Shown here piece after piece: positions 1-64,000 of a stretch of DNA of 64,000 bases (position 1 is the stretch's first letter; each line of letters begins with the position of its first letter). The notes beneath the pieces were generated by a model. The model saw only the letters and a program-made list of their open reading frames with translations. It had not been told where the DNA came from and did no database searches. Origin of the DNA: Stropharia rugosoannulata (lineage: Eukaryota > Basidiomycota > Agaricomycetes > Agaricales > Strophariaceae); NCBI GenBank assembly GCA_028532985.1, contig JANCIK010000009.1, positions 372,001 to 436,000 of the forward strand. Reading direction: 5' to 3'. The translations under genes were made by a program, and so were the position numbers.

Positions 1-913
1 TGGAAGAATCAAAAAGGAGCTGGATTTGGACAAGGAAAACAACAAAGGTGGCCGTCCTCCCAAACTCTCCCTTAGACATCACAGAACTATCCTCCAACAA
101 ATCACTTCTGGAAAGCTTGACAATGCTGTTCAGGCTGCCAAATACATCAATGATGTCATCCCTTCACCTGTCTCTGCACAAACAGTCAGAAATGTTCTCA
201 AAAAGAATGATTTTAGGTCTGTTGTCAAAGCCAAACGCCCTCTACTCAAGAAGATCCACCGACAAAGACGCCTTAAATTTGCTTTATACCATCGAAACTG
301 GACAGTGGAAGACTGGAAAAGGATACTCTGGTCAGATGAGACCAAGGTCAATGGGATTGGGTCAGATGGGAAGGTGTATACTTGGAAACCACGAGGTGAA
401 GGGATCTCCGACAGAACAACAATCCCTACAGTAAAGCATGGTGGTGGCAATAACTTGATGGTATGGGGTTGTATGGGTTGGAATGGTGTGGGAAAACTTG
501 TGGAAGTTGAAGGTATCATGGATTCTCAACAGTATTGTGACATTCTGGAGGATGCACTACAGGAAAGCTTCGACATACTTGACGTACCAGAAGAGGAGCG
601 GATTTTCCAACAAGACAATGACCCAAAGCATACCTCAAAAAAAGCCACAAAATGGTTTGAAGACAACAATATCAATGTTCTTAGGTGGCCTGCTCAATCT
701 CCTGACCTCAATCCCATTGAACACCTATGGAACCATATCAAACTCAAACTTAATGAATATTCAACACCACCTAGAGGAGTACATGAATTGTGGGACAGGT
801 TGGCTGCAGAATGGAACAAAATTCCAGCAGAAGTATGTCAAAATCTTATTAGCAGCATGCCAAGGAGGATTGAGGCTGTTATCAAGGCCAAAGGGGGGCA
901 TACTAAGTACTAA
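1..913 (+). CDS. Tc1/mariner transposase, C-terminal part (5' end outside window)
   Basis: This is a cut-and-paste DDE transposase of the Tc1 group, which excises the element and inserts it at TA dinucleotides. The reading frame is open to the left edge, so the N-terminal start lies outside the window. About 300 residues are visible. They contain the first catalytic Asp in WSDETKVN, the second in QQDNDPKHTS, and the Glu in PDLNPIEHLW. The spacing from the second Asp to the Glu is 34 residues, which is the Tc1 DD34E signature. Upstream, GGRPPKLSL and the following residues look like the linker and second helix-turn-helix of the DNA-binding region. No frameshift or stop is visible before the TAA at 911-913, so the copy may be intact. 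The family call is secure; activity is unknown. Confidence 0.93.
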   Translation, partial: GRIKKELDLDKENNKGGRPPKLSLRHHRTILQQITSGKLDNAVQAAKYINDVIPSPVSAQTVRNVLKKNDFRSVVKAKRPLLKKIHRQRRLKFALYHRNWTVEDWKRILWSDETKVNGIGSDGKVYTWKPRGEGISDRTTIPTVKHGGGNNLMVWGCMGWNGVGKLVEVEGIMDSQQYCDILEDALQESFDILDVPEEERIFQQDNDPKHTSKKATKWFEDNNINVLRWPAQSPDLNPIEHLWNHIKLKLNEYSTPPRGVHELWDRLAAEWNKIPAEVCQNLISSMPRRIEAVIKAKGGHTKY

Positions 914-1140
914 GTAGTTGGTAAATAGGGGGCCAAAAAACTGTCCCAATGCTTCATTATTTTATTTATTTTATTGTGATGCAGGTTCTTTTTCAAATCA
1001 CGTGATATTACTTGTTTTGGATAGGTCACATGTCCAACTACCTATGTGTGAAATTTCAGGTCCTTACGTAATCTGGTTGTTCCGCTATTAACTGATATGT
1101 CCAAACGTCCCAAACATTGGGACAGTTTTTTGAGCCACTG
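1..1140 (+). mobile_element. Tc1/mariner element, right end at 1140
   Basis: The transposase is followed by about 225 bp of AT-rich sequence ending in ...TTTTTTGAGCCACTG, then TA at 1141-1142. The terminus, read inward, begins CAGTGGCTCAAAAAACTGTC, and a flanking TA matches the Tc1 target-site preference. A second copy of the motif (GGCCAAAAAACTGTCCCAAT) lies at 931-950 in the opposite orientation to the terminal copy at 1115-1136. The 3' untranslated region could therefore form a hairpin. The left end is outside the window. Confidence 0.75.
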
Positions 1141-4100
1141 TACATCCCTCCAAGTACGCCCAGCCATGCGTCGCCCGTATATCCCTCCCCACTCCTGCAT
1201 ACCCCATCCTGTGCCCGCCTCACATCTCCCTCAACGCACCGCTCTGCCCTGCGGCGCCTCACGGGCATTGTGTCACGTCCAAAGTCCGGCCATCTCCACG
1301 ACGACGGGGCCCGCTCACCCACCCCCCTCCTCCACGACGAAGAGGCATCCCGTGCGCACCTAATCGCTCCTTACCGTTGGGCTCGGCCCTGCAAGCCTCG
1401 GGTCTGCAGGCTCGAGTACTCGCGCACGCGGGTGTGTACTGGCTGGCGTGCTTTCCCCCGCCTTGCAACGACGGCTCACGCGACTCCCCCGCAACATACG
1501 ACGTACATTACACATTGGACTTCAGCCCGCCGTTCGTGCCTCCATGGTGCGCGCTGCATACCCGTGCGTCCCGCTGCCCCTTCACTCAGGCAGTGTCGAG
1601 CCAAGCGTCGACAAACTCCTTTCTGGGTTTTACAGGCCTCTTCCGGCGAGACTATGTCCACTCCCTTTGTCCCCGGTCAGTGGCCCACCTCGCGTGCCGT
1701 CCTTTCTTGCCCACCCTTTCCCCGGTGTGTTCTCTGCAAAAATATGTGTTCACGCTCGTTCCGACTATGTCTCGTGAGCCTCGCGTGTAGCTATGTCCTG
1801 TGTTACCCTCTGTTCGCCCTCCCCGCCAACTAATCAGCTCCAGAGGTTATGTGTAACTTGACTGGACCACCTCACAAGTGCTCCCGCTCTCTACAGACAT
1901 ACATCGTGCCCTCACGTTCTCCGACTAGTCTCGCTCCAGCTTCTTACCCGTCCATCAAGTACATCATTGACTTACTAGCCGCCTCCTGTGGTGTCCTCGC
2001 TTGGTCCTCCTACACGCACGCTTGCCCACTCCGACTGTATGCATCGTGACTCACGCCCACGGCGTCCCTTCTATGGTCGTCTGCCTGTTCAATCTGGTAC
2101 CTCCCGATTACCTTCACTTCCGGCCCTACCACTCCTACTCGTCGCTGTACATACTACAGACTCACATATATCGCGCCCCTTTCTTGCCAAGCTCCAATGT
2201 GCCCTCTCCACTTAAGGTTGCTCTCCCTACTTGAAGTCACCTCCCGTGGTATCCATCCATTGCCTCCACCCTATATTCTGGATGTATTTGTTTCTAATTT
2301 TCATTGTTGCTTCAGCTGCTTGCACGCAGTGTATCGGAAGTAGCACTGCCCCTCTCAGGTATTCTCCGTTGCTTTTCCTCTATGATGGAGGATATTTGGG
2401 TCCCAGAGACGACGTATGTCTACAATGCGAACAGACGCCCAGATGCCCGAGTTCTCGCCCTCGACCGTCCCCGCCCTCGCTCTGTGCTGTCCTCGCCTCG
2501 TCATGAGTTCAGAGTAGTCATACATACTACAGCTCATGTATGCGCATCTTCCCAAGATTTAGCAGCGCTAGAAGCTCTTGACTATGAGTTATATGTAGAT
2601 ATTGTATATCGTGATATACTTATTCACTGTGGTTACAATGAGGCCAGATGCGTCGAGTGCCAGATCTATTTTTGGTTCGGGCGGGCGATGCCGGCCGTCG
2701 GCTCAAGGGAACACTGTACGCTACACAGCCACGTCTGTCGTTTTCGTCGTCCCCCCCTCTACGTACCAGGCGATCTACCCCTGAGAGACTTATGCTTATC
2801 GTGATCGCGTTTTCGAACATGGCTGGCTGGGGAACTTGAGTTTGGACCTGCGCACGACACGAATACGAGGACAAGAATTATAATCTGAATAAAGTAAACA
2901 AGAACGGGGACGACTGCGCTGGGGAAGCGGGAGGCCCGGAGAGCGACTGGGACGCGTCACTGCGACGTGTATTGCGTTCCCGTACAGTGGACTTAGCTTG
3001 CAGGTTCTCAGGGCTGGTATTTGGTACGTGTCTGTAATGCCTATGCACCAGACTGAATGGTTTACGGTTCTTACTACCCTATCCAATTTCTAGGGCCTGT
3101 CGCATTCTCATCCCTCCCTCGTCGCGCTTTGTGTCTCCGGGCTCATGGTACGCATGAGATATTCCGTCATCTCTGCTCCGCACTTGTCTCGCCTCCCCCT
3201 TGACGGCCCTCTCTGCACGGCCCGCCAGCTCATGCGCGTCGCGTTCAACTTCTGTGGTTCGGCCTTCCTCGCAAAGTACCTCCCACAAAGACATGCCAGC
3301 TCACCCGCCTCCCCCGTAACATTCGACATGCATTACGCATCCCCCTTCACCCAGTCTTTCATGCGCATATATACCTCTATCTTGCGCGCATTATGCATAC
3401 ATCCGGTTGCGTCCCTCAGTCAACCAGCCCCTCGCGAGCTGCATTCAGCCCTCCCCCTACGCATCGCATTCTTCGCTCCTGCAATCTTGCCCTGGTCCCG
3501 CCCCCGCCCCCGGTCCGCAATATATACTCAGCGCAGTAGCTCGCGCCGCCATCGCGAGACTCGGGCGTGCCTCCTTGGTGCACAGTTCCGTCCATCATGT
3601 TTCTTCCATTCGATCTGTTGCATTGCGTTGCATCGGTTGGGTCGCGTTCTATCCGTTCCATCCTGTCCCTCGCATTGCATCCCGTCCCCTGCGCTGCATC
3701 GCATCGCATCGCAATATTCGCCGCCGTGTTCTCCTTCTCCGTGCAACCTGGGCGGCGAGGGCTCCACCGCGAACGATGTTTACTGGCGTGCGGTCCCGAG
3801 AGCTAGCATGCGCGCACTGGTACGAAGACAGGAGGGGAGGCGGGGGATAGATGGAGAGCAAGCGTGAGGTGAGGTGGTGGATGGAGGGCGGCCGGTGAGC
3901 AGGGGTGCGGTCGGACATGGTTCAGTGCCGTGGAGGTCGGTGGGTGGGGGTGCGCAAGGACGTGCAGGGTCGGGTGGGTCGGCGGATGGTGATGCATGAT
4001 GGGTCGTTCGTTGGGTGGGGTGGTGGATGGGGACAATGGTGGTGCTTCGGGAGGCGATGGCGGGGAAGCAGACGTCCTGCTCGTCCGCACTCCATGCATC

Positions 4101-6750
4101 GGCGTCGTGCTCACCGACACGGTCGTACGGCATTGCCGTCCCGTGGTTCACCTTGGCTAGCACGCGAGCATGTATATGCGCCCCAACTCTACTCTCGAGC
4201 TTGTCCGGTCAGGCCCCCTCCGCCGTCGTGACCGTCCAGCGACTTCCTGTGTCGTCCTGTCCTCGGTGTGTTTCTTGAAGACGTCTGACTGTATGCCCAT
4301 TCGCACGCTCTGGAGAGACCCGTGTTGTCAGACCTCATCTGCCCGTATGCGCATTCGTGCTTTCTCTCTTGAGCCCTTTCCCGTCCCACCTCATACAGCT
4401 TGTTGATACTTGCAGCCTGTCCCGTTCTGTAGGTGCATCTCCGCTGCGTAGATGCGTCCAGCCAAGCGTGCGACAGGCACCGCGGGCCCCGCTCTCCTCG
4501 ATACCTCCTCTAGCTAGACCGTCTCCATCCCCTTCGTACCCTAGCCACTCGCCTATGTCCTGCGCTGTCCTGTCCTGCTCCCCGGCTCCCCAGCGTGTTC
4601 CGTGCAAATATATGTGTTGTAAGATTGTGTATTTGTTTGTGCGCGAGCGACGACTTGTGTGGTCGTCTTGGGGGTGATGCTCAAGAAAAGGGTAAGAGAT
4701 TAAAAGAATGGCTTTGCTTTGGCTGTGCTCGACGGACTAGCGTCTTCTGGGGTGGCTGTAACGAGCTCTTGGATGGTAAACGAAGGTGGGTGGTAATTCA
4801 CTGCCTATCTACGTGTACACCATGTCCTTAAATACTAAATAATATGTAGAATTATCGCCTGACTCCGAAGCACCAAGCAAATTAGTTTTAAGGAAATCAT
4901 ACCACTGGAAAATCATGCCACAAATTGGCCGGATCTAAGCGCAAGCAAATAGCGCTCCTTACAGTGTACACCCTCGTCCAGACTACATCTCACGAGCCCC
5001 GCCTCACGCGGTTCTCTGACGCCATGTCCCGCGTTGCCCTCCACTTCCCTTCCCGCCAACTAAACAGCTACAGACCTTATGGGTACATGCGTCGGCCGGT
5101 CCTCCGCATCGCGCGCACGGAGCGTATATATCATATCTCGTCTTTACTCTGCTCTGTCCCGTCCCTGTCTATGAAGCCGCCCCTCTGGAATATCCATCCC
5201 ATTAACCTGAAAGCCACCTCCAGTGTTGTTCTTGCTTGGTCCCCACTACACGGATGTGCCCTCACTCCGACCGCATTCATCGTGACTTGCGCCCACGGCG
5301 CGCAGTCAATGTTCTTCCAACCGCTCCGTCCGGCATCTCTGTACTGCTTTGCCCCTGCCATCCCATCCCATCCCTTCACTTCGCTAATCGATGCCCCCGC
5401 TCGTCGCCTGCGGACTCATTTGTTTCGCATCCCCTGTGCTTGGTTCTGAAGTGCGCTCTTTGCTTGAAGTGCCTCTCGCGATGTTCATTGCTCCCCTGGT
5501 TTACAGGCCAGCTTATCGGTGCGTGCATCTCATGCAGGCTATATCATGCTCTGACTGTATCGCGCGCAGGATATATTGTGCGCCGGCATTATCGATTGCG
5601 CCCAGGTCTCAATGCATCCTCTCGCTCATACACTAATGCATCCTAGTACGCCCGTCTGTGTCTGTGTATATCTAGCCCTGCCATGCATCATGTGGTTGCG
5701 TATGCGCAACTGCCACTGACCTCACCTGCGCGCACGGCTTCACATCTGCGCCCTTGCAGTTACATCGCACCACTCCGTTCCTATGAAGCCAAAGCTTCAC
5801 CTCAGCGCCTGTGCAGGTTCGGCGCACCAACACGCACCACGCTCTGATGCTCTCTGGGAATGTCCCTCGTCTGGTTCTGCTCTTGTTTCTGCTTCAACCT
5901 GAGCTCGCCTAATGGTGCGTTTTATAGAGTTTCCTTGGACCATCAGCGCTCTGCTAATCTTACTAGCTTAGTATCTTGGCTGCGGGATAAAACTGCATGT
6001 ACCAAGCTATTACTATTACCCTGCTCTGCTTCTTGCATTCTATGCCCTAGGCCTTAAAGCGCACCTTAAAATATGCTTTTTTTTTTTTGGAAATCTACTG
6101 GTAAACTTTGAGAAGGGCTTTCCGTTTCTGTGTTCTGTCCTCCGCTGCCTCCGTCCTGGTCCCCGCCTACTTGTTCATCCGCCTCACGCGCTCACCGAGC
6201 ACATACATCATGTTGCGTCTTGTAGCTTCTCTGTCCGGCCCCACTCCAGTTCATTAACCCTTGTGCGAGTATAATACCTGCCGCGTCTGTGACACGTTGA
6301 CACATGCTCGTCCCCCTTGCTTGTCTTGGTGTGGATGGGCAGATGTTTGGGTATGCTTGAGTGCATAGGTGGACTGTGGGCCATAGGGTAGCCTGCATTT
6401 GCGTTGATTACAGTGCTGTCTATGCCCAAGCGGTCTTTATTTCTTCCTTTAATGCCCAGCTGCGTAAAAACATATACAGGGCTGGGTCACAGCAAATGTA
6501 GGCACTGTCCATAGAGGGTTTCAGAGTAATATTTTGTGTAGTGTTCACTCTAAATATGCTTGAATATCAACCGATTTGCAGATACTTCACAATTTGTATG
6601 CAGTTGTGGAAGTCGGCCGTGACGTTAATTCAGGCCTCCAGTTCTGCTTAGATGTCCTGAGGGATACTGCTGCTATTGGGCATTATCGCGACAACAATGT
6701 GAACATAGCCGAGGCTCCGTCCAAACAAGTGTAGTTTGTCCTCCCAAGTC
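1141..6750. repeat. Pyrimidine-rich non-coding duplicated flank (unit 0)
   Basis: This 5.6-kb stretch has a strongly C/T-rich plus strand and no convincing gene. Its open frames are short, overlap on both strands, and have compositions expected from C/T bias. Blocks recur elsewhere: 1150-1350 matches 57020-57215 almost base for base, including the core GTCCAAAGTCCGGCCATCTC. Variants of that core occur near 10785, 12930, 45750, 48235 and 56705. The block around 2850-2940 resembles 10380-10440. It is probably the upstream flank of a further HET unit whose gene is missing. I see no transposase or reverse transcriptase in it. Confidence 0.6.
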
Positions 6751-6871
6751 CCGATCGGTAGATTCTCTCAAAGTGTATATATGTCTGAAATGGTCAGAAT
6801 ACTTGATTGGGTTATACAAACTACAACATACATTCAGATACCGACAGGGAGAAGTAATACAAACATCAATT

Positions 6872-8875
6872 TCACAAATAAACCATTACAAGACATAATC
6901 CATGAGACTTTAACTTGTTTTCCGGGATTGTTATTTCAGAGCATTTCCCTTCAGGATCCTTTGAAGATTTCAATGTAAAAATTGGAGGGGAAGGAGGCAC
7001 ATTAATTAATATTCTAGGCCGCATTTGATGTGATTCAGTTTGCATAGAGTATGATCCATTAAAGTTGAGGGGTACTGAAATGGAGGGATTTTCGATGTGT
7101 ACATTCCCATCTGTGAGAGAGAAGTTGACAACTCCAAAGACAGTCACAGAGCGGTTGTTGTAAGACTCAGAAAAGAGTGATTTTTCCAATAAAAAGAAGT
7201 CCCCAATGTGGCCATATAAATCTCCATTGGGCTGGAGTGCAGTATTCAACACACGTCGGTTGAGACCTGGCACAAGGAGAAGATGTATACGTAGCCCCAT
7301 GTGCGTGAGGAGGAATGGTTCAATGGGAGTTATTTGATCCAGATTGCTGCGGAGGACAGGGTAATCAAGTTTAAAGGCATCGGAACGATGTTGGTATACA
7401 TCCACAGTACTTGGGATGATATCTGTATTACCCCGAGAGTAGCTGCGATTGAAAATATCCATAATGCAGCGTTTCGAGTTGATAACCTCGCGCATCAGGC
7501 GAGAGAATGCGTGTTTGGAACCTTCACCATATGCTATTGTAATGCTGACGTCAAGGATACCCATCAGCAAGTAGGCTCCGTCCTCTCCACGAGTTACATG
7601 TCTGCCACATGCCATCTGGAGTCGTCTGGATATTGGGATGCTATCTGGACGGTCCCGCCTGAAGTTAAAAATTTCGGTTTGGTGTATTCCCGCAGCAGCA
7701 GCAACTCCGTTCTGGTTGCAAGGCATAATGGACCAGTCCTTGTTGTATACAGCCATTTTGGTGGGCGCCACAAGCTCTTGCAACGTCCATCCCCTAGTAA
7801 ACCATGAGTCTTCAGATATATTGTCCTCGGAGAGTGTCTCAGAAAGGTAAACGAGGCAGATAACGGCCCCTCGATACCATTTATACATAGACCGAATGGC
7901 TTCATCCAGTTCCACGCTACTCTCCTTATTGATGCAGCAAGTGTCTATCCATCCAAGACGATGGCCGTGATCCCGTGCCGATGCTTCGCAGAACCTCCTG
8001 ATCTTCTCATATCCAGCATGATTCTGTTCTCTGGAAGACCAGTTCTGATAGGAAATCTCGCCAGAAGAAGCCTTTGTCCATGTGTGGGAAAGGATTGTGT
8101 ATTGGGTGTATTTTGAAATGAATATGTTGATTGTATTTAGTGTGAAAAACATGCTAATGTCAGAATGCTTATGCCCCTTCAAAAATTGGCCAGCAGGATC
8201 CTGCTTGAAGAGATCTATTAGTTTGGGAACAAAACCGGGGCTATACTCGTTGATGCCTGCACATATACTTTCAACTAAAAGTAGAACAGCCTCGCGGTGG
8301 TCGACAAGGTGAATTTTTGATCCAGTGGAATCAAACGCCAATAGTCGTGTTGGCATAATGGACACATTATCGTGGGTCTTCTTCAAAACATAGTCTTTGA
8401 ATACTCGTCGAACTAGAATTTATCAGTCAAATGGAATTGATTACTTTGAGACACGTACACTCTGCTGGTATAACACGTGGCCTACTGCTATCCTCCATAA
8501 TGTTGATATTTACGCGAATAAGGGCCGTTGAGAGTGAGGCATCTGTGGAATTGGGACTGGATGTGGATGGCGGCGATTCAGTCACACGGCACTTCTCGAC
8601 AGTCTCTGCTATGAAGCCTTTGAGACATTTGACGAATTCATGCTCAGGAGATTGCCCAGAGGAAGCACTGCCTATTTCATCCGCCGCTGGCTGCGTACAT
8701 GGGGTGTCTAAAATAACATTTCAATTATATTTTAATTATATATGGCGCTCCAGAACGTACCCGAAGCCATGCACTCATACACCATAGGCTTCACCAGATT
8801 CGCCAGCGCTGCAAGCAGTCCTCGAGCCTTGGGACTTTCAAAGCTTATTGGCGGAGGAGCATTTGCGTTCGACAT
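6872..8875 (-). CDS. HET-domain protein, copy 1 (634 aa, three exons)
   Basis: This is a heterokaryon-incompatibility (HET) domain protein. In other fungi this domain triggers or signals cell death after non-self fusion. Exons read 8875-8761, 8707-8459 and 8412-6872, giving 634 residues with all junctions in frame. The HET core lies in the third exon, in order: YTILSHTW, GWIDTCCINKESS, a Leu/Tyr strand (CLVYLSE), WFTRGWTLQELVAP and MGILDVSITIAYGEGS. The start was chosen at 8875 because the short first exon (hydrophobic ARGLLAALANLVKPMVYEC) and the intron positions are conserved in all three copies. The C-terminal 200 residues are unrecognised but conserved among the copies and end in IFTLKSSKDPEG plus about 25 residues. 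No STAND/NB-ARC ATPase or repeat domain is attached. Incompatibility function is inferred from the family only. Confidence 0.9.
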
Positions 8876-11800
8876 CGTTCGGGAATGTGTTGTGCTCTGT
8901 ACCAGAAGGGTTCGAGTGAATATTGTGTAGTGCGGCAGTATGAAGCGCTTACATAGTTGAGTCGGTCAGTTCGTTATGGGGAAAGGAAGGAAGAATTGGA
9001 TCATTGAGCGTCCGGCCCTATTGTTCGGGAACGTGTCAACCGCGTTCGGCGGTCTATTTTTAATCTGGCACTGCCTGCCGGATTATTTTTATCATGCTTA
9101 TCATTGAACAAATGAATAATGGCGTTCATATAGGCACGCACATTCCATTACTAGAATCTCGGCCTTAGTACCCAATAGTGACTGGTACTCTGCAAAGGTC
9201 AGCAGACGTGTCAGCGTAAATGGTAGTGGGAAGGCCTCACAGCTCGTATACTAGCCATGAGGCAGTGCATTATTACTTTCTAACTGACATCACAGGTCCG
9301 AGATTACACCGCTCTATTAATACCTGCGCAAATCCGTGCGCTCCGTCATCCCTCCGCCTGGAATCCAGTCCACGGTCATCCAATGCATTGCACACTGCGT
9401 ATATCGTACTGCTGCTAGGCTACATTGTGTGCTTATACGTAGTCATGTGTCTATGTACATTTCCTGCTGTGCCCAAGCATTCACGCTTGATAATGAGGAC
9501 CGTACATCACGGAGAGCTATTAAACGTCGATGCTTGCCGTGTATATTGTCCGTTATTGAAATACTGACTGTGTGTTTGGTATTTTGCCCTTCATTCTCAC
9601 ATCAATAATTTAAGAGCGGTCTCCTATGAGCGACCCGAAATGGCCGTACATTCACTATGGAGAATGTATCAACCATCAAGTTATTTTATTTTATTTTTGT
9701 GGACTATGCAGTCCTCCCATTCTTAAGCATCCATGGATGTACATATACTTAGAGGGAGAGTTGGCGACATACATGCATGCATCGCACATTAGCGTCGCGT
9801 CCCCCGTGGTCAAGCCAAAATTGGCTCCTATGTCTACCTGACCATGTGGCTTTGCGTCTCGAGCTTCACCGCTTCGCTCATTGTTTTAGGCCTACGATTT
9901 TTCCCGCCCTCAAATGTACTGTACTAGCTCTGGTTCACAAAGTTGTGCACGTTACGGCCTATATGTATGTCTTTTCGAACCCCGAATTTGTCTTCTCCGT
10001 ACTCTCTTTAAGTGATAAACTTGTGTACTCTGTTTATGTGAAATTCTTGCATATAATATGTGGGCTTTCTCCGTTTTGGACCTCTCAGGCATCGCATTCA
10101 CGAGATACAAATTCTACGTTGAGAGCGTGCGCCTCGGGGACACAGCGTCACTATCTATTTTTGAAGCACTCGGCCCGCCTCCCGCGCAACAAAAATATGC
10201 AGCCACGTTTCATCGTTGCTGCCTCCTACTTACAAGTTGCCTACAATACCTCCAGGACCTGTCGACGACTTGCACTTACTTATCTTGGTTGTGCCTTTGG
10301 ACCATGGAATCTCGCAACAATAAGACATAGGTACTGTGCCAAAGGGGATGAGCGGAACTAGACCTGCTCAATACTCACGATGTATCTTCCGAGGACGAAG
10401 ATTACATTGCAAGACTGTAAACAAGAACGGGTGTAGCTGTGGTAGAAGTGAAGAAGGGGCACAGGAAGGATTGGTTGGGATGAGGTTTTGCGACGCATAT
10501 GGAATGGACAGAATGCTAGGTACGTGTTCGTGTTGTCTTTCTATGCGGTAGCACAAGTTTACGGTCTTCATACAGCTTTCCTTTCCCAGTTTCACTGGCG
10601 TCTTCTGCGACGCGTCTCCACGTTTGCATCCCTAGGTGGGTACTCCGGTGCTCGTACCTCGCCCGCCTCGGAGCGTGTTTTTGCTTACATTGTTCCATTT
10701 TGCCCTCGCCGCCCTTTCTGTTTTCTGTTTGTGCAGGTCTGTGCTACTGGATCCTGGGCTAGTCTGAATATGACCTCCCCTCGACGGCGCGACGCGTCCA
10801 ACGTCCGGCCAGACTCTCCGCCACGTATGCGTCCCCTCCTCGAGATCGCAGAGTCAGCCCGTGGGCGGACAGTTACACAGTAGCTTGATTTCACTGGGCG
10901 TCGTTATCTATTTTTCGCGCGGGCGGGCAATGCCGGTCGGATCCTGCACAGCCACGTACGTCTTTTTCTGTCGCTGACTCCCTCATCGTGCTCGTTCTTT
11001 CAAACTATGGACACCTGCGACACTAGAATGTACACACCGCGATGGGTACGCAGAACCCAGCCTACTCAAAACGCGTATTGCGGGGACGAGGATTACAAGA
11101 CAGCCAATATGACCTGTTCGCGTGGAGCAGGAGGAGAGGGGAGACCAGAATGACTGGATGGGATGCTCGCGTGACGTGATGGCGTTCCCGAGCTAGCTGG
11201 TCTTTGGGTGATGGAGATGGACGGGACGAGGTGGTGGCACGTGTCAATTTTGGGCTGCTGCCGTTCTTTGCTATCTTTTGCCCGACTGACTGCTGTGTAC
11301 TCATTAGGGTCTACTACGCGTGAGCTGGTCTGCTTACCGCTCGCAAGGTACGCACTTGTCTCTCGCCCCCTTCGGCGCGTGTTTATGCATGCTTTTTTCG
11401 ACTGGCTTGCTGCCCCCGCTGCCCTCTGCTTATCTAGCTTTGTTTTACTCATGGGCTAGTCTCGACGACCACTCTCTGCATGCATGGTCGCGTTAGTTGT
11501 GTTCAACGTCCCACGCCCCGCCCACCCGACACATGAAAGAGTCGTTCCGTGCACCTATAGTGGGTCAATACCCCTGGCCGCTGCATGACTCGGCCTCGCA
11601 TTGGTTACATTTGCATCCCCCCCTTTTTTGGAGGTGCTCTACCTGATCAGGTCCCGGTCCCGGTCCTACTCGAGTACTCAGGTATGCGGATGTATTATCT
11701 GGCGTATGCGCTCTTCCTTGCCTTCCCTTGGATGCACCTCGATGCGCCTTGCCTTCCCGCGATGTCCCTTGCCCAACTGCACGGTGGATCACACGCTTTC

Positions 11801-13680
11801 CCGGAGCATCCGGCATATGTTACCCGTCCCGCTTCACCCCGCCTTCCATGTACATACATCCGTGTGTCTCGAGGTGGGGACGGACGGAGTGTACGTGAGG
11901 GGGATGGGGGATGGAGGGTGCGCGGTGGGCGCGGTTGGGCGCAAGAGCCGAACCCGTTCCCCCGGATCCGTTGTCACCCCAGCATCCTTGACGCACCGGT
12001 CTCCACAAAGCTGACACGCCTCCCCGCGGCAATCTGCGTGCATTATACATCTCGCTTCATCCATTGTGTGTGCGTATGTACGCCTCCCCGTGCGCTTCGT
12101 TTACGCCTCTCCATCCTCCCGCCATTTCCATCTGTTGCATCGCGTCCCGTTTTATCACACCCCACGCGTCGCGTTCCATCACATCCCACACGTCGAAGCA
12201 TATGCCGTCCCGCGTTCCTGTGCATTGCATGGTCTTGCTACTCATGGGCTGGTCTGTATATGACCTGCCCTTGGGCCTGGTCTTGCTAGTTGCGTCCAAT
12301 GTCTATCTCCGCAACATTCCTCGCCCTCCCCCTCTCCTCAGCGGGAACCGATTTGGTCGTATAATAGTTTAATACCACTGGGGGCTGCGCCTCGTCTCCA
12401 GGTCTTAGTACTCCCCCAGCCGGTCGTGGTCTCATATATATCCCCGCCCACGCCCATGTATCCCTGCCGTGTTCCTATGCCGGCCACGCTCCCGCGACAC
12501 ACATCCACCCTGCTCGCTCATGCGCCCGGTCCATCTCATCGGTCGTCCCTGTTTCGTTCTTAGTATCCCGACACGCGCGTCTCATTGCAGTGGGCACCGC
12601 CCCATCCAACCTAACGAAGTGGGCCACGCACACAAGTTCTGCTAGCGTGCCATCCCGTCTGGTATGCGCATAGTGGTGCGACGAGGGGAGGGGAAAGGAA
12701 GGGGAGGGGACGGAGGCGCGGGATGGATGGGGGTGAGCGGTGCCGGTGAAAAAGGGAGGGCGCTGGAACTGTGGAGATGTGCGACCCTTGAGGTAGGGAG
12801 ACGGGATATACTCGATGCCTATTTTAGCCCGCAAATCCGGCCTCGCTCGTACGTACCGTTTGCCGTCCCTTGCCAGGGCTCATGCTACGTGCGTACCCCA
12901 TTTTGTCCCCATATGCGCACCTGCGTCGCGTCGCGTCCAAAGTCCGGCTATCCTCGCGACGGGCACCACCCACCCGTGCCCGTGACCAGCCCACCTCATC
13001 CCTACCTTCTTGGAGTGCGCTATGCATATTCCTCATGGCTGGTATGATTTCCCTCTCCTTACAAGCCTTGATCCACCTCGCCTCCCCGCGATGGACCCGG
13101 GATGCGAGTGTGTACATGTCTCCTTGTGCGTGCTGTGTTCGTCCCTCCTGCAATTGCCTATCCATCCCTCCTGTAATTCTATCAGGCCCAGGTCTCCGCT
13201 TCCGCTCCCACGCAGCGAGTCCGTTATCTCGCACCCCCATCACGAGAATTGGAGGTGCGTCTTTGATGCACGGTTCTACACACCACCCGGCTCACGTGCA
13301 TTCCCTCGTCCGGAGCGTATACGTGTTGCCGCAAGAGAAATGTGCTTGCAGGCTTTCTGGAGACATTTTGTATCTCTGCCCTTCTTGTAGAGATTCCGCA
13401 TATTCCGGATCCAAATGCTTGAGTATTTACGCATGCAGATTTACATGTGCTGGTTGGAGAGCTTTCCCCCGTCGTCTGATGACGGCCCAGGCGCCTTCTC
13501 CGCAAAATACGACGTACAATACATATTCAATTTCAGTCCTTCTTGAGTCTATGGGTACGTGCATGAATCAATTCTCTTCTTCCCACACCCGGAGCGCGTA
13601 CATCGTGTTCCAAGGTCCTTCAGCATATTATCAGACCACCCACACTGTGGCCACCGAGGAAACCTACCCTTTGGCTGTCT
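8876..13680. repeat. HET upstream flank, unit 1 (non-coding duplicated block)
   Basis: This 4.8-kb region has no supportable gene. The first 400 bp matches the upstream flank of HET copy 3 (55122-55600), sharing TTCGTTATGGGGAAAGGAAG and GTCCGAGATTACACCGCTCT. Segment 9730-9960 matches 44597-44870, and 11095-11310 matches 45280-45520, both in the same orientation and order. Further right it becomes C/T-rich and carries the GTCCGGC core repeats at about 10785 and 12930. Presumably it includes the promoter of HET copy 1 close to 8876. Otherwise I read it as duplicated non-coding DNA. Confidence 0.6.
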
Positions 13681-13794
13681 GCCAGATTCTCTGAAAGTGT
13701 ATATTTTTCTGAACTTGTGAGCACAATTGATCTAATTATAAAAACTACAACATATGTTTAGATACCGATAGGGAGAAGTAATACAAACTTCAAT

Positions 13795-15798
13795 TCACAA
13801 ATAAAACATTACAAGACGTAAACCATGAAACTTTAACTTGTCTTCCGGTATTGTGATTTCAGAACTTTTCCCTTTAGGATCCTTTGAAGATTTCAGTGTA
13901 AAAATTGGAGGGGAAGGAGGCACATTAATGAAACTAGTAGGCCGCATTTGATGTGATTCAGTTTGCATAGAGTATGATTCAGTAAAGCCGAGGGGTACTG
14001 AAACGGACGGATTTTGGATGCATACATTCCCATTTGTGATAGAAAAGTTTACAACTCCAAAGACAGTCACAGAGTATTGGTCGTGGGGTTTAGAAAAGAT
14101 TGATTTGTCCAATAAAAAGAAGCCACATAATTCGCCATATAAATCTCCTATGGGCTGGAATGCAGTATCCAACACACTGCGCTCGATACCTGGGACAAGG
14201 AGAAGGTGTATACATAGCCCCATGTGTGTGAGGAGGAATGGTTCAATGGGAGTTGCATGTTCCAGTTTGCAATGGGGTGTGTGGAAAATGTTAGGGGAAT
14301 CAAGTTTAAAGGCATCAGAACGATGTTCATAAACATCCATGGTACTTGGGATTATGTTTACGTTCCCTTCAAAGTAGCTGCGGTTGAAAATATCCATAAT
14401 GCAACGTTTCGAGTTGATGACTTCGCGCATCAGGCGAGAGAAGGCGCGCTCGGAACCTTCACCGTATGCTATCGGAATGCTGACGTCAAGAATACCCATT
14501 AGAGAGTAGGCTCTATCCTCTTCACGAGTCACCTGCCTCCCACATGCCATCTGGAATCGTCTGGATATTGGGATACGATCTTGCGTTACACTGTTAAAGG
14601 CGCGAATTTCAGATGGCTGTATTGATGCAGCAGCTGCAACTGCCCTCTGATCGACAGGCAATATAGTCCAGTCCTTGTTGTATACTACCATTTTTCGGGG
14701 TGCCACAAGCTCTTGCAACGTCCATCCATGGGTAAACCATGTGTCTCGGGCCATGTTTTCCTTGAAGTTTGTCTCTGAAAGATAAACGAGGCAGAGAGCG
14801 GTGTTTTGGTACCATTTGTACATAGACCGAATTGCCTCGTCTAGCTCCGCACTGCTCTCCTTATTAATGCAGCAGGTGTCGATCCACCCCAGACGGAAGC
14901 CGTGATCCCGGGCAGACGCTTCGCAGAACTTTTTGATCTTTGCATATCCACCCGGATTCTGTTGCCTGGTAGGCCAGTCTTGATAGGAAATCTCGCCAGA
15001 AGTGGCTTTTGTCCATGTGTGAGAAAGGATCGTGTATCGGGCGTATTTGGAAATGAGTGCATCTATTTGATCGGCTGCTGAATATTCCATAGCACCCCAA
15101 AGATATTGGCCAGTAGGATGATGTTTGAAGTGATTTGTTAGGATGGGAACAAAATCGGGTCTATAGTCGTCGATCTCCGCACATATACTTCCAACTAAAT
15201 ATACGGCGGCTTCGCGATGGTTGACGAGGCGAATTTGCGATCCATCTGAATTAAACGCCAACAGTTGCGTTGGCATCTTGGACACGTCGGTGCGGATCTT
15301 CTCCAAAAGAAAGTCTTTGAACACTTGTCGAACTAGAATTTATCAGTCAACTATAATAGATTACTTAGAGATACGTACACTCTGCTGGTATAACTCGTGG
15401 CCTACTGCTATCCTCCATAATGTTGATATTTACGCGAATAAGGGCTGTTGAGGGTGAAGTATTTGTAGAATTGGGATTGTATGTGGATGACAGTGATTCC
15501 GTCATACGGCACTCCTCGACAGTCTCTGCTATGAAACCTTTCAGACACCTGACAAATTCATTCTCAGGAGACTGTCCAGAGGAAGCACTGCCTATTTCGG
15601 CCGCCGCTGGCGGTGTATGCGGGGTATCTAGAATCCTATATCAATTCTATTTCAACTACATATGGCGCTCAAGAACATACCCGAAGCCAAGCACTCATAC
15701 ACCATGGGCTTCACCAGATTCGCCAGCGCTGCAAGTAGTCCTCGAGCTATGGGACTTTCAAAGCTTATCGATTCAGGAGCATTTGCGTTCGACATCAT
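13795..15798 (-). CDS. HET-domain protein, copy 2 (634 aa, three exons)
   Basis: This is a paralogue of copy 1 with the same architecture. Exons are 15798-15681, 15627-15379 and 15332-13795, for 634 residues from the first of two adjacent Met codons. HET motifs are YTILSHTW, GWIDTCCINKESSAELDE, CLVYLSE, WFTHGWTLQELVAP and MGILDVSIPIAYGEGS. The second exon carries the conserved segment ending ALIRVNINIMEDSSRPRVIP. The reading frame is intact, with differences from copies 1 and 3 spread along the length. Downstream, 13737-13785 (ACTACAACATATGTTTAGAT and following) matches the 3' flanks of the other copies, so the gene was duplicated with its terminator region. A role in non-self recognition is inferred from the HET family. 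Partner and trigger are unknown. Confidence 0.9.
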
Positions 15799-17205
15799 TT
15801 GGCAATGTGTTGTGCTGTATACGAGAATAGATCTAGCGAATATTGCATAGTACGGAAGTATGTGAAGCACTTACACTGCTGAGTCGGTCAGTTTGTGATG
15901 AGGAAAGGAAGCAAGAATGGGAGCATCAAACATTGGACCTGATTCAAAGGCCGGAACGTCCCGTACGTAAAATGTTGTCTATTTTAATTCTGGCACAGCG
16001 GCAGAGCAGCACAGCCCACCACATATTTTTATCTCGTCTATTATTCAACAAAGGGATGAACGTCTACATAAGCAGACTGTATCGCGTATACTCTCAGCCT
16101 TCATGCTTGATAACACTCTGTATTCTGAAAAGGTCAGTAGATCTCTCAGTTGTAGTGGATGGTAACATTTCGTATTCTGTAAAGGCTAGTAGATGTCTAA
16201 TTATTCGTGTACTAGCGATTCTGCACCGTTTTTATGTTTGATTTATCCCTCCATCGTATTTTGCATACTGCCCCACTTCCTGCGCAAAGCATTGGGTAAT
16301 TTTTGAGGTTATAAGCCTTTAAATATTTGCCCAAGCTGTACACATATCCACCATGGACAGTCGCTACTTGCACCAGCAAAAGGGCGGTGATACGCGTCGC
16401 GCAGCTTCTATGGCTAACCTTTCTGCTTGATTGCGTGTGTCTTGCACCTTCTCCGTGTAGTTGTGTCCGCCACGTTGAGCCGGGTATCGGGCAGGACTCT
16501 TGAACGCTATTCATCGTTATGCCTGGATCCCTCGAGCTAGACCCATTCCTCCCAATTGACATGCATCGGCGAACACCTAACTAACCGATCACATATCTAG
16601 TACCGCCGTATTTGGTTAATCCAGCTCGGCATGCTGGGCTAGAAGAGTAGCATGTTGTACTTAATCTACGTCATAACGGGTTGGGGACGCAAAACGAACT
16701 TTGGAGCGCGAGGATTCTTGTGAAGCCGAGTCAAGCTTTGCATGTCCATGCATCCATTTTAGTTACGTGTACTTCTTTATGTGTAAGTCTAGCACAATGA
16801 CGGCTTCATATTTAGTTTGTTCGCACCTTGCTTGTTCAGTTAACTTCGCATGTCTGCCCACCCTCACTTTGCAATTTTCTCTCCTAGCCTCACTCCCCAA
16901 TTTTGAATCTCTGTTACTCGTTCCAGTGCATGGAATATGTGTCCACCTTTGTAAATCATGCTGTTTATATCTGATAGCGAGAAGATAAATGTAAGCTACT
17001 GTGTTTTTGCATGGGCGTGGGGATGATCTCTGTCCGTGCTGTGGTTGTGCCAGTACAATATTTGGCCTATTATATGTAGTCTCATTTCCCATCGACATCC
17101 TTTCCTGTGTGCCACCCAGCTACGAGTGAGCTTATCTACATTGCAAGGTACTTCATGCTTCGCAAGCCTGACCAACGAGGGCAGGGGCAGGTTACCATGC
17201 AGATA
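15799..17205. other. HET copy 2 upstream region up to the KDZ element
   Basis: The first 350 bp resembles the upstream regions of HET copies 1 and 3: GAGTCGGTCAGTTTGTGATG with an AGGAAAGGAAG tract, then ATTATTCAACAAAGGGATGA. From about 16240 the similarity is lost. I find no convincing gene in the rest; the small frames here lack recognisable motifs. The duplicated flank appears to resume on the far side of the KDZ element at about 44597. Confidence 0.45.
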
Positions 17206-20200
17206 TAATGCACCCCGCATTGTGGTAATAGTACACCCTGCATTTCCCTCAATCCACACCCCGCCTGCTTAATGATAGTGTGTACAAAGTTAAGCATAAC
17301 GAGCCCTATTCATATTGGTAGCGGTATTAGCATATTACATTCATATTAAATTTGATAATAAATGTAAAGGAGGAACGGAGCCGGTGTATAATAGATAGAT
17401 TTGTCTGTACAGCGTAAGCAGTTTGTGTCAGACTGTAAAGAGACAATGTTTCATTTCATTCTTGATAAGGCGTAGGTAACCCATTTCAGTTATAAACAAC
17501 GTGTACACGGAGGGGGACTAGCAAAGTCTCCCCGAAACAGTCAGCAACAAACACACTCGGCATAAACACCGCAAAAACTGTGTCCTAGTATGCATGTGGG
17601 ATAGACCGCAAATAACATGTCCACAATGTACCGTACCTGCAGACTGTAAATATCAAGCAGAAGATTTACCGTCCCTCCAGACGGAAAATGAAATACAGTT
17701 AATGTACGGTCGCAAGGAACTTTGTGTACGCCGATTGCATGACCTGAGAAGTCAATACCTACAGTGCAGGTGTATCAGACACCATCATGCGCAGGGCAGC
17801 GCGTGGTATGTACCGTCCTCGTGGGTCAGCCCACTAGAATGGCATCGGAATATGGTGACGCCAGACTACTGACTGGTCGAATGGCAAAGTCAGTGCGCAC
17901 ATTGCACGGGTGACCCGCACTGCATATTCTATTCCCACACTATACTGACTGGTCGAACGGCAAAGTCAGTGCGCGCATTGCACGGGTGACCCGCACTGCA
18001 TATTCAGTTTCCACACTATACTGACTGGGCGGGCGGCAAAGTCAGTGCGCGCATTGCACGGGTGACCCGCACCGAATATGCTCAATACACGGGCGAGAGC
18101 ATATTGCAGATTCGGGGTATGCGTTAATGTATGGCCGCATCACTTCCGCATATATAGGCAGAGTGACGGAGCCGCAGACAAATAATATCGGGCTTGACAC
18201 CGCAGATGGGATGCTCACAAAGCACGGTCACCGTGACAGACTGTAAATACAAAGATGATGGTGTACTGTCCCTCCACACAGTAAGTGAAATAGTGTTAAT
18301 GTACGGTCGTAGGGAACTGATAATTGATCGTCCCTCCGGACAATAAGTACAATAGCGTTAATATACGGTTGCAGGGACCTATGTGTACGTTGATTACATG
18401 GGCAGAAAGCTGAGTGCTTACAGTGCAGTTGTATCAGACAGCATGCGGAAGGCGGTGTGTATACCACACGGCATACTCGTACCGTCCTCATGGGCTAGAC
18501 CATGAGTATGGCGCCGACATATGGAGAGTCCAGACTGCGGGCGCAACCTTCTACCCTCGAGAATTTAAAGGTAAGCGTAACCGCAAGCAAAAACATAAAA
18601 TGTATCTGTTGGCACAAACTGCTTACACCAAGCAGGTCATATACAGTACATTTGGACTGCATGTAGAAACCTGTTGTGGTGTCGACACCCGGCAGCACTC
18701 TTACACATTGATCAGTAGGCGGCCCGTGTAGAGACTAATTGATAAACCGTCTGTATATTGTGTGCGGCCGTAGTGAGTGAAAAGGAGCTGGTAGGAAACA
18801 CACAAGGCCCATGAGCCAGACAATAATCACAAACCATATAGATGCATGCCAACAAATGAGCACAACTGCAAGCAGTAGTCCAGTAGTCTACCATTGACCC
18901 GGGCTGCAGTCCCCCTGAACTGCAACTTAAAAAAGTCTTCATGTACTGTCACACGGCACTGGAGGCTCTCAGGCGCAGCTTGGTGGGTAGCTGATCTTGT
19001 ACTATCGAGCCGTTCTTTGTTGAAGCTCAGACATGGCTCGTTGTCGTACCGATTCACCGCATACCGCGTTCCCCTCTCCTAAGATCTCGTGTACCACAAA
19101 CACCACAACCACAAACTACTGGTGGATCACACTGCATCTGGAGAACATATATTATACAGACCTGTCAGACAGTAGATTTAGCACAACCGAATAAATTAAT
19201 GTACTGTCCAGGCCGCAAATTCAACGCCCATGACATACTCGTCTGCCAGACCCGCTGATTTAGAATGTCGTGTGTAGTCGTGCTTGACTTCGGACGCGCA
19301 ACCATGAGCGCGTACTGTGAATTCTGTATAGATGAGTCAAGCCACAAATTTAATGCGTTCATTACACGGGCAAGGCATACCGGCATATTCAGTACCCACA
19401 CTATACTGATTTACTGTTCGGTGAGGCCGCAAGTTCATATTTCTCAATACCACGGGCGTGGTATTCCCCATCTTCTGTGCGCACACTTTACAGATTGGTC
19501 CAGCCGCATATTTAGCCAATACACAGGGGTAGCACACCGCATATTTAATACCTATAAGATACTGTTTATTAAAACTGCATGTGTAGCACAGACTTTATAC
19601 GGATCAGTCGGTCCGTAAATACAGTGCCCATAACATGGTGGTTACTCGTACTGCAAATGTAGCTGGCACGATATACCGATCACCGAGACTGGCCCGCAGG
19701 TTATGTCGGTCATGCAGCATTCAGCCGCAACAGTTGATATTATTCCTAAGAGTTGTGCTACTGATGTCCAATGTAATACATGGGTGTGGCCTACCGCATA
19801 TACAGTGCCTACACTTTACTGATCTGTCCAGCGGCATATTCAGTGTTCTCAATACACAGGTGTGGCACACTGTATATTCAGCACTGGCAATACACTGTTT
19901 ATTAAGCCTGCATGTGTAGCACGCACTTTATACGGATAAGTCTGTCCGTAAAGACAGCGTCAGTGACATGGTGGTTACTAGCACCGCAAATCCAACTCGC
20001 ACAATATACTGATCACCTCGACCGTAGTGCCCCATGTGTACGGTGCGCTTGATATTCTATAGACGGTCTGCTCTATTACATCTCCTAAGATATGTCACAA
20101 GTAACTGGTGACTCATCTTGTCTACTTCATGTTTTCTTCATGACAATGTAGTGACCCACAGTGGTTTATGAGCTCTTTATTGGTGCTCAGACGTGACTCG

Positions 20201-21850
20201 TCGTCGTACTGATTCGCCACCGCATACACGCGTGCTCCTCTCAGACAGTAGATTCAGCGGCCTCAATAAACGGATTGTCCAGGCCGGAAATGCGGCACCC
20301 ATGAAATACTACTTAAACGTACGCGCTCATTCTTGCTAGAATTCAATGTTTCGTGCAGTCGTGCTTGACTTCAGACACGCAGCCACAAACACTCAATTGA
20401 GTCACTTTACCTATGTAGACTAGGCAAGCGGTATACTCAGCGTGCGCAATACACAGGTGTGGCACGCCGCATAATGTTCGCTGACGAGATACGGTTTAGT
20501 GACACAGCATGTGCAGCACCGACCATATACGGATCCGCCGGTCCGTAGACACAGCTTGTAATAACATGGTTAATCGTACTGTAAATGGAACTCCCACGAT
20601 ATACCGATCACTGAGACTGTAGTGGCTCGCAAATTATGTCGAACATTTAGTATTCAGCTGCAATGGTTAATATTATGTCTCTGAGTTGTGCCACTTACGT
20701 TCAATGCGATACACAGAGGTGTCCTCACGCATATACAACGCTCACATTTTACTGATCGGTCCAGCCGCATATACTGCGTTGTCAATACACAGGTGTGGCA
20801 CACCGTACATTCATGACTGACAATACACTGTTTATTGAGACAGCATGTGCAGCACCTACTTTATACGGATCAGTTGGTCCGTAAATACGACGTCCATAAG
20901 ATGGTTTGTTATTCATACCGCAAATGTAACTCGGCCAATATACTGATTACCCAGACCATAATAGTGGCTTCATGTGCGCGGTGCATTTGATATTCTATAA
21001 ATGTTCTGTTCTATTTACAGGCTAATTATTTGCACTGCATAATACACACCGTCATTCTTACTGGTGTAAGTGACTACTTAATGAGGCATGGAAATACAGT
21101 GGTGTCACGGACTGAAAATCAATAAGTCAAAATACACAGCCAGGACGTACCGCAGAAGAGCAGACTTTTCAACCAATCTGAGAGGCGCATCACCTGTCCC
21201 ACTCCAGCTCAGTACCTCCCGCGCACGCAAAAATCTTCTTAACAGCGAGGTATACGGTAATATTTTCCTGAAGCACCCTGCTACTCGGCGCGGGGAAGGC
21301 GGCACGGGACACGGGACACGCGGGGCGCTGTTGCACGGGTTGAGCCATACGGAGAACGCCAGTAAGAACACCCATGGTCAGTATACTCAGTACTTTTACG
21401 CATTCTGAATCTATTAAAGCCTGAACTCCGACTTTCATATACTATACTAGACTACTAAGTCACTGTGAAGATCAACCGGCGGTAGATTGTACTCTGATAG
21501 TCATGGCGAAGATTGCAAGATTCCGTGGGAATCCGCTTACAAAGCTTTTTGGGCCTAAGTTTTGACAAGTCCAGAGCCGAAATTGACCGTAATATTGGCA
21601 TGCATATGGCCTTTAAAAACATTTCATTACAATATACAAATAAACCTTTGATACACATTCATATTTCCTTCACACAGGGGGCCGAACATGTGTGCGTATC
21701 GTGCAGTCTTGCCAGACCGCAGATGCGCGGCCCTCGATTTACAGAGCACATGTACCACAAATCACCAGGAATGTGCGTACTGCTCAGTGGGCCCGTTAGT
21801 TCTACCGCTTATACACGCTGTAGATAGCCGTGTTGTAATGAGCTGACACA
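17206..21850. repeat. Left inverted arm of the KDZ element
   Basis: This gene-free arm of about 4.6 kb is made of diverged repeated modules whose reverse complements fill 40560-44519. Modules repeat within the arm too. A segment containing AACATGGTGGTTACT followed by ATATACCGATCAC recurs at about 19630, 19970, 20560 and 20900, and a GTCCCTCCAGACRGT-like segment recurs at about 17675, 18270 and 18335. Such subterminal arrays are typical of transposase-binding regions. Small frames here are not credible genes. Confidence 0.65.
17869..18096 (+). repeat. Three tandem 76-bp repeats near the left KDZ end
   Basis: Three copies start at 17869, 17945 and 18021, exactly 76 bp apart. Each contains CTGACTGG, GGCAAAGTCAGTGCG, CATTGCACGGGTGACCCGCA and a TTCCCACACTATA-like spacer. 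Each copy holds GGGTGACCC, a short perfect palindrome apart from its central base. The mirror array is at 43005-43225 in the other arm. Confidence 0.85.
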
Positions 21851-21928
21851 TTGATCAGCACATGCGATGCAAACCACAAGCAGTTTTAAGGGACACAACA
21901 TAGCAAGCCTACAACCAGTTTCAAAATC

Positions 21929-22948
21929 ATGATGGAATTATTGCCACGTTTATGCACTGCTCTCATCTTCCTCATGCCACCTGCAAGTCGATTTATGCAA
22001 GTCTGGAGCCAACTTTCTGCCGCAAAACAGAAGAAGTATTGGAAACTTTTGCCATCGGATTGTCGAGCGCTCTGCGCTGTATACGTACTTCTCAATCGTC
22101 CCTCATACAGTACCCATGAATTCAGACAACTTGTTTGGAATTACTTGCATCCAGACGAGAAATTTAGCGCGCTCATGACATCGATATACGACATGGGATT
22201 AACACAGCAGAAACAGGACGCTGTTCATGACATGCTGGGCACTTTCGACAATACCGTGTACGTGTTGGCCCCGTCTGAGCCTAACCCGGATGATCTCGAG
22301 AACAGCTTCAAGGACGAGCAGTACCCCGCCATATTGGATATACTCATATATCCTTCAGTTGAAGTATGTCATTCTTTCTCCTATATGATTAACATTCTCC
22401 ATTAATATCAGTGTTCAGCGAGGATTTTCATATCCAGACTTCGTTCAGCTTACCTGTTGGAATGGCTATTTCAAATACATCGAGTGGAAGGAACTGACAC
22501 GATTTGTGGATCCCTCAATTTTCCCGGTGCATTATTATCATCCTTGGGGCTTCTGGGCAAAGTTAGACGTTTCCAAGGAGATAGACGTCAAGTTTTGTAG
22601 CCCAGTCCTTGTTCTCAGATGCGGCGACCATCCCTTTTCACTCGAAGACATGCAGCGCTGGTTGGGTTGTGCGAACTGTCATATAGACTCTACATGGAGG
22701 ACACATTGTCAGTCTATACCGTTCAACCTAGATGTATGTTCCGTCCCGACAACGACAATGTACTGGCCAAGTTTGGATGGGGCTTGAAGGAGGTTGTGAC
22801 AGAGGAAGAGTACAGGAGAGCCGAATTTGAAGCGGCAGCTCTGGCTCTCTGTGTATGCAACGACGACAACGACATTATAAGCCGGAGTTTGGTGGAAGGC
22901 ACTTCACAGAAGGTGAATACGGCTCTGACAATGAAACTTATCCAGTGA
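21929..22948 (+). CDS. KDZ cargo protein A, unrecognised, 305 aa
   Basis: Three exons (21929-22363, 22419-22665, 22713-22948) join in frame to a 305-residue protein. The first intron is 55 nt with canonical GT..AG. The second is 47 nt with a weaker GTTGTG donor; it is needed to connect the two coding frames, so this junction is less certain. The N-terminal half is helical (SRFMQVWSQLSAAKQKKYWK). The middle has HYYHPWGFWAKLDVSKE, a Trp/Tyr-rich stretch that looks like a folded core, and the tail is acidic. I do not recognise a family. It is the first gene inside the left arm and converges on gene B, only about 90 bp away. Confidence 0.6.
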
Positions 22949-23035
22949 AGTTCCAAGAGCCGTATGAGGAATGGTAACGAAGGAGGATGTACATTTCTGT
23001 CTAAAATATCGCTAATGAAACATTGAATACACATT

Positions 23036-26000
23036 CTACTCTACATTTGCGCTCTGTGAGATGTCCTTCCATAGTGCAGCCTGCTCTGGCGTCTTGAACA
23101 CGAGTTTAATGTCCATGCCATAGTGCGTCCCAATACCAGCGAGGTTTTTCTCTATAATCTTCATCATTATGGCTGTCTCGTAGTGTTCTGTCGTGACGTC
23201 CATCCCGTAGAGATCGTTTATCGTGAGGCCGGTCGTGTTTCTAAAATGGCTGACCCAAAACGAGCGTACAAAACACGGTGTCGGTTCCAAAGATGGCATG
23301 TAGTAGATAGTGTTTGCGAAAACCGGATTAGTCGAGTATGCCTTGCAGGTTTTGTAGAAGAAAAATTCGGTTAGGACATCTTCAATACAACAACCGCAAT
23401 GCATATGGCCTTCGGGAGGTATGTTGAGCTTATTCTGTTTCTGGAAAGCGACGCCATGCAACTGAGTAGCATTGTCTGCATCTCTGAGTTTTCGATTGAG
23501 CTGGTGGAAACGGCATATGAAGAGTCCGTTACGCGTGTAGAAACACAGGAGAGCGACATTTCGAGACATATACGACGCTTCAGGGACGAAACTTTGTGCT
23601 TCACGGATAGCGCCGCGGTACCTCACTTTGCAGACTCTTGCATACATTGTACGCCTTTTCCGGGGAAGACTCGCAAAGTCGATGCCTTTGGTTTCGGCAT
23701 CAAACTTCTTTAAGCTTCTGAGGTATGGCTGTCCATGTGAGGAAATATTCCGCGAGAATGTTTTGAGACTTTTTGTGCCCGCGGACAAACTCGTCATGTG
23801 CGCGAAAGTTTACACACACTGCGCGGAAAAGTTAAAGCATGCGCGAAAGTTTTCGAGCTTGCGCGGAAAAACTTAGCATGCGCGAAAAATAGTTCAAGGT
23901 CAAATATGACCTGCGCGGATTTTCTAAAGACATTTCTGTGTGCGCGGAAATACTTGTACGGTGCGCGGAAAAGTTCGCAAAGTTGCGCGAAAGTTTTGAG
24001 AATTAAGGTTTGCTAATGTGCCGTGCTGCCGTGCTTAGATAATTGATGTGCACGGCAGAGGGCCGGCATGCTGAATGAGAGAATTCACACGGTTTTTCTT
24101 CCATGAACCCCCGCCTGCACTTCCTTCACCATGTATAAAAACCTGCTGTATTGTGTCATTTATACGATTTAAAATACCAACACTGACTTTTGACAGTTAC
24201 TCTGGTGCTGAGATGTTATTTTTTTGCCCAATAATACTCAGATATGGGGTGGTTACATCTGAATTTAGGCATGCAAGCGATACCCAGGTCTTACCAGTTC
24301 TACCCAAACATTCAAATGTATTCCAAATGTATTCCCAACTATATCATTGACTTCCTTAACTTTTTGTACGTTTTAAAAGTGTTCTACATTAGTGGTGAGC
24401 CAGCCAGCAGGCGATATTTCATGGAAGAAAACCGTGTGAATTCTCTCATTCAGCATGCCGGCCCTCTGCCGTGCACATCAATTATCTAAGCACGGCAGCA
24501 CGGCACATTAGCAAACCTTAATTCTCAAAACTTTCGCGCAACTTTGCGAACTTTTCCGCGCACCGTACAAGTATTTCCGCGCACACAGAAATGTCTTTAG
24601 AAAATCCGCGCAGGTCATATTTGACCTTGAACTATTTTTCGCGCATGCTAAGTTTTTCCGCGCAAGCTCGAAAACTTTCGCGCATGCTTTAACTTTTCCG
24701 CGCAGTGTGTGTAAACTTTCGCGCACATGACGAGTTTGTCCGCGGGCACAAAAAGTCTCAAAACATTCTCGCGGAATATTTCCTCACATGGACAGCCATA
24801 CTGAGGGCTTTTTCTATCGTGAACTCAGCTTATAACTTCGTGATAAGATAGATTAATGTAAATACTCACTGCGGAAATCTTTCAGATCGTCTTCATCCAT
24901 TGTATTGAGAACACGCCTTGCCCACAGCGAATCTGGCAATCGAGGCCCACGCGGCTTACGACGCTTGCTACGAGTAACGGCACTCAAGTCAGCTTCATCC
25001 TGTTCGTTGGCAATGTTGAGCGCCATCTTGTGATCATCGTCCTCCTCGTCGTCTTTGTACTCGCTCGCGTCGTCGTCGTCTGTGTCCTCTTCGCTGTCCG
25101 ATACCTCAGCGTCGCTTGCTCCATCGTCAGCATTGAGGTCCTTGGCCGCGCTTACACCTCCATCGACATCCTTGTCCTTGTCATCTTCCTTGTCGTCCTC
25201 TGCATCATTCTCCTCGGCCGCCTCCATATCCACATCCTGGTCTGAAACCATAGCGCCTTGTGACTCTGCTTCGATCTGACTTGTGCGGTTACTTGTATCT
25301 AGAGAAACCCCTGAGGACTTCGATTTAGCAGGGTGTTTGCCGTTGCCGCTTAAACGGACTTCAAGGACCTTGATGTCTTCTTCTAGCGATGAGATTTGAC
25401 TGCGTAGAGACTCTAATTTATTGGCAGGTACAGTCATGAATTGACGCATGGATGCTGATAGCTTTCGCTGTAATTCTTCCAGAAGAGTCCGATCTGCGCG
25501 CTTACAACCAAAGTGATAGTCGTACGCTTTCTGCGATGAAGTCAGTCTCGCCGTTGCCGTGGCAAGATACTCCTCAGCAAATGTCTGATCCTCCTTAGCC
25601 TTTGATATCGCATTGAGGTACTGTTGGATTGTTTCAGGAGAGTTTACTCCCGTCTCCTTGAGGGAAGAATCAATCCGTTTAATCGAATTTGAGACATATT
25701 CACGGTACAGCTCCCATACACAAAGATTGGCCTGAGCGTAAGCGAGGTCTTTACGAGCAATGAAATCGCTTTGAAGCTCGAACTGAGTGCGATACATATC
25801 TGGTACTCTGGTATCCTTGAGTATCTGTCTATTGAAGTAGGGGCGGTCGGGGGTCCTATATGAGAACTTGTCCTCCCAAGAAGACAGACTACCTAATCTG
25901 TAATGTGCGTTATTCAAAGGAATATGTATGAATGTTAGGGCGCGCGCTACCTCTCTGCTGCAATCATTTTAATACTTTGGATCAATGCAGCCGTATTGTT

Positions 26001-26325
26001 GTCACTGTCTCTGAGGGCAAATAAGTATGTTAAGTCCGTATGAGAGCTAATAGACGTACGAGTTCATGGCCTTCATGGCTGCTACATGGCTCTTGAGGCC
26101 ATTGCTCGGCAAAGGCATTTCAGTACTCTTGTTTTCGGCGCGCGCTCTGGTGATACTCTTGTTTCTGCTACTGCTACTTTGGTGGTTTCAGAACGGTCGG
26201 GAACAAAAAAAACAGGTTGCATAGACATACTGAGCGGAACCCATCCTTGGGCGCTTAAATGTGGAGGCATCAATATCTTCCGCGCCGCCACCTGGGTTTT
26301 GACGTTTTGTCGCTGGAATCGGCAT
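23036..26325 (-). pseudogene. KDZ cargo gene B, coiled-coil/acidic protein, interrupted by a MITE
   Basis: Exons can be followed on the minus strand. They run from a candidate ATG at 26325 (basic, NLS-like ATKRQNP and FKRPRM), through short exons near 26150-26060 and 26020-25950, to a large exon from about 25890 to 24875. That exon encodes helices (FIARKDLAYAQANLCVWELY; LRSQISSLEEDIKVLEVRL), then a long Asp/Glu-rich tract, then RSKRRKPRGPRLP. A 57-nt intron (GTGAGT...GATAG) leads to the last exon, which reads KKALRSLKKFDAETK across the point where a 1077-bp MITE sits (23724-24800). The C-terminal domain has HMHCGCCIEDVL and about 120 further residues with no family I recognise. With the MITE present the frame enters the repeat and stops within about 15 codons, so this copy is probably broken. 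Confidence 0.6.
23724..24800. mobile_element. MITE-like element with 384-bp terminal inverted repeats
   Basis: The termini read TATGGCTGTCCATGTGAGG inward on both sides. The arms 23724-24107 and 24418-24800 are almost identical; the one clear difference is a T-run length. Flanking 6-bp direct repeats CTGAGG lie at 23718-23723 and 24801-24806. If the terminal base pair is counted with the repeat, the duplication becomes TGAG. Each arm contains about nine TGCGCG(G)AAA motifs, likely transposase sites. The central 310 bp is AT-rich and encodes nothing. Near-identity of the arms implies a recent insertion. Confidence 0.9.
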
Positions 26326-26504
26326 CCGTTCTGCATCTACGACAATACTGCAGGAGTAGGAGCAGATGAAATTAGTTACTTCATATTAGCGACCCGGATG
26401 CCACTTACCTGCGACTGCCTGAAGGTGTTGCATGTGCGTCATGAAGATTCGCGTCAAGAAGTTCTTCTATATGTTGACTACATCGGTAAGGTTTTCAATT
26501 GAGT

Positions 26505-27687
26505 TTATGCAGTGTAGAACTCTAACGTGACGTACTCTGCGTTCACAGTCATGTCAGGGAAACACCCCAACAAGTTCACATTAGGTGGTTCTATAATCCC
26601 TGCACTGAAGTATATTTTAAGCCCAGTGATATATCTAATAGACGAATCAACGTACTTTAACGCGATGATATCAGATTCATTCCGAGCCTTGTCTTCCAGG
26701 TGAGTGTCACCACAGTCACCGTCAGAGTGAGTCATATTGGTCTTAACAAAGGCTTAAGTAATCGATGAAGCCAACTTGAAGTACTCTAAACAACATACAT
26801 TGGTGTACACGGCTGGTAACTCGGGGTCGGCTAACCCTTTCGGAGGTGTCGAGGACACGCTTCTGTTCATTGAACGGTCTAATGTGTTCGATGTAATACT
26901 ATCATTATTTCAAAACAGGATCAAATGCTCAGTCAAAGAGAAAACGTACGATGGCCCCTCTATTGTCTCCAAAGGCATGCCCATATTTAATTCTGGAGCA
27001 CTAACATATACCAGTTTAACAAATGGACGTTGTACCAAAGAATATACTCACTTGTTGACAGATTGTTCTCGTAGGCCGACACTCAAATCGCTCGGGTTAA
27101 CCCTATGAGTTCCTCAGAAAGCAGGTATAGTATGTTTTATTTTCAGAAAACCTACGTGGAGACAGCAGCAAAAGCCCCTGTCTTAAAATAAATATCAGTA
27201 TTGAGCCATAGTGGCATGTTCGACGTTCGTAATGCGTTTATATCAACTGCATGCGTACTGACATAAAATCCTATACATCAGCCAATGTAAATTATTTAGT
27301 GGTAAACACTTACCTCTCGCTATGCTCGTCTACTACAGTGTCCCTCACCACCACACCCGTATTTTCGCTGTTAATATTTGGGCTTGCAAAGGTTCTTTCC
27401 CCGGCGCTGAGATGATATCTAACATATTTTTAGCATATAAAGAATTCTTTTTAGCGTCACATACCCCAATGTGTTTGCTGTGGGACTAAGAATTCTCCAC
27501 TCCATCCCCTCCATCCCGGAGTTTGAAATAATTTGAGTCTCTTCCCTACACGAATTATAATTCAGTATTCCGAGCCTCTGATTCCGTTATTTGGGACTTA
27601 CGCCGTATTGTTCGTAAACCCTGCATCATTCATATTCATACCTGTCACCAGGTCACCAATAAGGCGGTCATCTGGTAGATCTTCCAT
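26505..27687 (-). CDS. KDZ cargo gene C, multi-exon, unrecognised
   Basis: This gene is assembled by eye from short exons. It begins ATG at 27687 with MEDLPDDRLIGDLVTGMNMN. The next exon ends MEWRILSPTANTLG, followed by an exon with FASPNINSENTGVVVRDT. After an unresolved stretch at about 27120-27310 come exons with RVNPSDLSVGLREQSVNK, MPLETIEGPSYVFSLTEH, and NRSVSSTPPKGLADPELP. The last exon, 26505-26735, ends GCFPDMTVNAEYVTLEFYTA. Several junctions have GTAAGT or GTATGT donors and TAG or CAG acceptors with matching phase. No domain is recognised. The continuous coding-like segments on one strand are the main support; the complete model is uncertain. Confidence 0.45.
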
Positions 27688-27743
27688 AGAAGTCGGTAAT
27701 CTATGAATGCCAATAGTGAGTCAATGTATGAGCAGTAATACTC

Positions 27744-29044
27744 TCATGTTACGCACCCTCCATCACCATCAACATCCAGAGCATACTCAGCAGAAGATCC
27801 AGCAAGCGGATTAAGTGGGTCAGCGGCGATAATGGTCTCAATCACCTCCGACTTGACTTTAACCGAGGTCGCTTCATCCAGATCTTTATTTTCACATAAA
27901 TGCTGAACTCCTGCGTTGTCTTCAAACGACGCTGGGGGGCCTTGCTCATTATTTAATGAGCCTGTTTGAACATGTGCGGTGTCCAAAGAGGACTGTTGAG
28001 CCTGTGCACTGTGCAGAGAGAGCAGCGCAGCGTGCGCGGGGTCCACAGAAGGCGGATGAGCGTGCGCAGTGTCCAAAGACGACTGTTGAGCTTGTGCGCT
28101 GTGCAGAGAGAGTGGAGGAGCGTACGCGGGGCCCACAGAGGACAGGCGAGCGTGCGCGGGGTCCAAAGAGGACTGTTGAGCCTGTGCGCCGTGCAGAGAG
28201 AGTGGCGGAGCGTGCGCATGATCTGCAGAGGACGGGTGAGCGTGCGCGGCGTCCACAGGGGGCGGATCAGCGTGCGCAGTGTCCAAAGACAACTGTTGAG
28301 CCTGTGCACCGTGCAGAGAGAGCGGAGGAGCATGCGCATGGTCCGCAGAGGACGGGTGAGCGTGCGCGGGGTCCAAAGAGGACTGTTGAGCCTGTGCGCC
28401 GTGCAGAGAGAGTGGCGGAGCGTGCGCATGATCTGCAGAGGACAGGTGAGCGTGCGCGGCGTCCACAGAGGGCGGATCAGCATGCGCAGTGTCCAAAGAC
28501 GACTGTTGAGCCTGTGCGCCGTGCAGAGAGAGCGGAGGAGCATGTGCATGGTCCGCAGAGGACGAGTGAGCGTGCGCGGGGTCCACAGCCTGGGACTGTT
28601 GGGCTTGTCTGTATATCCCATGAGTCGGTGAATGGTTATGCAGCAAGTTTGAAGAACTCACATTTTATGGCCATCATCACTCACTGCATGGTCGATCAAC
28701 AATTCAGTAGAGGGAATCAGGGAGCTGCTAATCTCTGGTTTTCCTTTAACAGCAGCCGCTCGCTGTTCAAAGTTTTTCCAAGCCGCTCTGGCATTGTCAC
28801 GGCGTATACGAGCAGCCTCCTTTTTGTCCACTGTATGCACGCATATCATGTAACGTCGGATATAGAAGTTAGAATAGGTAAATATGCACTCACAGTCAGC
28901 CTTTCGTTTGTGTTTGTACATCTCCCACTCCTTTAGAGATTGATTGAGCTCATTCAAAAGCAGAGTTTCCTCATCCTGAACAGCGTGAATGCCCTCTGTC
29001 GCTCCCAGGGGCCTAACGGGGACTGCTGCTCGAGATGACTGCAT
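27744..29044 (-). CDS. KDZ cargo gene D, decapeptide-repeat (Ala/His-rich) protein
   Basis: Exon 1 starts at 29044 and contains LLNELNQSLKEWEMYKHKRK. Exon 2 has ARIRRDNARAAWKNFEQR (helical, basic). Exon 3, from about 28608, is a run of decapeptides such as SSADHAHAPP, LSLHGAQAQQ, SSLDTAHADP and PSVDAAHAHP, about 20 units encoded by a 30-bp minisatellite (about 27985-28600). The phase across the last intron (AAAAT/GTGAGT to ACAG/ACAAG) selects the Ala/His frame. All other frames are open too because the period is a multiple of three. A short acidic C-terminus follows. Copy number probably varies between alleles. The function is not recognised; repetitive low-complexity tails often mediate multivalent binding. 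Confidence 0.6.
27985..28600 (-). repeat. 30-bp coding minisatellite
   Basis: There are about 20 tandem copies of a 30-bp unit (core GTGTCCAAAGACGACTGTTG or GTCCACAGAGGGCGGAT on the plus strand, with GAGCGTGCGC between). They are organised into higher-order blocks of 90 and 120 bp that alternate. The array lies inside gene D. Confidence 0.85.
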
Positions 29045-29482
29045 GTTAACGTATGTTGTTGTTGTTGTGGTGTAGAATAGCACGTTTGGAAGTAACAGAG
29101 ACACAGTTGAATAGGACTGTATGTCAAGGGTAAGGTCAACCAATACTGCACGGTGACCTAGTAAACACCAGTTGCTCTACCTCACCGCAAACGACATGAC
29201 TTGATAATTGTGATTGGTCATATCTGGCAAGTGCCAAGCAAAGACCGGCGTTTGAGTGTCTGGAATTCGCGGAAGATTGTGACCGTTTGGACGTTTTGAT
29301 CCTAGTACGCATGTGTGTCAAATTCCTCCGTATCTTACTTGAATCTAGAGATCTCAGATCCCATACATCTCGGTTCCTTTGGTGTGCGATGGATTTAGGG
29401 CTTAAGTCCAAACATGTTTTAAAACTTATTCTCCACTCCTCTCTCTTGACCTCTACCAGTTTCGTCCCTCAAGTAGCCTCTG

Positions 29483-30257
29483 ATGAGAAGCGTCACTATT
29501 GCTCAGTCACCAGATATTGCAGTATCTGATGACTGCTCAGTTCACGCATCCACTGAGACTGGTAAGCGCTGCTTCAGACTTACAGTTTGATTGATTTTCT
29601 GATGATCTTCAGAGAACGAATACTTCTACGCTGTGTTGGTTGGACGTGAACCTGGCGTTTACCATCAAAGGTATGTAGTTTTCACGCCTTCATAGATGTA
29701 TTGGACTAAGGATATTGGTTTACGTGTAGGGAACAAGTCACGTTGAGCCTGAACCGCATTCCAGGTAGTGCCGTGGTAAGGTTTAGCTCCGAGGACGAGG
29801 CACGCCAACACTACATTTCCGCTGTGAAAAACAAGTTGGTCTTTAAAGTTGACCTGGTGGAGAGTCGTCGAACGTTGAATGTATCAGATGTGGGAGATGT
29901 TATCCCAATACGTCCCACTGGTACGTTTCCGCTACCATATTTAATACCTCGTTTTCTGACATTGAAATCAGGGAGCACATTGCTGTCCCACCGCTGGTAT
30001 AGTGTCACCGTCGGTCGCGATCCCTGGGTCTACAATGGATTGTATGTTCTCACTGTTCTTGCTACTACTATAAATGATCGAGCTACTAAATCAGGGCGAA
30101 TGTTGCGTTGAATGTCTTGAGCATTCGAGGGGCCCGTTGTGCAAAGTTCTTGACAGAGGAGGAGGCTGTCGCAGACTTCAAGTCTTATCTTGCTGCAGGA
30201 CAGGTTGTCCAGGTCAAGTATAGTCACGAGCGCATGCTGGTGAATGACTATACATAA
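29483..30257 (+). CDS. KDZ cargo gene E, tandem RNase H1 N-terminal-domain protein, 186 aa
   Basis: Five exons (29483-29561, 29613-29670, 29730-29920, 29972-30041, 30095-30257) join in frame to 186 residues. Two RNase H1 N-terminal (caulimovirus viroplasmin/hybrid-binding) modules are visible. The first has FYAVLVGREPGVYHQ, then IPGSAVVRFSSEDEARQHY. The second has WYSVTVGRDPWVYNG, then IRGARCAKFLTEEEAVADF. In RNase H1 this fold binds RNA:DNA hybrids through an aromatic [YW]xVxxGRxPGVY strand and a helix. No RNase H catalytic domain follows, so the protein should bind but not cut. The module order and intron inside each module match gene G on the other strand. It lies divergent from gene D with about 440 bp between. 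A role in transposition or hybrid binding is inference. Confidence 0.8.
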
Positions 30258-30473
30258 CTATTTGTATGGTAGATATGTAGTCTGTCGTCCGGAAATATAT
30301 CTCTCCTTCCTCCCTTGAACATTATGTGCCACTGCGGCACAGGGCGTAGTAAGATTAGTCTATTTGTACATCATCGGAGTTAGTTTGGGTAATCATTCCG
30401 GGATGTATACCGCCCGTAACCATGAGAGGTGTACCAGGACTTGTCAATAACCTCTAACTTTCATCCATAAATT

Positions 30474-32405
30474 ATGGGCCGCAAGAAACCTTCCCCTCCT
30501 GCTGATGGAAGTGATTCAAAACAAAAGAAATCTCTGGATAGGCCAAAGTATCCCATCGGTCCTGATGGTCTCAATCGAAATCAGCGCTACTACCGAAATA
30601 AGATAAAACGAGAGAAGGAAAAGCAGGTAAGCTGAAAGTACTGTCATTCCCTATAGTGAAATATTAAAGTAACTAGGAAAGCGCCATGGTAATATCTTCT
30701 ACATTGCAAGTATGCGCGAACCACAACTGAGTGAATCAAATGATTAATCTCAGGGAATCGCTCCTTTACAGTCCGTACATGGAAGCAGTGAGGTCGACAC
30801 TCTTCCTCAGGTACATACATTTATCACTCTGTTTTACTTGTGCATGAGATTGTTTCTGAACGAGCCGCCTCTATAGCCTCAGGGAATGGATCCTTCTCGT
30901 CCCATACAGGAACGCAACCAGACAGTCTCCAACCAGCAGGTGTGCATATCTACTCCTCCAATGCTATATATGTGTACAATTTTTTTTTTCGGTAGCCACC
31001 TAGGTATGACGATGGCACAGAGTATATACTACAGCCTGTGCTTCGTGCTGCGGACTGGGACGCATATGACTCTTGGGATATGACTTCACCGTCTCCCTCT
31101 GATCATGTAGACCCCATGTCTAGAGCTCGATATAACCAACTGGAGAGCAACATTGGCCGCACTGTCACAAGTATGCGTCCAAGTGGCGCCCGCAGAGCTT
31201 CATTGCATATTTTACAAGATACCAATCTTTTTGATAGCGGTGGCGATCTACAATCTTCAATTCCTGGAAGTCTCACCAACTCAAACTCATCGCATCCGCA
31301 GGGTGATACAGGTGTTTCTGCTTCAAAAGTTCAACGTTCTGGCCGTGTCGAATACATTAGGGATCATGACAGTAGTCGTGTGGCACATATTGGGATGTCT
31401 GATACAGCTCCCGACTCTTGCTACTCTGTTGCTGCTGTTCATCAGGCTATGTTCGACTCGGGAAGTGGTGTTGCCGCCACGAGAGCGTCTGATATATCTG
31501 CACCGATAGCTCAGTTGAGCTCTCATGCTCAACCCTACTATCATTCTGACAAGGTCATCACTCATCGTACTATGGATTCAGACTCTGTACATCAAGACTA
31601 CAGCATCCATTTCTCTACCTCAAGTGTGACTACGGCGTCAGGACTCACTACTCATGAGCCGAATTTGGCAGATACGTTCTATCCTTGTGTGGAGGAGAGT
31701 TATCACACCTTGGAGACGGAACGTTCAAGTGGACCTGTTACACAGCACTCAACAGTCAATTCCAATCTCCAGACTGGATCCACGTCCACAGTTACGAGGG
31801 ATACTGGGAATATTGCACAGACCTTCTCATTATCAAAGGTAGTAGGTGATCTCCCACAAGACGAGCAATCAACCAAAATTCTACACAAGGAATTCGACTT
31901 ATATACCGACTACCTTGAGATGCGGGAACTCATCAAGGTCTGGTCAATGTCCATGGGAGGAATGGAAAACTGGCCGCATACAATAGAGCAGAGGTTCGAA
32001 GCGGCAAAGGTTAAGGGCTTACCAGCACTACAGCGCTTCTGCGACAGATTATTCGACTTAGAAACAAGGGGCCATAAGTTTATGGCAACTCTGGCATTTA
32101 TCTCAAGTTCGTTGCCCAAGAGTCCTCAAGGCCTTTCCCATCTTTGGAGATTACAGCAAGAGCAGGTAATGGTAGTATGCCGGGGTCTAACGATCCTCGA
32201 ACTCTGTGCGTCTATTGCAAAGCGTAGCATGTTCACAATTGGAAATGGAGAGTATTTTCATGCTGCGCCCTACGCACTGCTAGAAGATCGGCCTTCTGGA
32301 CCAGTAGCATCCAAGAATGCTCTTCGACATCCCTTGGCAAATGTTTTCGACGAAATGGAAGAGAGGGAGGTTACAGCATACCTATCTTCGTACGAATACT
32401 ATTAG
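30474..32405 (+). CDS. KDZ cargo gene F, unrecognised, 560 aa
   Basis: Four exons (30474-30626, then 57-nt and 63-nt exons, then 30996-32405) all join in phase 0 after CAG codons, giving 560 residues. The N-terminus is basic (MGRKKPSPP; RYYRNKIKREKEKQ) and could bind nucleic acid or act as a nuclear signal. Residues about 100-390 are Ser/Thr/His-rich and probably disordered. The last 170 residues are helical and ordered (FDLYTDYLEMRELIKVWSMS; LPALQRFCDRLFDL; QQEQVMVVCRGLTILELCAS). No known domain is recognised. The gene follows gene E on the same strand 217 bp downstream. Confidence 0.65.
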
Positions 32406-33175
32406 TTGTACTACTGGTACACAGCAGGTATTAGTAGGCACTTTCAAATGTTTAGAAGCCCCGCAACATGTTTGATAAAGTATCGCAGTTAAGAGTACAA
32501 AATCATTCCTGCAGCGTATTTACCTCTTAGAGAAATCTATACTGGGTGCATCATAAAACTGCTGTCTATGATGGTTATGATGTTGCATTCTGATGCTATT
32601 CGGATCATTCTGACGGTTTCATACAGCTGTTATGATGGTGTAGTCCACATTATGACGGTGTCAAGACGGATATAACTGGTATATGATGTTCACATACAAT
32701 AATTATGACGTTTTTCTGACGTTTTTCTGACGCTTCATTAGTACATTATGTGTGCTTTACAAGACAATGGTGATGAATACTTCCTATAATAATACAGTAC
32801 CCATATGACACCTCAAAGTAGTTAGAAAAGAGTTGAGCGCTCTAGATAATCACTTGTAGCAATATTTATATTGGACACACCTAGAGCGGCGGCAATGCGC
32901 ACGACAGGTGCATTCACCTCGGCTCTGCACCATGCGTCTGCGCAGCGGCATACGCCCTGCCGCGCATCCCCCAAACTCCACGAAATAGCTATTATCGCTT
33001 ATCATAGTTAGTAGAAATATTCACTGTCCATTACTTAATGCAGAACAACACAATGTAGTCTATGGACAATACATTGAAACAGAAAGAACGGCCTGAAGAA
33101 GAAGAGACACAAGACGTTTATTACTACAGAGTTCTCGTAATGTATTTGATCAACACTTATGTATATACACAAGGA
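32406..33175. other. Intergenic AT-rich segment between genes F and G
   Basis: About 770 bp lies between the convergent ends of genes F and G. It contains repeated TGATG/TGACG-like words (for example TTATGACGTTTTTCTGACGT near 32702) but no open frame of note. I see nothing else; it presumably holds the terminators of both genes. Confidence 0.5.
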
Positions 33176-34261
33176 TTATGACTCTACCAAATCAGGGTAA
33201 TCGTCTCGGGTCATTCTCTCATTTATCTGTATCATTGACACCCGCACGACCTGACCATTGCAGAGACATTGTATAAAGTAATGTAAGGCATCTTCACGAT
33301 GCCGAAATGTGGACATAGACCCTCCATTCACCTGAAAGATGTTGGCGTCGACGTTGGAGGAACTACTTAAATAACAATAAATTAGTAAATACATGTAGCT
33401 GCCGAATTTATTACTGACCCAATTCGAAAGACACCTGGATTACGCCCAATGATAACCGTGCACCACCACTCTGGGCCCCCTCGGCCATAATCTACAGCCA
33501 TGGAAATTTAAAATTAAAATAAGCTGAAACATGGTATGAGAGAAAGCCATACCTTTATCGATTTGAACAAGTTTGTCCTGCTCACCAACTTTATCCCGAC
33601 ATACATGTGTAGTTCTGCGTACTATCATAGCATTATTGAGATAGGTAATGAAAGCCTCTCTGGCTTCATGAAGATTCTCGTAGACGACGTGGTAGGTCTG
33701 GCGTACATCATCAAACAGGGCCTCCTGATTATCATATCTAATGTCGTGTTTAGTACAGAAATAATGACAATTGATCATGACTTACTCAAAGCTGTATACT
33801 CCAGGGCGTCGCCCGATGAGAGCTACTTTGAACCGGTGTGAACTGGAGATATTTGGGTCAGAAAAGTTCCACTGTGTGACGCGATTCCTCTGTGCTCCAT
33901 AGTCAACAATGGTATCCCTAGAAGACTTAGAGAGACGGAATCGAAGTACAATATCTATTTCAGCCATTGAAAGAGCCTTGTCAGTGAGATAAAAGTCAAC
34001 ACAAGCATTCGAAGTCACGTTTATTTGAGTAGTACTGTCTTCTACGACCAATGTCAAGCAAGTGTTCAACTTCACGCCGTTCCAAAAGCCCTATGTATGT
34101 GTGTTATCATTAAACGGATTAAAGCTGCACGTCAATGGATACTCACCATTTCTTTTATATTGTCTGCGGTTACTGGAATTGCCTTCAGTGTAGAATGGGT
34201 CGACACTGAAGACTGTCTCTCCGGTAGCACTAATGCGCACTTTGGAAGCACAAGAAGTCAT
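33176..34261 (-). CDS. KDZ cargo gene G, second tandem RNase H1 N-terminal-domain protein
   Basis: On the minus strand, from ATG at 34261, exon 1 encodes MTSCASKVRISATGETVFSV and ends near 34148. The next exon carries NACVDFYLTDKALSMAEIDI and runs into the first hybrid-binding module, FKVALIGRRPGVYSFE. A 48-nt intron with a TACTAAAC-like branch site follows. The module continues YHVVYENLHEAREAFITYLN. A second module begins WWCTVIIGRNPGVFRIG and ends STFRHREDALHYFIQCL. The C-terminus is RDDYPDLVES. The exon 1-exon 2 junction did not resolve in phase by eye, so either a small intron is missed or the gene carries a frameshift. It is a diverged relative of gene E with an extra N-terminal domain, and no RNase H catalytic domain is present. 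Confidence 0.7.
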
Positions 34262-34737
34262 GGTTTGAAGGCTTCGATGGGCGCAGACCGACTGAACGCG
34301 GCCTTTTGGCCATGACCTGTAGATATGGTGACTTGCTGCACTCTGATAAGTGACCGCGCGCGCATGACGGACTATCGCCAATCTGAATATATCTTCCGCA
34401 GGTAATGGAGATAATTAAACCCACAAAGACAAAAGGCGGAGATAATATAACCTTCAGCGTGATATATCATATAGTACTTGATCATTAATACTCCGGGACA
34501 TGATGTAGACATGATTATTTGTAAAACCTGTATGACCTCTGTTTATGCATATGGAAGATATGTCCCACAGATCGCATGTAGAACACATTCCTTTATTTTC
34601 TGGAAACTGTGTCGCCTCACCCAATGCCATATTTGCGACATCCACGGGCAACAGAGGCCTCAATCACAACATCACGGGGTATATAAGGTTCCGAGATTGG
34701 CTCCATTACTTGTGTTGCTTTTTCACAGCGACTTGTC
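34262..34737. promoter_or_regulatory. Shared divergent promoter region of genes G and H
   Basis: This is a 476-bp interval between the start codons of gene G (minus) and gene H (plus). It holds TATA-like runs: TATATAAGG at 34680-34688, about 50 bp before the gene H start, and TATCTTCCGC-type AT-rich sequence nearer gene G. The region is presumed to drive both genes. No specific operator is recognisable. Confidence 0.4.
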
Positions 34738-35269
34738 ATGACCACACCGCAGACAACCGATGCCCGTATCTGCGGAAGCCCTGACTGCCAACAAGAAATC
34801 TGTAACTCATGCGAGTTTGTTCCAATGTACATCTATTATGGGGTATGTCACTCACGCTACTTACAGGCTCTTAGACACTACCATTCATTTATCCGTTTTA
34901 CAGAGAACAGCACAGCTCCCACTGCACTGGTTAGCACGCCTTCAAGACGGTACCTTCTACTGGAATCAAGACCCTATTTTGAGTCACATTATTGAATCCG
35001 ACACGCGACCGCTTGAACTGTACTACTGCGATCAGGAGCCGCATTGGCAGCCATTTAACCCAGAGATGCCGGTGCGCTCCCTCCCACCGGGCTGTCCATT
35101 TATGATACGCTGGTCCGGCCGCCAAGATAGCGACTGTATTGGTATCAAGCACTTCATCCAGAAGATACACCACCGCTTTACCCGGTGTCCCGTACCTGCG
35201 TGTTACCTTACTCCTGACGAGCCAGGGACACCAAGTGATGATTCTTACAGTGAAAATGGTGATGAATAG
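34738..35269 (+). CDS. KDZ cargo gene H, small Cys-rich protein, 156 aa
   Basis: Two exons (34738-34842, 34904-35269) with a 61-nt canonical intron give 156 residues. The N-terminal exon has CGSPDCQQEICNSC, a spaced Cys cluster that could bind zinc. The second exon is a compact Trp/Pro-rich domain (LPLHWLARLQDGTFYW; DQEPHWQPFNPEMPVRSLPP; PFMIRWSGRQDSD) with an acidic tail ending YSENGDE. No family is recognised. It sits 50 bp from the convergent end of gene I. Confidence 0.65.
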
Positions 35270-35319
35270 ATGTTTGTAAAGAGATATTATTACAGAGAGC
35301 CATTCGACTACGTCAAATC

Positions 35320-36928
35320 TTATTTACTCAACATCAAATCAAATTCTGCTTGTTGCTCTAAGAGCGCAATTCTCTTCTCCGCTTGAGCAAGCTTCTCCAG
35401 CAGAGTCTGGTTTTTCTCATTCGCTTCTTTGAGTGCTTTCTCAGATTTGATGGCATCAACGCGCCTGGACTTCAGAAGCTCTATGATTTGCCCGTTGAAG
35501 TTGTTCACGTTTTCCTGAGACCAATCTTTTGCTTCCAGGTGTAAACGAGGCGATGTGTAATGAAGGGTAGGCTGTCTTGCAGAGACATGCTGTGCGCCAA
35601 TGAACAACCAGCAGCCAGTTGCTGCAGATATATCCTCACACTGGTCAGCCCGTAAATGTCAGAATAACATGAGTAATAGACGACATCAACAGCGTACCTT
35701 CTCTAGCACGGAGTTCATCATCTTCAAGAATCTTGTGCTTGCAAGTGTCTGGTCGTCTATAGGATTTGGCTTGCGGTGGTGGCGTACGACCTCTGAATGC
35801 CAATTAGAATATTGTTCAAACAAGAATATACTTCATACTATGTAGCTTATTCCCCCTCATTGCGCCATCAACATACCCATATACAGGATTTTGATCGTTA
35901 GCGCGAACTCGTGAAGAGGAGCTAGAAGACGCTACATGCTAACTCAACAAGGATTACTTAAAAAATTATGAGTAATACTCACCGCCCTGCGAGAGACTTA
36001 GAAACAATGAAGGTATGGGATGATCTCCTTCTGTATGAGGACTGGGGGATGTTGGAGGGCTTGAAGACATGGTGACATCGCCGCCGTCTCCTGATATATC
36101 ATCGTAGTCATTGTTCATAAATTCGGACGGAGCACCACCTAGAATAATTGGTTAGTACTGATTGATGTGGTAGTGGGTGTGTATATTAGTTACCAGAGCT
36201 CGAACGTCCAATTTCCCGTAAGAGAGGGTCGATGTTGGTATTGCCTGCATCCTTGCCAAGGTCTTGCCGCAACGGGGTCGAAAAAACATCCAATTCGTTC
36301 GACCTTAGCGAAACCGGAAGGGCATGGCTTAAAGAAGGCTGGGAGTCGTTTGGAGACAGAGTTCCATTCACAGTAGGTGTTGACACAAATGGGAAGACTG
36401 GTAAGCCTTGAATCTCCTGTGACAATATTTATGTGGTTTGGCACCTCGTATGTCAGTGAATTAACTCACATTAACAATGGTTCTCTCTCTGAGATAAGCC
36501 TGTCCTTTCTTTGAGTGCGCACACTCTGTCAGAAGAGGTCTACCTTGGCACAATCTGCATCGCCTTGGGGACCTTTTTTGCGTCGGGGAAGCCTGTTTCT
36601 TCATAGTGTAAGTGATAGACATGCACGTTCAATGATTCGCCGTACCTTTTTGTTAACTGCAACCGAAGTAGATGCTAAACTATGTGTCTGAAATGAGTGG
36701 TATAGTTGTTAGAAGCTTGCGGAAAAATACAGTAGAGATACTGACTCGACGGCCTTGAGACGGAGTAGAGGGGGCTGGCTGCACTGAAACCTTTTTTGGT
36801 CCATGAATTGGGCAGGTCGCACGCAATGGTCTGTCAGGGCACTTTTGGCATCGCTGAGGCGCTCTTTGCTTTTTTTTTACAGGACTTGGCATGGAGGGAG
36901 TCAAACTGTAGTCTGTAGATGAGGTCAA
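35320..36928 (-). CDS. KDZ cargo gene I, twin Cys/His knuckle and coiled-coil protein
   Basis: This minus-strand gene has at least seven short exons starting at 36928 (MTSSTDYSLTPSMPSPVKKK). It contains two similar Cys/His motifs in separate exons: RCQKCPDRPLRATCPIHG and RCRLCQGRPLLTECAHSKK. Both fit CxxC-x(7)-C-x(1-2)-H, suggesting a duplicated zinc knuckle. Basic linkers surround them. A Ser/Pro-rich, probably disordered middle follows (TPTVNGTLSPNDSQPSLSHA; DISGDGGDVTMSSSPPTSPS). The C-terminus (35320-35607) is a clear coiled coil, SEKALKEANEKNQTLLEKLA, ending QQAEFDLMLSK. Phases matched at most junctions. The likely role is nucleic-acid or protein binding and dimerisation. Family not recognised. 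Confidence 0.65.
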
Positions 36929-37298
36929 ACGCCACGTAGCACGAATTAAGATGTAGATGCGGTAGCACTCTTATATAATCTTCTCTGCAGTTGACAAGAA
37001 CGGTAAACTATGGTGGGACAAGGTGGTAGTATGTACAGCATCTTCTACCTAAGTCATATACTGGTGTGGAGAGCCGTACTATTAATACCAAGTGTGACAG
37101 CAGTTATGTATCTCAGCAAATGCTGTCCTGATATTACGACAGTCGATTTGAACTGTAACTCAAGTGTGAAGTAAGTTCTTCAAGTTCTACATATTTTGGA
37201 CTGAAAATACACCATAATAGCGATGTTGGGAGTCTAACCAAACCTATGTATATAAAGATATATATTTAATCTAATAACGACATAAAAAACAAGTTGGT

Positions 37299-40200
37299 TT
37301 AGGATGTAAATCGAAACATCTTTCGAATACGCATACGGTTCCAAATAGAGAGAAATACTTTTGTGAGACTCATGGCTCGCTCCTGGCCCATATATCCAAT
37401 CATCTTGCGGATCCTTCCTAGCCCCTGATTTCCACACTCCCCAGCGCTTGTGTTAATAGGAAGTAGTCGAGGATCAGAATTTTTGTAACTCTTGAGGAAG
37501 CAAGCCGATGCACATTTTGTATGGTCGGTGGCATGAAAGTCGTCAATGGCAAATAGAGTTTTCTGGAAGAATTCCGGCTCTCTGAGCATGCAGTATGGCT
37601 GTAACTCGCAGGCAAAGTCATATACAACGATATCCGGTGCTTTTTCCCACCTTGTGTACATGGCAGAAAAGACGTCGTTTCTGCCTTCGCCAACCGGAAT
37701 ACAATGAAATCCATATGCAACACTGTGTGTGCACCAGCAGACCATAATACCCCCTGTTAACTTCTTGGGGCTATATGTGGAGTAGAATTTGCGGCAGCCA
37801 TATTTTCTATCAGAAGTTGTATCCTTAGAGTCTTCTTTGAGCTGCGGATAGGATGGTCGGAATCGAATCTGCGGCATTGCATAGTAACAACCGGTCTATA
37901 CAAGTCACTCAATATTAGTGAATTAACTACACCAGAAAAAATAGCACACCTGTCTCCATTTCGAAGAATCTGTCTCTGTCTGAGGGACTGGTTCCATTGT
38001 TTTGTGAACTAGATACTCTCTCCGTACACACTCTGCCCGGACATAGAGCCAGCGACAGAGAGCAATTGTTTGAGGACTGAATTCGCCGTTCTTGATCAAC
38101 TCATACTCCAATGTGTGGTAAACACTCGGTATATGAATGAGTTTGGAGTATGTCTCATACGAAGGGCATTGAAGAAACTTAAGAAGTAGCGGTAGCATGC
38201 GTCCATTAACCATCTGAACTGCATTTTCTTCAGCAGCAATCTGTGACACATAAGAAACACAACTGTGAAGAGTTGAAATTGGGCATACCTGTAGCAAAAG
38301 CTCCTTATACTGTGAAAGCGGAACACGGTGATTTAAAACAGCCTGAACCCCGAAATGACATTCAAAGAAGTTCCCCAACGATTTATCCACATTCATAAGA
38401 TCATTGACAAGTTGGGGAATTAAATGAAATCGGCGCTTCATGGAAGCCTTCTGCTTTTCAAGAGCTTCTTCTCTGGATTGTCTGGTCAAAGCCTCTTCAT
38501 CCGATTCAGATTCTGACAGCAGACTTTCCGTCTCTGTCGTCTTGAGACCTTCAGCAAGAGGGGGACCAGATATCGCCTCACGAAGCAGCTTTCTCAGGGC
38601 TCTGTCAGGGATAAATTGAGGACCTTTGAGGCGCACAGTATCCTGGTATATAGGTGACTTTTGTGTAATGGATGTTGGAGGTTCCAGAGTCGAAAGTGCC
38701 ATTTTTCGATTGAATGCAATAGATACTCCATCCCAGATTACCGTAGAAGGAGTGGGGCCACAATCAGGACATACCATGTCTAAGCTTCCAAAGTCCATAA
38801 GCCTTGCGTACGCGAACCAAACATCTCGGAACTTTTTCTGATCAAGAAACCGCTGACCACCTGGCTGTGTCGAATACCTGCGGGAAATGACAGTCACCCA
38901 AGCCGTGAATGGTGTCTCAGAACTTGTAAACGTGCTGATATAGTCGTTGAGGACCTCATGGGCAATAAGAATGTTATTATTGTAGTTGAACAATCCGAAC
39001 TCCCCACAATCGGGGCCTATGCGATTCACTTTGCAAGCCGGGCAGAGCTGAACTTCGATTGTAGCTTTCCACGACTTAAGCAGTCCGTAAACCGTACATT
39101 GCCTTGTTACAACTGGAGCATTAGGGGCGAGCATTGTACGAGGCATTTGACAATTGCACGATGATGAGTCCGATACCTTGAAGGTAAGCCCCGAGTAGTT
39201 ATCAGGCGAGGTTGGTACCACTATAGGCAAATCAGACGGGACTCTAGCCCATGTCGGAGGCGATACAGGAATATACGAGATTGCAGAGTCGGAGAGACTG
39301 ATGCCATTGGATAAGCGTTGAACTTTCCTCGCTGTTCGAGTTTGTGCATTAGTACCTTATCTCTGATTTGTACGAACGCTCGTCTCACCTTCTATATGTG
39401 GCAGGAGCTTCACTGTGTAATCTGCAGCTGAACGGTCGTGGTTAAGAGTGCGTTTAGCCATGGCAATGTGAGGACATGATTGAGCAGAATCTTGCATGCA
39501 CTTCCAGCGTCCTGATCCATCATCTTTCCCAATGTACTCGACAACAGTCGTGTTCTTAATAGTTGGATCGATGGGCGGTGGTACAGATACAAAATTGATG
39601 AATTCGTCCCCACTACTACCCCATGGATATCGTTGAATAATAGTAGGGTTCTGGTGATTTACTGCAGCAAAAACATGAGGTGATTACCATGCAACACTGA
39701 ACATAACTTACGTGGCATATCCTGGACATCGGGAAAAAATATAGACCCATGATCATGGATAAATCGCGAGTGGAAACAGTTGGCCGTTCTCTTTGATTCA
39801 GGACAGAGACATACAACGATTAACTCTTGATCGAGCTTGCTCGCATGAATGTGATACCAAAACTTCTGAGTAAGTAACAGATTGTCAGTAATTTTAAGCA
39901 GCGCATATCATCACAGTCATCACTTACCGTCAATTCTCCCTTCTCATGATTCCATCCTGTTGCTACGTATGTCTTTCTTGATAGTTGATAAAATGGCAAC
40001 GTCCCATTGATTATGGCATCAAAAAATAGCTCATAACGCTCTTCAGACTCATCAGATGCGGGTATATCGCAATTTGCATCATGAACAAGTGTATCATAGA
40101 AAGCGCTGTGGCCTTCGAATTGCATGGGCTGAGCGCTTGGTGCAGTCTTAGATTGGGACATGAGTACAATATAGTGCACTGGTTATGTTATCCGACTTAC

Positions 40201-40518
40201 CCAGTCAGGTGGATCGCTCGTGGGCTGCTCGACAACGGACTCAGCCTCCCAGGTTGGTGAACTCCGGACTCCTGTCACCCCACTTTGTTGATGCGGTGGA
40301 GAAGGGGGGCCGTTACTCGCATCTTGGTGGGCATTGCGTGTCTTGCGGGCTCTCTTGTAAGCCCCAGCATCTTGATTACGTGCCTTGTTAGGCTTTCGGC
40401 CTCGCCGTGTAGGGGTAACGAAGCTCAGCGGCTGTTGATAAGCCATGTCCAATGAGATTTCTTCGGCATTACTTATTGATTGTTGTGGTAGAGAAATGTA
40501 AGCATCTGAGTATTCCAT
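37299..40518 (-). CDS. KDZ-family transposase
   Basis: This multi-exon gene should catalyse movement of the large element. Starting at 40518, the N-terminus is basic (TPTRRGRKPNKARNQ). Next come a SWIM-like Cys/His cluster (VVCLCPESKRTANCFHSRFI) and another (KCMQDSAQSCPHIAMAKRTL). Then follows a KDZ-associated cysteine region (QLCPACKVNRIGPDCGEFGL; MVCPDCGPTPSTVIWDGVSI). The catalytic part reads TGCYYAMPQIRFRPSYPQL, then IVVYDFACELQPYCMLREP, FAIDDFHATDHTKCASACF and INTSAGECGNQGLGRIRKMI. These match the KDZ DDE core, with Asp in YDFAC, Asp/His in DDFHATDH and Glu in SAGEC. Introns are about 48-60 nt. No frameshift or stop was found in the exons I followed, so the gene may be functional. It is the gene nearest the right arm. 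Confidence 0.85.
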
Positions 40519-40539
40519 GGACCAAGTCGAGTCTCAGTG

Positions 40540-43500
40540 AAGTAGAAGGTTTGAATATATGTGTGTTAACTTCTGCAAGAAGCCTGCGCCAAAAATATCA
40601 CCGTCTGACATAACAGAATCACATATGGTGCGCGTACTGATGCAGACACCAGTGGAAGAATCGACATTGTATAAGGATGCACATGGACTGCTGAGGAATT
40701 GAACATATCAGTGCAGTTGCGGTTGACAGTTTGTAGATTTGATAATCTCTACGGTATATATAAACAGTAAATGTACACATATGATACGTACCTGCAGACA
40801 GTCCCAACTGGAAACGGTACTGTTTGCAGTCTATGCCACTAGTATACTGCGCCACCTATGTATACGGGCCCACTGAACAGCATGCAATCCCGTGATGATT
40901 TGTGGTACATGTGCTCTGTAAATTGAGGGCCGCACATCTGCAGTCTGGCAGCACTACATTATACACATATATGTTCGGCCCCCTGTGTGAAGGAAATATA
41001 AATGTGTATCAAAAGGTTTGTTGTATATTGTAATGAAATGTTTTTAAACGGTCAATTCTGGCTCTGGTTATCAAAGCTTACTAGGCCGAAAATGCTTTGT
41101 CAGTGGATTCCCACGGATTCTTGCAATCTTCGCCATGACTATCAGAATACAATTTTCCGCTGGTTTATCTTTATATTGATTGAATAGTCCAGTATAGTAT
41201 ATGATAGTTGGAATTCATGCCTCAATGGATTCAGAATGAGTGAAAGTACTCAGTGTACTCTGTGACTGTGGTCGCCCCGGCCAGGTCACCGGAAATGATT
41301 AGGTAAGCGCGCGTGACCTGCATGCCCTCCGTTCGCTAACGTTTTCGGCCCACTCGGCTGGCTTGTCCTCCACCCCTCGATGCACTCGATGGCCTCGCTC
41401 GCCACGATCAACGGCCCCGGACCCTCCCCTCTGTTTGCCCCCAAGGCCACCAGAATTTGGCTGGCGTCGATCGCTCCAGGTCACAATTGAAGAGCCATCT
41501 CGGCGTAGAGATTGAGGGATGGCGTGTGTTGGTGTGTGTCTCCGGCTAGGCCGATGCGTCCAGGCTACGCATGTGGTCATTGTACTGGTCTCCACGGCGT
41601 CCCCGCTTCCCCCGTCCTGGAGTCTGTCATAATACAGAATCACATCAGTTCATACATAAGTAAGTAAGTAAGTACGACGAAACATTGTCGAGAATAAAAC
41701 ATTAAGTGGAAAAGATGAGTCACTAGTTACTTATGACATCTTATGGGATGTAATAGAACACACCGTCTATATAATATCAAGCGCACCGCGCACATGGGGC
41801 CACTACGGTCCAGGTGATTAGTGTATTATGCGAGTTGCATTTGCAGTACAAGTAACCACCATTTTACAGACACTGTCTTTACGGACAGACTGATCCGTAC
41901 AAAGTGGGTGTCACACATGCAAGCTTAATAAACATTGTCTTGTATGTACTGAATATACAGTGTGCCACACCCGTGTATTAAGAACGCTGAATATGCAGCT
42001 GCACATATCAGTAAAGTGTGGGGACTGTATATGCAGTAGAGGACGCCTATGTATGGAATTGGACATCAGTGGCATAACTCCTATGAATAATATTGACTGT
42101 TGTTGTTGAATGCTACATGACCGACATAATCTGCGAGCCGCTACGGTCTCGGTGATTGGTATATCGTGTGAGCTACGTTTACGGTACGAGTAGCCACCAT
42201 GTTATGGGCACTGTATTTACGGACCGACTGAGCCGCATAAAGTGGGTGCTACACATGCAGTCTTAATAAACAGTATCTTATCGGCACTGAATATGCGGTG
42301 TGCCACCCCCGTATATTGGGGGCGCTAAATATACGGCTGGATCAATCTGTAAAGTCTGCGCACCAAATATGTACGTGTCATAATACCTGCTCCTTCGCAG
42401 TGGTACAACGCCACTACGGCCGCACACAATATACAGACAGTTTATTAATTAGTTTCTACATGGGCTTCCTACTGATCAATGTGTAAGAATAAACAGTGCT
42501 GCCGGTGACCGCCACTGCAGCAGGTTTCTACATGCAGTCCAAATGTACTGTATATGCCCTGCTTGGAGTGAGCAGTTTGTGCCGACAGATACGTTTTATG
42601 TTTTTAGCTACGGCGCTCACCTTTATAATTCTCTGGGGGTAGAAGGTTGCGCCCGCAGTCAGGAGTCTAAGCAGTCAGCTTTCTGCCGATGTAATCAGCG
42701 TACACATAGGTCCCTACGACCGTATATTAACGCTAATGTACTTACTGTCTGGAGGGACGGTAAATTATCAGTTCCCTACAACCGTATGTTAACACTATTT
42801 CACTTACTGTCTGGAGGGACGGTACACCATCATCTCTGTATCTACATTCTGTGGTGACCCTGCTTTATGAACATCCTATCTGCGGTGTCAAGCCCGATAT
42901 TATTTGTCTACGGCTCCGTCACTCTGCCTATATATGCGGTAGTGATGCGGCCATACATTAACGCATACCCCGAATCTGCGATATGCTCTCGCCCGTGTAT
43001 TGAGCATATGCGGTGCGGGTCACCCGTGCAATGCGCGCACTGACTTTGCCGCCCGCCCAGTCAGTATAGTGTGGAAACTGAATATGCAGTGCGGGTCACC
43101 CGTGCAATGCGCGCACTGACTTTGCCGTTCGACCAGTCAGTATAGTGTGGGAATAGAATATGCAGTGCGGGTCACCCGTGCAATGTGCGCACTGACTTTG
43201 CCGTTCGACCAGTCAGTATAGTGTGGGAACACGGCTCACTCGTGCAATGCGCGCGCCTGACTTTACGCGTTACGCCTCGACTACACAGTATGCGGTACGG
43301 CTCATCCGTGCCTTGGCCACAATTAATTTGAGGTTGGACCAATCTGTATAGTTTCCGCGCATATTCTGAGTCTGTAACATGCACCCGCACGTGCATTGAG
43401 TATATGCGGTACGGCGCACTGTTGCAATGCGCGCACTAACATTGCGGTTCGACCGGCCGGTATAACGTGTTACAGAGTATGCGATACGGCTAACTCGTAC

Positions 43501-44519
43501 CTTGGGCACTATTACTTTGCGGTTTGACCAGTCTGTATAATGTCCGCACCAATAGAAACATGCCTGTCCTAGGCAACCGCTTATTTACTGTACTGAATTT
43601 GCTGTCTGACTGGTCTGTATATTATAATTGTGCCAAATTCCGTCGTATTCAAGTATGATTCACCTGTATCTTGTGGACGTGGTGTATGTGGTACACTACT
43701 AGCTATGACGTTGCAATCTGGAATCGCCATATCTTGCCGTCATACTCGTGGTTTAACCCACAAGGATGGTACAGGTATGCCGTATGGTATACAGACTGCC
43801 CTCCATATGCTGTCCAATACAACCGCACCGTAAGCAGTCAGCTTTCAGCCCATGTACGTACACATAGGTCTCTGCGACTGTACATTACCACTGTTGTACT
43901 TACTGTCTGCAGGGACAGTAAATTATCAGTTCACTGTGACCGTAGGTTAACGCTATTATACTTACTGTCTGGAGGGACGCTACAACATTATCTCTGTATT
44001 AATAGTCCGGGGTGACGGCGCTTTGTGGACATCCCATCTGTGTTGTCAAGCTTGCGGCTCCGTTACTCTGTCTATATATATGTGGTCTAGATCAACTGTA
44101 TAGCGTGATCTCTGTATCTACGGCTTGACATTGACTGTTCTTACTCAAATCTGGAGGGTAATGGCTCTCTGTAGACATGGGTTGTTTGTCCTGTCCGTAC
44201 GTATTATATGTCTTAATCATGACACATAGCAATAAGTAACTGAAGACCCCCGCTATTTCCCTTCGCTGTCATGTCCCAGTGTGCAGTGGCGTCGTGGATC
44301 AATTCCTCCTACGTAGAACACCCGCATGGGCACCAGCATCTGGTGTTGAAATTGGACGGCTACATTGGAGAGTACCGTATACTGTGGCATGTTACCGTAG
44401 AATTCATTCATAATGATAACATTATGTTAGCCTTATATTATGCTTAAGATGCATAAGCCATGCGGGGTGTGAATCTGGCTAATGCGGAGCGTGCAAACAT
44501 AGCAATGCAGGGTGCATTA
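40540..44519. repeat. Right inverted arm of the KDZ element
   Basis: This is the counterpart of the left arm in inverted orientation, about 4 kb and without genes. Matching pairs include 42690-42745 with 18361-18410, and 41740-41830 with 20945-21015. It contains a GC-rich island at 41285-41640 that has no clear equivalent in the left arm and ends near GTAAGTAAGTAAGTA (41659-41673). The outer 400 bp (44100-44500) is less similar to the left arm, but the tip (44445-44519) matches again. Confidence 0.65.
43005..43225 (-). repeat. Mirror array of 76-bp repeats near the right KDZ end
   Basis: This array is the reverse complement of the 17869-18096 array. It has three copies containing GTGCGGGTCACCCGTGCAAT, then GCGCACTGACTTTGCCG and CCAGTCAGTATAGTGTGG. 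A degraded fourth unit follows to about 43270. Confidence 0.85.
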
Positions 44520-47500
44520 AGTTGAACTTTACGATAGTAACATATACCGACCAACGCCATGAACTCATGCTCAGATTTAATTTGTATCCTAAAATCATCG
44601 ATGACTGTACATATATTTAGCGGGATAATTGGTGACGTACGTGCAAGCATCGCGCTTTGGCGTCGCGTCCCGCGCTGTGGTGTCCCTGTGGTCGAGCTAA
44701 CACCGTCTCCTACGTCCACTTGACCATGTGGCTTCGCATTCCGAGCTTCGCCCCTTCGTTCATCGTGTTAGACGTACAATTTTTTTGCCTCCCTCAAATG
44801 TACTGCACTTGCTCTGGTACGCGCTGTTGTGGACGTCACGGTCCATATGTATGTTTTTGGACACTATACATATTCATGGTGAACCGGACTGTTTTATAAG
44901 TAATCTAAGTATCCGGTGTGCTTGTGTACTCTGTTTATGTGTCATTAATGTGTATCATCTCCGATCTTCTTTGATCTGCCAACGGGATCGCAATGACTAT
45001 ACATTGAGAGCAGGTGCGTCGGGGGTAGTTACCAGTCATCGCCGTTATCCATTTTTAGAGCACGCGGGCAATGCCGGTCGGGAGGAGTATTTCTGCACAG
45101 CCACGTACGTCGTTTTCGTTGTTGCCGCCTCTACGACCGTCGACGGGAGCCTCCTGCCACCTTACGCTCGTCGTGCTCGTGCTTTCAAACTATGGTTACC
45201 TGCGACACAAAAATGTATGGATTACGAGGGGTACGCAAAGCCTGACCTGCTCACGACGTGTCTTGCGAAGAGATGATTACAAGATAGCAAATATGACGTG
45301 TAGGCGCGGCTGTGATGGTCAGGAGCGGGAGGAGAGGGGAGGCAAGAGTGACTGGATGGGATACCTGCGAGAGGTATATGGCATTCCCGACCTTGCTTGT
45401 CCTTGGGTGATGGCCAGGGACGGGACGAGGTGGTGTTGAGGTGAAGGTACGTGTCAATTTAAGGCTGCTGCCGTTCTTCGCCATATCCTTTGCCCAACTG
45501 ACTGCTCTGTGTACTCGTTAGGGTTTAACGTTTACTACGCGTTATCTGGACCTGCATACTGCTCGCAAGTTACGCGCTCGTCTGTCACCCGCCTTGGCGC
45601 ATGGTTTATGCATTCTTTGTTCGTGTAGTCCGTCATCTCCGTCTCCTTTAAAGCCGTCGCTGCCCTTAGACTACGTGCGCAAGCCTGTGCTACTTGTGGG
45701 TCAGTCTGCGTACAACCTCCACTCGATGGCCGTTTCTGCACAGTCGCCCCAGTCGCGTCCAGTGTCCGGCCTTCTCCGCGACGTGCTCAGCCCGCCTGCG
45801 TCCCTCTCCTCGACTTCGCAGAGACAGCCCCCGTGGTCGTATAGTGATTTGATACGAATGGGCGCCAGCTTCGGTTCCTACTACCTCTACCTGCCTGCCT
45901 TGGCTCCATTTGCATCCCCGCCCTTCTTGGAGGTGCTCTACTGTGACGAAAGCGATCTCAAAGAGAGCGAAGCCGACTCCAAGACGGTTTCGGCACACGG
46001 TTCTGAAGTCAACGGGTGTGGGAGTTTGTGCAGCGAGGTGTGAACGGGGTCAAAATGTATCTCCTTGACCTATTCAAAATACAGAACAATTTATACTACA
46101 ATAATGAGTCATCTTTGAACTGTCCAGAAAATAAGAGAATGGTAAAGAATAATGTAGAATAGGGTAGAATATGAAAAGGCTATGTACCGAGTGCGAGCAC
46201 AGGTTAGTTAGAAAAAGAACAATAAGAAAGACAACTTGACATAAGTACAAAGTTATATAATGTTCGGCTTAGTACAGCCTTTCGAGTGTGCGTCCGTTTC
46301 TCTCGCATTGTGTCCATTTCGTTCACGTAGCTGAGTTGTCACATCTACCTGCTCAGGCTCCGGGTCCAGGTCCTACTCGACTACTCGGACATGCGTATGT
46401 ACTAGCTACCATATGTGCTTTTCCTCACCTTCCCTAGGACACTCGTCGATGCGGCTTGTCTCCCCGCGATGGATCTTCCACAGCAGCATGGCCCCCACGG
46501 GCTTTCCGGAGACATCCAGCGCACATTACATATCCTGCTTCAACCTGCCTTTTGCGCACATACATCCGTGTACGCCTCCTCGCCGTACATGCTCTGTTCG
46601 TCAAGGACCTTCTTACGCGATCTATCAAAACATCCATTTTGCGGCCTCAGTTCGTCGCTTCTGTGCTCTCATCACGCCACGCCTAGGCCCCGGTCCCGCT
46701 CTCCCTCAACGTCGATGCGCGCCCACGTATGCGTCACGCCACATCCCATTTAAGCATTATGCATTATATCCCAGGGGTTTTCATTTTAATCTCTCCCACT
46801 CCGTGACGTCGCATCGCTGCATGCCATGAGCCGCCCCATCTGACCAGGGCTCGATGAGCATGAAGACATCGCATCCGTGCTCCATGCAGCCCGTTATAAC
46901 CCCCATCCCGTCCCCGCTTCCCTCCCACGCCCATCTGTCCCTCCCTCGTTCGTATCCGGCCACGCTCCCGGACACACATTTAGCATGCTCGCGCACGCGC
47001 CGCGCCCATCTCATTGGTTGTATCCTGTTCTGTTCTTCGAATCCCGTCCCGTGCATCGCATTGCAGTGGGCACCGCGCCATCCTGCGCACTCCATGCGTC
47101 GGGGTCAATTGTGTGTCCCTCGCAACTCGCGGACCCCGCTCGCTGCTCTCAACCTTGAGCTTCCTTGGCCAATCTGGCGCCCAGTCCCCCGTCGTGTCCT
47201 CTCGATACTGTCCCACAACTAAGTGAATGCACATATTACTCCAACCTTCAGTCTTGTACTAACTCCGCCCCGCCCGTCCACCAACCTGATAAATGAATCT
47301 GGAACCCCATCTGGTTCAGATCAGGCACCTCGTGTGCCTCGTCCCGCAACGTAGCAGTCCCCGCCACGTCGAGCGCAGTGTCGTACACGTCGTCTAGGCC
47401 TTGTTTGCTTCGCCTAACACGCGAGCGCGTATATGCGTCATACATCGTGTCCCAGGGAAGAAGTATCCCTGCTCGCTGAGGTTATGCTCCTCCACTAGCC

Positions 47501-48867
47501 CGTTCTCTTGAATCCGTCGCATACTCGATGCACCGCTCAGGTGGCCTGTGGCGTACTGGGTCCAGAGCAACTTCCGCGACATCGAGCGCAGTGTCACAAT
47601 CGTAGGCGTGTATCCACCTTCCCGTCCTCGTGTGTGTCTTGCCTTACCCGTGCGCGTGAGCACGTATATGCATCACAATTTGTGCCCCGGCCACTCCGAT
47701 CTCTTCCAGCTAGACCGTCTCCGCCCCCTTCGTTCCCTATCCATTAGCCTACGTCCCGCGCCGTCCTGTCCTGCTCACCCGCTCCCCGGTGTGTTCACCA
47801 TGATATAGGGTTGTACCTTCGTTCTGACTACGTCTCTTGCTGCCCGCCCCTCTCGGCTACGTGTGCATTACGCTGTAGCCTTCTCCGCTGAATGTACTTT
47901 TACCTGGTCGCCTAACATGCACGCCTGCTCAGTGCGCGCATATATATATCAATGTCCCCCATGTGTTCCGACCAGTCCCGCTCCAGCTCGTTAACCCGCC
48001 CTCAAGTGCATCACATTAACCTCCTAGCCACCTGAGCTTGTTCTTTCTGTCTATGTGAGGTCGTATATCGTTTTTCAATTCTTGAATCTAGTGACAAGAT
48101 ACTGTCCATTGAGAGCGTGTCGTGTTCTATTTTTGGATCACGGGCGATGCCCTTGACGAGTTTATGTCCTCCACCCTTTGCCCGTCCTCGATGCACCGCT
48201 CTGCCTTCAGGCACCTCACGCGCTTCGCATCGCCTCCAAAGTCCGGCCATCTTCGTGACGGGCCCCACCTGTGCTCACTTCCCCACGATTCAGAGATAGC
48301 CCGTGAGCGCCTATTCGCTCCATAGTCGTGAGTGATGGGGTGGTTAAATTTGGGTCTGCAAGGATTTGGAGATGTGCCGGTGATGACGGGGTAGAGCAGG
48401 TGAGGTGATAGCGGGAAGCAGATGTGAGAGAGAGTATATATGCCGCATTGGGCAGGGAGTGCCGTATGCCTGTCCCGCTCATCCTATCGATATGCTCGTA
48501 CGCCATTGCACTCCCACGGGTCTGTAATCTCTTTGCTGAACATCAGAGCCCGTATATTGGACCCCCACCCCGCTCGCTGCTCTCGAGCTTGAATGGTTTA
48601 TCCTGTCCTGGTTCTGGTCCTGGTCCCTGGATCCCCGGCGTCGTATGCCGTCTCTTGAGCCCCATCCCGCCTTGCCTCGCCCTTAGTAACTGATGGCTCT
48701 AGCGTCAGTATGTACTGTAAACCCATTCGTCCATCCGGCATTGTGGCGAGTCCTGCTAGTTGGCAAGTCCTGGTACCCGCAGCCTGCCCCGTCCTGCAGG
48801 TACAACTTCTCACGGAGGCATCGTCGAGCTAAGCGTCCGACGGGCCCCGCGCACCTCGTTCTGCACT
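44520..48867. repeat. HET upstream flank resumed (unit 2), non-coding
   Basis: From about 44597 this matches unit 1 in the same orientation: 44597-44870 with 9730-9960 and 45280-45520 with 11095-11310. It then continues into C/T-rich sequence with GTCCGGC cores at about 45750 and 48235. No gene is supportable; the apparent frames are products of composition bias. A solo LTR (45942-46343) interrupts it. Its right boundary is the Mutator-like element at 48868. Confidence 0.6.
45942..46343. mobile_element. Solo LTR, 402 bp
   Basis: The segment begins TGTGACGAAAGC and ends GAGTTGTCACA, the TG..CA ends typical of a retrotransposon LTR, here within 6-bp inverted ends TGTGAC/GTCACA. It is flanked by the 5-bp direct repeat TCTAC (45937-45941 and 46344-46348). 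A TATATAATG promoter-like motif lies near 46255. The homologous flank in unit 1 (about 11640, GGAGGTGCTCTACCTGATCA) lacks the segment, which fits an insertion. No internal retroelement sequence remains. Confidence 0.8.
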
Positions 48868-48891
48868 GGGCACAGGAAAAAAGCAGTGTGT

Positions 48892-49012
48892 CGGGCAGTG
48901 TCGGGCAGTGGGGGCAGTGTAAGGTCAGTGTGTGTCAGTGTAAGGTCAGTGTACGTCAGTGTAAGGTCAGTGTTCATGAATTTATGGTCAGTGTACGTCA
49001 GTGTGAGTTTGT
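48892..49012 (+). repeat. GGTCAGTGT-type minisatellite, left block
   Basis: There are about ten degenerate copies of GGTCAGTGT or GGGCAGTGT separated by 1-6 bp. Related copies occur at 49665-49850 and, inverted as ACACTGCCC, at 50290-50335 at the other end of the same element. Confidence 0.8.
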
Positions 49013-49114
49013 ATGCACTTACACCGGTCGATATAGAACTCAGTCTGCGGGAAAATGGTCAGTACGAGGGCACTAAAGTGTGTCGCCGTCGATGTGCCAT
49101 GGTGTAGATATACT

Positions 49115-49510
49115 TTATGTATTATCAAGCAATACATAGATCACTGTATGTATACTATGAATATAAAACACATTCTTCACTTCTGCTTTCTTGCACAAGG
49201 TCGAGGTTTTGGAACACTTTTCGACGCTCCTATAATTAGTCGTGGATTCTTGACATATTTCGGACCGCGCTAAGTAAATAAAAGTAATCTCATCCTCATC
49301 TTCGTTGTAGTCTGCATGATTCCTCTTCAGGAGTGCCTTTGTATGGCCACCAGAATCGGTGATCACTGGCATCAAGGCCTCATTGTTAATATTCAGCAAG
49401 TCCTGCATGTTTCGAAACCACGAACATTTCCTCCTCAAGCCATGCAAGACATTCCTTATCCACATCTGTGTCAATGTGAAGAGAAGTCACACCGTTAAGC
49501 AAGACCTCCC
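49115..49510 (-). pseudogene. Coding-like segment inside the Mutator-like element
   Basis: On the minus strand, two frames look coding. One is LLNGVTSLHIDTDVDKECLA followed by WLEEEMFVVSKHAGLAEY (about 49503-49390). The other is ALMPVITDSGGHTKALLKRN and onward (49384-49115). A small intron or frameshift would be needed to connect them. I recognise no family. Mutator-like elements can capture host gene pieces, so this may be captured sequence, but it could also be chance open reading. Confidence 0.3.
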
Positions 49511-49664
49511 AGTTTTATTCTACCAGCTTATCATGGGTAAGTTGATTGTACTTTGGATGGTATGCACGTCATTGTGAGGACAGTGTACGAGCTTAAAGGA
49601 CAGTGTGAGCCTGGAATAGTTGGTGTGGGTCCATGTGGGCCAGCGTGAGAGCAGTGTAGGTTAG

Positions 49665-49850
49665 TGCGAGGTCAGTGGGCGCTTAGCATAGGTCAGTGTA
49701 GATCAGTGTGAGACAGTGTGATGTCAGTGCGGGTCAGTGTGATGTCAGTGTACGGCAGTGTACAGCAGTGCGAGGGCAGTGTGCGCTTAGTGTAGGTCAG
49801 TGTGATGTCAGTGTAGGGCAGTGCAGGTCAGTGCAAGTTGGTACAGCCTG
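49665..49850 (+). repeat. GGTCAGTGT-type minisatellite, right block
   Basis: This is a run of degenerate CAGTGT-containing units (GATGTCAGTGTACGGCAGTG and similar), about 15 copies with variable 9-15 bp spacing, inside the Mutator-like element. Confidence 0.75.
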
Positions 49851-50365
49851 TATGTGAAGTTGATGCACCGTCCGTGCATGTAAGTAAGCAGATGGCTGAG
49901 CCAGAAATGTGTTGCTTTCTCCCAAAAAAGTTGGTAATATAATTCACTTCCGATTCAACTACATTGTTATTATATACATACATAAAAGGTGCACTATAAC
50001 AACAGGTGTAGCTTGGTGATGTAAGGAAGCTAATTGTAGCACCATATTACTGTGTATTTATTGCAGTCATCGACCGTAAAAGCAGCAGCTGCGCGCAGTT
50101 CGTGCGTTAACACTGCACACGGCAATACACGGCAATGGACTGCCGTCTCTAGCTGAGCACAAATTCCTGTCCGAGCCGACAATCAATGTGCGGCACGAAG
50201 AACAAATTGGAAAAAAGCTGTGCAAAAGGCAGTGTAAGGTCAGTGCGAGTCGGTGAGGTCAGTGTGGCTTGGCAGTAAATCAGTGTGTTTTGATACACTG
50301 CCCGCACACTGCCCCACTGCCCACACTGCCCATCACACTGCTTTTTCTCTTTGCCCTTCTGCACT

Positions 50366-53144
50366 CCAGGCCCATCTTGCCCCTATCCAGTGGCCTAAAC
50401 CCTAACCGCCTGACACTTACTGCTCACCCTTTCCCCAGTGTGCTCCCTGCAAGTATATGTGTTCATGGTCGTTCCGAGTATGGCTCATGCGTCTCGCTGT
50501 CTGCGTGGTCCTTCTTGGAGTTCCTGCGATGCACCATTATGCGCTTCGACTTCACCTCCACAGTCTTTCTTTGGCCCATCAGCACGCGCTCTCAGGTGCT
50601 GTTAATCTCCTGGGGCGTAGTTGTCTAGGTCGGAACGCAGGTGCTAATGTGAGTTGCTCCATGGATCCTGCATACCCATCAACGCAGCCGCTCATTGTTC
50701 TCGAGGTTGTATGGGCAAGTCTTATCCGTCCCCTTGGGAAATTCAATACCATCCTTTGTGCATTCGAGTGCGCCTGTCCTGTGTCTCTTTTCACCTCTCA
50801 AGTCAGCTGCAACACGTATGCGATTACGGGTACTACAGACTGCAAAAATTTGTCTGTGGAAATCTGACGGCGTAATTCCCATTAAGCCCTCAACGCTCGA
50901 TTTCCAGTTGATTGCCGAGCCCTGGGGCGCCTCTCTGGCTATGGATACTCGTACATTCATGTATAGCTCCTACCGGCCCCGAACTGCACACCCGCGTCCG
51001 TGAGTGGTTTGTGCATCTGTCCCACGCCCAAGGAATGCGCACTCTTGGCTTGACCTGACCGACAGTGCGATAGCTGCTGTCCATTCGGCTGCTCTGTGTA
51101 AACCTCGTTTGTGTCTAATCGTCTGAAAACTCTGTTAACCTTCGATGCCTACTACCGGGCGATTTGCTATCCTGTTCTCTGCTGACTGGGATCCCTACAA
51201 CTGCATTGGGACGCTCACAGGTGCGTCAGCGCTCATGTGAGTCGTCCCCGGGATTGTCTGTGAGGTGGAAGCGTAAGATCCGCGAACTCTCTCTCTAGTC
51301 TGTGTGATACAGTAACTTGTGCGTGGTACTATATATTCTCAGTGATGCCCATCTTCTGTATGTCGTGTCCCGAGCTACAAATTTTTGACTTTAATGTACT
51401 GCTAGATGTTTAAGTGCCCGCCTTTTTTTGAAATGTGTAAGTTCAAACGACGACAGAGACTTTTCTATGGTGAGTTATTTGCACCACAATTCCCACGGCG
51501 CGCGACTCATTGATGGCACCGCCGCGCGCAACTCAACGGGTTTGGCAGGTTATTATTTTGACTGCTACATCCCAGAGCAGCCCATACTTACCTCATATTA
51601 TGTGCTCTGCATATTATATTGTATCAAGAAGTAGAGTGGATTGTAGTTTAATGTTGATTTAATGACAATTTGTACCTATGATGGGATTTGCCGAAATATT
51701 CCCACGACTTGCCCGCCGCGCGCGACTCTCTGAAGGACTGCCGCGCGCGACTCAAACCAAGTGGTCATTTTCAAATGCACCATTATATGTTTTTTTATGA
51801 ATAGTAACAGTATATATGTGGTACATACAGTATGAGTACACAGATTCTACAGTAATATGAGGAAATACATCCATGTTTGAGAAGGAACTACTACTGAAAT
51901 TTGATTAAAATATGTGCCTAAGTCCCCATGAATTGAATTGAAAGTATTTGAGCTGAAAAGGAGGAGATATATAGCTTCATTGTGTACTCAAATGCTATCA
52001 TTTATGGGTGATATTGGATGGCTTAGTGCAGTTGTAAGTACAAAAAAGCAGGAAAAACTCGCCCTGTATGCCTCTCAAAGGGATTGATAACCACAAACTC
52101 CAGTAATTTACTATTAATACAATACATATACCTACATATACTTTATTTCTACTCTAAACACCCAGGATATAGTGAAACAAGCACTGTCCCCTCACTTTGA
52201 GTCGCGCGCGGCAGTGCCATCAATGAGTCGCGCGCCGTGGGAATTGTGGTGCAAATAACTCACCATACTTTTCCAGTGCCTACTCGCCTCCCATACATTC
52301 TGCACTATGTTAAACGCACTTTGATCTTGTATGTTATTGACTCAGTCTTTCTCCACCGTCACCGCAGCGGTCCTTGCCACTGCTCGTACCGTCCAGAGTT
52401 CAGAGCAACGGTATCACTCTCCACACGTGAATAGTCCGTGCACGCCTCTGTCCATCCACCGCCATATTATAGACCACTCACACCGTGGCCACCCAAAAAA
52501 CTTACCCTTTTTCTGGCTGCCGGATTCTCTAAAAGTGTATATATATTTCTGAACTCGTTGGAACACTCAATGATACGCTGAAGCTCTCTATGAGCGCGTA
52601 TGCGTGCGAGGCTGTTTCACACGGCTTCTAACCAACCCAAAACGATGCAGGACGAAGACGAAGATGTGACGCAAGATAAGACAAAACTACGAGGGAGTGT
52701 AAGCTGCAACGACAGCTTCGAACCACTCCTGGACGCGGGACGCAATGGGGACGCAAACTAGAACGCAAACGGATGCGCTAAGACGACGCAAAACGAGGGG
52801 AAAACTATTCCATTTCCTACTACATACATCATAAGTATTTAAATATGTACATTAGTAATACAGCTAAATGGAACAAGAAAAGTCTAGAAAATGAAAGGAA
52901 CTGTAAGAGAGTATTGTAAAAGGAAAGCCAAGATGATAAGAATGGAGGGGAGGTGGAGTGGCGTACAGTTACTCCGAATGTGCATACGAGGCGCGTTGTG
53001 GCACGTGGCTGTGCGTCGTGAGAATCGGACTTGATGCGTGCGGTTTCCGTGAGCGTAGATGGGCACGGCTCATCATCAATTGGATAATACAAACTACAAC
53101 ATACATTCAGATACCGAGAGGAAGCAGTAATACAAGCTGGAATG
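50366..53144. other. Remainder of unit 2 flank with a MITE; no gene seen
   Basis: Sequence 50366-51400 continues the C/T-rich flank. A MITE occupies 51466-52267. From 52330 the sequence resembles 13580-13800: GGATTCTCTAAAAGTGTATA here, then 53085-53135 with ACTACAACATACATTCAGAT before the HET copy 3 stop. Segment 52560-52960 contains a purine-rich ACGACGCAAAACGAGGG tract with no match seen elsewhere in the window. No supportable gene is present. Confidence 0.5.
51466..52267. mobile_element. MITE-like element, 802 bp, 6-bp TSD
   Basis: Terminal inverted repeats of about 68 bp begin TATGGTGAGTTATTTGCACC on each side and continue through CACGGCGCGCGACTCATTGA. They are flanked by the direct repeat CTTTTC (51460-51465 and 52268-52273). 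GCGCGCGACTC motifs repeat internally near 51720 and 51740. The interior is AT-rich with no gene. The ends TATGG and the 6-bp duplication are shared with the MITE at 23724-24800. Confidence 0.88.
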
Positions 53145-55121
53145 TCACAGATACAGCATTTTGACACGTAGACCGTGAGACTCTAACTCATCTTCCGGTA
53201 TTGTGATTTCAGGGCTTTGCCCTTCAGGATCCTTTGAAGATTTCAGTGTAAAAATTGGAGGGGAAGATGGAAAATTTGTGTAAATCATATTCTCCTTCTT
53301 GCCCACCTCATATGATTCAATTTGCATAGAGTATGATCCAGTAAAGCCTAGGGGCACTGAAATGCAGGGATTTTGGATGTATACATTCCCATTTGCGATA
53401 GAGAAGTTGATAACTCCAAAGACAATCACAAATTTATAGTCGTGAGGTTGAGAAAAGAGTGATTTTTCCAATAACCGGAAGTTAAAAACTTCGCCATATA
53501 AATCTCCTATGGGCTGGAATGCAGTATTCACCACACGGCGGCTGAGACCTGGGACGAGAACAAGGTGTGTACGTAGCCCCATGTGTGTGAGAAGGAATGG
53601 TTCTATAGGAGTTGCATCTTGGAACTTAAGTTCAAAGACATCAGAATGATGTTGATATACATTCACAGAAGACGGGATTATATCGTAATTCCCCCAAGTG
53701 TAGCCGCGGTTGAAAATATCCATAATGCAACGTTTTGAGTTGATGACTTCGCGCATCAGGCGAGAGAAGGCGCGCCGCGACCCTTCACCATATGCTATTG
53801 ACATGCTGACACCAAGAATACCCATTAGCGAGTAGGCTGTGTCCTCTTCACGGGTCACCTGCCTCCCACATGCCATCTGTAATCGTCTGGATATTGGGAC
53901 ACGACCTTGCGTTACATCGTTAAAGCCGCCAATTTCTGATTCCTGTATTCCTGCAGCTGCTGCTATTGTTGCCTGACTGCAAGTCAAGATAGTCCAGTTC
54001 TTGTTGTATACTGCCATTCTGACGGGGGCCACAAGCTCTTGCAGCGTCCATCCCCTAGTAAACCATGAGTCTTGAGACATATTTTCCTGGGAGGTTGTCT
54101 CTGAAAGATAAACGAGGCAGAGATCTGCTCTGCGGTACCATTTATACATAGAGCGAATTGCCTCGTCTAGCTCCGCACTGCTCTCCTTATTGATGCAGCA
54201 GGTGTCGATCCATCCCAGACGCAAGCCGTGATCCCGTGCAGATGCTTCACAGAAATTCTTGATCTTTTCATATCCAGCATGATTCAGTTCTCTTGTAGGC
54301 CAGTCCTGAAAGGAAATCTCGCCAGAAGTGGCTTTTGTCCATGTGTGAGAAAGGATCGTGTATTGGGCGTATTTGGACATCGGTGCAACTATTTGATTCC
54401 TTGCTATATTTCGCAGATTGCGCCAAAGATATTTGCCACTAGGATCATGTTTGAAGTGATTTATTAGGGCGGGAACAAAATCGGGGCTATAGTCGTCGAT
54501 CTCTGCACATATACTTTCAACTATATATAGGGCGGCTTCGCGGTTGTCGACAAGGCGAATTTGCGATCCAGTGGAATCAAACGCCAACAGTCGCGTTGGC
54601 ATCTTGGACACGTCGGGGCGGAGTCTCTCCAAAAGAAAGTCTTTGAACACTTGTCGAACTAGAATTTATCAGTCAACTATAATAGATTACTTAGAGACAC
54701 GTACACTCTGCTGGTATAACACGTGGCCTACTGCTATCCTCCATAATGTTGAGATTCACGCGAATAAGGGCCGTTGAGGGTGAAGTATCTGTGGAATCGT
54801 GACTGGATTTGGATGGCAGTGATTCCGTCATACGGCACTCCTTGACAGTCTCTGCTATGAAAACTTTCAGACACCTGACAAATTCATTCTCAGGAGACTG
54901 TCCAGAGGAAGCGCTGCCTATTTCGGCCGCCGCTGGCTGTGTACGCGGGGTATCTAGAATCCTATTTCAATTCTATTTCAACTACATATGGCGCTCAAGA
55001 ACATACCCGAAGCCAAGCACTCATACACCATGGGCTTCACCAGATTCGCCAGCGCGGCAAGTAGTCCTCGAGCCTTCGGACTTTCAAAGCCTATCGATTC
55101 AGGAGTGTTTGCGTTCGACAT
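53145..55121 (-). CDS. HET-domain protein, copy 3 (625 aa, three exons)
   Basis: Exons 55121-55007, 54953-54705 and 54658-53145 join in frame to 625 residues. HET motifs are YTILSHTW, GWIDTCCINKESSAELDE, CLVYLSE, WFTRGWTLQELVAP and MGILGVSMSIAYGEGS. The first exon (MSNANTPESIGFESPKARGL) and second exon (ALIRVNLNIMEDSSRPRVIP) match copies 1 and 2, as do both intron positions. The C-terminus ends IFTLKSSKDPEGQSPEITIP plus about 15 residues. A short internal stretch near residue 560 (EVGKKENMIYTNFPSSP) differs most from its siblings. It is intact by eye. Function is inferred from the HET family only. Confidence 0.9.
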
Positions 55122-57320
55122 TGTGTGGTAAAGTCCTCGTCGTTGGAAAACGCGATCTGATGTGTATGATTGGGTCCGGTGAGCAATGTGTGCTGCAGCA
55201 GTACGAAGTGCTTACAGTGAGGACTGTGTCAGTTCGTTATGGGGAAAGGAAGGAAGAATTGAAGCAATAAACGTCCGACCAGATTGCTCGGGAACGTGTC
55301 AAACACGTTTGGCGGTCTATTTAAAGTCTGCCATTGCCCACCGACTTATTTTTATCATGTATATTATTGAACAAACGGATGAACGTCTGTCTACGGCCCA
55401 GCCCACATCTTCCATTATTCTCTCTGCCTCAGTACCCAATAGCGTCCGGTAGTCTCCATTGGTGAGTAGATGTCTCAGCCGTAGTGAATGGTTAGTGTTT
55501 GGTACTCTGGGATGGCCCTCATAGCTCGTATGCTAGCCATGAGGCAGTTTATTTTTATTTGCTAACTGACAGGTCCGAGATTACACCGCTCTATTGATAC
55601 CTGCATGAATCTCCGTCCTCCTTCGTCCCTTTGCCTGCAATCCAGTTCACGGAACACTGGGTCGAGGGGGTCGCATAACATATTTTTGAATCTCTCAAGC
55701 ATCGCACTCACAAGATGCTCTACATTCAGAGCGGGCGCCTTTTTCCTTATAACCTTTCAGGATCAGCTCTCTCTCTATATACGTCAATTGTTGAGGGAAC
55801 CAGTCATAAATACCGCAATATGTTGTGCGCGGTAGCCTCGCTACAAAATGAACAAAGTTCCCCATGATAGTCGTTCTTTAAATTCATCAATATTAGTGAA
55901 CTACATCGACTCTGCTAAATCGCGCCCCGATCGTGTGCTATCCGTACTCCTTTTAAGTGGTAAAATTATGTACACTGTTTATGTGACATTCATGCGTGGG
56001 TGTGATTGGTTTTCGAATCTCTCAGGCATTGGGCTCACGAGATACTCTACATTGAAAGCATGCGCCTCGGGGGCAGACAGTGTCGAGATCTATTTTAGGA
56101 GCGCTTGGTCATGCCACCGGCCCGCCGCCCGCGCAACGAAAAGGAAGATACACAGCCACGTAAGTTCGTTTTGTCGTCACTGCCTCCTACTTACAATCTG
56201 TCTACAATACCTCAGGGACCCCTCGACAACTTACAATTAACTTGCTTATGATTTTGGACCATAGAATCTTGCGATATTAACGGCTAGGTATCATGGCGTA
56301 GGCGAAGCACGGAATTGGACCTGCTCAGTACTCACGAGAAGACTACGGCTGTGGTGATAGTGAAGAAGGGGATGAGAAGTGAGTACTTGAGTGCTAGATA
56401 CGTGTCTGTGTTGTCTGTCTATGCGTCAGCACATGTTTACGGTCTTTGTAGAGCCTACTTGCATTTTCTCAGCCGGTTCACTGGCGTCTGTATGTTGCAT
56501 GTCTTGCTACGTGTCTCTCTGTTTGCATAGCGAGGAATGTGCCCGTCTCTTACCCGCCTCGGCGTATGTTTATGCTTGCTTTGTTCGACTTGCCCGCTGC
56601 TCCCGCTGCCTGCCCTCTCCTTGTTCATGCCTGTGCTACTCGCGGGCTAGTCTGCATGTGGCCTCCCGTCGACGGCCCTCTTTGCACGGTCGCGCTGTCG
56701 CGTCCAACGTCCGGCCATCTCTGTGATGTATCTCGCCCACCCGCGTCCCCTCGACATCACAAAGTCAGCCCATTGTTGTATAGCTGCACCTCGGCTTCAG
56801 GTCCTAGTAATCCTACGAGCCTGCCTTGGTTCTATTTTCATTCCCACCCTTCTTGGTGATCTACATACTCAAGTACTCGTGTACCAGCCGCCGCATGGGC
56901 TTTTCCCGCCTTTTCTTGGATGCACCTCCATGCACCTCGCCATCCCCGCGATGGGCCCCAGCGTACACTACGCATCCCGCTTCACCGCGCCTTTTACGCA
57001 CATACACATACTTCCGTGTACGTCCAGCCTTGCGTCGCCCGTACATCCCTCCCCGCTTCTGCATACCCCATCCTGTGCCCGCCTCACATTTCCCTCGATG
57101 CACCGGCACCTCACGGGCGTCGCGTCACGTCCACAGTCCGGCTATCTCCACCACGGAGCCCGCCAGCCCACCCCCCTCCTCCACGACGCAGAGGCAGCCC
57201 GTGCGCCCCTAACATACACCAAGTATCATGGGTATGATGTTGACCGACACCTGATCTTGCATCGCCGTCACACCAAGCCCGTCTGCCTGCCAAAATGGGT
57301 CGTTTATAGGACTCGGTGTA
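55122..57320. repeat. HET upstream flank, unit 3 (non-coding)
   Basis: The region matches unit 1 upstream sequence (55240-55600 with 8960-9330) and then becomes C/T-rich. Segment 56640-56770 carries the CGTCCAACGTCCGGCCATCT core. Segment 57020-57215 matches 1150-1350 closely, including CATACCCCATCCTGTGCCCG. Similarity stops near 57215. No credible gene. Confidence 0.6.
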
Positions 57321-57855
57321 ACAAGCGTTAAACCTCTTGTTCGGTACACTTCAGTCTTACCACTGGCTCGGCATGCTGTCAACGTTTGTGATCAGCAAAC
57401 GCAGGACAGAATCAAGTATTGCAGAGCTTTCTTCTGCAACGCCCGCCTCTCTGACTCATATTACGCGGATACATACGCAAGTCTTTCTAACTCACATAAT
57501 AATTATCGCAAATGCAATGTATATCAGCCCAGCGCAACCGCAAGCTGCGTAAGTTATTGCCGCTGGATTAAACTTGGTCTTACATTGTGCTTCAATTTAT
57601 AGGACGTGGATCACGTCTATGCGCGCATGAGATAAGAAAGTACAAAGTTTGTAACAGACAATATGCGCAGCACGCAATAACGCTCAACAGTTCTCCATGA
57701 CGCACTGCCCTCGTTATCGAGCCTAAATTCTTGGGCACAACATTTTGTACTGGATCACTGGGAAAGTTACACCAACACAAGTGAGTGACTATCGGACCCT
57801 GTACTAATAGCAGTTAACTCTATACATAATGCAATAACATCCATCTAGTCCTCTC
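57321..57855. other. Junction region with an inverted copy of unit 1 sequence
   Basis: Between the last duplicated block and the secreted-protein genes there is no gene. Segment 57635-57750 read on the minus strand (GTTGTGCCCAAG...GTTACAAACTTTGTA) resembles 9460-9575 on the plus strand (CTGTGCCCAAG...GTTATTGAAATACTG). This suggests an inverted piece of the HET flank at the array's edge. Confidence 0.4.
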
Positions 57856-58468
57856 CTATCCCTGGCGCGCCTGGTGGGCAGAGGCATGCGCCGCGGCTGC
57901 CGAGTTTGTGGCGTGCTCATAAGCGCTATGGGCCGTAGCGAGGCTTCCATGTGCCGCCTGCATACTATGCTCGTGGTGTGGCGGAAGACCGTACGTGCGT
58001 GCATAAGCTGCGTTGTCGCGGTGGCTCTGCGCGAGGTCTTTCAGAGTGTCAGCCTGCGATTGGTGCGCCTCTGCGTGAGCTGCGTGCATCTCCATCTCAT
58101 TGACATGTTGGCCGCTCATGAGGTGCTGCGTAGGGTGCTTGGAGAATGCCGCCAGGTGTGTGTCGTGCGCGTTGGTGTGCGCGGCGGCGGCGGTGATGTG
58201 CGCTTGGCGTGCGGTGTCGAGGTGGGCCGCCGCGGTTTCGTGGGTAGTAGCGAACGCGTTCACGTCGTTGCGCCGCACAAGTACTGGCTGTCGAGTTTCG
58301 CGCTAGGGACAAAATAAGTTTTGGCATGCGGTGTGTATAGGATGTATGTATAGTCAATACCGTTGCGAGCAATGCGGCACCGTTGGTGTGGACAAAAGGT
58401 GATGGGCGGGCATAGACTGATGTGGAAAGAAGAGCAGCGGCGGCAAATAAAACACTGAGGACACGCAT
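57856..58468 (-). CDS. Small secreted Ala/His-rich protein, copy 1 (179 aa)
   Basis: Two exons (58468-58361, 58287-57856) with a 73-nt phase-0 intron give 179 residues. The N-terminus MRVLSVLFAAAALLSTSVYA is a clear signal peptide with cleavage expected after Ala (VYA/RP). The mature protein starts near LVRRNDVNAF and is almost entirely helical, with regularly spaced His and Ala: THETAAAHLDTARQAHITAA, then TLKDLAQSHRDNAAYARTYG, then LPPHHEHSMQAAHGSLATAH. It has no cysteine in the mature part. Copies 2 and 3 share the intron position, signal peptide and these blocks. No known family is recognised; a secreted helical protein or effector-like role is a guess. Its promoter shares motifs with the other two. 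Confidence 0.8.
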
Positions 58469-58580
58469 TGTTCTTGTGTGGATTTTCGACCAGCGAAAAG
58501 GTTGAACAGGTTAAGTAAAATTGGATGGGTGAGCGCAGCTGCCCCTTTCTCCTCACAATGGACTGGCTTTTATACACATT
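58469..58580 (-). promoter_or_regulatory. Core promoter of secreted-family copy 1
   Basis: Read on the minus strand, a TATAAAA box lies near 58570, about 100 bp before the ATG. Next is GGCAGCTGCGCTCACCC (about 58526-58542), then CTTTTCGCTGGTCGAAAA (58483-58500), then the ATG at 58468. The same three elements occur at the same distances before copies 2 and 3. Confidence 0.65.
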
Positions 58581-60330
58581 CTTGTGTATGCAAATACACG
58601 AGCACGTGCGTATCGTAAACCCCTGAGACCGTCAACCCCGAGTGTTTAAGTAATTCATATAGGCGCACCACTCAATATATTGGTATCCTTCCTCCCCACC
58701 AGCCTAATATCGATTACACAACTACGTTTGTGAGATGGAGGTAGAATTCGGCTACACTTAAGGTCTGACTCAACATGAGCGGCATCTAATAAATCTCTTA
58801 TACATTAAACGCCAACATTTCAGAGCGGACCGTGGAATCGACATGGACGCATAAAATTCAAGGGGACACCTACAATTTACTCTAAATTGGCGCGTATATG
58901 AAAGTGAAGAAGACGGAGACGTGAACCGACTTGTGAGACTGAGCTTACAACACCTGTGGTGCGGGAAATGGAGAAAGGACGGTGGCATAAACACCAGAAG
59001 CAACTGCTTCGCGCTACAGCCGCTGGGAAACCAAGAAGCAGCCGAAGGTACAGTAAGCCAACGCTCGGAGTAGTGTCTGATTGTGCTAGTCTTCGGGTTG
59101 GGAAAGGAAGTTGAGGCTTGAGTCTTGAAGCTGAGATCATTGGGATGAAGCATAGTGGAAAAAGACACGCACGATCACCTCGTCCTCGCTCTCGAGCCAG
59201 GTGGCACAGTGCTCGATACGACTCCGAAATACCATGTATGTCGCGATTTAATTCCCTTCTTCCCCCATGTCTTCCCTTGGTCCTCCCTGTCCCAAGCGCG
59301 CTTTAATATTCTTACATTTCTCTTCCTTCTACGAAACCCTGTGAGAAATAGGTGCACTCTTTCAGTAACCTTCTAGAAGCATCGACGAAACCATGACAAA
59401 ACGAGGCGCAAGCTGAAACTGTACCTTACTTTCCGTTAGGCCGCCCGCCACCCGCGCCGGGACGCCATCGCCCTGGTGTTCCAAAAATAAGTGGCAATCT
59501 GCTCGAAGGCGTTTACATTATACTTATGATATCGGGGCTATAAACGAGGCGCTACGAAATGAGTAGTCCCGGCATGAGATTGTGTCTCTACATGATATTG
59601 TACTTATGCAGCGCTGCCCATGGGTGTCCCTGTAGGCACGCGCTATTGATTCTTCGGAAGTAAGGAACCGTGTGGGCATATCATGTTTTGAGGCGACACG
59701 GCTCATGATCCAGCGAATGTACATACAAAGGTGAGTCAGCGGCTGGATTCCGGTAAGCGGGGGGATCTTGAACATCTGCATTTGAATAGACACGGAAGGC
59801 TTGGCGAGGCACCGAGTACTAGGTCCAAACGCGCAGGTGCAAGCCAGCGACGGAGATTTCAACGGAAAATGGGGAGAAAGACTATATAATCTACAGAGAC
59901 TATGCATTAACCTATTCAGAGGGTACATATTACACGTACCAGATAAAAGCCATTTCACGCGGCCATAGTAACCATTCTTTTCCAAGTCTCCTCCACCTTC
60001 TTCACTTTTGTAGACGCGTCCATTCAGATTATACAGTCATTGTTTCCTTCACTTTTTCTGCCCCCATGTTGTTATATATTTCGCCGTGAGCTACAATATG
60101 TTCGTTGGTAGTTAATTCATGGACTCATTTCATTGCAGCCAAGCTCAACACATGATCGTAAACGTCTCTGAAGAATCCGTATTAGCCTAGTGGAGCGGAA
60201 CGGCATAAATAGAACGAGTAGTTGGGGCTACATATATTGCAATCAATTAAGTTCAAAGCTCGGGGATGACGGTCTGAGGGGGTTGATGCCAAATAAGCGC
60301 TCGTGTATGGCGGTCCGTCTCGTCTACATA
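58581..60330. other. Divergent intergenic region between secreted-family copies 1 and 2
   Basis: About 1.75 kb without a gene I can support. Frames on the minus strand near 58770-59168 and 59524-59985 are open but have no recognisable motif and no matching splice structure. Nothing repeats elsewhere in the window as far as I can see. Confidence 0.4.
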
Positions 60331-60334
60331 TACA

Positions 60335-60442
60335 AAAATGTATATAAAAACTAGATTGTATTGAGAAAAGAAAGGCAGCTGCGCTCACCCACCCAGTCCC
60401 ACTTCTCAACCTTTTCGCTGGTCGAAAATTCACATAAGAACA
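60335..60442 (+). promoter_or_regulatory. Core promoter of secreted-family copy 2
   Basis: TATATAAAAA lies at 60341-60350, GGCAGCTGCGCTCACCCACC at 60374-60393, and CTTTTCGCTGGTCGAAAA at 60411-60428, before the ATG at 60443. Order and spacing match copies 1 and 3, so the conservation exceeds that of the surrounding non-coding DNA. Confidence 0.65.
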
Positions 60443-61051
60443 ATGCGTGTCCTCAGTGTTTTCTTTGCTATTTCCGCTCTACTTTTTACGTCTGTCTGCG
60501 CCCGTCCAGCCTTTTCTGGCCGTAACGACGGCTCCGTGCTAGTTGTATGATCTACGCATTCTGTCAATGTTGCTGTTCAACTTACAACAGTCCCACAGCG
60601 TCGGGCCGATAGCCGAGACCCTGTGCTTGCCAGACGCACAGATGCACACACCTTCGCAACTGCGCACGAAACAGCAGCTGAGCACCTCGACGTCGCACAC
60701 CACGCGCATCTCGATGCTGCCGCGGCGCACAATGAAGCCGCAAACGCGCACCTACATGCTGCCTCCAGGTATCCAATAGAGCATCCAGCGGCGGCCTATC
60801 ACTTCAGCCAAACAGCTGCGCATAATGTGGAAGCGGGGTCGCATCACGAGCAGGCGCAGACCATCAAATACCTTGCTAACGACCACCGTGAAACGGCGGC
60901 CAATGCGCATGCCTATGGCCTCCCCGCACACCACGAACAGCTGCTTCAAAACGCAAAATCGAGCAGCAAGCTTGCACACGAAAACTATCAGCACGCCACG
61001 GACTCAGGAGCAATTGCGAGGGCCCACGCACAGCGGACGCGTCAGGGTTAG
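60443..61051 (+). CDS. Small secreted Ala/His-rich protein, copy 2 (184 aa)
   Basis: Exons 60443-60544 and 60599-61051 (54-nt phase-0 intron) give 184 residues. The signal peptide is MRVLSVFFAISALLFTSVCA, followed by RPAFSGRNDG. The second exon opens RRADSRDPVLARRTDAHTFA, a dibasic-rich stretch that could be a propeptide processing site. Helical blocks follow: AHETAAEHLDVAHHAHLDAA, QTIKYLANDHRETAANAHAY and GLPAHHEQLLQNAKSSSKLA. The acceptor was fixed by alignment with copy 3, whose exon 2 opens RSAGSRGSMLVRRND in the same phase. No enzyme motif is visible. It is convergent with copy 3. Confidence 0.8.
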
Positions 61052-61903
61052 TTTGCGGGTATTAACTGAGATTAGTTGCATAAAGGGCGTGAAATAAAAT
61101 TACATTGTCATGTTGAAATGTTTAACTGTTGAGCAATTGCGCTGCGAAATCAGTGTACGTCTCTGTTGCTTTCCCACTGCATAAGCCATGGATTAGTGAC
61201 TTACTCGGCAGTCGTCCTTTTTATGCGAGGACGAAATGGGACCAAACACTCATGCACATGGGTCAATGGACGCGAATCAGTCACAGCTTTGATAGGTTTG
61301 ACCTGATGTGCTCAAAGTATAATATATTTGTAATGTCTTACTTACAGAACACAGAGAAATTGCCTTGACGCTACAGTGAAATTAGGATTATACCGATAAG
61401 TTACTCTCATATGCATGTAGAAAATTATGACAAACACGCGTGACAACAAAACTCGCCCTCACATGCAGGCAACCATTTTATTAGCACTATCGAATTACAC
61501 AAGGGGAAAAATGGACGATGCAGAAGTGGGGTGTGCAGAGGCGAGAGTAGTCCGTCCATAAAGGCGATGTCGGACTGATGAACAAAGAATGAATGTCACA
61601 GGGATGGCGGGCAGCGAGGACACGACATGGGTGCATGTAGCAATGCCAGGTAAACCAGTTGGGGGAGGAGGAACGGGTACAGAAGTGTACCCAGTTGGGG
61701 TACATAATAAAACAGCTGATTGACAAACGCCTTAGGCTGTGGCAGATGGATACAAGCTCAATTTGAATTGAACCTACGCATCGGCTATTGAATTCAAACT
61801 TCAACTACTAAGATAACAGTTCAACAAAGTTCGGATTTCAGTACAATTAATTGAAATACATGTCACAGCAATAAATCAGCAAAGATCACACTTTGCGAGC
61901 GCC
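61052..61903. other. Convergent intergenic region between copies 2 and 3
   Basis: About 850 bp of ordinary AT-rich sequence between the 3' ends of two convergent genes. It contains polyadenylation-like AATAAAAT at 61092 for copy 2 and ATTTAT-rich sequence near copy 3. No gene is seen. Confidence 0.45.
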
Positions 61904-62546
61904 TCACCGCGACGCCTGGTGCGCCAGCTGTGCCGAGGCATGCGCACTTGCGCCCGAGGTTATAGCGTGCTGATGGGACTGCTGTGCCAGCGTGCTGCTC
62001 GCAAGTGCAACCTGGTGTTGAGCCGCGTGGTCTGCAGGCAGCCCATGCGTCTGTGCATGCTCCGCCGACCCTTTGTGGCTGTCCGCAAGATCCTTGAGGG
62101 TTTTCGCCTGGGCATCATGGGACTCTGCCTCCCTTAAATGCTGAGACATCGAATCTTTGTGGTGACCCGCTGCCACCAGACTGTGCGGGTTTTGCTCCGA
62201 GTTCTCCATGTACTTCTCAGCGTGCTTCGCGTATGCACCGATGTGTGCCTTGGCTGCGTCCCTATGGGCTGTAGCCGCGGTGACGTGAGCCTGGTGGGCA
62301 GTTTCGAGGTGTCCTGCGGCGGTCTCGTGTGCAGCCGTGTATGCGGGCAAATCGTTGCGTCTGACTAGCATAGAGCCTCGGCTGCCGGCTGAACGCTGTG
62401 GAACAAGTGAGTTAGGCTGGATTACATATGGGATGCCTAGATCGTACCGCAAATATCGCGCTGCCGCCACTTTGGATAGATGGTCGGGCGCAGACCGATG
62501 CGGAAAGCACAGCTGCGGCGGTAAGAAATATACTAAGAACACGCAT
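61904..62546 (-). CDS. Small secreted Ala/His-rich protein, copy 3 (196 aa)
   Basis: Exons 62546-62448 and 62395-61904 (52-nt phase-0 intron) give 196 residues. The signal peptide is MRVLSIFLTAAAVLSASVCA with RPSIQSGGS after it. The mature part opens RSAGSRGSMLVRRNDLPAYT, then AAHETAAGHLETAHQAHVTA, an insertion absent in copy 1 (EKYMENSEQNPHSLVAAGHH), then AKTLKDLADSHKGSAEHAQT and HGLPADHAAQHQVALASSTL. The start at 62546 was chosen because it gives the shared MRVLS signal peptide and the promoter motifs at matching distances. Predicted secreted and helical; function unknown. Confidence 0.8.
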
Positions 62547-62655
62547 TGTTGTAGATTGTTTCGACCAGCGAAAAGACTGAGGAGGGTATGTAAAGTTGGG
62601 CGGGTGAGCGCAGCTGCCTTTCCACCATTGAGATGGACTTGGTTTTATACATTTT
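62547..62655 (-). promoter_or_regulatory. Core promoter of secreted-family copy 3
   Basis: Read on the minus strand: GTATAAAACC near 62641-62650, then AAGGCAGCTGCGCTCACCCG (about 62600-62619), then CTTTTCGCTGGTCGAAAC (62558-62575), then the ATG at 62546. The TATA-to-ATG distance is about 100 bp, as in copies 1 and 2. Confidence 0.65.
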
Positions 62656-64000
62656 TCTTCATGTGTGGGTACACAGCGGTAATTTATGCAACATCATGCA
62701 AATCAGACCATCAAACACGAATGCAAGATGTTTATCTGATTAATAAGATCATCGTATCCATATATAGTTTTCGTCTTGCTCCCACCCTGTCAGTTCTGAT
62801 TTTCGCTGTTTTTATAAACTATTAGTCGTACATGTGTTAATGATAATGATATGTCAGCTATTTGGAGACGCAAAGTTGATGCTGGTAGCTTCTGGAGACT
62901 CTAGATATATTCAGTTTGGTGTCAACCCAGCTTAAATCACGCGTCGATCAACGGGAAGCGTACTGAAGAACCAGGAAGAAGTACTCCAACTCGTACGGCA
63001 CAGACCCTAGAGCAATCTCCATCATACCCATCCTGCGCATCCCCGCTCAGTAATCGGGCCTTATAATTTCCTTCCGCGCCCCTTGGTGCTCCAATAGCCT
63101 CCATCTTTTCCCATTCGTACCGACATGTAACGGCCGACACCCCCGACACTGTTCCACTCAATACACTCCATTAGACTCCAACTCATCCAAGAATTCACGC
63201 CTTCTCCTGTAGATCTGTATCAATAGCCTGTAAATAGAGGGGTATTGCTGCATGGCCGTTGGCCACAGGCCCACAACCTCCTATTCATCTCGCAAGTCGC
63301 ATAAATCGTGGCATATTCTAGAATATTCCCTCGTAATCCCGTCGATTTCTAGAAAATGTCCCACTGGGGGACTGCGAGTGATGAGTATATGGAGCTATGC
63401 AGTAACTTACAATGTGGATGGACACATAAATGTTCTGTCAAGACACAGTCAGGTCACCTGAGATTGTGGGGGAAACTATGATTTGTCGTTTTCAGGGACT
63501 AAAATTCATAAATCATGTTTTCTTTCACAGTCTCAGCAGGTCGCCTGAAGACCCTAGGTGCAAGTTATGTTTGAAGTATGTAATGTACGGTACAATGTTC
63601 TATTTTAAGCTGCCACCGCATAGCCGCGTCTCCGATTCGTCGCTCGACGCTCCCTCCATGCATGTCTCGCTACAGAGCAATGCCAAGCGCATCCATTGAT
63701 ATTGTTGCTACACAGTACTGGTGTACCATCACTAGTAAAAGAAGACACGAAGAGAGGGGTTGCGGCGTAATGAAAGCCGGTACAGCTAAGAGAAGACGTG
63801 ATTGCGAGGTGCGTACTGAACAGGAGGAGGGAGAAATGGAATGTCGTCCATAGAGTACTTGCACCTGGGATGTAGCGGAACCAACCCTGATACACTTTTA
63901 TCGAGGACTGGCTTGCTCGGAGCTCCCCATTACGTTGTTACCTCAATACATGACAAACATGGACATGAGTTAATTGAAGTATCAATGGTATGCTACTTAT
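62656..64000. other. Right edge, no gene recognised
   Basis: About 1.3 kb in which I find no gene, repeat or RNA with support. Open frames near 62937-63161 and 63605-63895 on the minus strand lack motifs, partners or splice structure. Confidence 0.4.

Follow-up and report, generated by a model that had tools for sequence, protein, structure and literature searches.

Most eukaryotic DNA transposons have been described as a transposase accompanied by few helpers or none. Zisupton and the Dileera-type Zisupton-1_PGr have 8-bp target-site duplications, and two described Kyakuja families have 7-bp duplications and CA..TG ends without inverted repeats, according to the available portion of the source (PMC12730594). 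KDZ1-KDZ3 of Cryptococcus are active fungal KDZ elements with 8-bp duplications (4-8 bp for KDZ2/3), as given in the available text of PMC12810828.

The window analyzed here is a 64,000-nucleotide stretch of Stropharia rugosoannulata DNA. It contains a 27-kb element which is a real, mobile transposon. It is probably a large DNA transposon that moves by cut and paste and belongs to a divergent KDZ-related (CxC4) clade, and its unit of mobility would be a gene module and not a lone transposase. The copy in the window (17178-44548) is referred to as W; C6-C13 are contig names and are also used for the element copies found on them.

Boundaries of the element

W is 27,371 bp long, in agreement with the ∼27 kb of the earlier note, and has the termini 5'-AGGGCAGGGGC...GTAACATATACC-3'. 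The ends were placed at 17178 and 44548 because an exact 8-mer, GACCAACG, lies directly outside both the left (17170-17177) and the right end (44549-44556), because the copy on C12 has its own 8-bp duplication, AAGATTAC, and because the match of the C10 copy to W begins at 17178. The C12 copy, a second full copy on another contig, also backs the termini by matching W over its full length apart from indels, with 99.47% identity across 26,070 aligned bases and a 152-bp difference in each arm. 8-bp duplications were also found in three diverged elements (19.7, 21.0 and 14.1 kb), one of them shifted by a base. The duplications are exact in W, C12, C8a and the C8 copy of lineage III, and the left duplication of the C13 element is the shifted one. 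The ends AGGGYAGGGG...ACATATACC are common to W, C12, C13 and C8a. Copies with different ends had been named beforehand as a refuting result; these four show none, though the tips of the distant lineage III differ.

The inverted motif first noted as the tips (17206-17222 and 44503-44519, 16 of 17 bases matching) is present and conserved in position, but is subterminal; the true ends lie 28 and 29 bases further out. Within the outermost 28 bp no inverted match of at least 8 bases was found. A TA duplication at the first-noted tips was considered and dropped after the 8-bp duplication emerged. The left subterminal repeats (17206-17243, plus strand) and the right subterminal repeats (44460-44519, minus strand) each include one of the first-noted tips. 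CACCCYGCAT occurs on the left at 17211 and 17234, +34 and +57 from the end, and on the right at 44460 and 44505. The left offsets are identical in W, C12, C8a and C8b, and a single motif, at +34, is present in C13.

The left arm (17178-21800) and the right arm (40864-44548) are inverted copies of each other that have diverged, with 76-bp tandem repeats at 17867-18079 and 43006-43231 respectively. Inverted similarity covers 2953 of 4623 bases on the left (17178-21800) and 2600 of 4048 on the right (40501-44548). Gene models in the left arm were all low-scoring (up to 127) and were judged to be non-genes. The earlier description of long diverged inverted arms is borne out for W by this similarity. 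Long inverted arms are present in W and C12, and self-comparison of the sister elements C8a and C13 detected none. The proposal that the arms form the mobile boundary was ruled out, since the ends are set by duplications outside the first-noted tips and the arms are missing from these two sister elements.

The element sits inside a diverged tandem array of HET-domain genes, one of which flanks it on the outside (13795-15339, minus strand, Pfam HET E 4.3e-11). A paralogous empty site was sought by joining the two intergenic flanks and comparing them with neighboring tandem units; the matches were patchy and gave no base-level site. An Rfam scan of 17000-44700 gave no match.

Gene content and transposase

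Comparative gene models were taken from diverged copy pairs, as copies that were too alike gave noise. The multi-exon genes between the arms, previously put at about ten, form a compact set of nine: A, BC, I, D1, D2, E, F, G and H. The conserved part of gene A (21891-22977, plus strand) encodes a protein of ∼295 aa in the comparative model. Gene BC (23036-26270, minus strand) comprises a coiled-coil/acidic part (model 24853-26270) and a Cys/His-rich part with an HCGC motif (23036-23723). It is a single open frame in the C13 copy and is broken in W by a nested 1077-bp foldback element (23724-24800) with tips TATGG..CCATA and a 6-bp duplication, CTGAGG, at 23718-23723 and 24801-24806; the foldback is missing from the C12 and C10 copies. 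None of 7998 scored candidates qualified as a protein relative of BC at E ≤ 0.001. The predicted structure of its C-part had a pLDDT of 40.7 and was unusable, and a profile of the C-part gave nothing convincing against the PDB (best E 1.3).

Gene I (27744-29176, minus strand) encodes a small charged protein with, in the W copy, a minisatellite-coded His/Ala-rich stretch. Gene D1 (29529-30349, plus strand) encodes two RNase H1 N-terminal domains (PF01693; Pfam E 1.9e-13 for the window model and 2e-13 for the C13 model). RNase H1 N-terminal domains bind RNA:DNA hybrids. Gene D2 (30474-32405, plus strand) has a conserved C-terminal region. Gene E (33176-34261, minus strand) has RNase H1 N-terminal-like GRxPGV(Y/F) motifs, with weak Pfam matches to this domain that are under the cut-off in both C13 (E 0.0021) and the window (E 0.098). 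A genome-wide search with PF01693 gave 3 matches, all outside elements; splitting of the domain by introns within the elements probably accounts for this. Gene F (34742-35266, plus strand) is an open frame absent from the kept comparative models of the window. Gene G (35320-37041, minus strand) has, by our reading of its motifs, two Cys/His zinc-like motifs and a C-terminal coiled coil; it was modelled as three partial genes in the window and as one gene of six exons in C8b. Pfam searches of the gene models gave no family above cut-off for G, BC, A, D2, F or I.

Gene H (37299-40518, minus strand) is the transposase, with a CxC4 cysteine cluster and a KDZ-like catalytic part. Its earlier assignment as a KDZ transposase stands firmly for the cysteine cluster and weakly for the catalytic part. 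CxC4 (PF18717) was matched at E 1e-44 and is also present in 12/12 homologs from a protein search, and the KDZ domain (PF18758) was matched by the window exon at E 0.0014 and 18.9 bits, under the cut-off of 26.6. PF18758 was matched at E ≤ 0.01 in 6/12 aligned H members (best 3.8e-4). An hhalign comparison of the H profile with 4 canonical KDZ sequences of the same genome gave no match, the thin alignments making this weak evidence; a second comparison, on 11 of the 12 rows, was negative as well and left out P0008, in which the catalytic part is truncated. The catalytic part of the predicted structure of homolog P0001 was mostly below pLDDT 50. A search of the PDB with this fold gave no match at E ≤ 0.001, and the best PDB sequence match had an E of 0.42. 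D93, D118 and E153 are almost invariant in the H alignment and might be guessed to form the catalytic triad.

Genomic distribution and selection

The module core (H, G and BC) recurs in about two dozen copies across the genome. Gene order is largely retained in three compared copies, with protein identities of 28-68%, catalytic exon excluded. The distant 14-kb lineage III also has H, G and BC homologs; it is represented by four near-identical copies (98-100% identity in compared end stretches) and has two ORFs of its own, with no Pfam match.

Of 99 places with homologs of five module genes, 93 have a transposase match no more than 25 kb away (BC 24/26, G 25/26, D2 18/18, A 12/13, F 14/16). Regions this close to such a match make up at most 2.8% of the genome; for 3 of the 93 the H match is a weak fragment at C10:1719168. 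All genome matches of gene E (10/10) are inside element clusters, and G and BC occur together with H in 23/28 clusters, one cluster having two sets. Module genes standing without the transposase, proposed as a finding that would speak against the element, were not found as a conserved arrangement. The six unlinked matches comprise three forming one group on C6 that resembles an element remnant, two on C9 resembling an element split by another element, and a piece of F near the start of contig C12; from the matches themselves, none seems to be a conserved host locus. Conversely, two H places (C10:1689757 and C6:686623) have no module match within 15 kb; there are thus copies that are degraded or units with H only.

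Most measurable module genes are under purifying selection, with dN/dS below 0.6 in 7/9. Between C8a and C8b dN/dS was 0.22 overall, with values of 0.02-0.20 for H, 0.09 (C-part) and 0.40 for G, 0.05-0.12 for E, 0.23 for D2 and 0.07-0.10 for BC; D1 (0.55) and I (0.43) showed weaker selection. Values for A and F come from the W-C10 and W-C12 pairs only, which are too alike for firm per-gene values; these gave 1.59 and 0.52 for part of A, and W-C12 gave 1.99 for D2 and 1.09 for C. Single stops interrupt pieces of two genes in C10 (H and I) and of one in C12 (E). The genes do travel with the transposase, as had been suggested, but the term "cargo" is misleading because they form a transposase-linked module genome-wide, mostly under purifying selection where measurable. 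The set is a gene module tied to the transposase and not passenger DNA.

Interpretation

W most likely moves by cut and paste with the help of several proteins and carries anti-silencing genes as additions; we infer the helper functions. H would bind the subterminal CACCCYGCAT repeats, cut at AGGG.../...ATACC and insert with a stagger of 8 bp. G and BC, partners of H that persist even in lineage III, may be subunits or helpers of its reaction, and D1, E, A, F, I and D2 may be add-ons of the larger elements, of which the hybrid-binding proteins could protect element transcripts or DNA from RNA-based silencing. A more specific version, less likely than not, has a DDE-type transposase with two obligate partners of no recognizable family (G and BC) and an RNA:DNA-hybrid-binding silencing shield; it would be like bacterial Tn7 in logic, not in ancestry. 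An alternative, also on balance unlikely, is that H alone is the transposition enzyme and the other genes, G and BC included, serve only escape from silencing or regulation. TET/JBP genes on other fungal transposons are thought to counter silencing, according to the available text of PMC12730594, and a PF01693 gene is carried by a Pleurotus Helitron in the part of PMC4289320 available; both agree with such a role, as do the two H places without a module match. Against it, G and BC are retained with H in lineage III and in the 23 clusters, and Pfam scans of the models found no epigenetic enzyme domain.

Capture of host genes on one occasion, followed by spread through segmental duplication with an incidental transposase, would also produce near-identical pairs such as BC on C13 and C7 (99%). 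It is contradicted by copies whose end points correspond to the base while their 8-bp duplications differ, and no clear host-only copy was seen, making this origin highly improbable. An integrated virus-like element of Polinton/Maverick type, which the size, multiple genes and inverted arms would suit, is marginally less probable still: Pfam scans of the models gave no match to DNA polymerase B, packaging ATPase, protease or capsid families, and a CxC4 transposase is present.

Here a gene set with few recognizable domains stays bound to one transposase clade across deep divergence, and purifying selection acts on most of it. Two questions thereby become directly testable: can several dedicated subunits be essential to a eukaryotic DDE-type transposon, and do transposons deploy RNA:DNA-hybrid-binding proteins against silencing? 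The module is also a source of new fungal protein families.

Comparison with described systems

A literature search found no described element with this gene set, in line with the earlier note, which took it as a candidate for an undescribed system. Identities as a TET/JBP-bearing element, a Polinton or a Starship were rejected for want of a supporting Pfam domain. W resembles KDZ elements in its KDZ-associated cysteine cluster and, less firmly, in its catalytic part, and shares 8-bp duplications with Zisupton (PMC12730594, available portion). It differs from KDZ elements in belonging to the CxC4 clade, in a KDZ match under the Pfam cut-off, in its nine genes and in that TET/JBP was not found; the gene models gave no Pfam match to this dioxygenase, and one beyond the reach of Pfam may exist. 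Zisupton has terminal inverted repeats, whereas the extreme ends of W lack one. The TET+ Kyakuja/Zisupton elements of Agaricomycetes likewise combine a KDZ transposase with a retained accessory gene, but theirs is a TET/JBP dioxygenase (PMC12730594, same portion). The 8-bp duplications and AGGG...ATACC ends of W also stand against the 7 bp and CA..TG of Kyakuja.

Cryptococcus KDZ1-KDZ3 are smaller (∼9-11 kb), have CxC1 and end in inverted repeats 139-241 bp long. A gene module is not mentioned in the available text of PMC12810828. The Pleurotus Helitron with capE (PF01693) is also a transposon with an RNase H1 N-terminal/viroplasmin domain gene, but is a rolling-circle element with captured genes, as described in the available part of PMC4289320. 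Starships of Pezizomycotina are, like W, large many-gene fungal elements in the partial accounts available. No Pfam match to a tyrosine recombinase captain was found in the scanned models. Starships are elements of Ascomycota with a tyrosine recombinase and variable cargo, whereas the transposase of W is CxC4/KDZ-like and its module is fixed.

Element ends and target duplications

The genome comprises 48 Mb in 20 contigs (C1, C6 and so on), the window being C9:372001-436000. The 27,371-bp element is mobile. It occupies window 17178-44548 between two copies of an 8-base target duplication, GACCAACG (17170-17177 and 44549-44556). The copy on C12 aligns to window 17178-44548 and adjoins its own 8-base duplication, AAGATTAC. 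The alignment of the C10 copy begins exactly at 17178, and comparison with the window gave no forward match right of window 41048. An earlier note took an inverted motif at 17206-17222 and 44503-44519 for the element tips; the motif matches at 16 of 17 bases, but the GACCAACG duplication and the C12 copy place the ends at 17178 and 44548. What had been called a tip is the repeat CACCCYGCAT, found at left-end offsets +34 and +57 in the window copy, C12 and two C8 copies (C8a and C8b), at +34 only in C13, and inverted near the right end in copies where that end was covered. This subterminal motif is a candidate transposase-binding site.

Related copies in the same genome

A genome-wide search with the catalytic exon of H, the transposase gene, gave 29 matches, merged by hand into 27 places, two of which are weak fragments (E 1.3e-5 and 2.9e-5). 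Copies on C12, C10, C13 and C8 (C8a, C8b) and one from lineage III, a distant group of 14-kb elements, were compared in full or part. C8a is complete (21,029 bp, duplication TACTTACT). C13 is also complete, at 19,741 bp; ATTATTAG flanks it left and right, the left copy offset by one base. C8b was covered in part, the examined stretch ending inside the element. The lineage III copy at C8:592769-606880 measures 14,112 bp with duplication GAATTTAT; three more (C1, C6, C7) terminate no more than a few bases away from the corresponding points, and identity is 98-100% over the compared stretches. A left start of AGGGYAGGGG and a right finish of ACATATACC are common to the window copy, C12, C13 and C8a; the tips of lineage III are different (GGGGACAACC...GGTTATAC). 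Separately, C9:212935-278856 appears to be one large element into which a second member of its family has inserted, splitting it.

Arms and nested element

The window and C12 copies share 99.47% identity across 26,070 aligned bases. Their four differences of at least 20 bases are a nested element (1083 bp including its duplication), 210 bp of minisatellite present in the window and missing in C12, and 152 bp (two 76-bp units) by which each arm is longer in C12. The nested foldback element (window 23724-24800) carries inverted repeats of 396 bp. Its tips are TATGG..CCATA and its 6-bp duplication is CTGAGG, fitting the IS3EU signature of TAYGG..CCRTA with a 6 bp duplication given in PMC12730594. 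It breaks gene BC in the window copy; there are copies in which BC is uninterrupted. The minisatellite lies within gene I (window 27976-28588) and codes for His/Ala-rich repeats.

Self-comparison of the window confirmed the long inverted arms, with inverted similarity between ∼17.9-21.8 kb and 40.9-44.1 kb. Tandem 76-bp repeats are present in both (17867-18079 and 43006-43231), and the equal 152-bp difference in left and right arms suggests that the arms may have been homogenised with each other. Self-comparison of two sister copies, C8a and C13, found no long inverted arms.

Genes of the module

Gene models were generated with a script scoring codons conserved between diverged copies, with GT-AG introns required, and are approximate; in the window G was split into three, and F was missing from the kept models and taken from other evidence. 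The order from left to right is A (+), BC (-), I (-), D1 (+), D2 (+), E (-), F (+), G (-), H (-), which bears out the compact gene set proposed between the arms, with nine genes in place of about ten. C13 departs from this order in F alone, which is moved and turned. C8a keeps it with H flipped against the other genes; copy comparison and gene models did not find F there.

D1 contains two RNase H1 N-terminal domains (PF01693; E 1.9e-13 in the window model, 2e-13 in C13), a domain also named caulimovirus viroplasmin. E resembles PF01693 domains under the Pfam cut-off (0.0021 in C13, 0.098 in the window). Pfam scans of the models of A, BC, D2, F, G and I gave nothing above cut-off. Motifs read by eye were two Cys/His motifs in G, which also has a coiled coil, and an HCGC motif plus further invariant Cys/His in BC.

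H had 12 relatives in the protein collection, 10 of them named (Pholiota, Psilocybe, Athelia, three Coprinopsis, Agrocybe, two Mycena and Candolleomyces), a range that points to an agaricomycete as the host. For G there were two, one from Psilocybe cubensis and one from Ephemerocybe; G and H of Psilocybe carry locus tags that differ by 131 and so need not share one element. BC had none among 7998 scored protein candidates.

Linkage to the transposase

Five proteins (BC, G, D2, A and F) were searched genome-wide, neighbouring exon matches were merged by hand, and places ≤25 kb from an H match, a zone of at most 2.8% of the genome, were counted as linked. The module genes are linked to H: 24/26 places for BC, 25/26 for G, 18/18 for D2, 12/13 for A and 14/16 for F. 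Pooled, this is 93 of 99, three of the 93 (G, F and BC at C10 ∼1.72-1.73 Mb) depending on one weak H fragment. Six places are unlinked. G, F and BC form a group on C6 with the look of a leftover element; A and BC on C9 seem to belong to an element that another has split; the last is a piece of F at the start of C12. By coordinate comparison, all 10 E matches fall inside the same clusters. Two H places (C10:1689757 and C6:686623) have no module match in their cluster.

H, G and BC occur together in 23 of 28 clusters (hand count), one with two sets. Lineage III holds recognisable H, G and BC, so these three form the core. D2 is also found in five compact clusters or cluster parts of a 63%-identity group.

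Selection

Most genes measured are under purifying selection. For C8a versus C8b (1838 codons), dN/dS is 0.22; by gene it is 0.02-0.20 for H, 0.09 and 0.40 for G, 0.05-0.12 for E, 0.23 for D2, 0.07-0.10 for BC, 0.43 for I and 0.55 for one half of D1. The window copy gave 0.32 against C10 (2391 codons) and 0.37 against C12 (2474 codons), the pairs from which all values for A and F derive. These copies are too alike for stable per-gene values, and some exceed 1 (part of A 1.59 with C10; D2 1.99 and C 1.09 with C12). C10 has one stop in a piece of H and one in a piece of I, and C12 has one in a piece of E. Taken with the dN/dS values, these show that most of the module's genes have stayed functional while individual copies are decaying, the case being weakest for D1, I and A.

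Surroundings of the element

Three minus-strand HET-domain genes (Pfam HET) lie at 6872-8419 (E 3.4e-12), 13795-15339 (E 4.3e-11) and 53145-54665 (E 3e-13). Self-comparison identified them as a diverged tandem array (∼78-82% DNA identity) into which the element inserted. At 51466-52267 lies an 802-bp element whose 71-bp inverted repeats match at 97%, and a 98% copy lies near C8b. ORFs at 60551-61051 (+) and 61904-62644 (-) encode His/Ala-rich products of similar composition.

Proposed mechanism

H would bind the subterminal repeats and carry out the chemistry, with G and BC as putative obligate partners. D1 and E may bind RNA:DNA hybrids or dsRNA and shield the element from RNA-based silencing. 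The arms of the window's subfamily, if transcribed, would give hairpin RNA, speculatively a reason for carrying D1/E-type proteins.

Comparison with known elements

KDZ was reportedly defined in fungi by a 2014 paper. The element probably belongs to KDZ. The CxC4 cluster is present; the match to KDZ itself stays below the cut-off, and comparing profiles gave a negative result. The transposase seen in the earlier note is upheld as H, with CxC4 (PF18717, E 1e-44) and a weak KDZ match. The Pfam KDZ family gave 123 matches genome-wide, two of them members of this element family (C9:266901 and C12:2479941), both under cut-off, with no window match at E≤0.001 in that search. A literature search for CxC4 together with KDZ gave no paper. 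Among the titles and abstracts listed from openly available literature on KDZ, Kyakuja or Zisupton, CxC4, giant basidiomycete, large agaricomycete, viroplasmin and Starship-like transposons, none describes the module. KDZ elements bearing TET/JBP genes are already described (PMC12730594), as are active 9-11-kb KDZ elements in Cryptococcus (PMC12810828). The domain of D1 also occurs in a gene carried by a Helitron of Pleurotus (PMC4289320), so fungal transposons have acquired this domain more than once.
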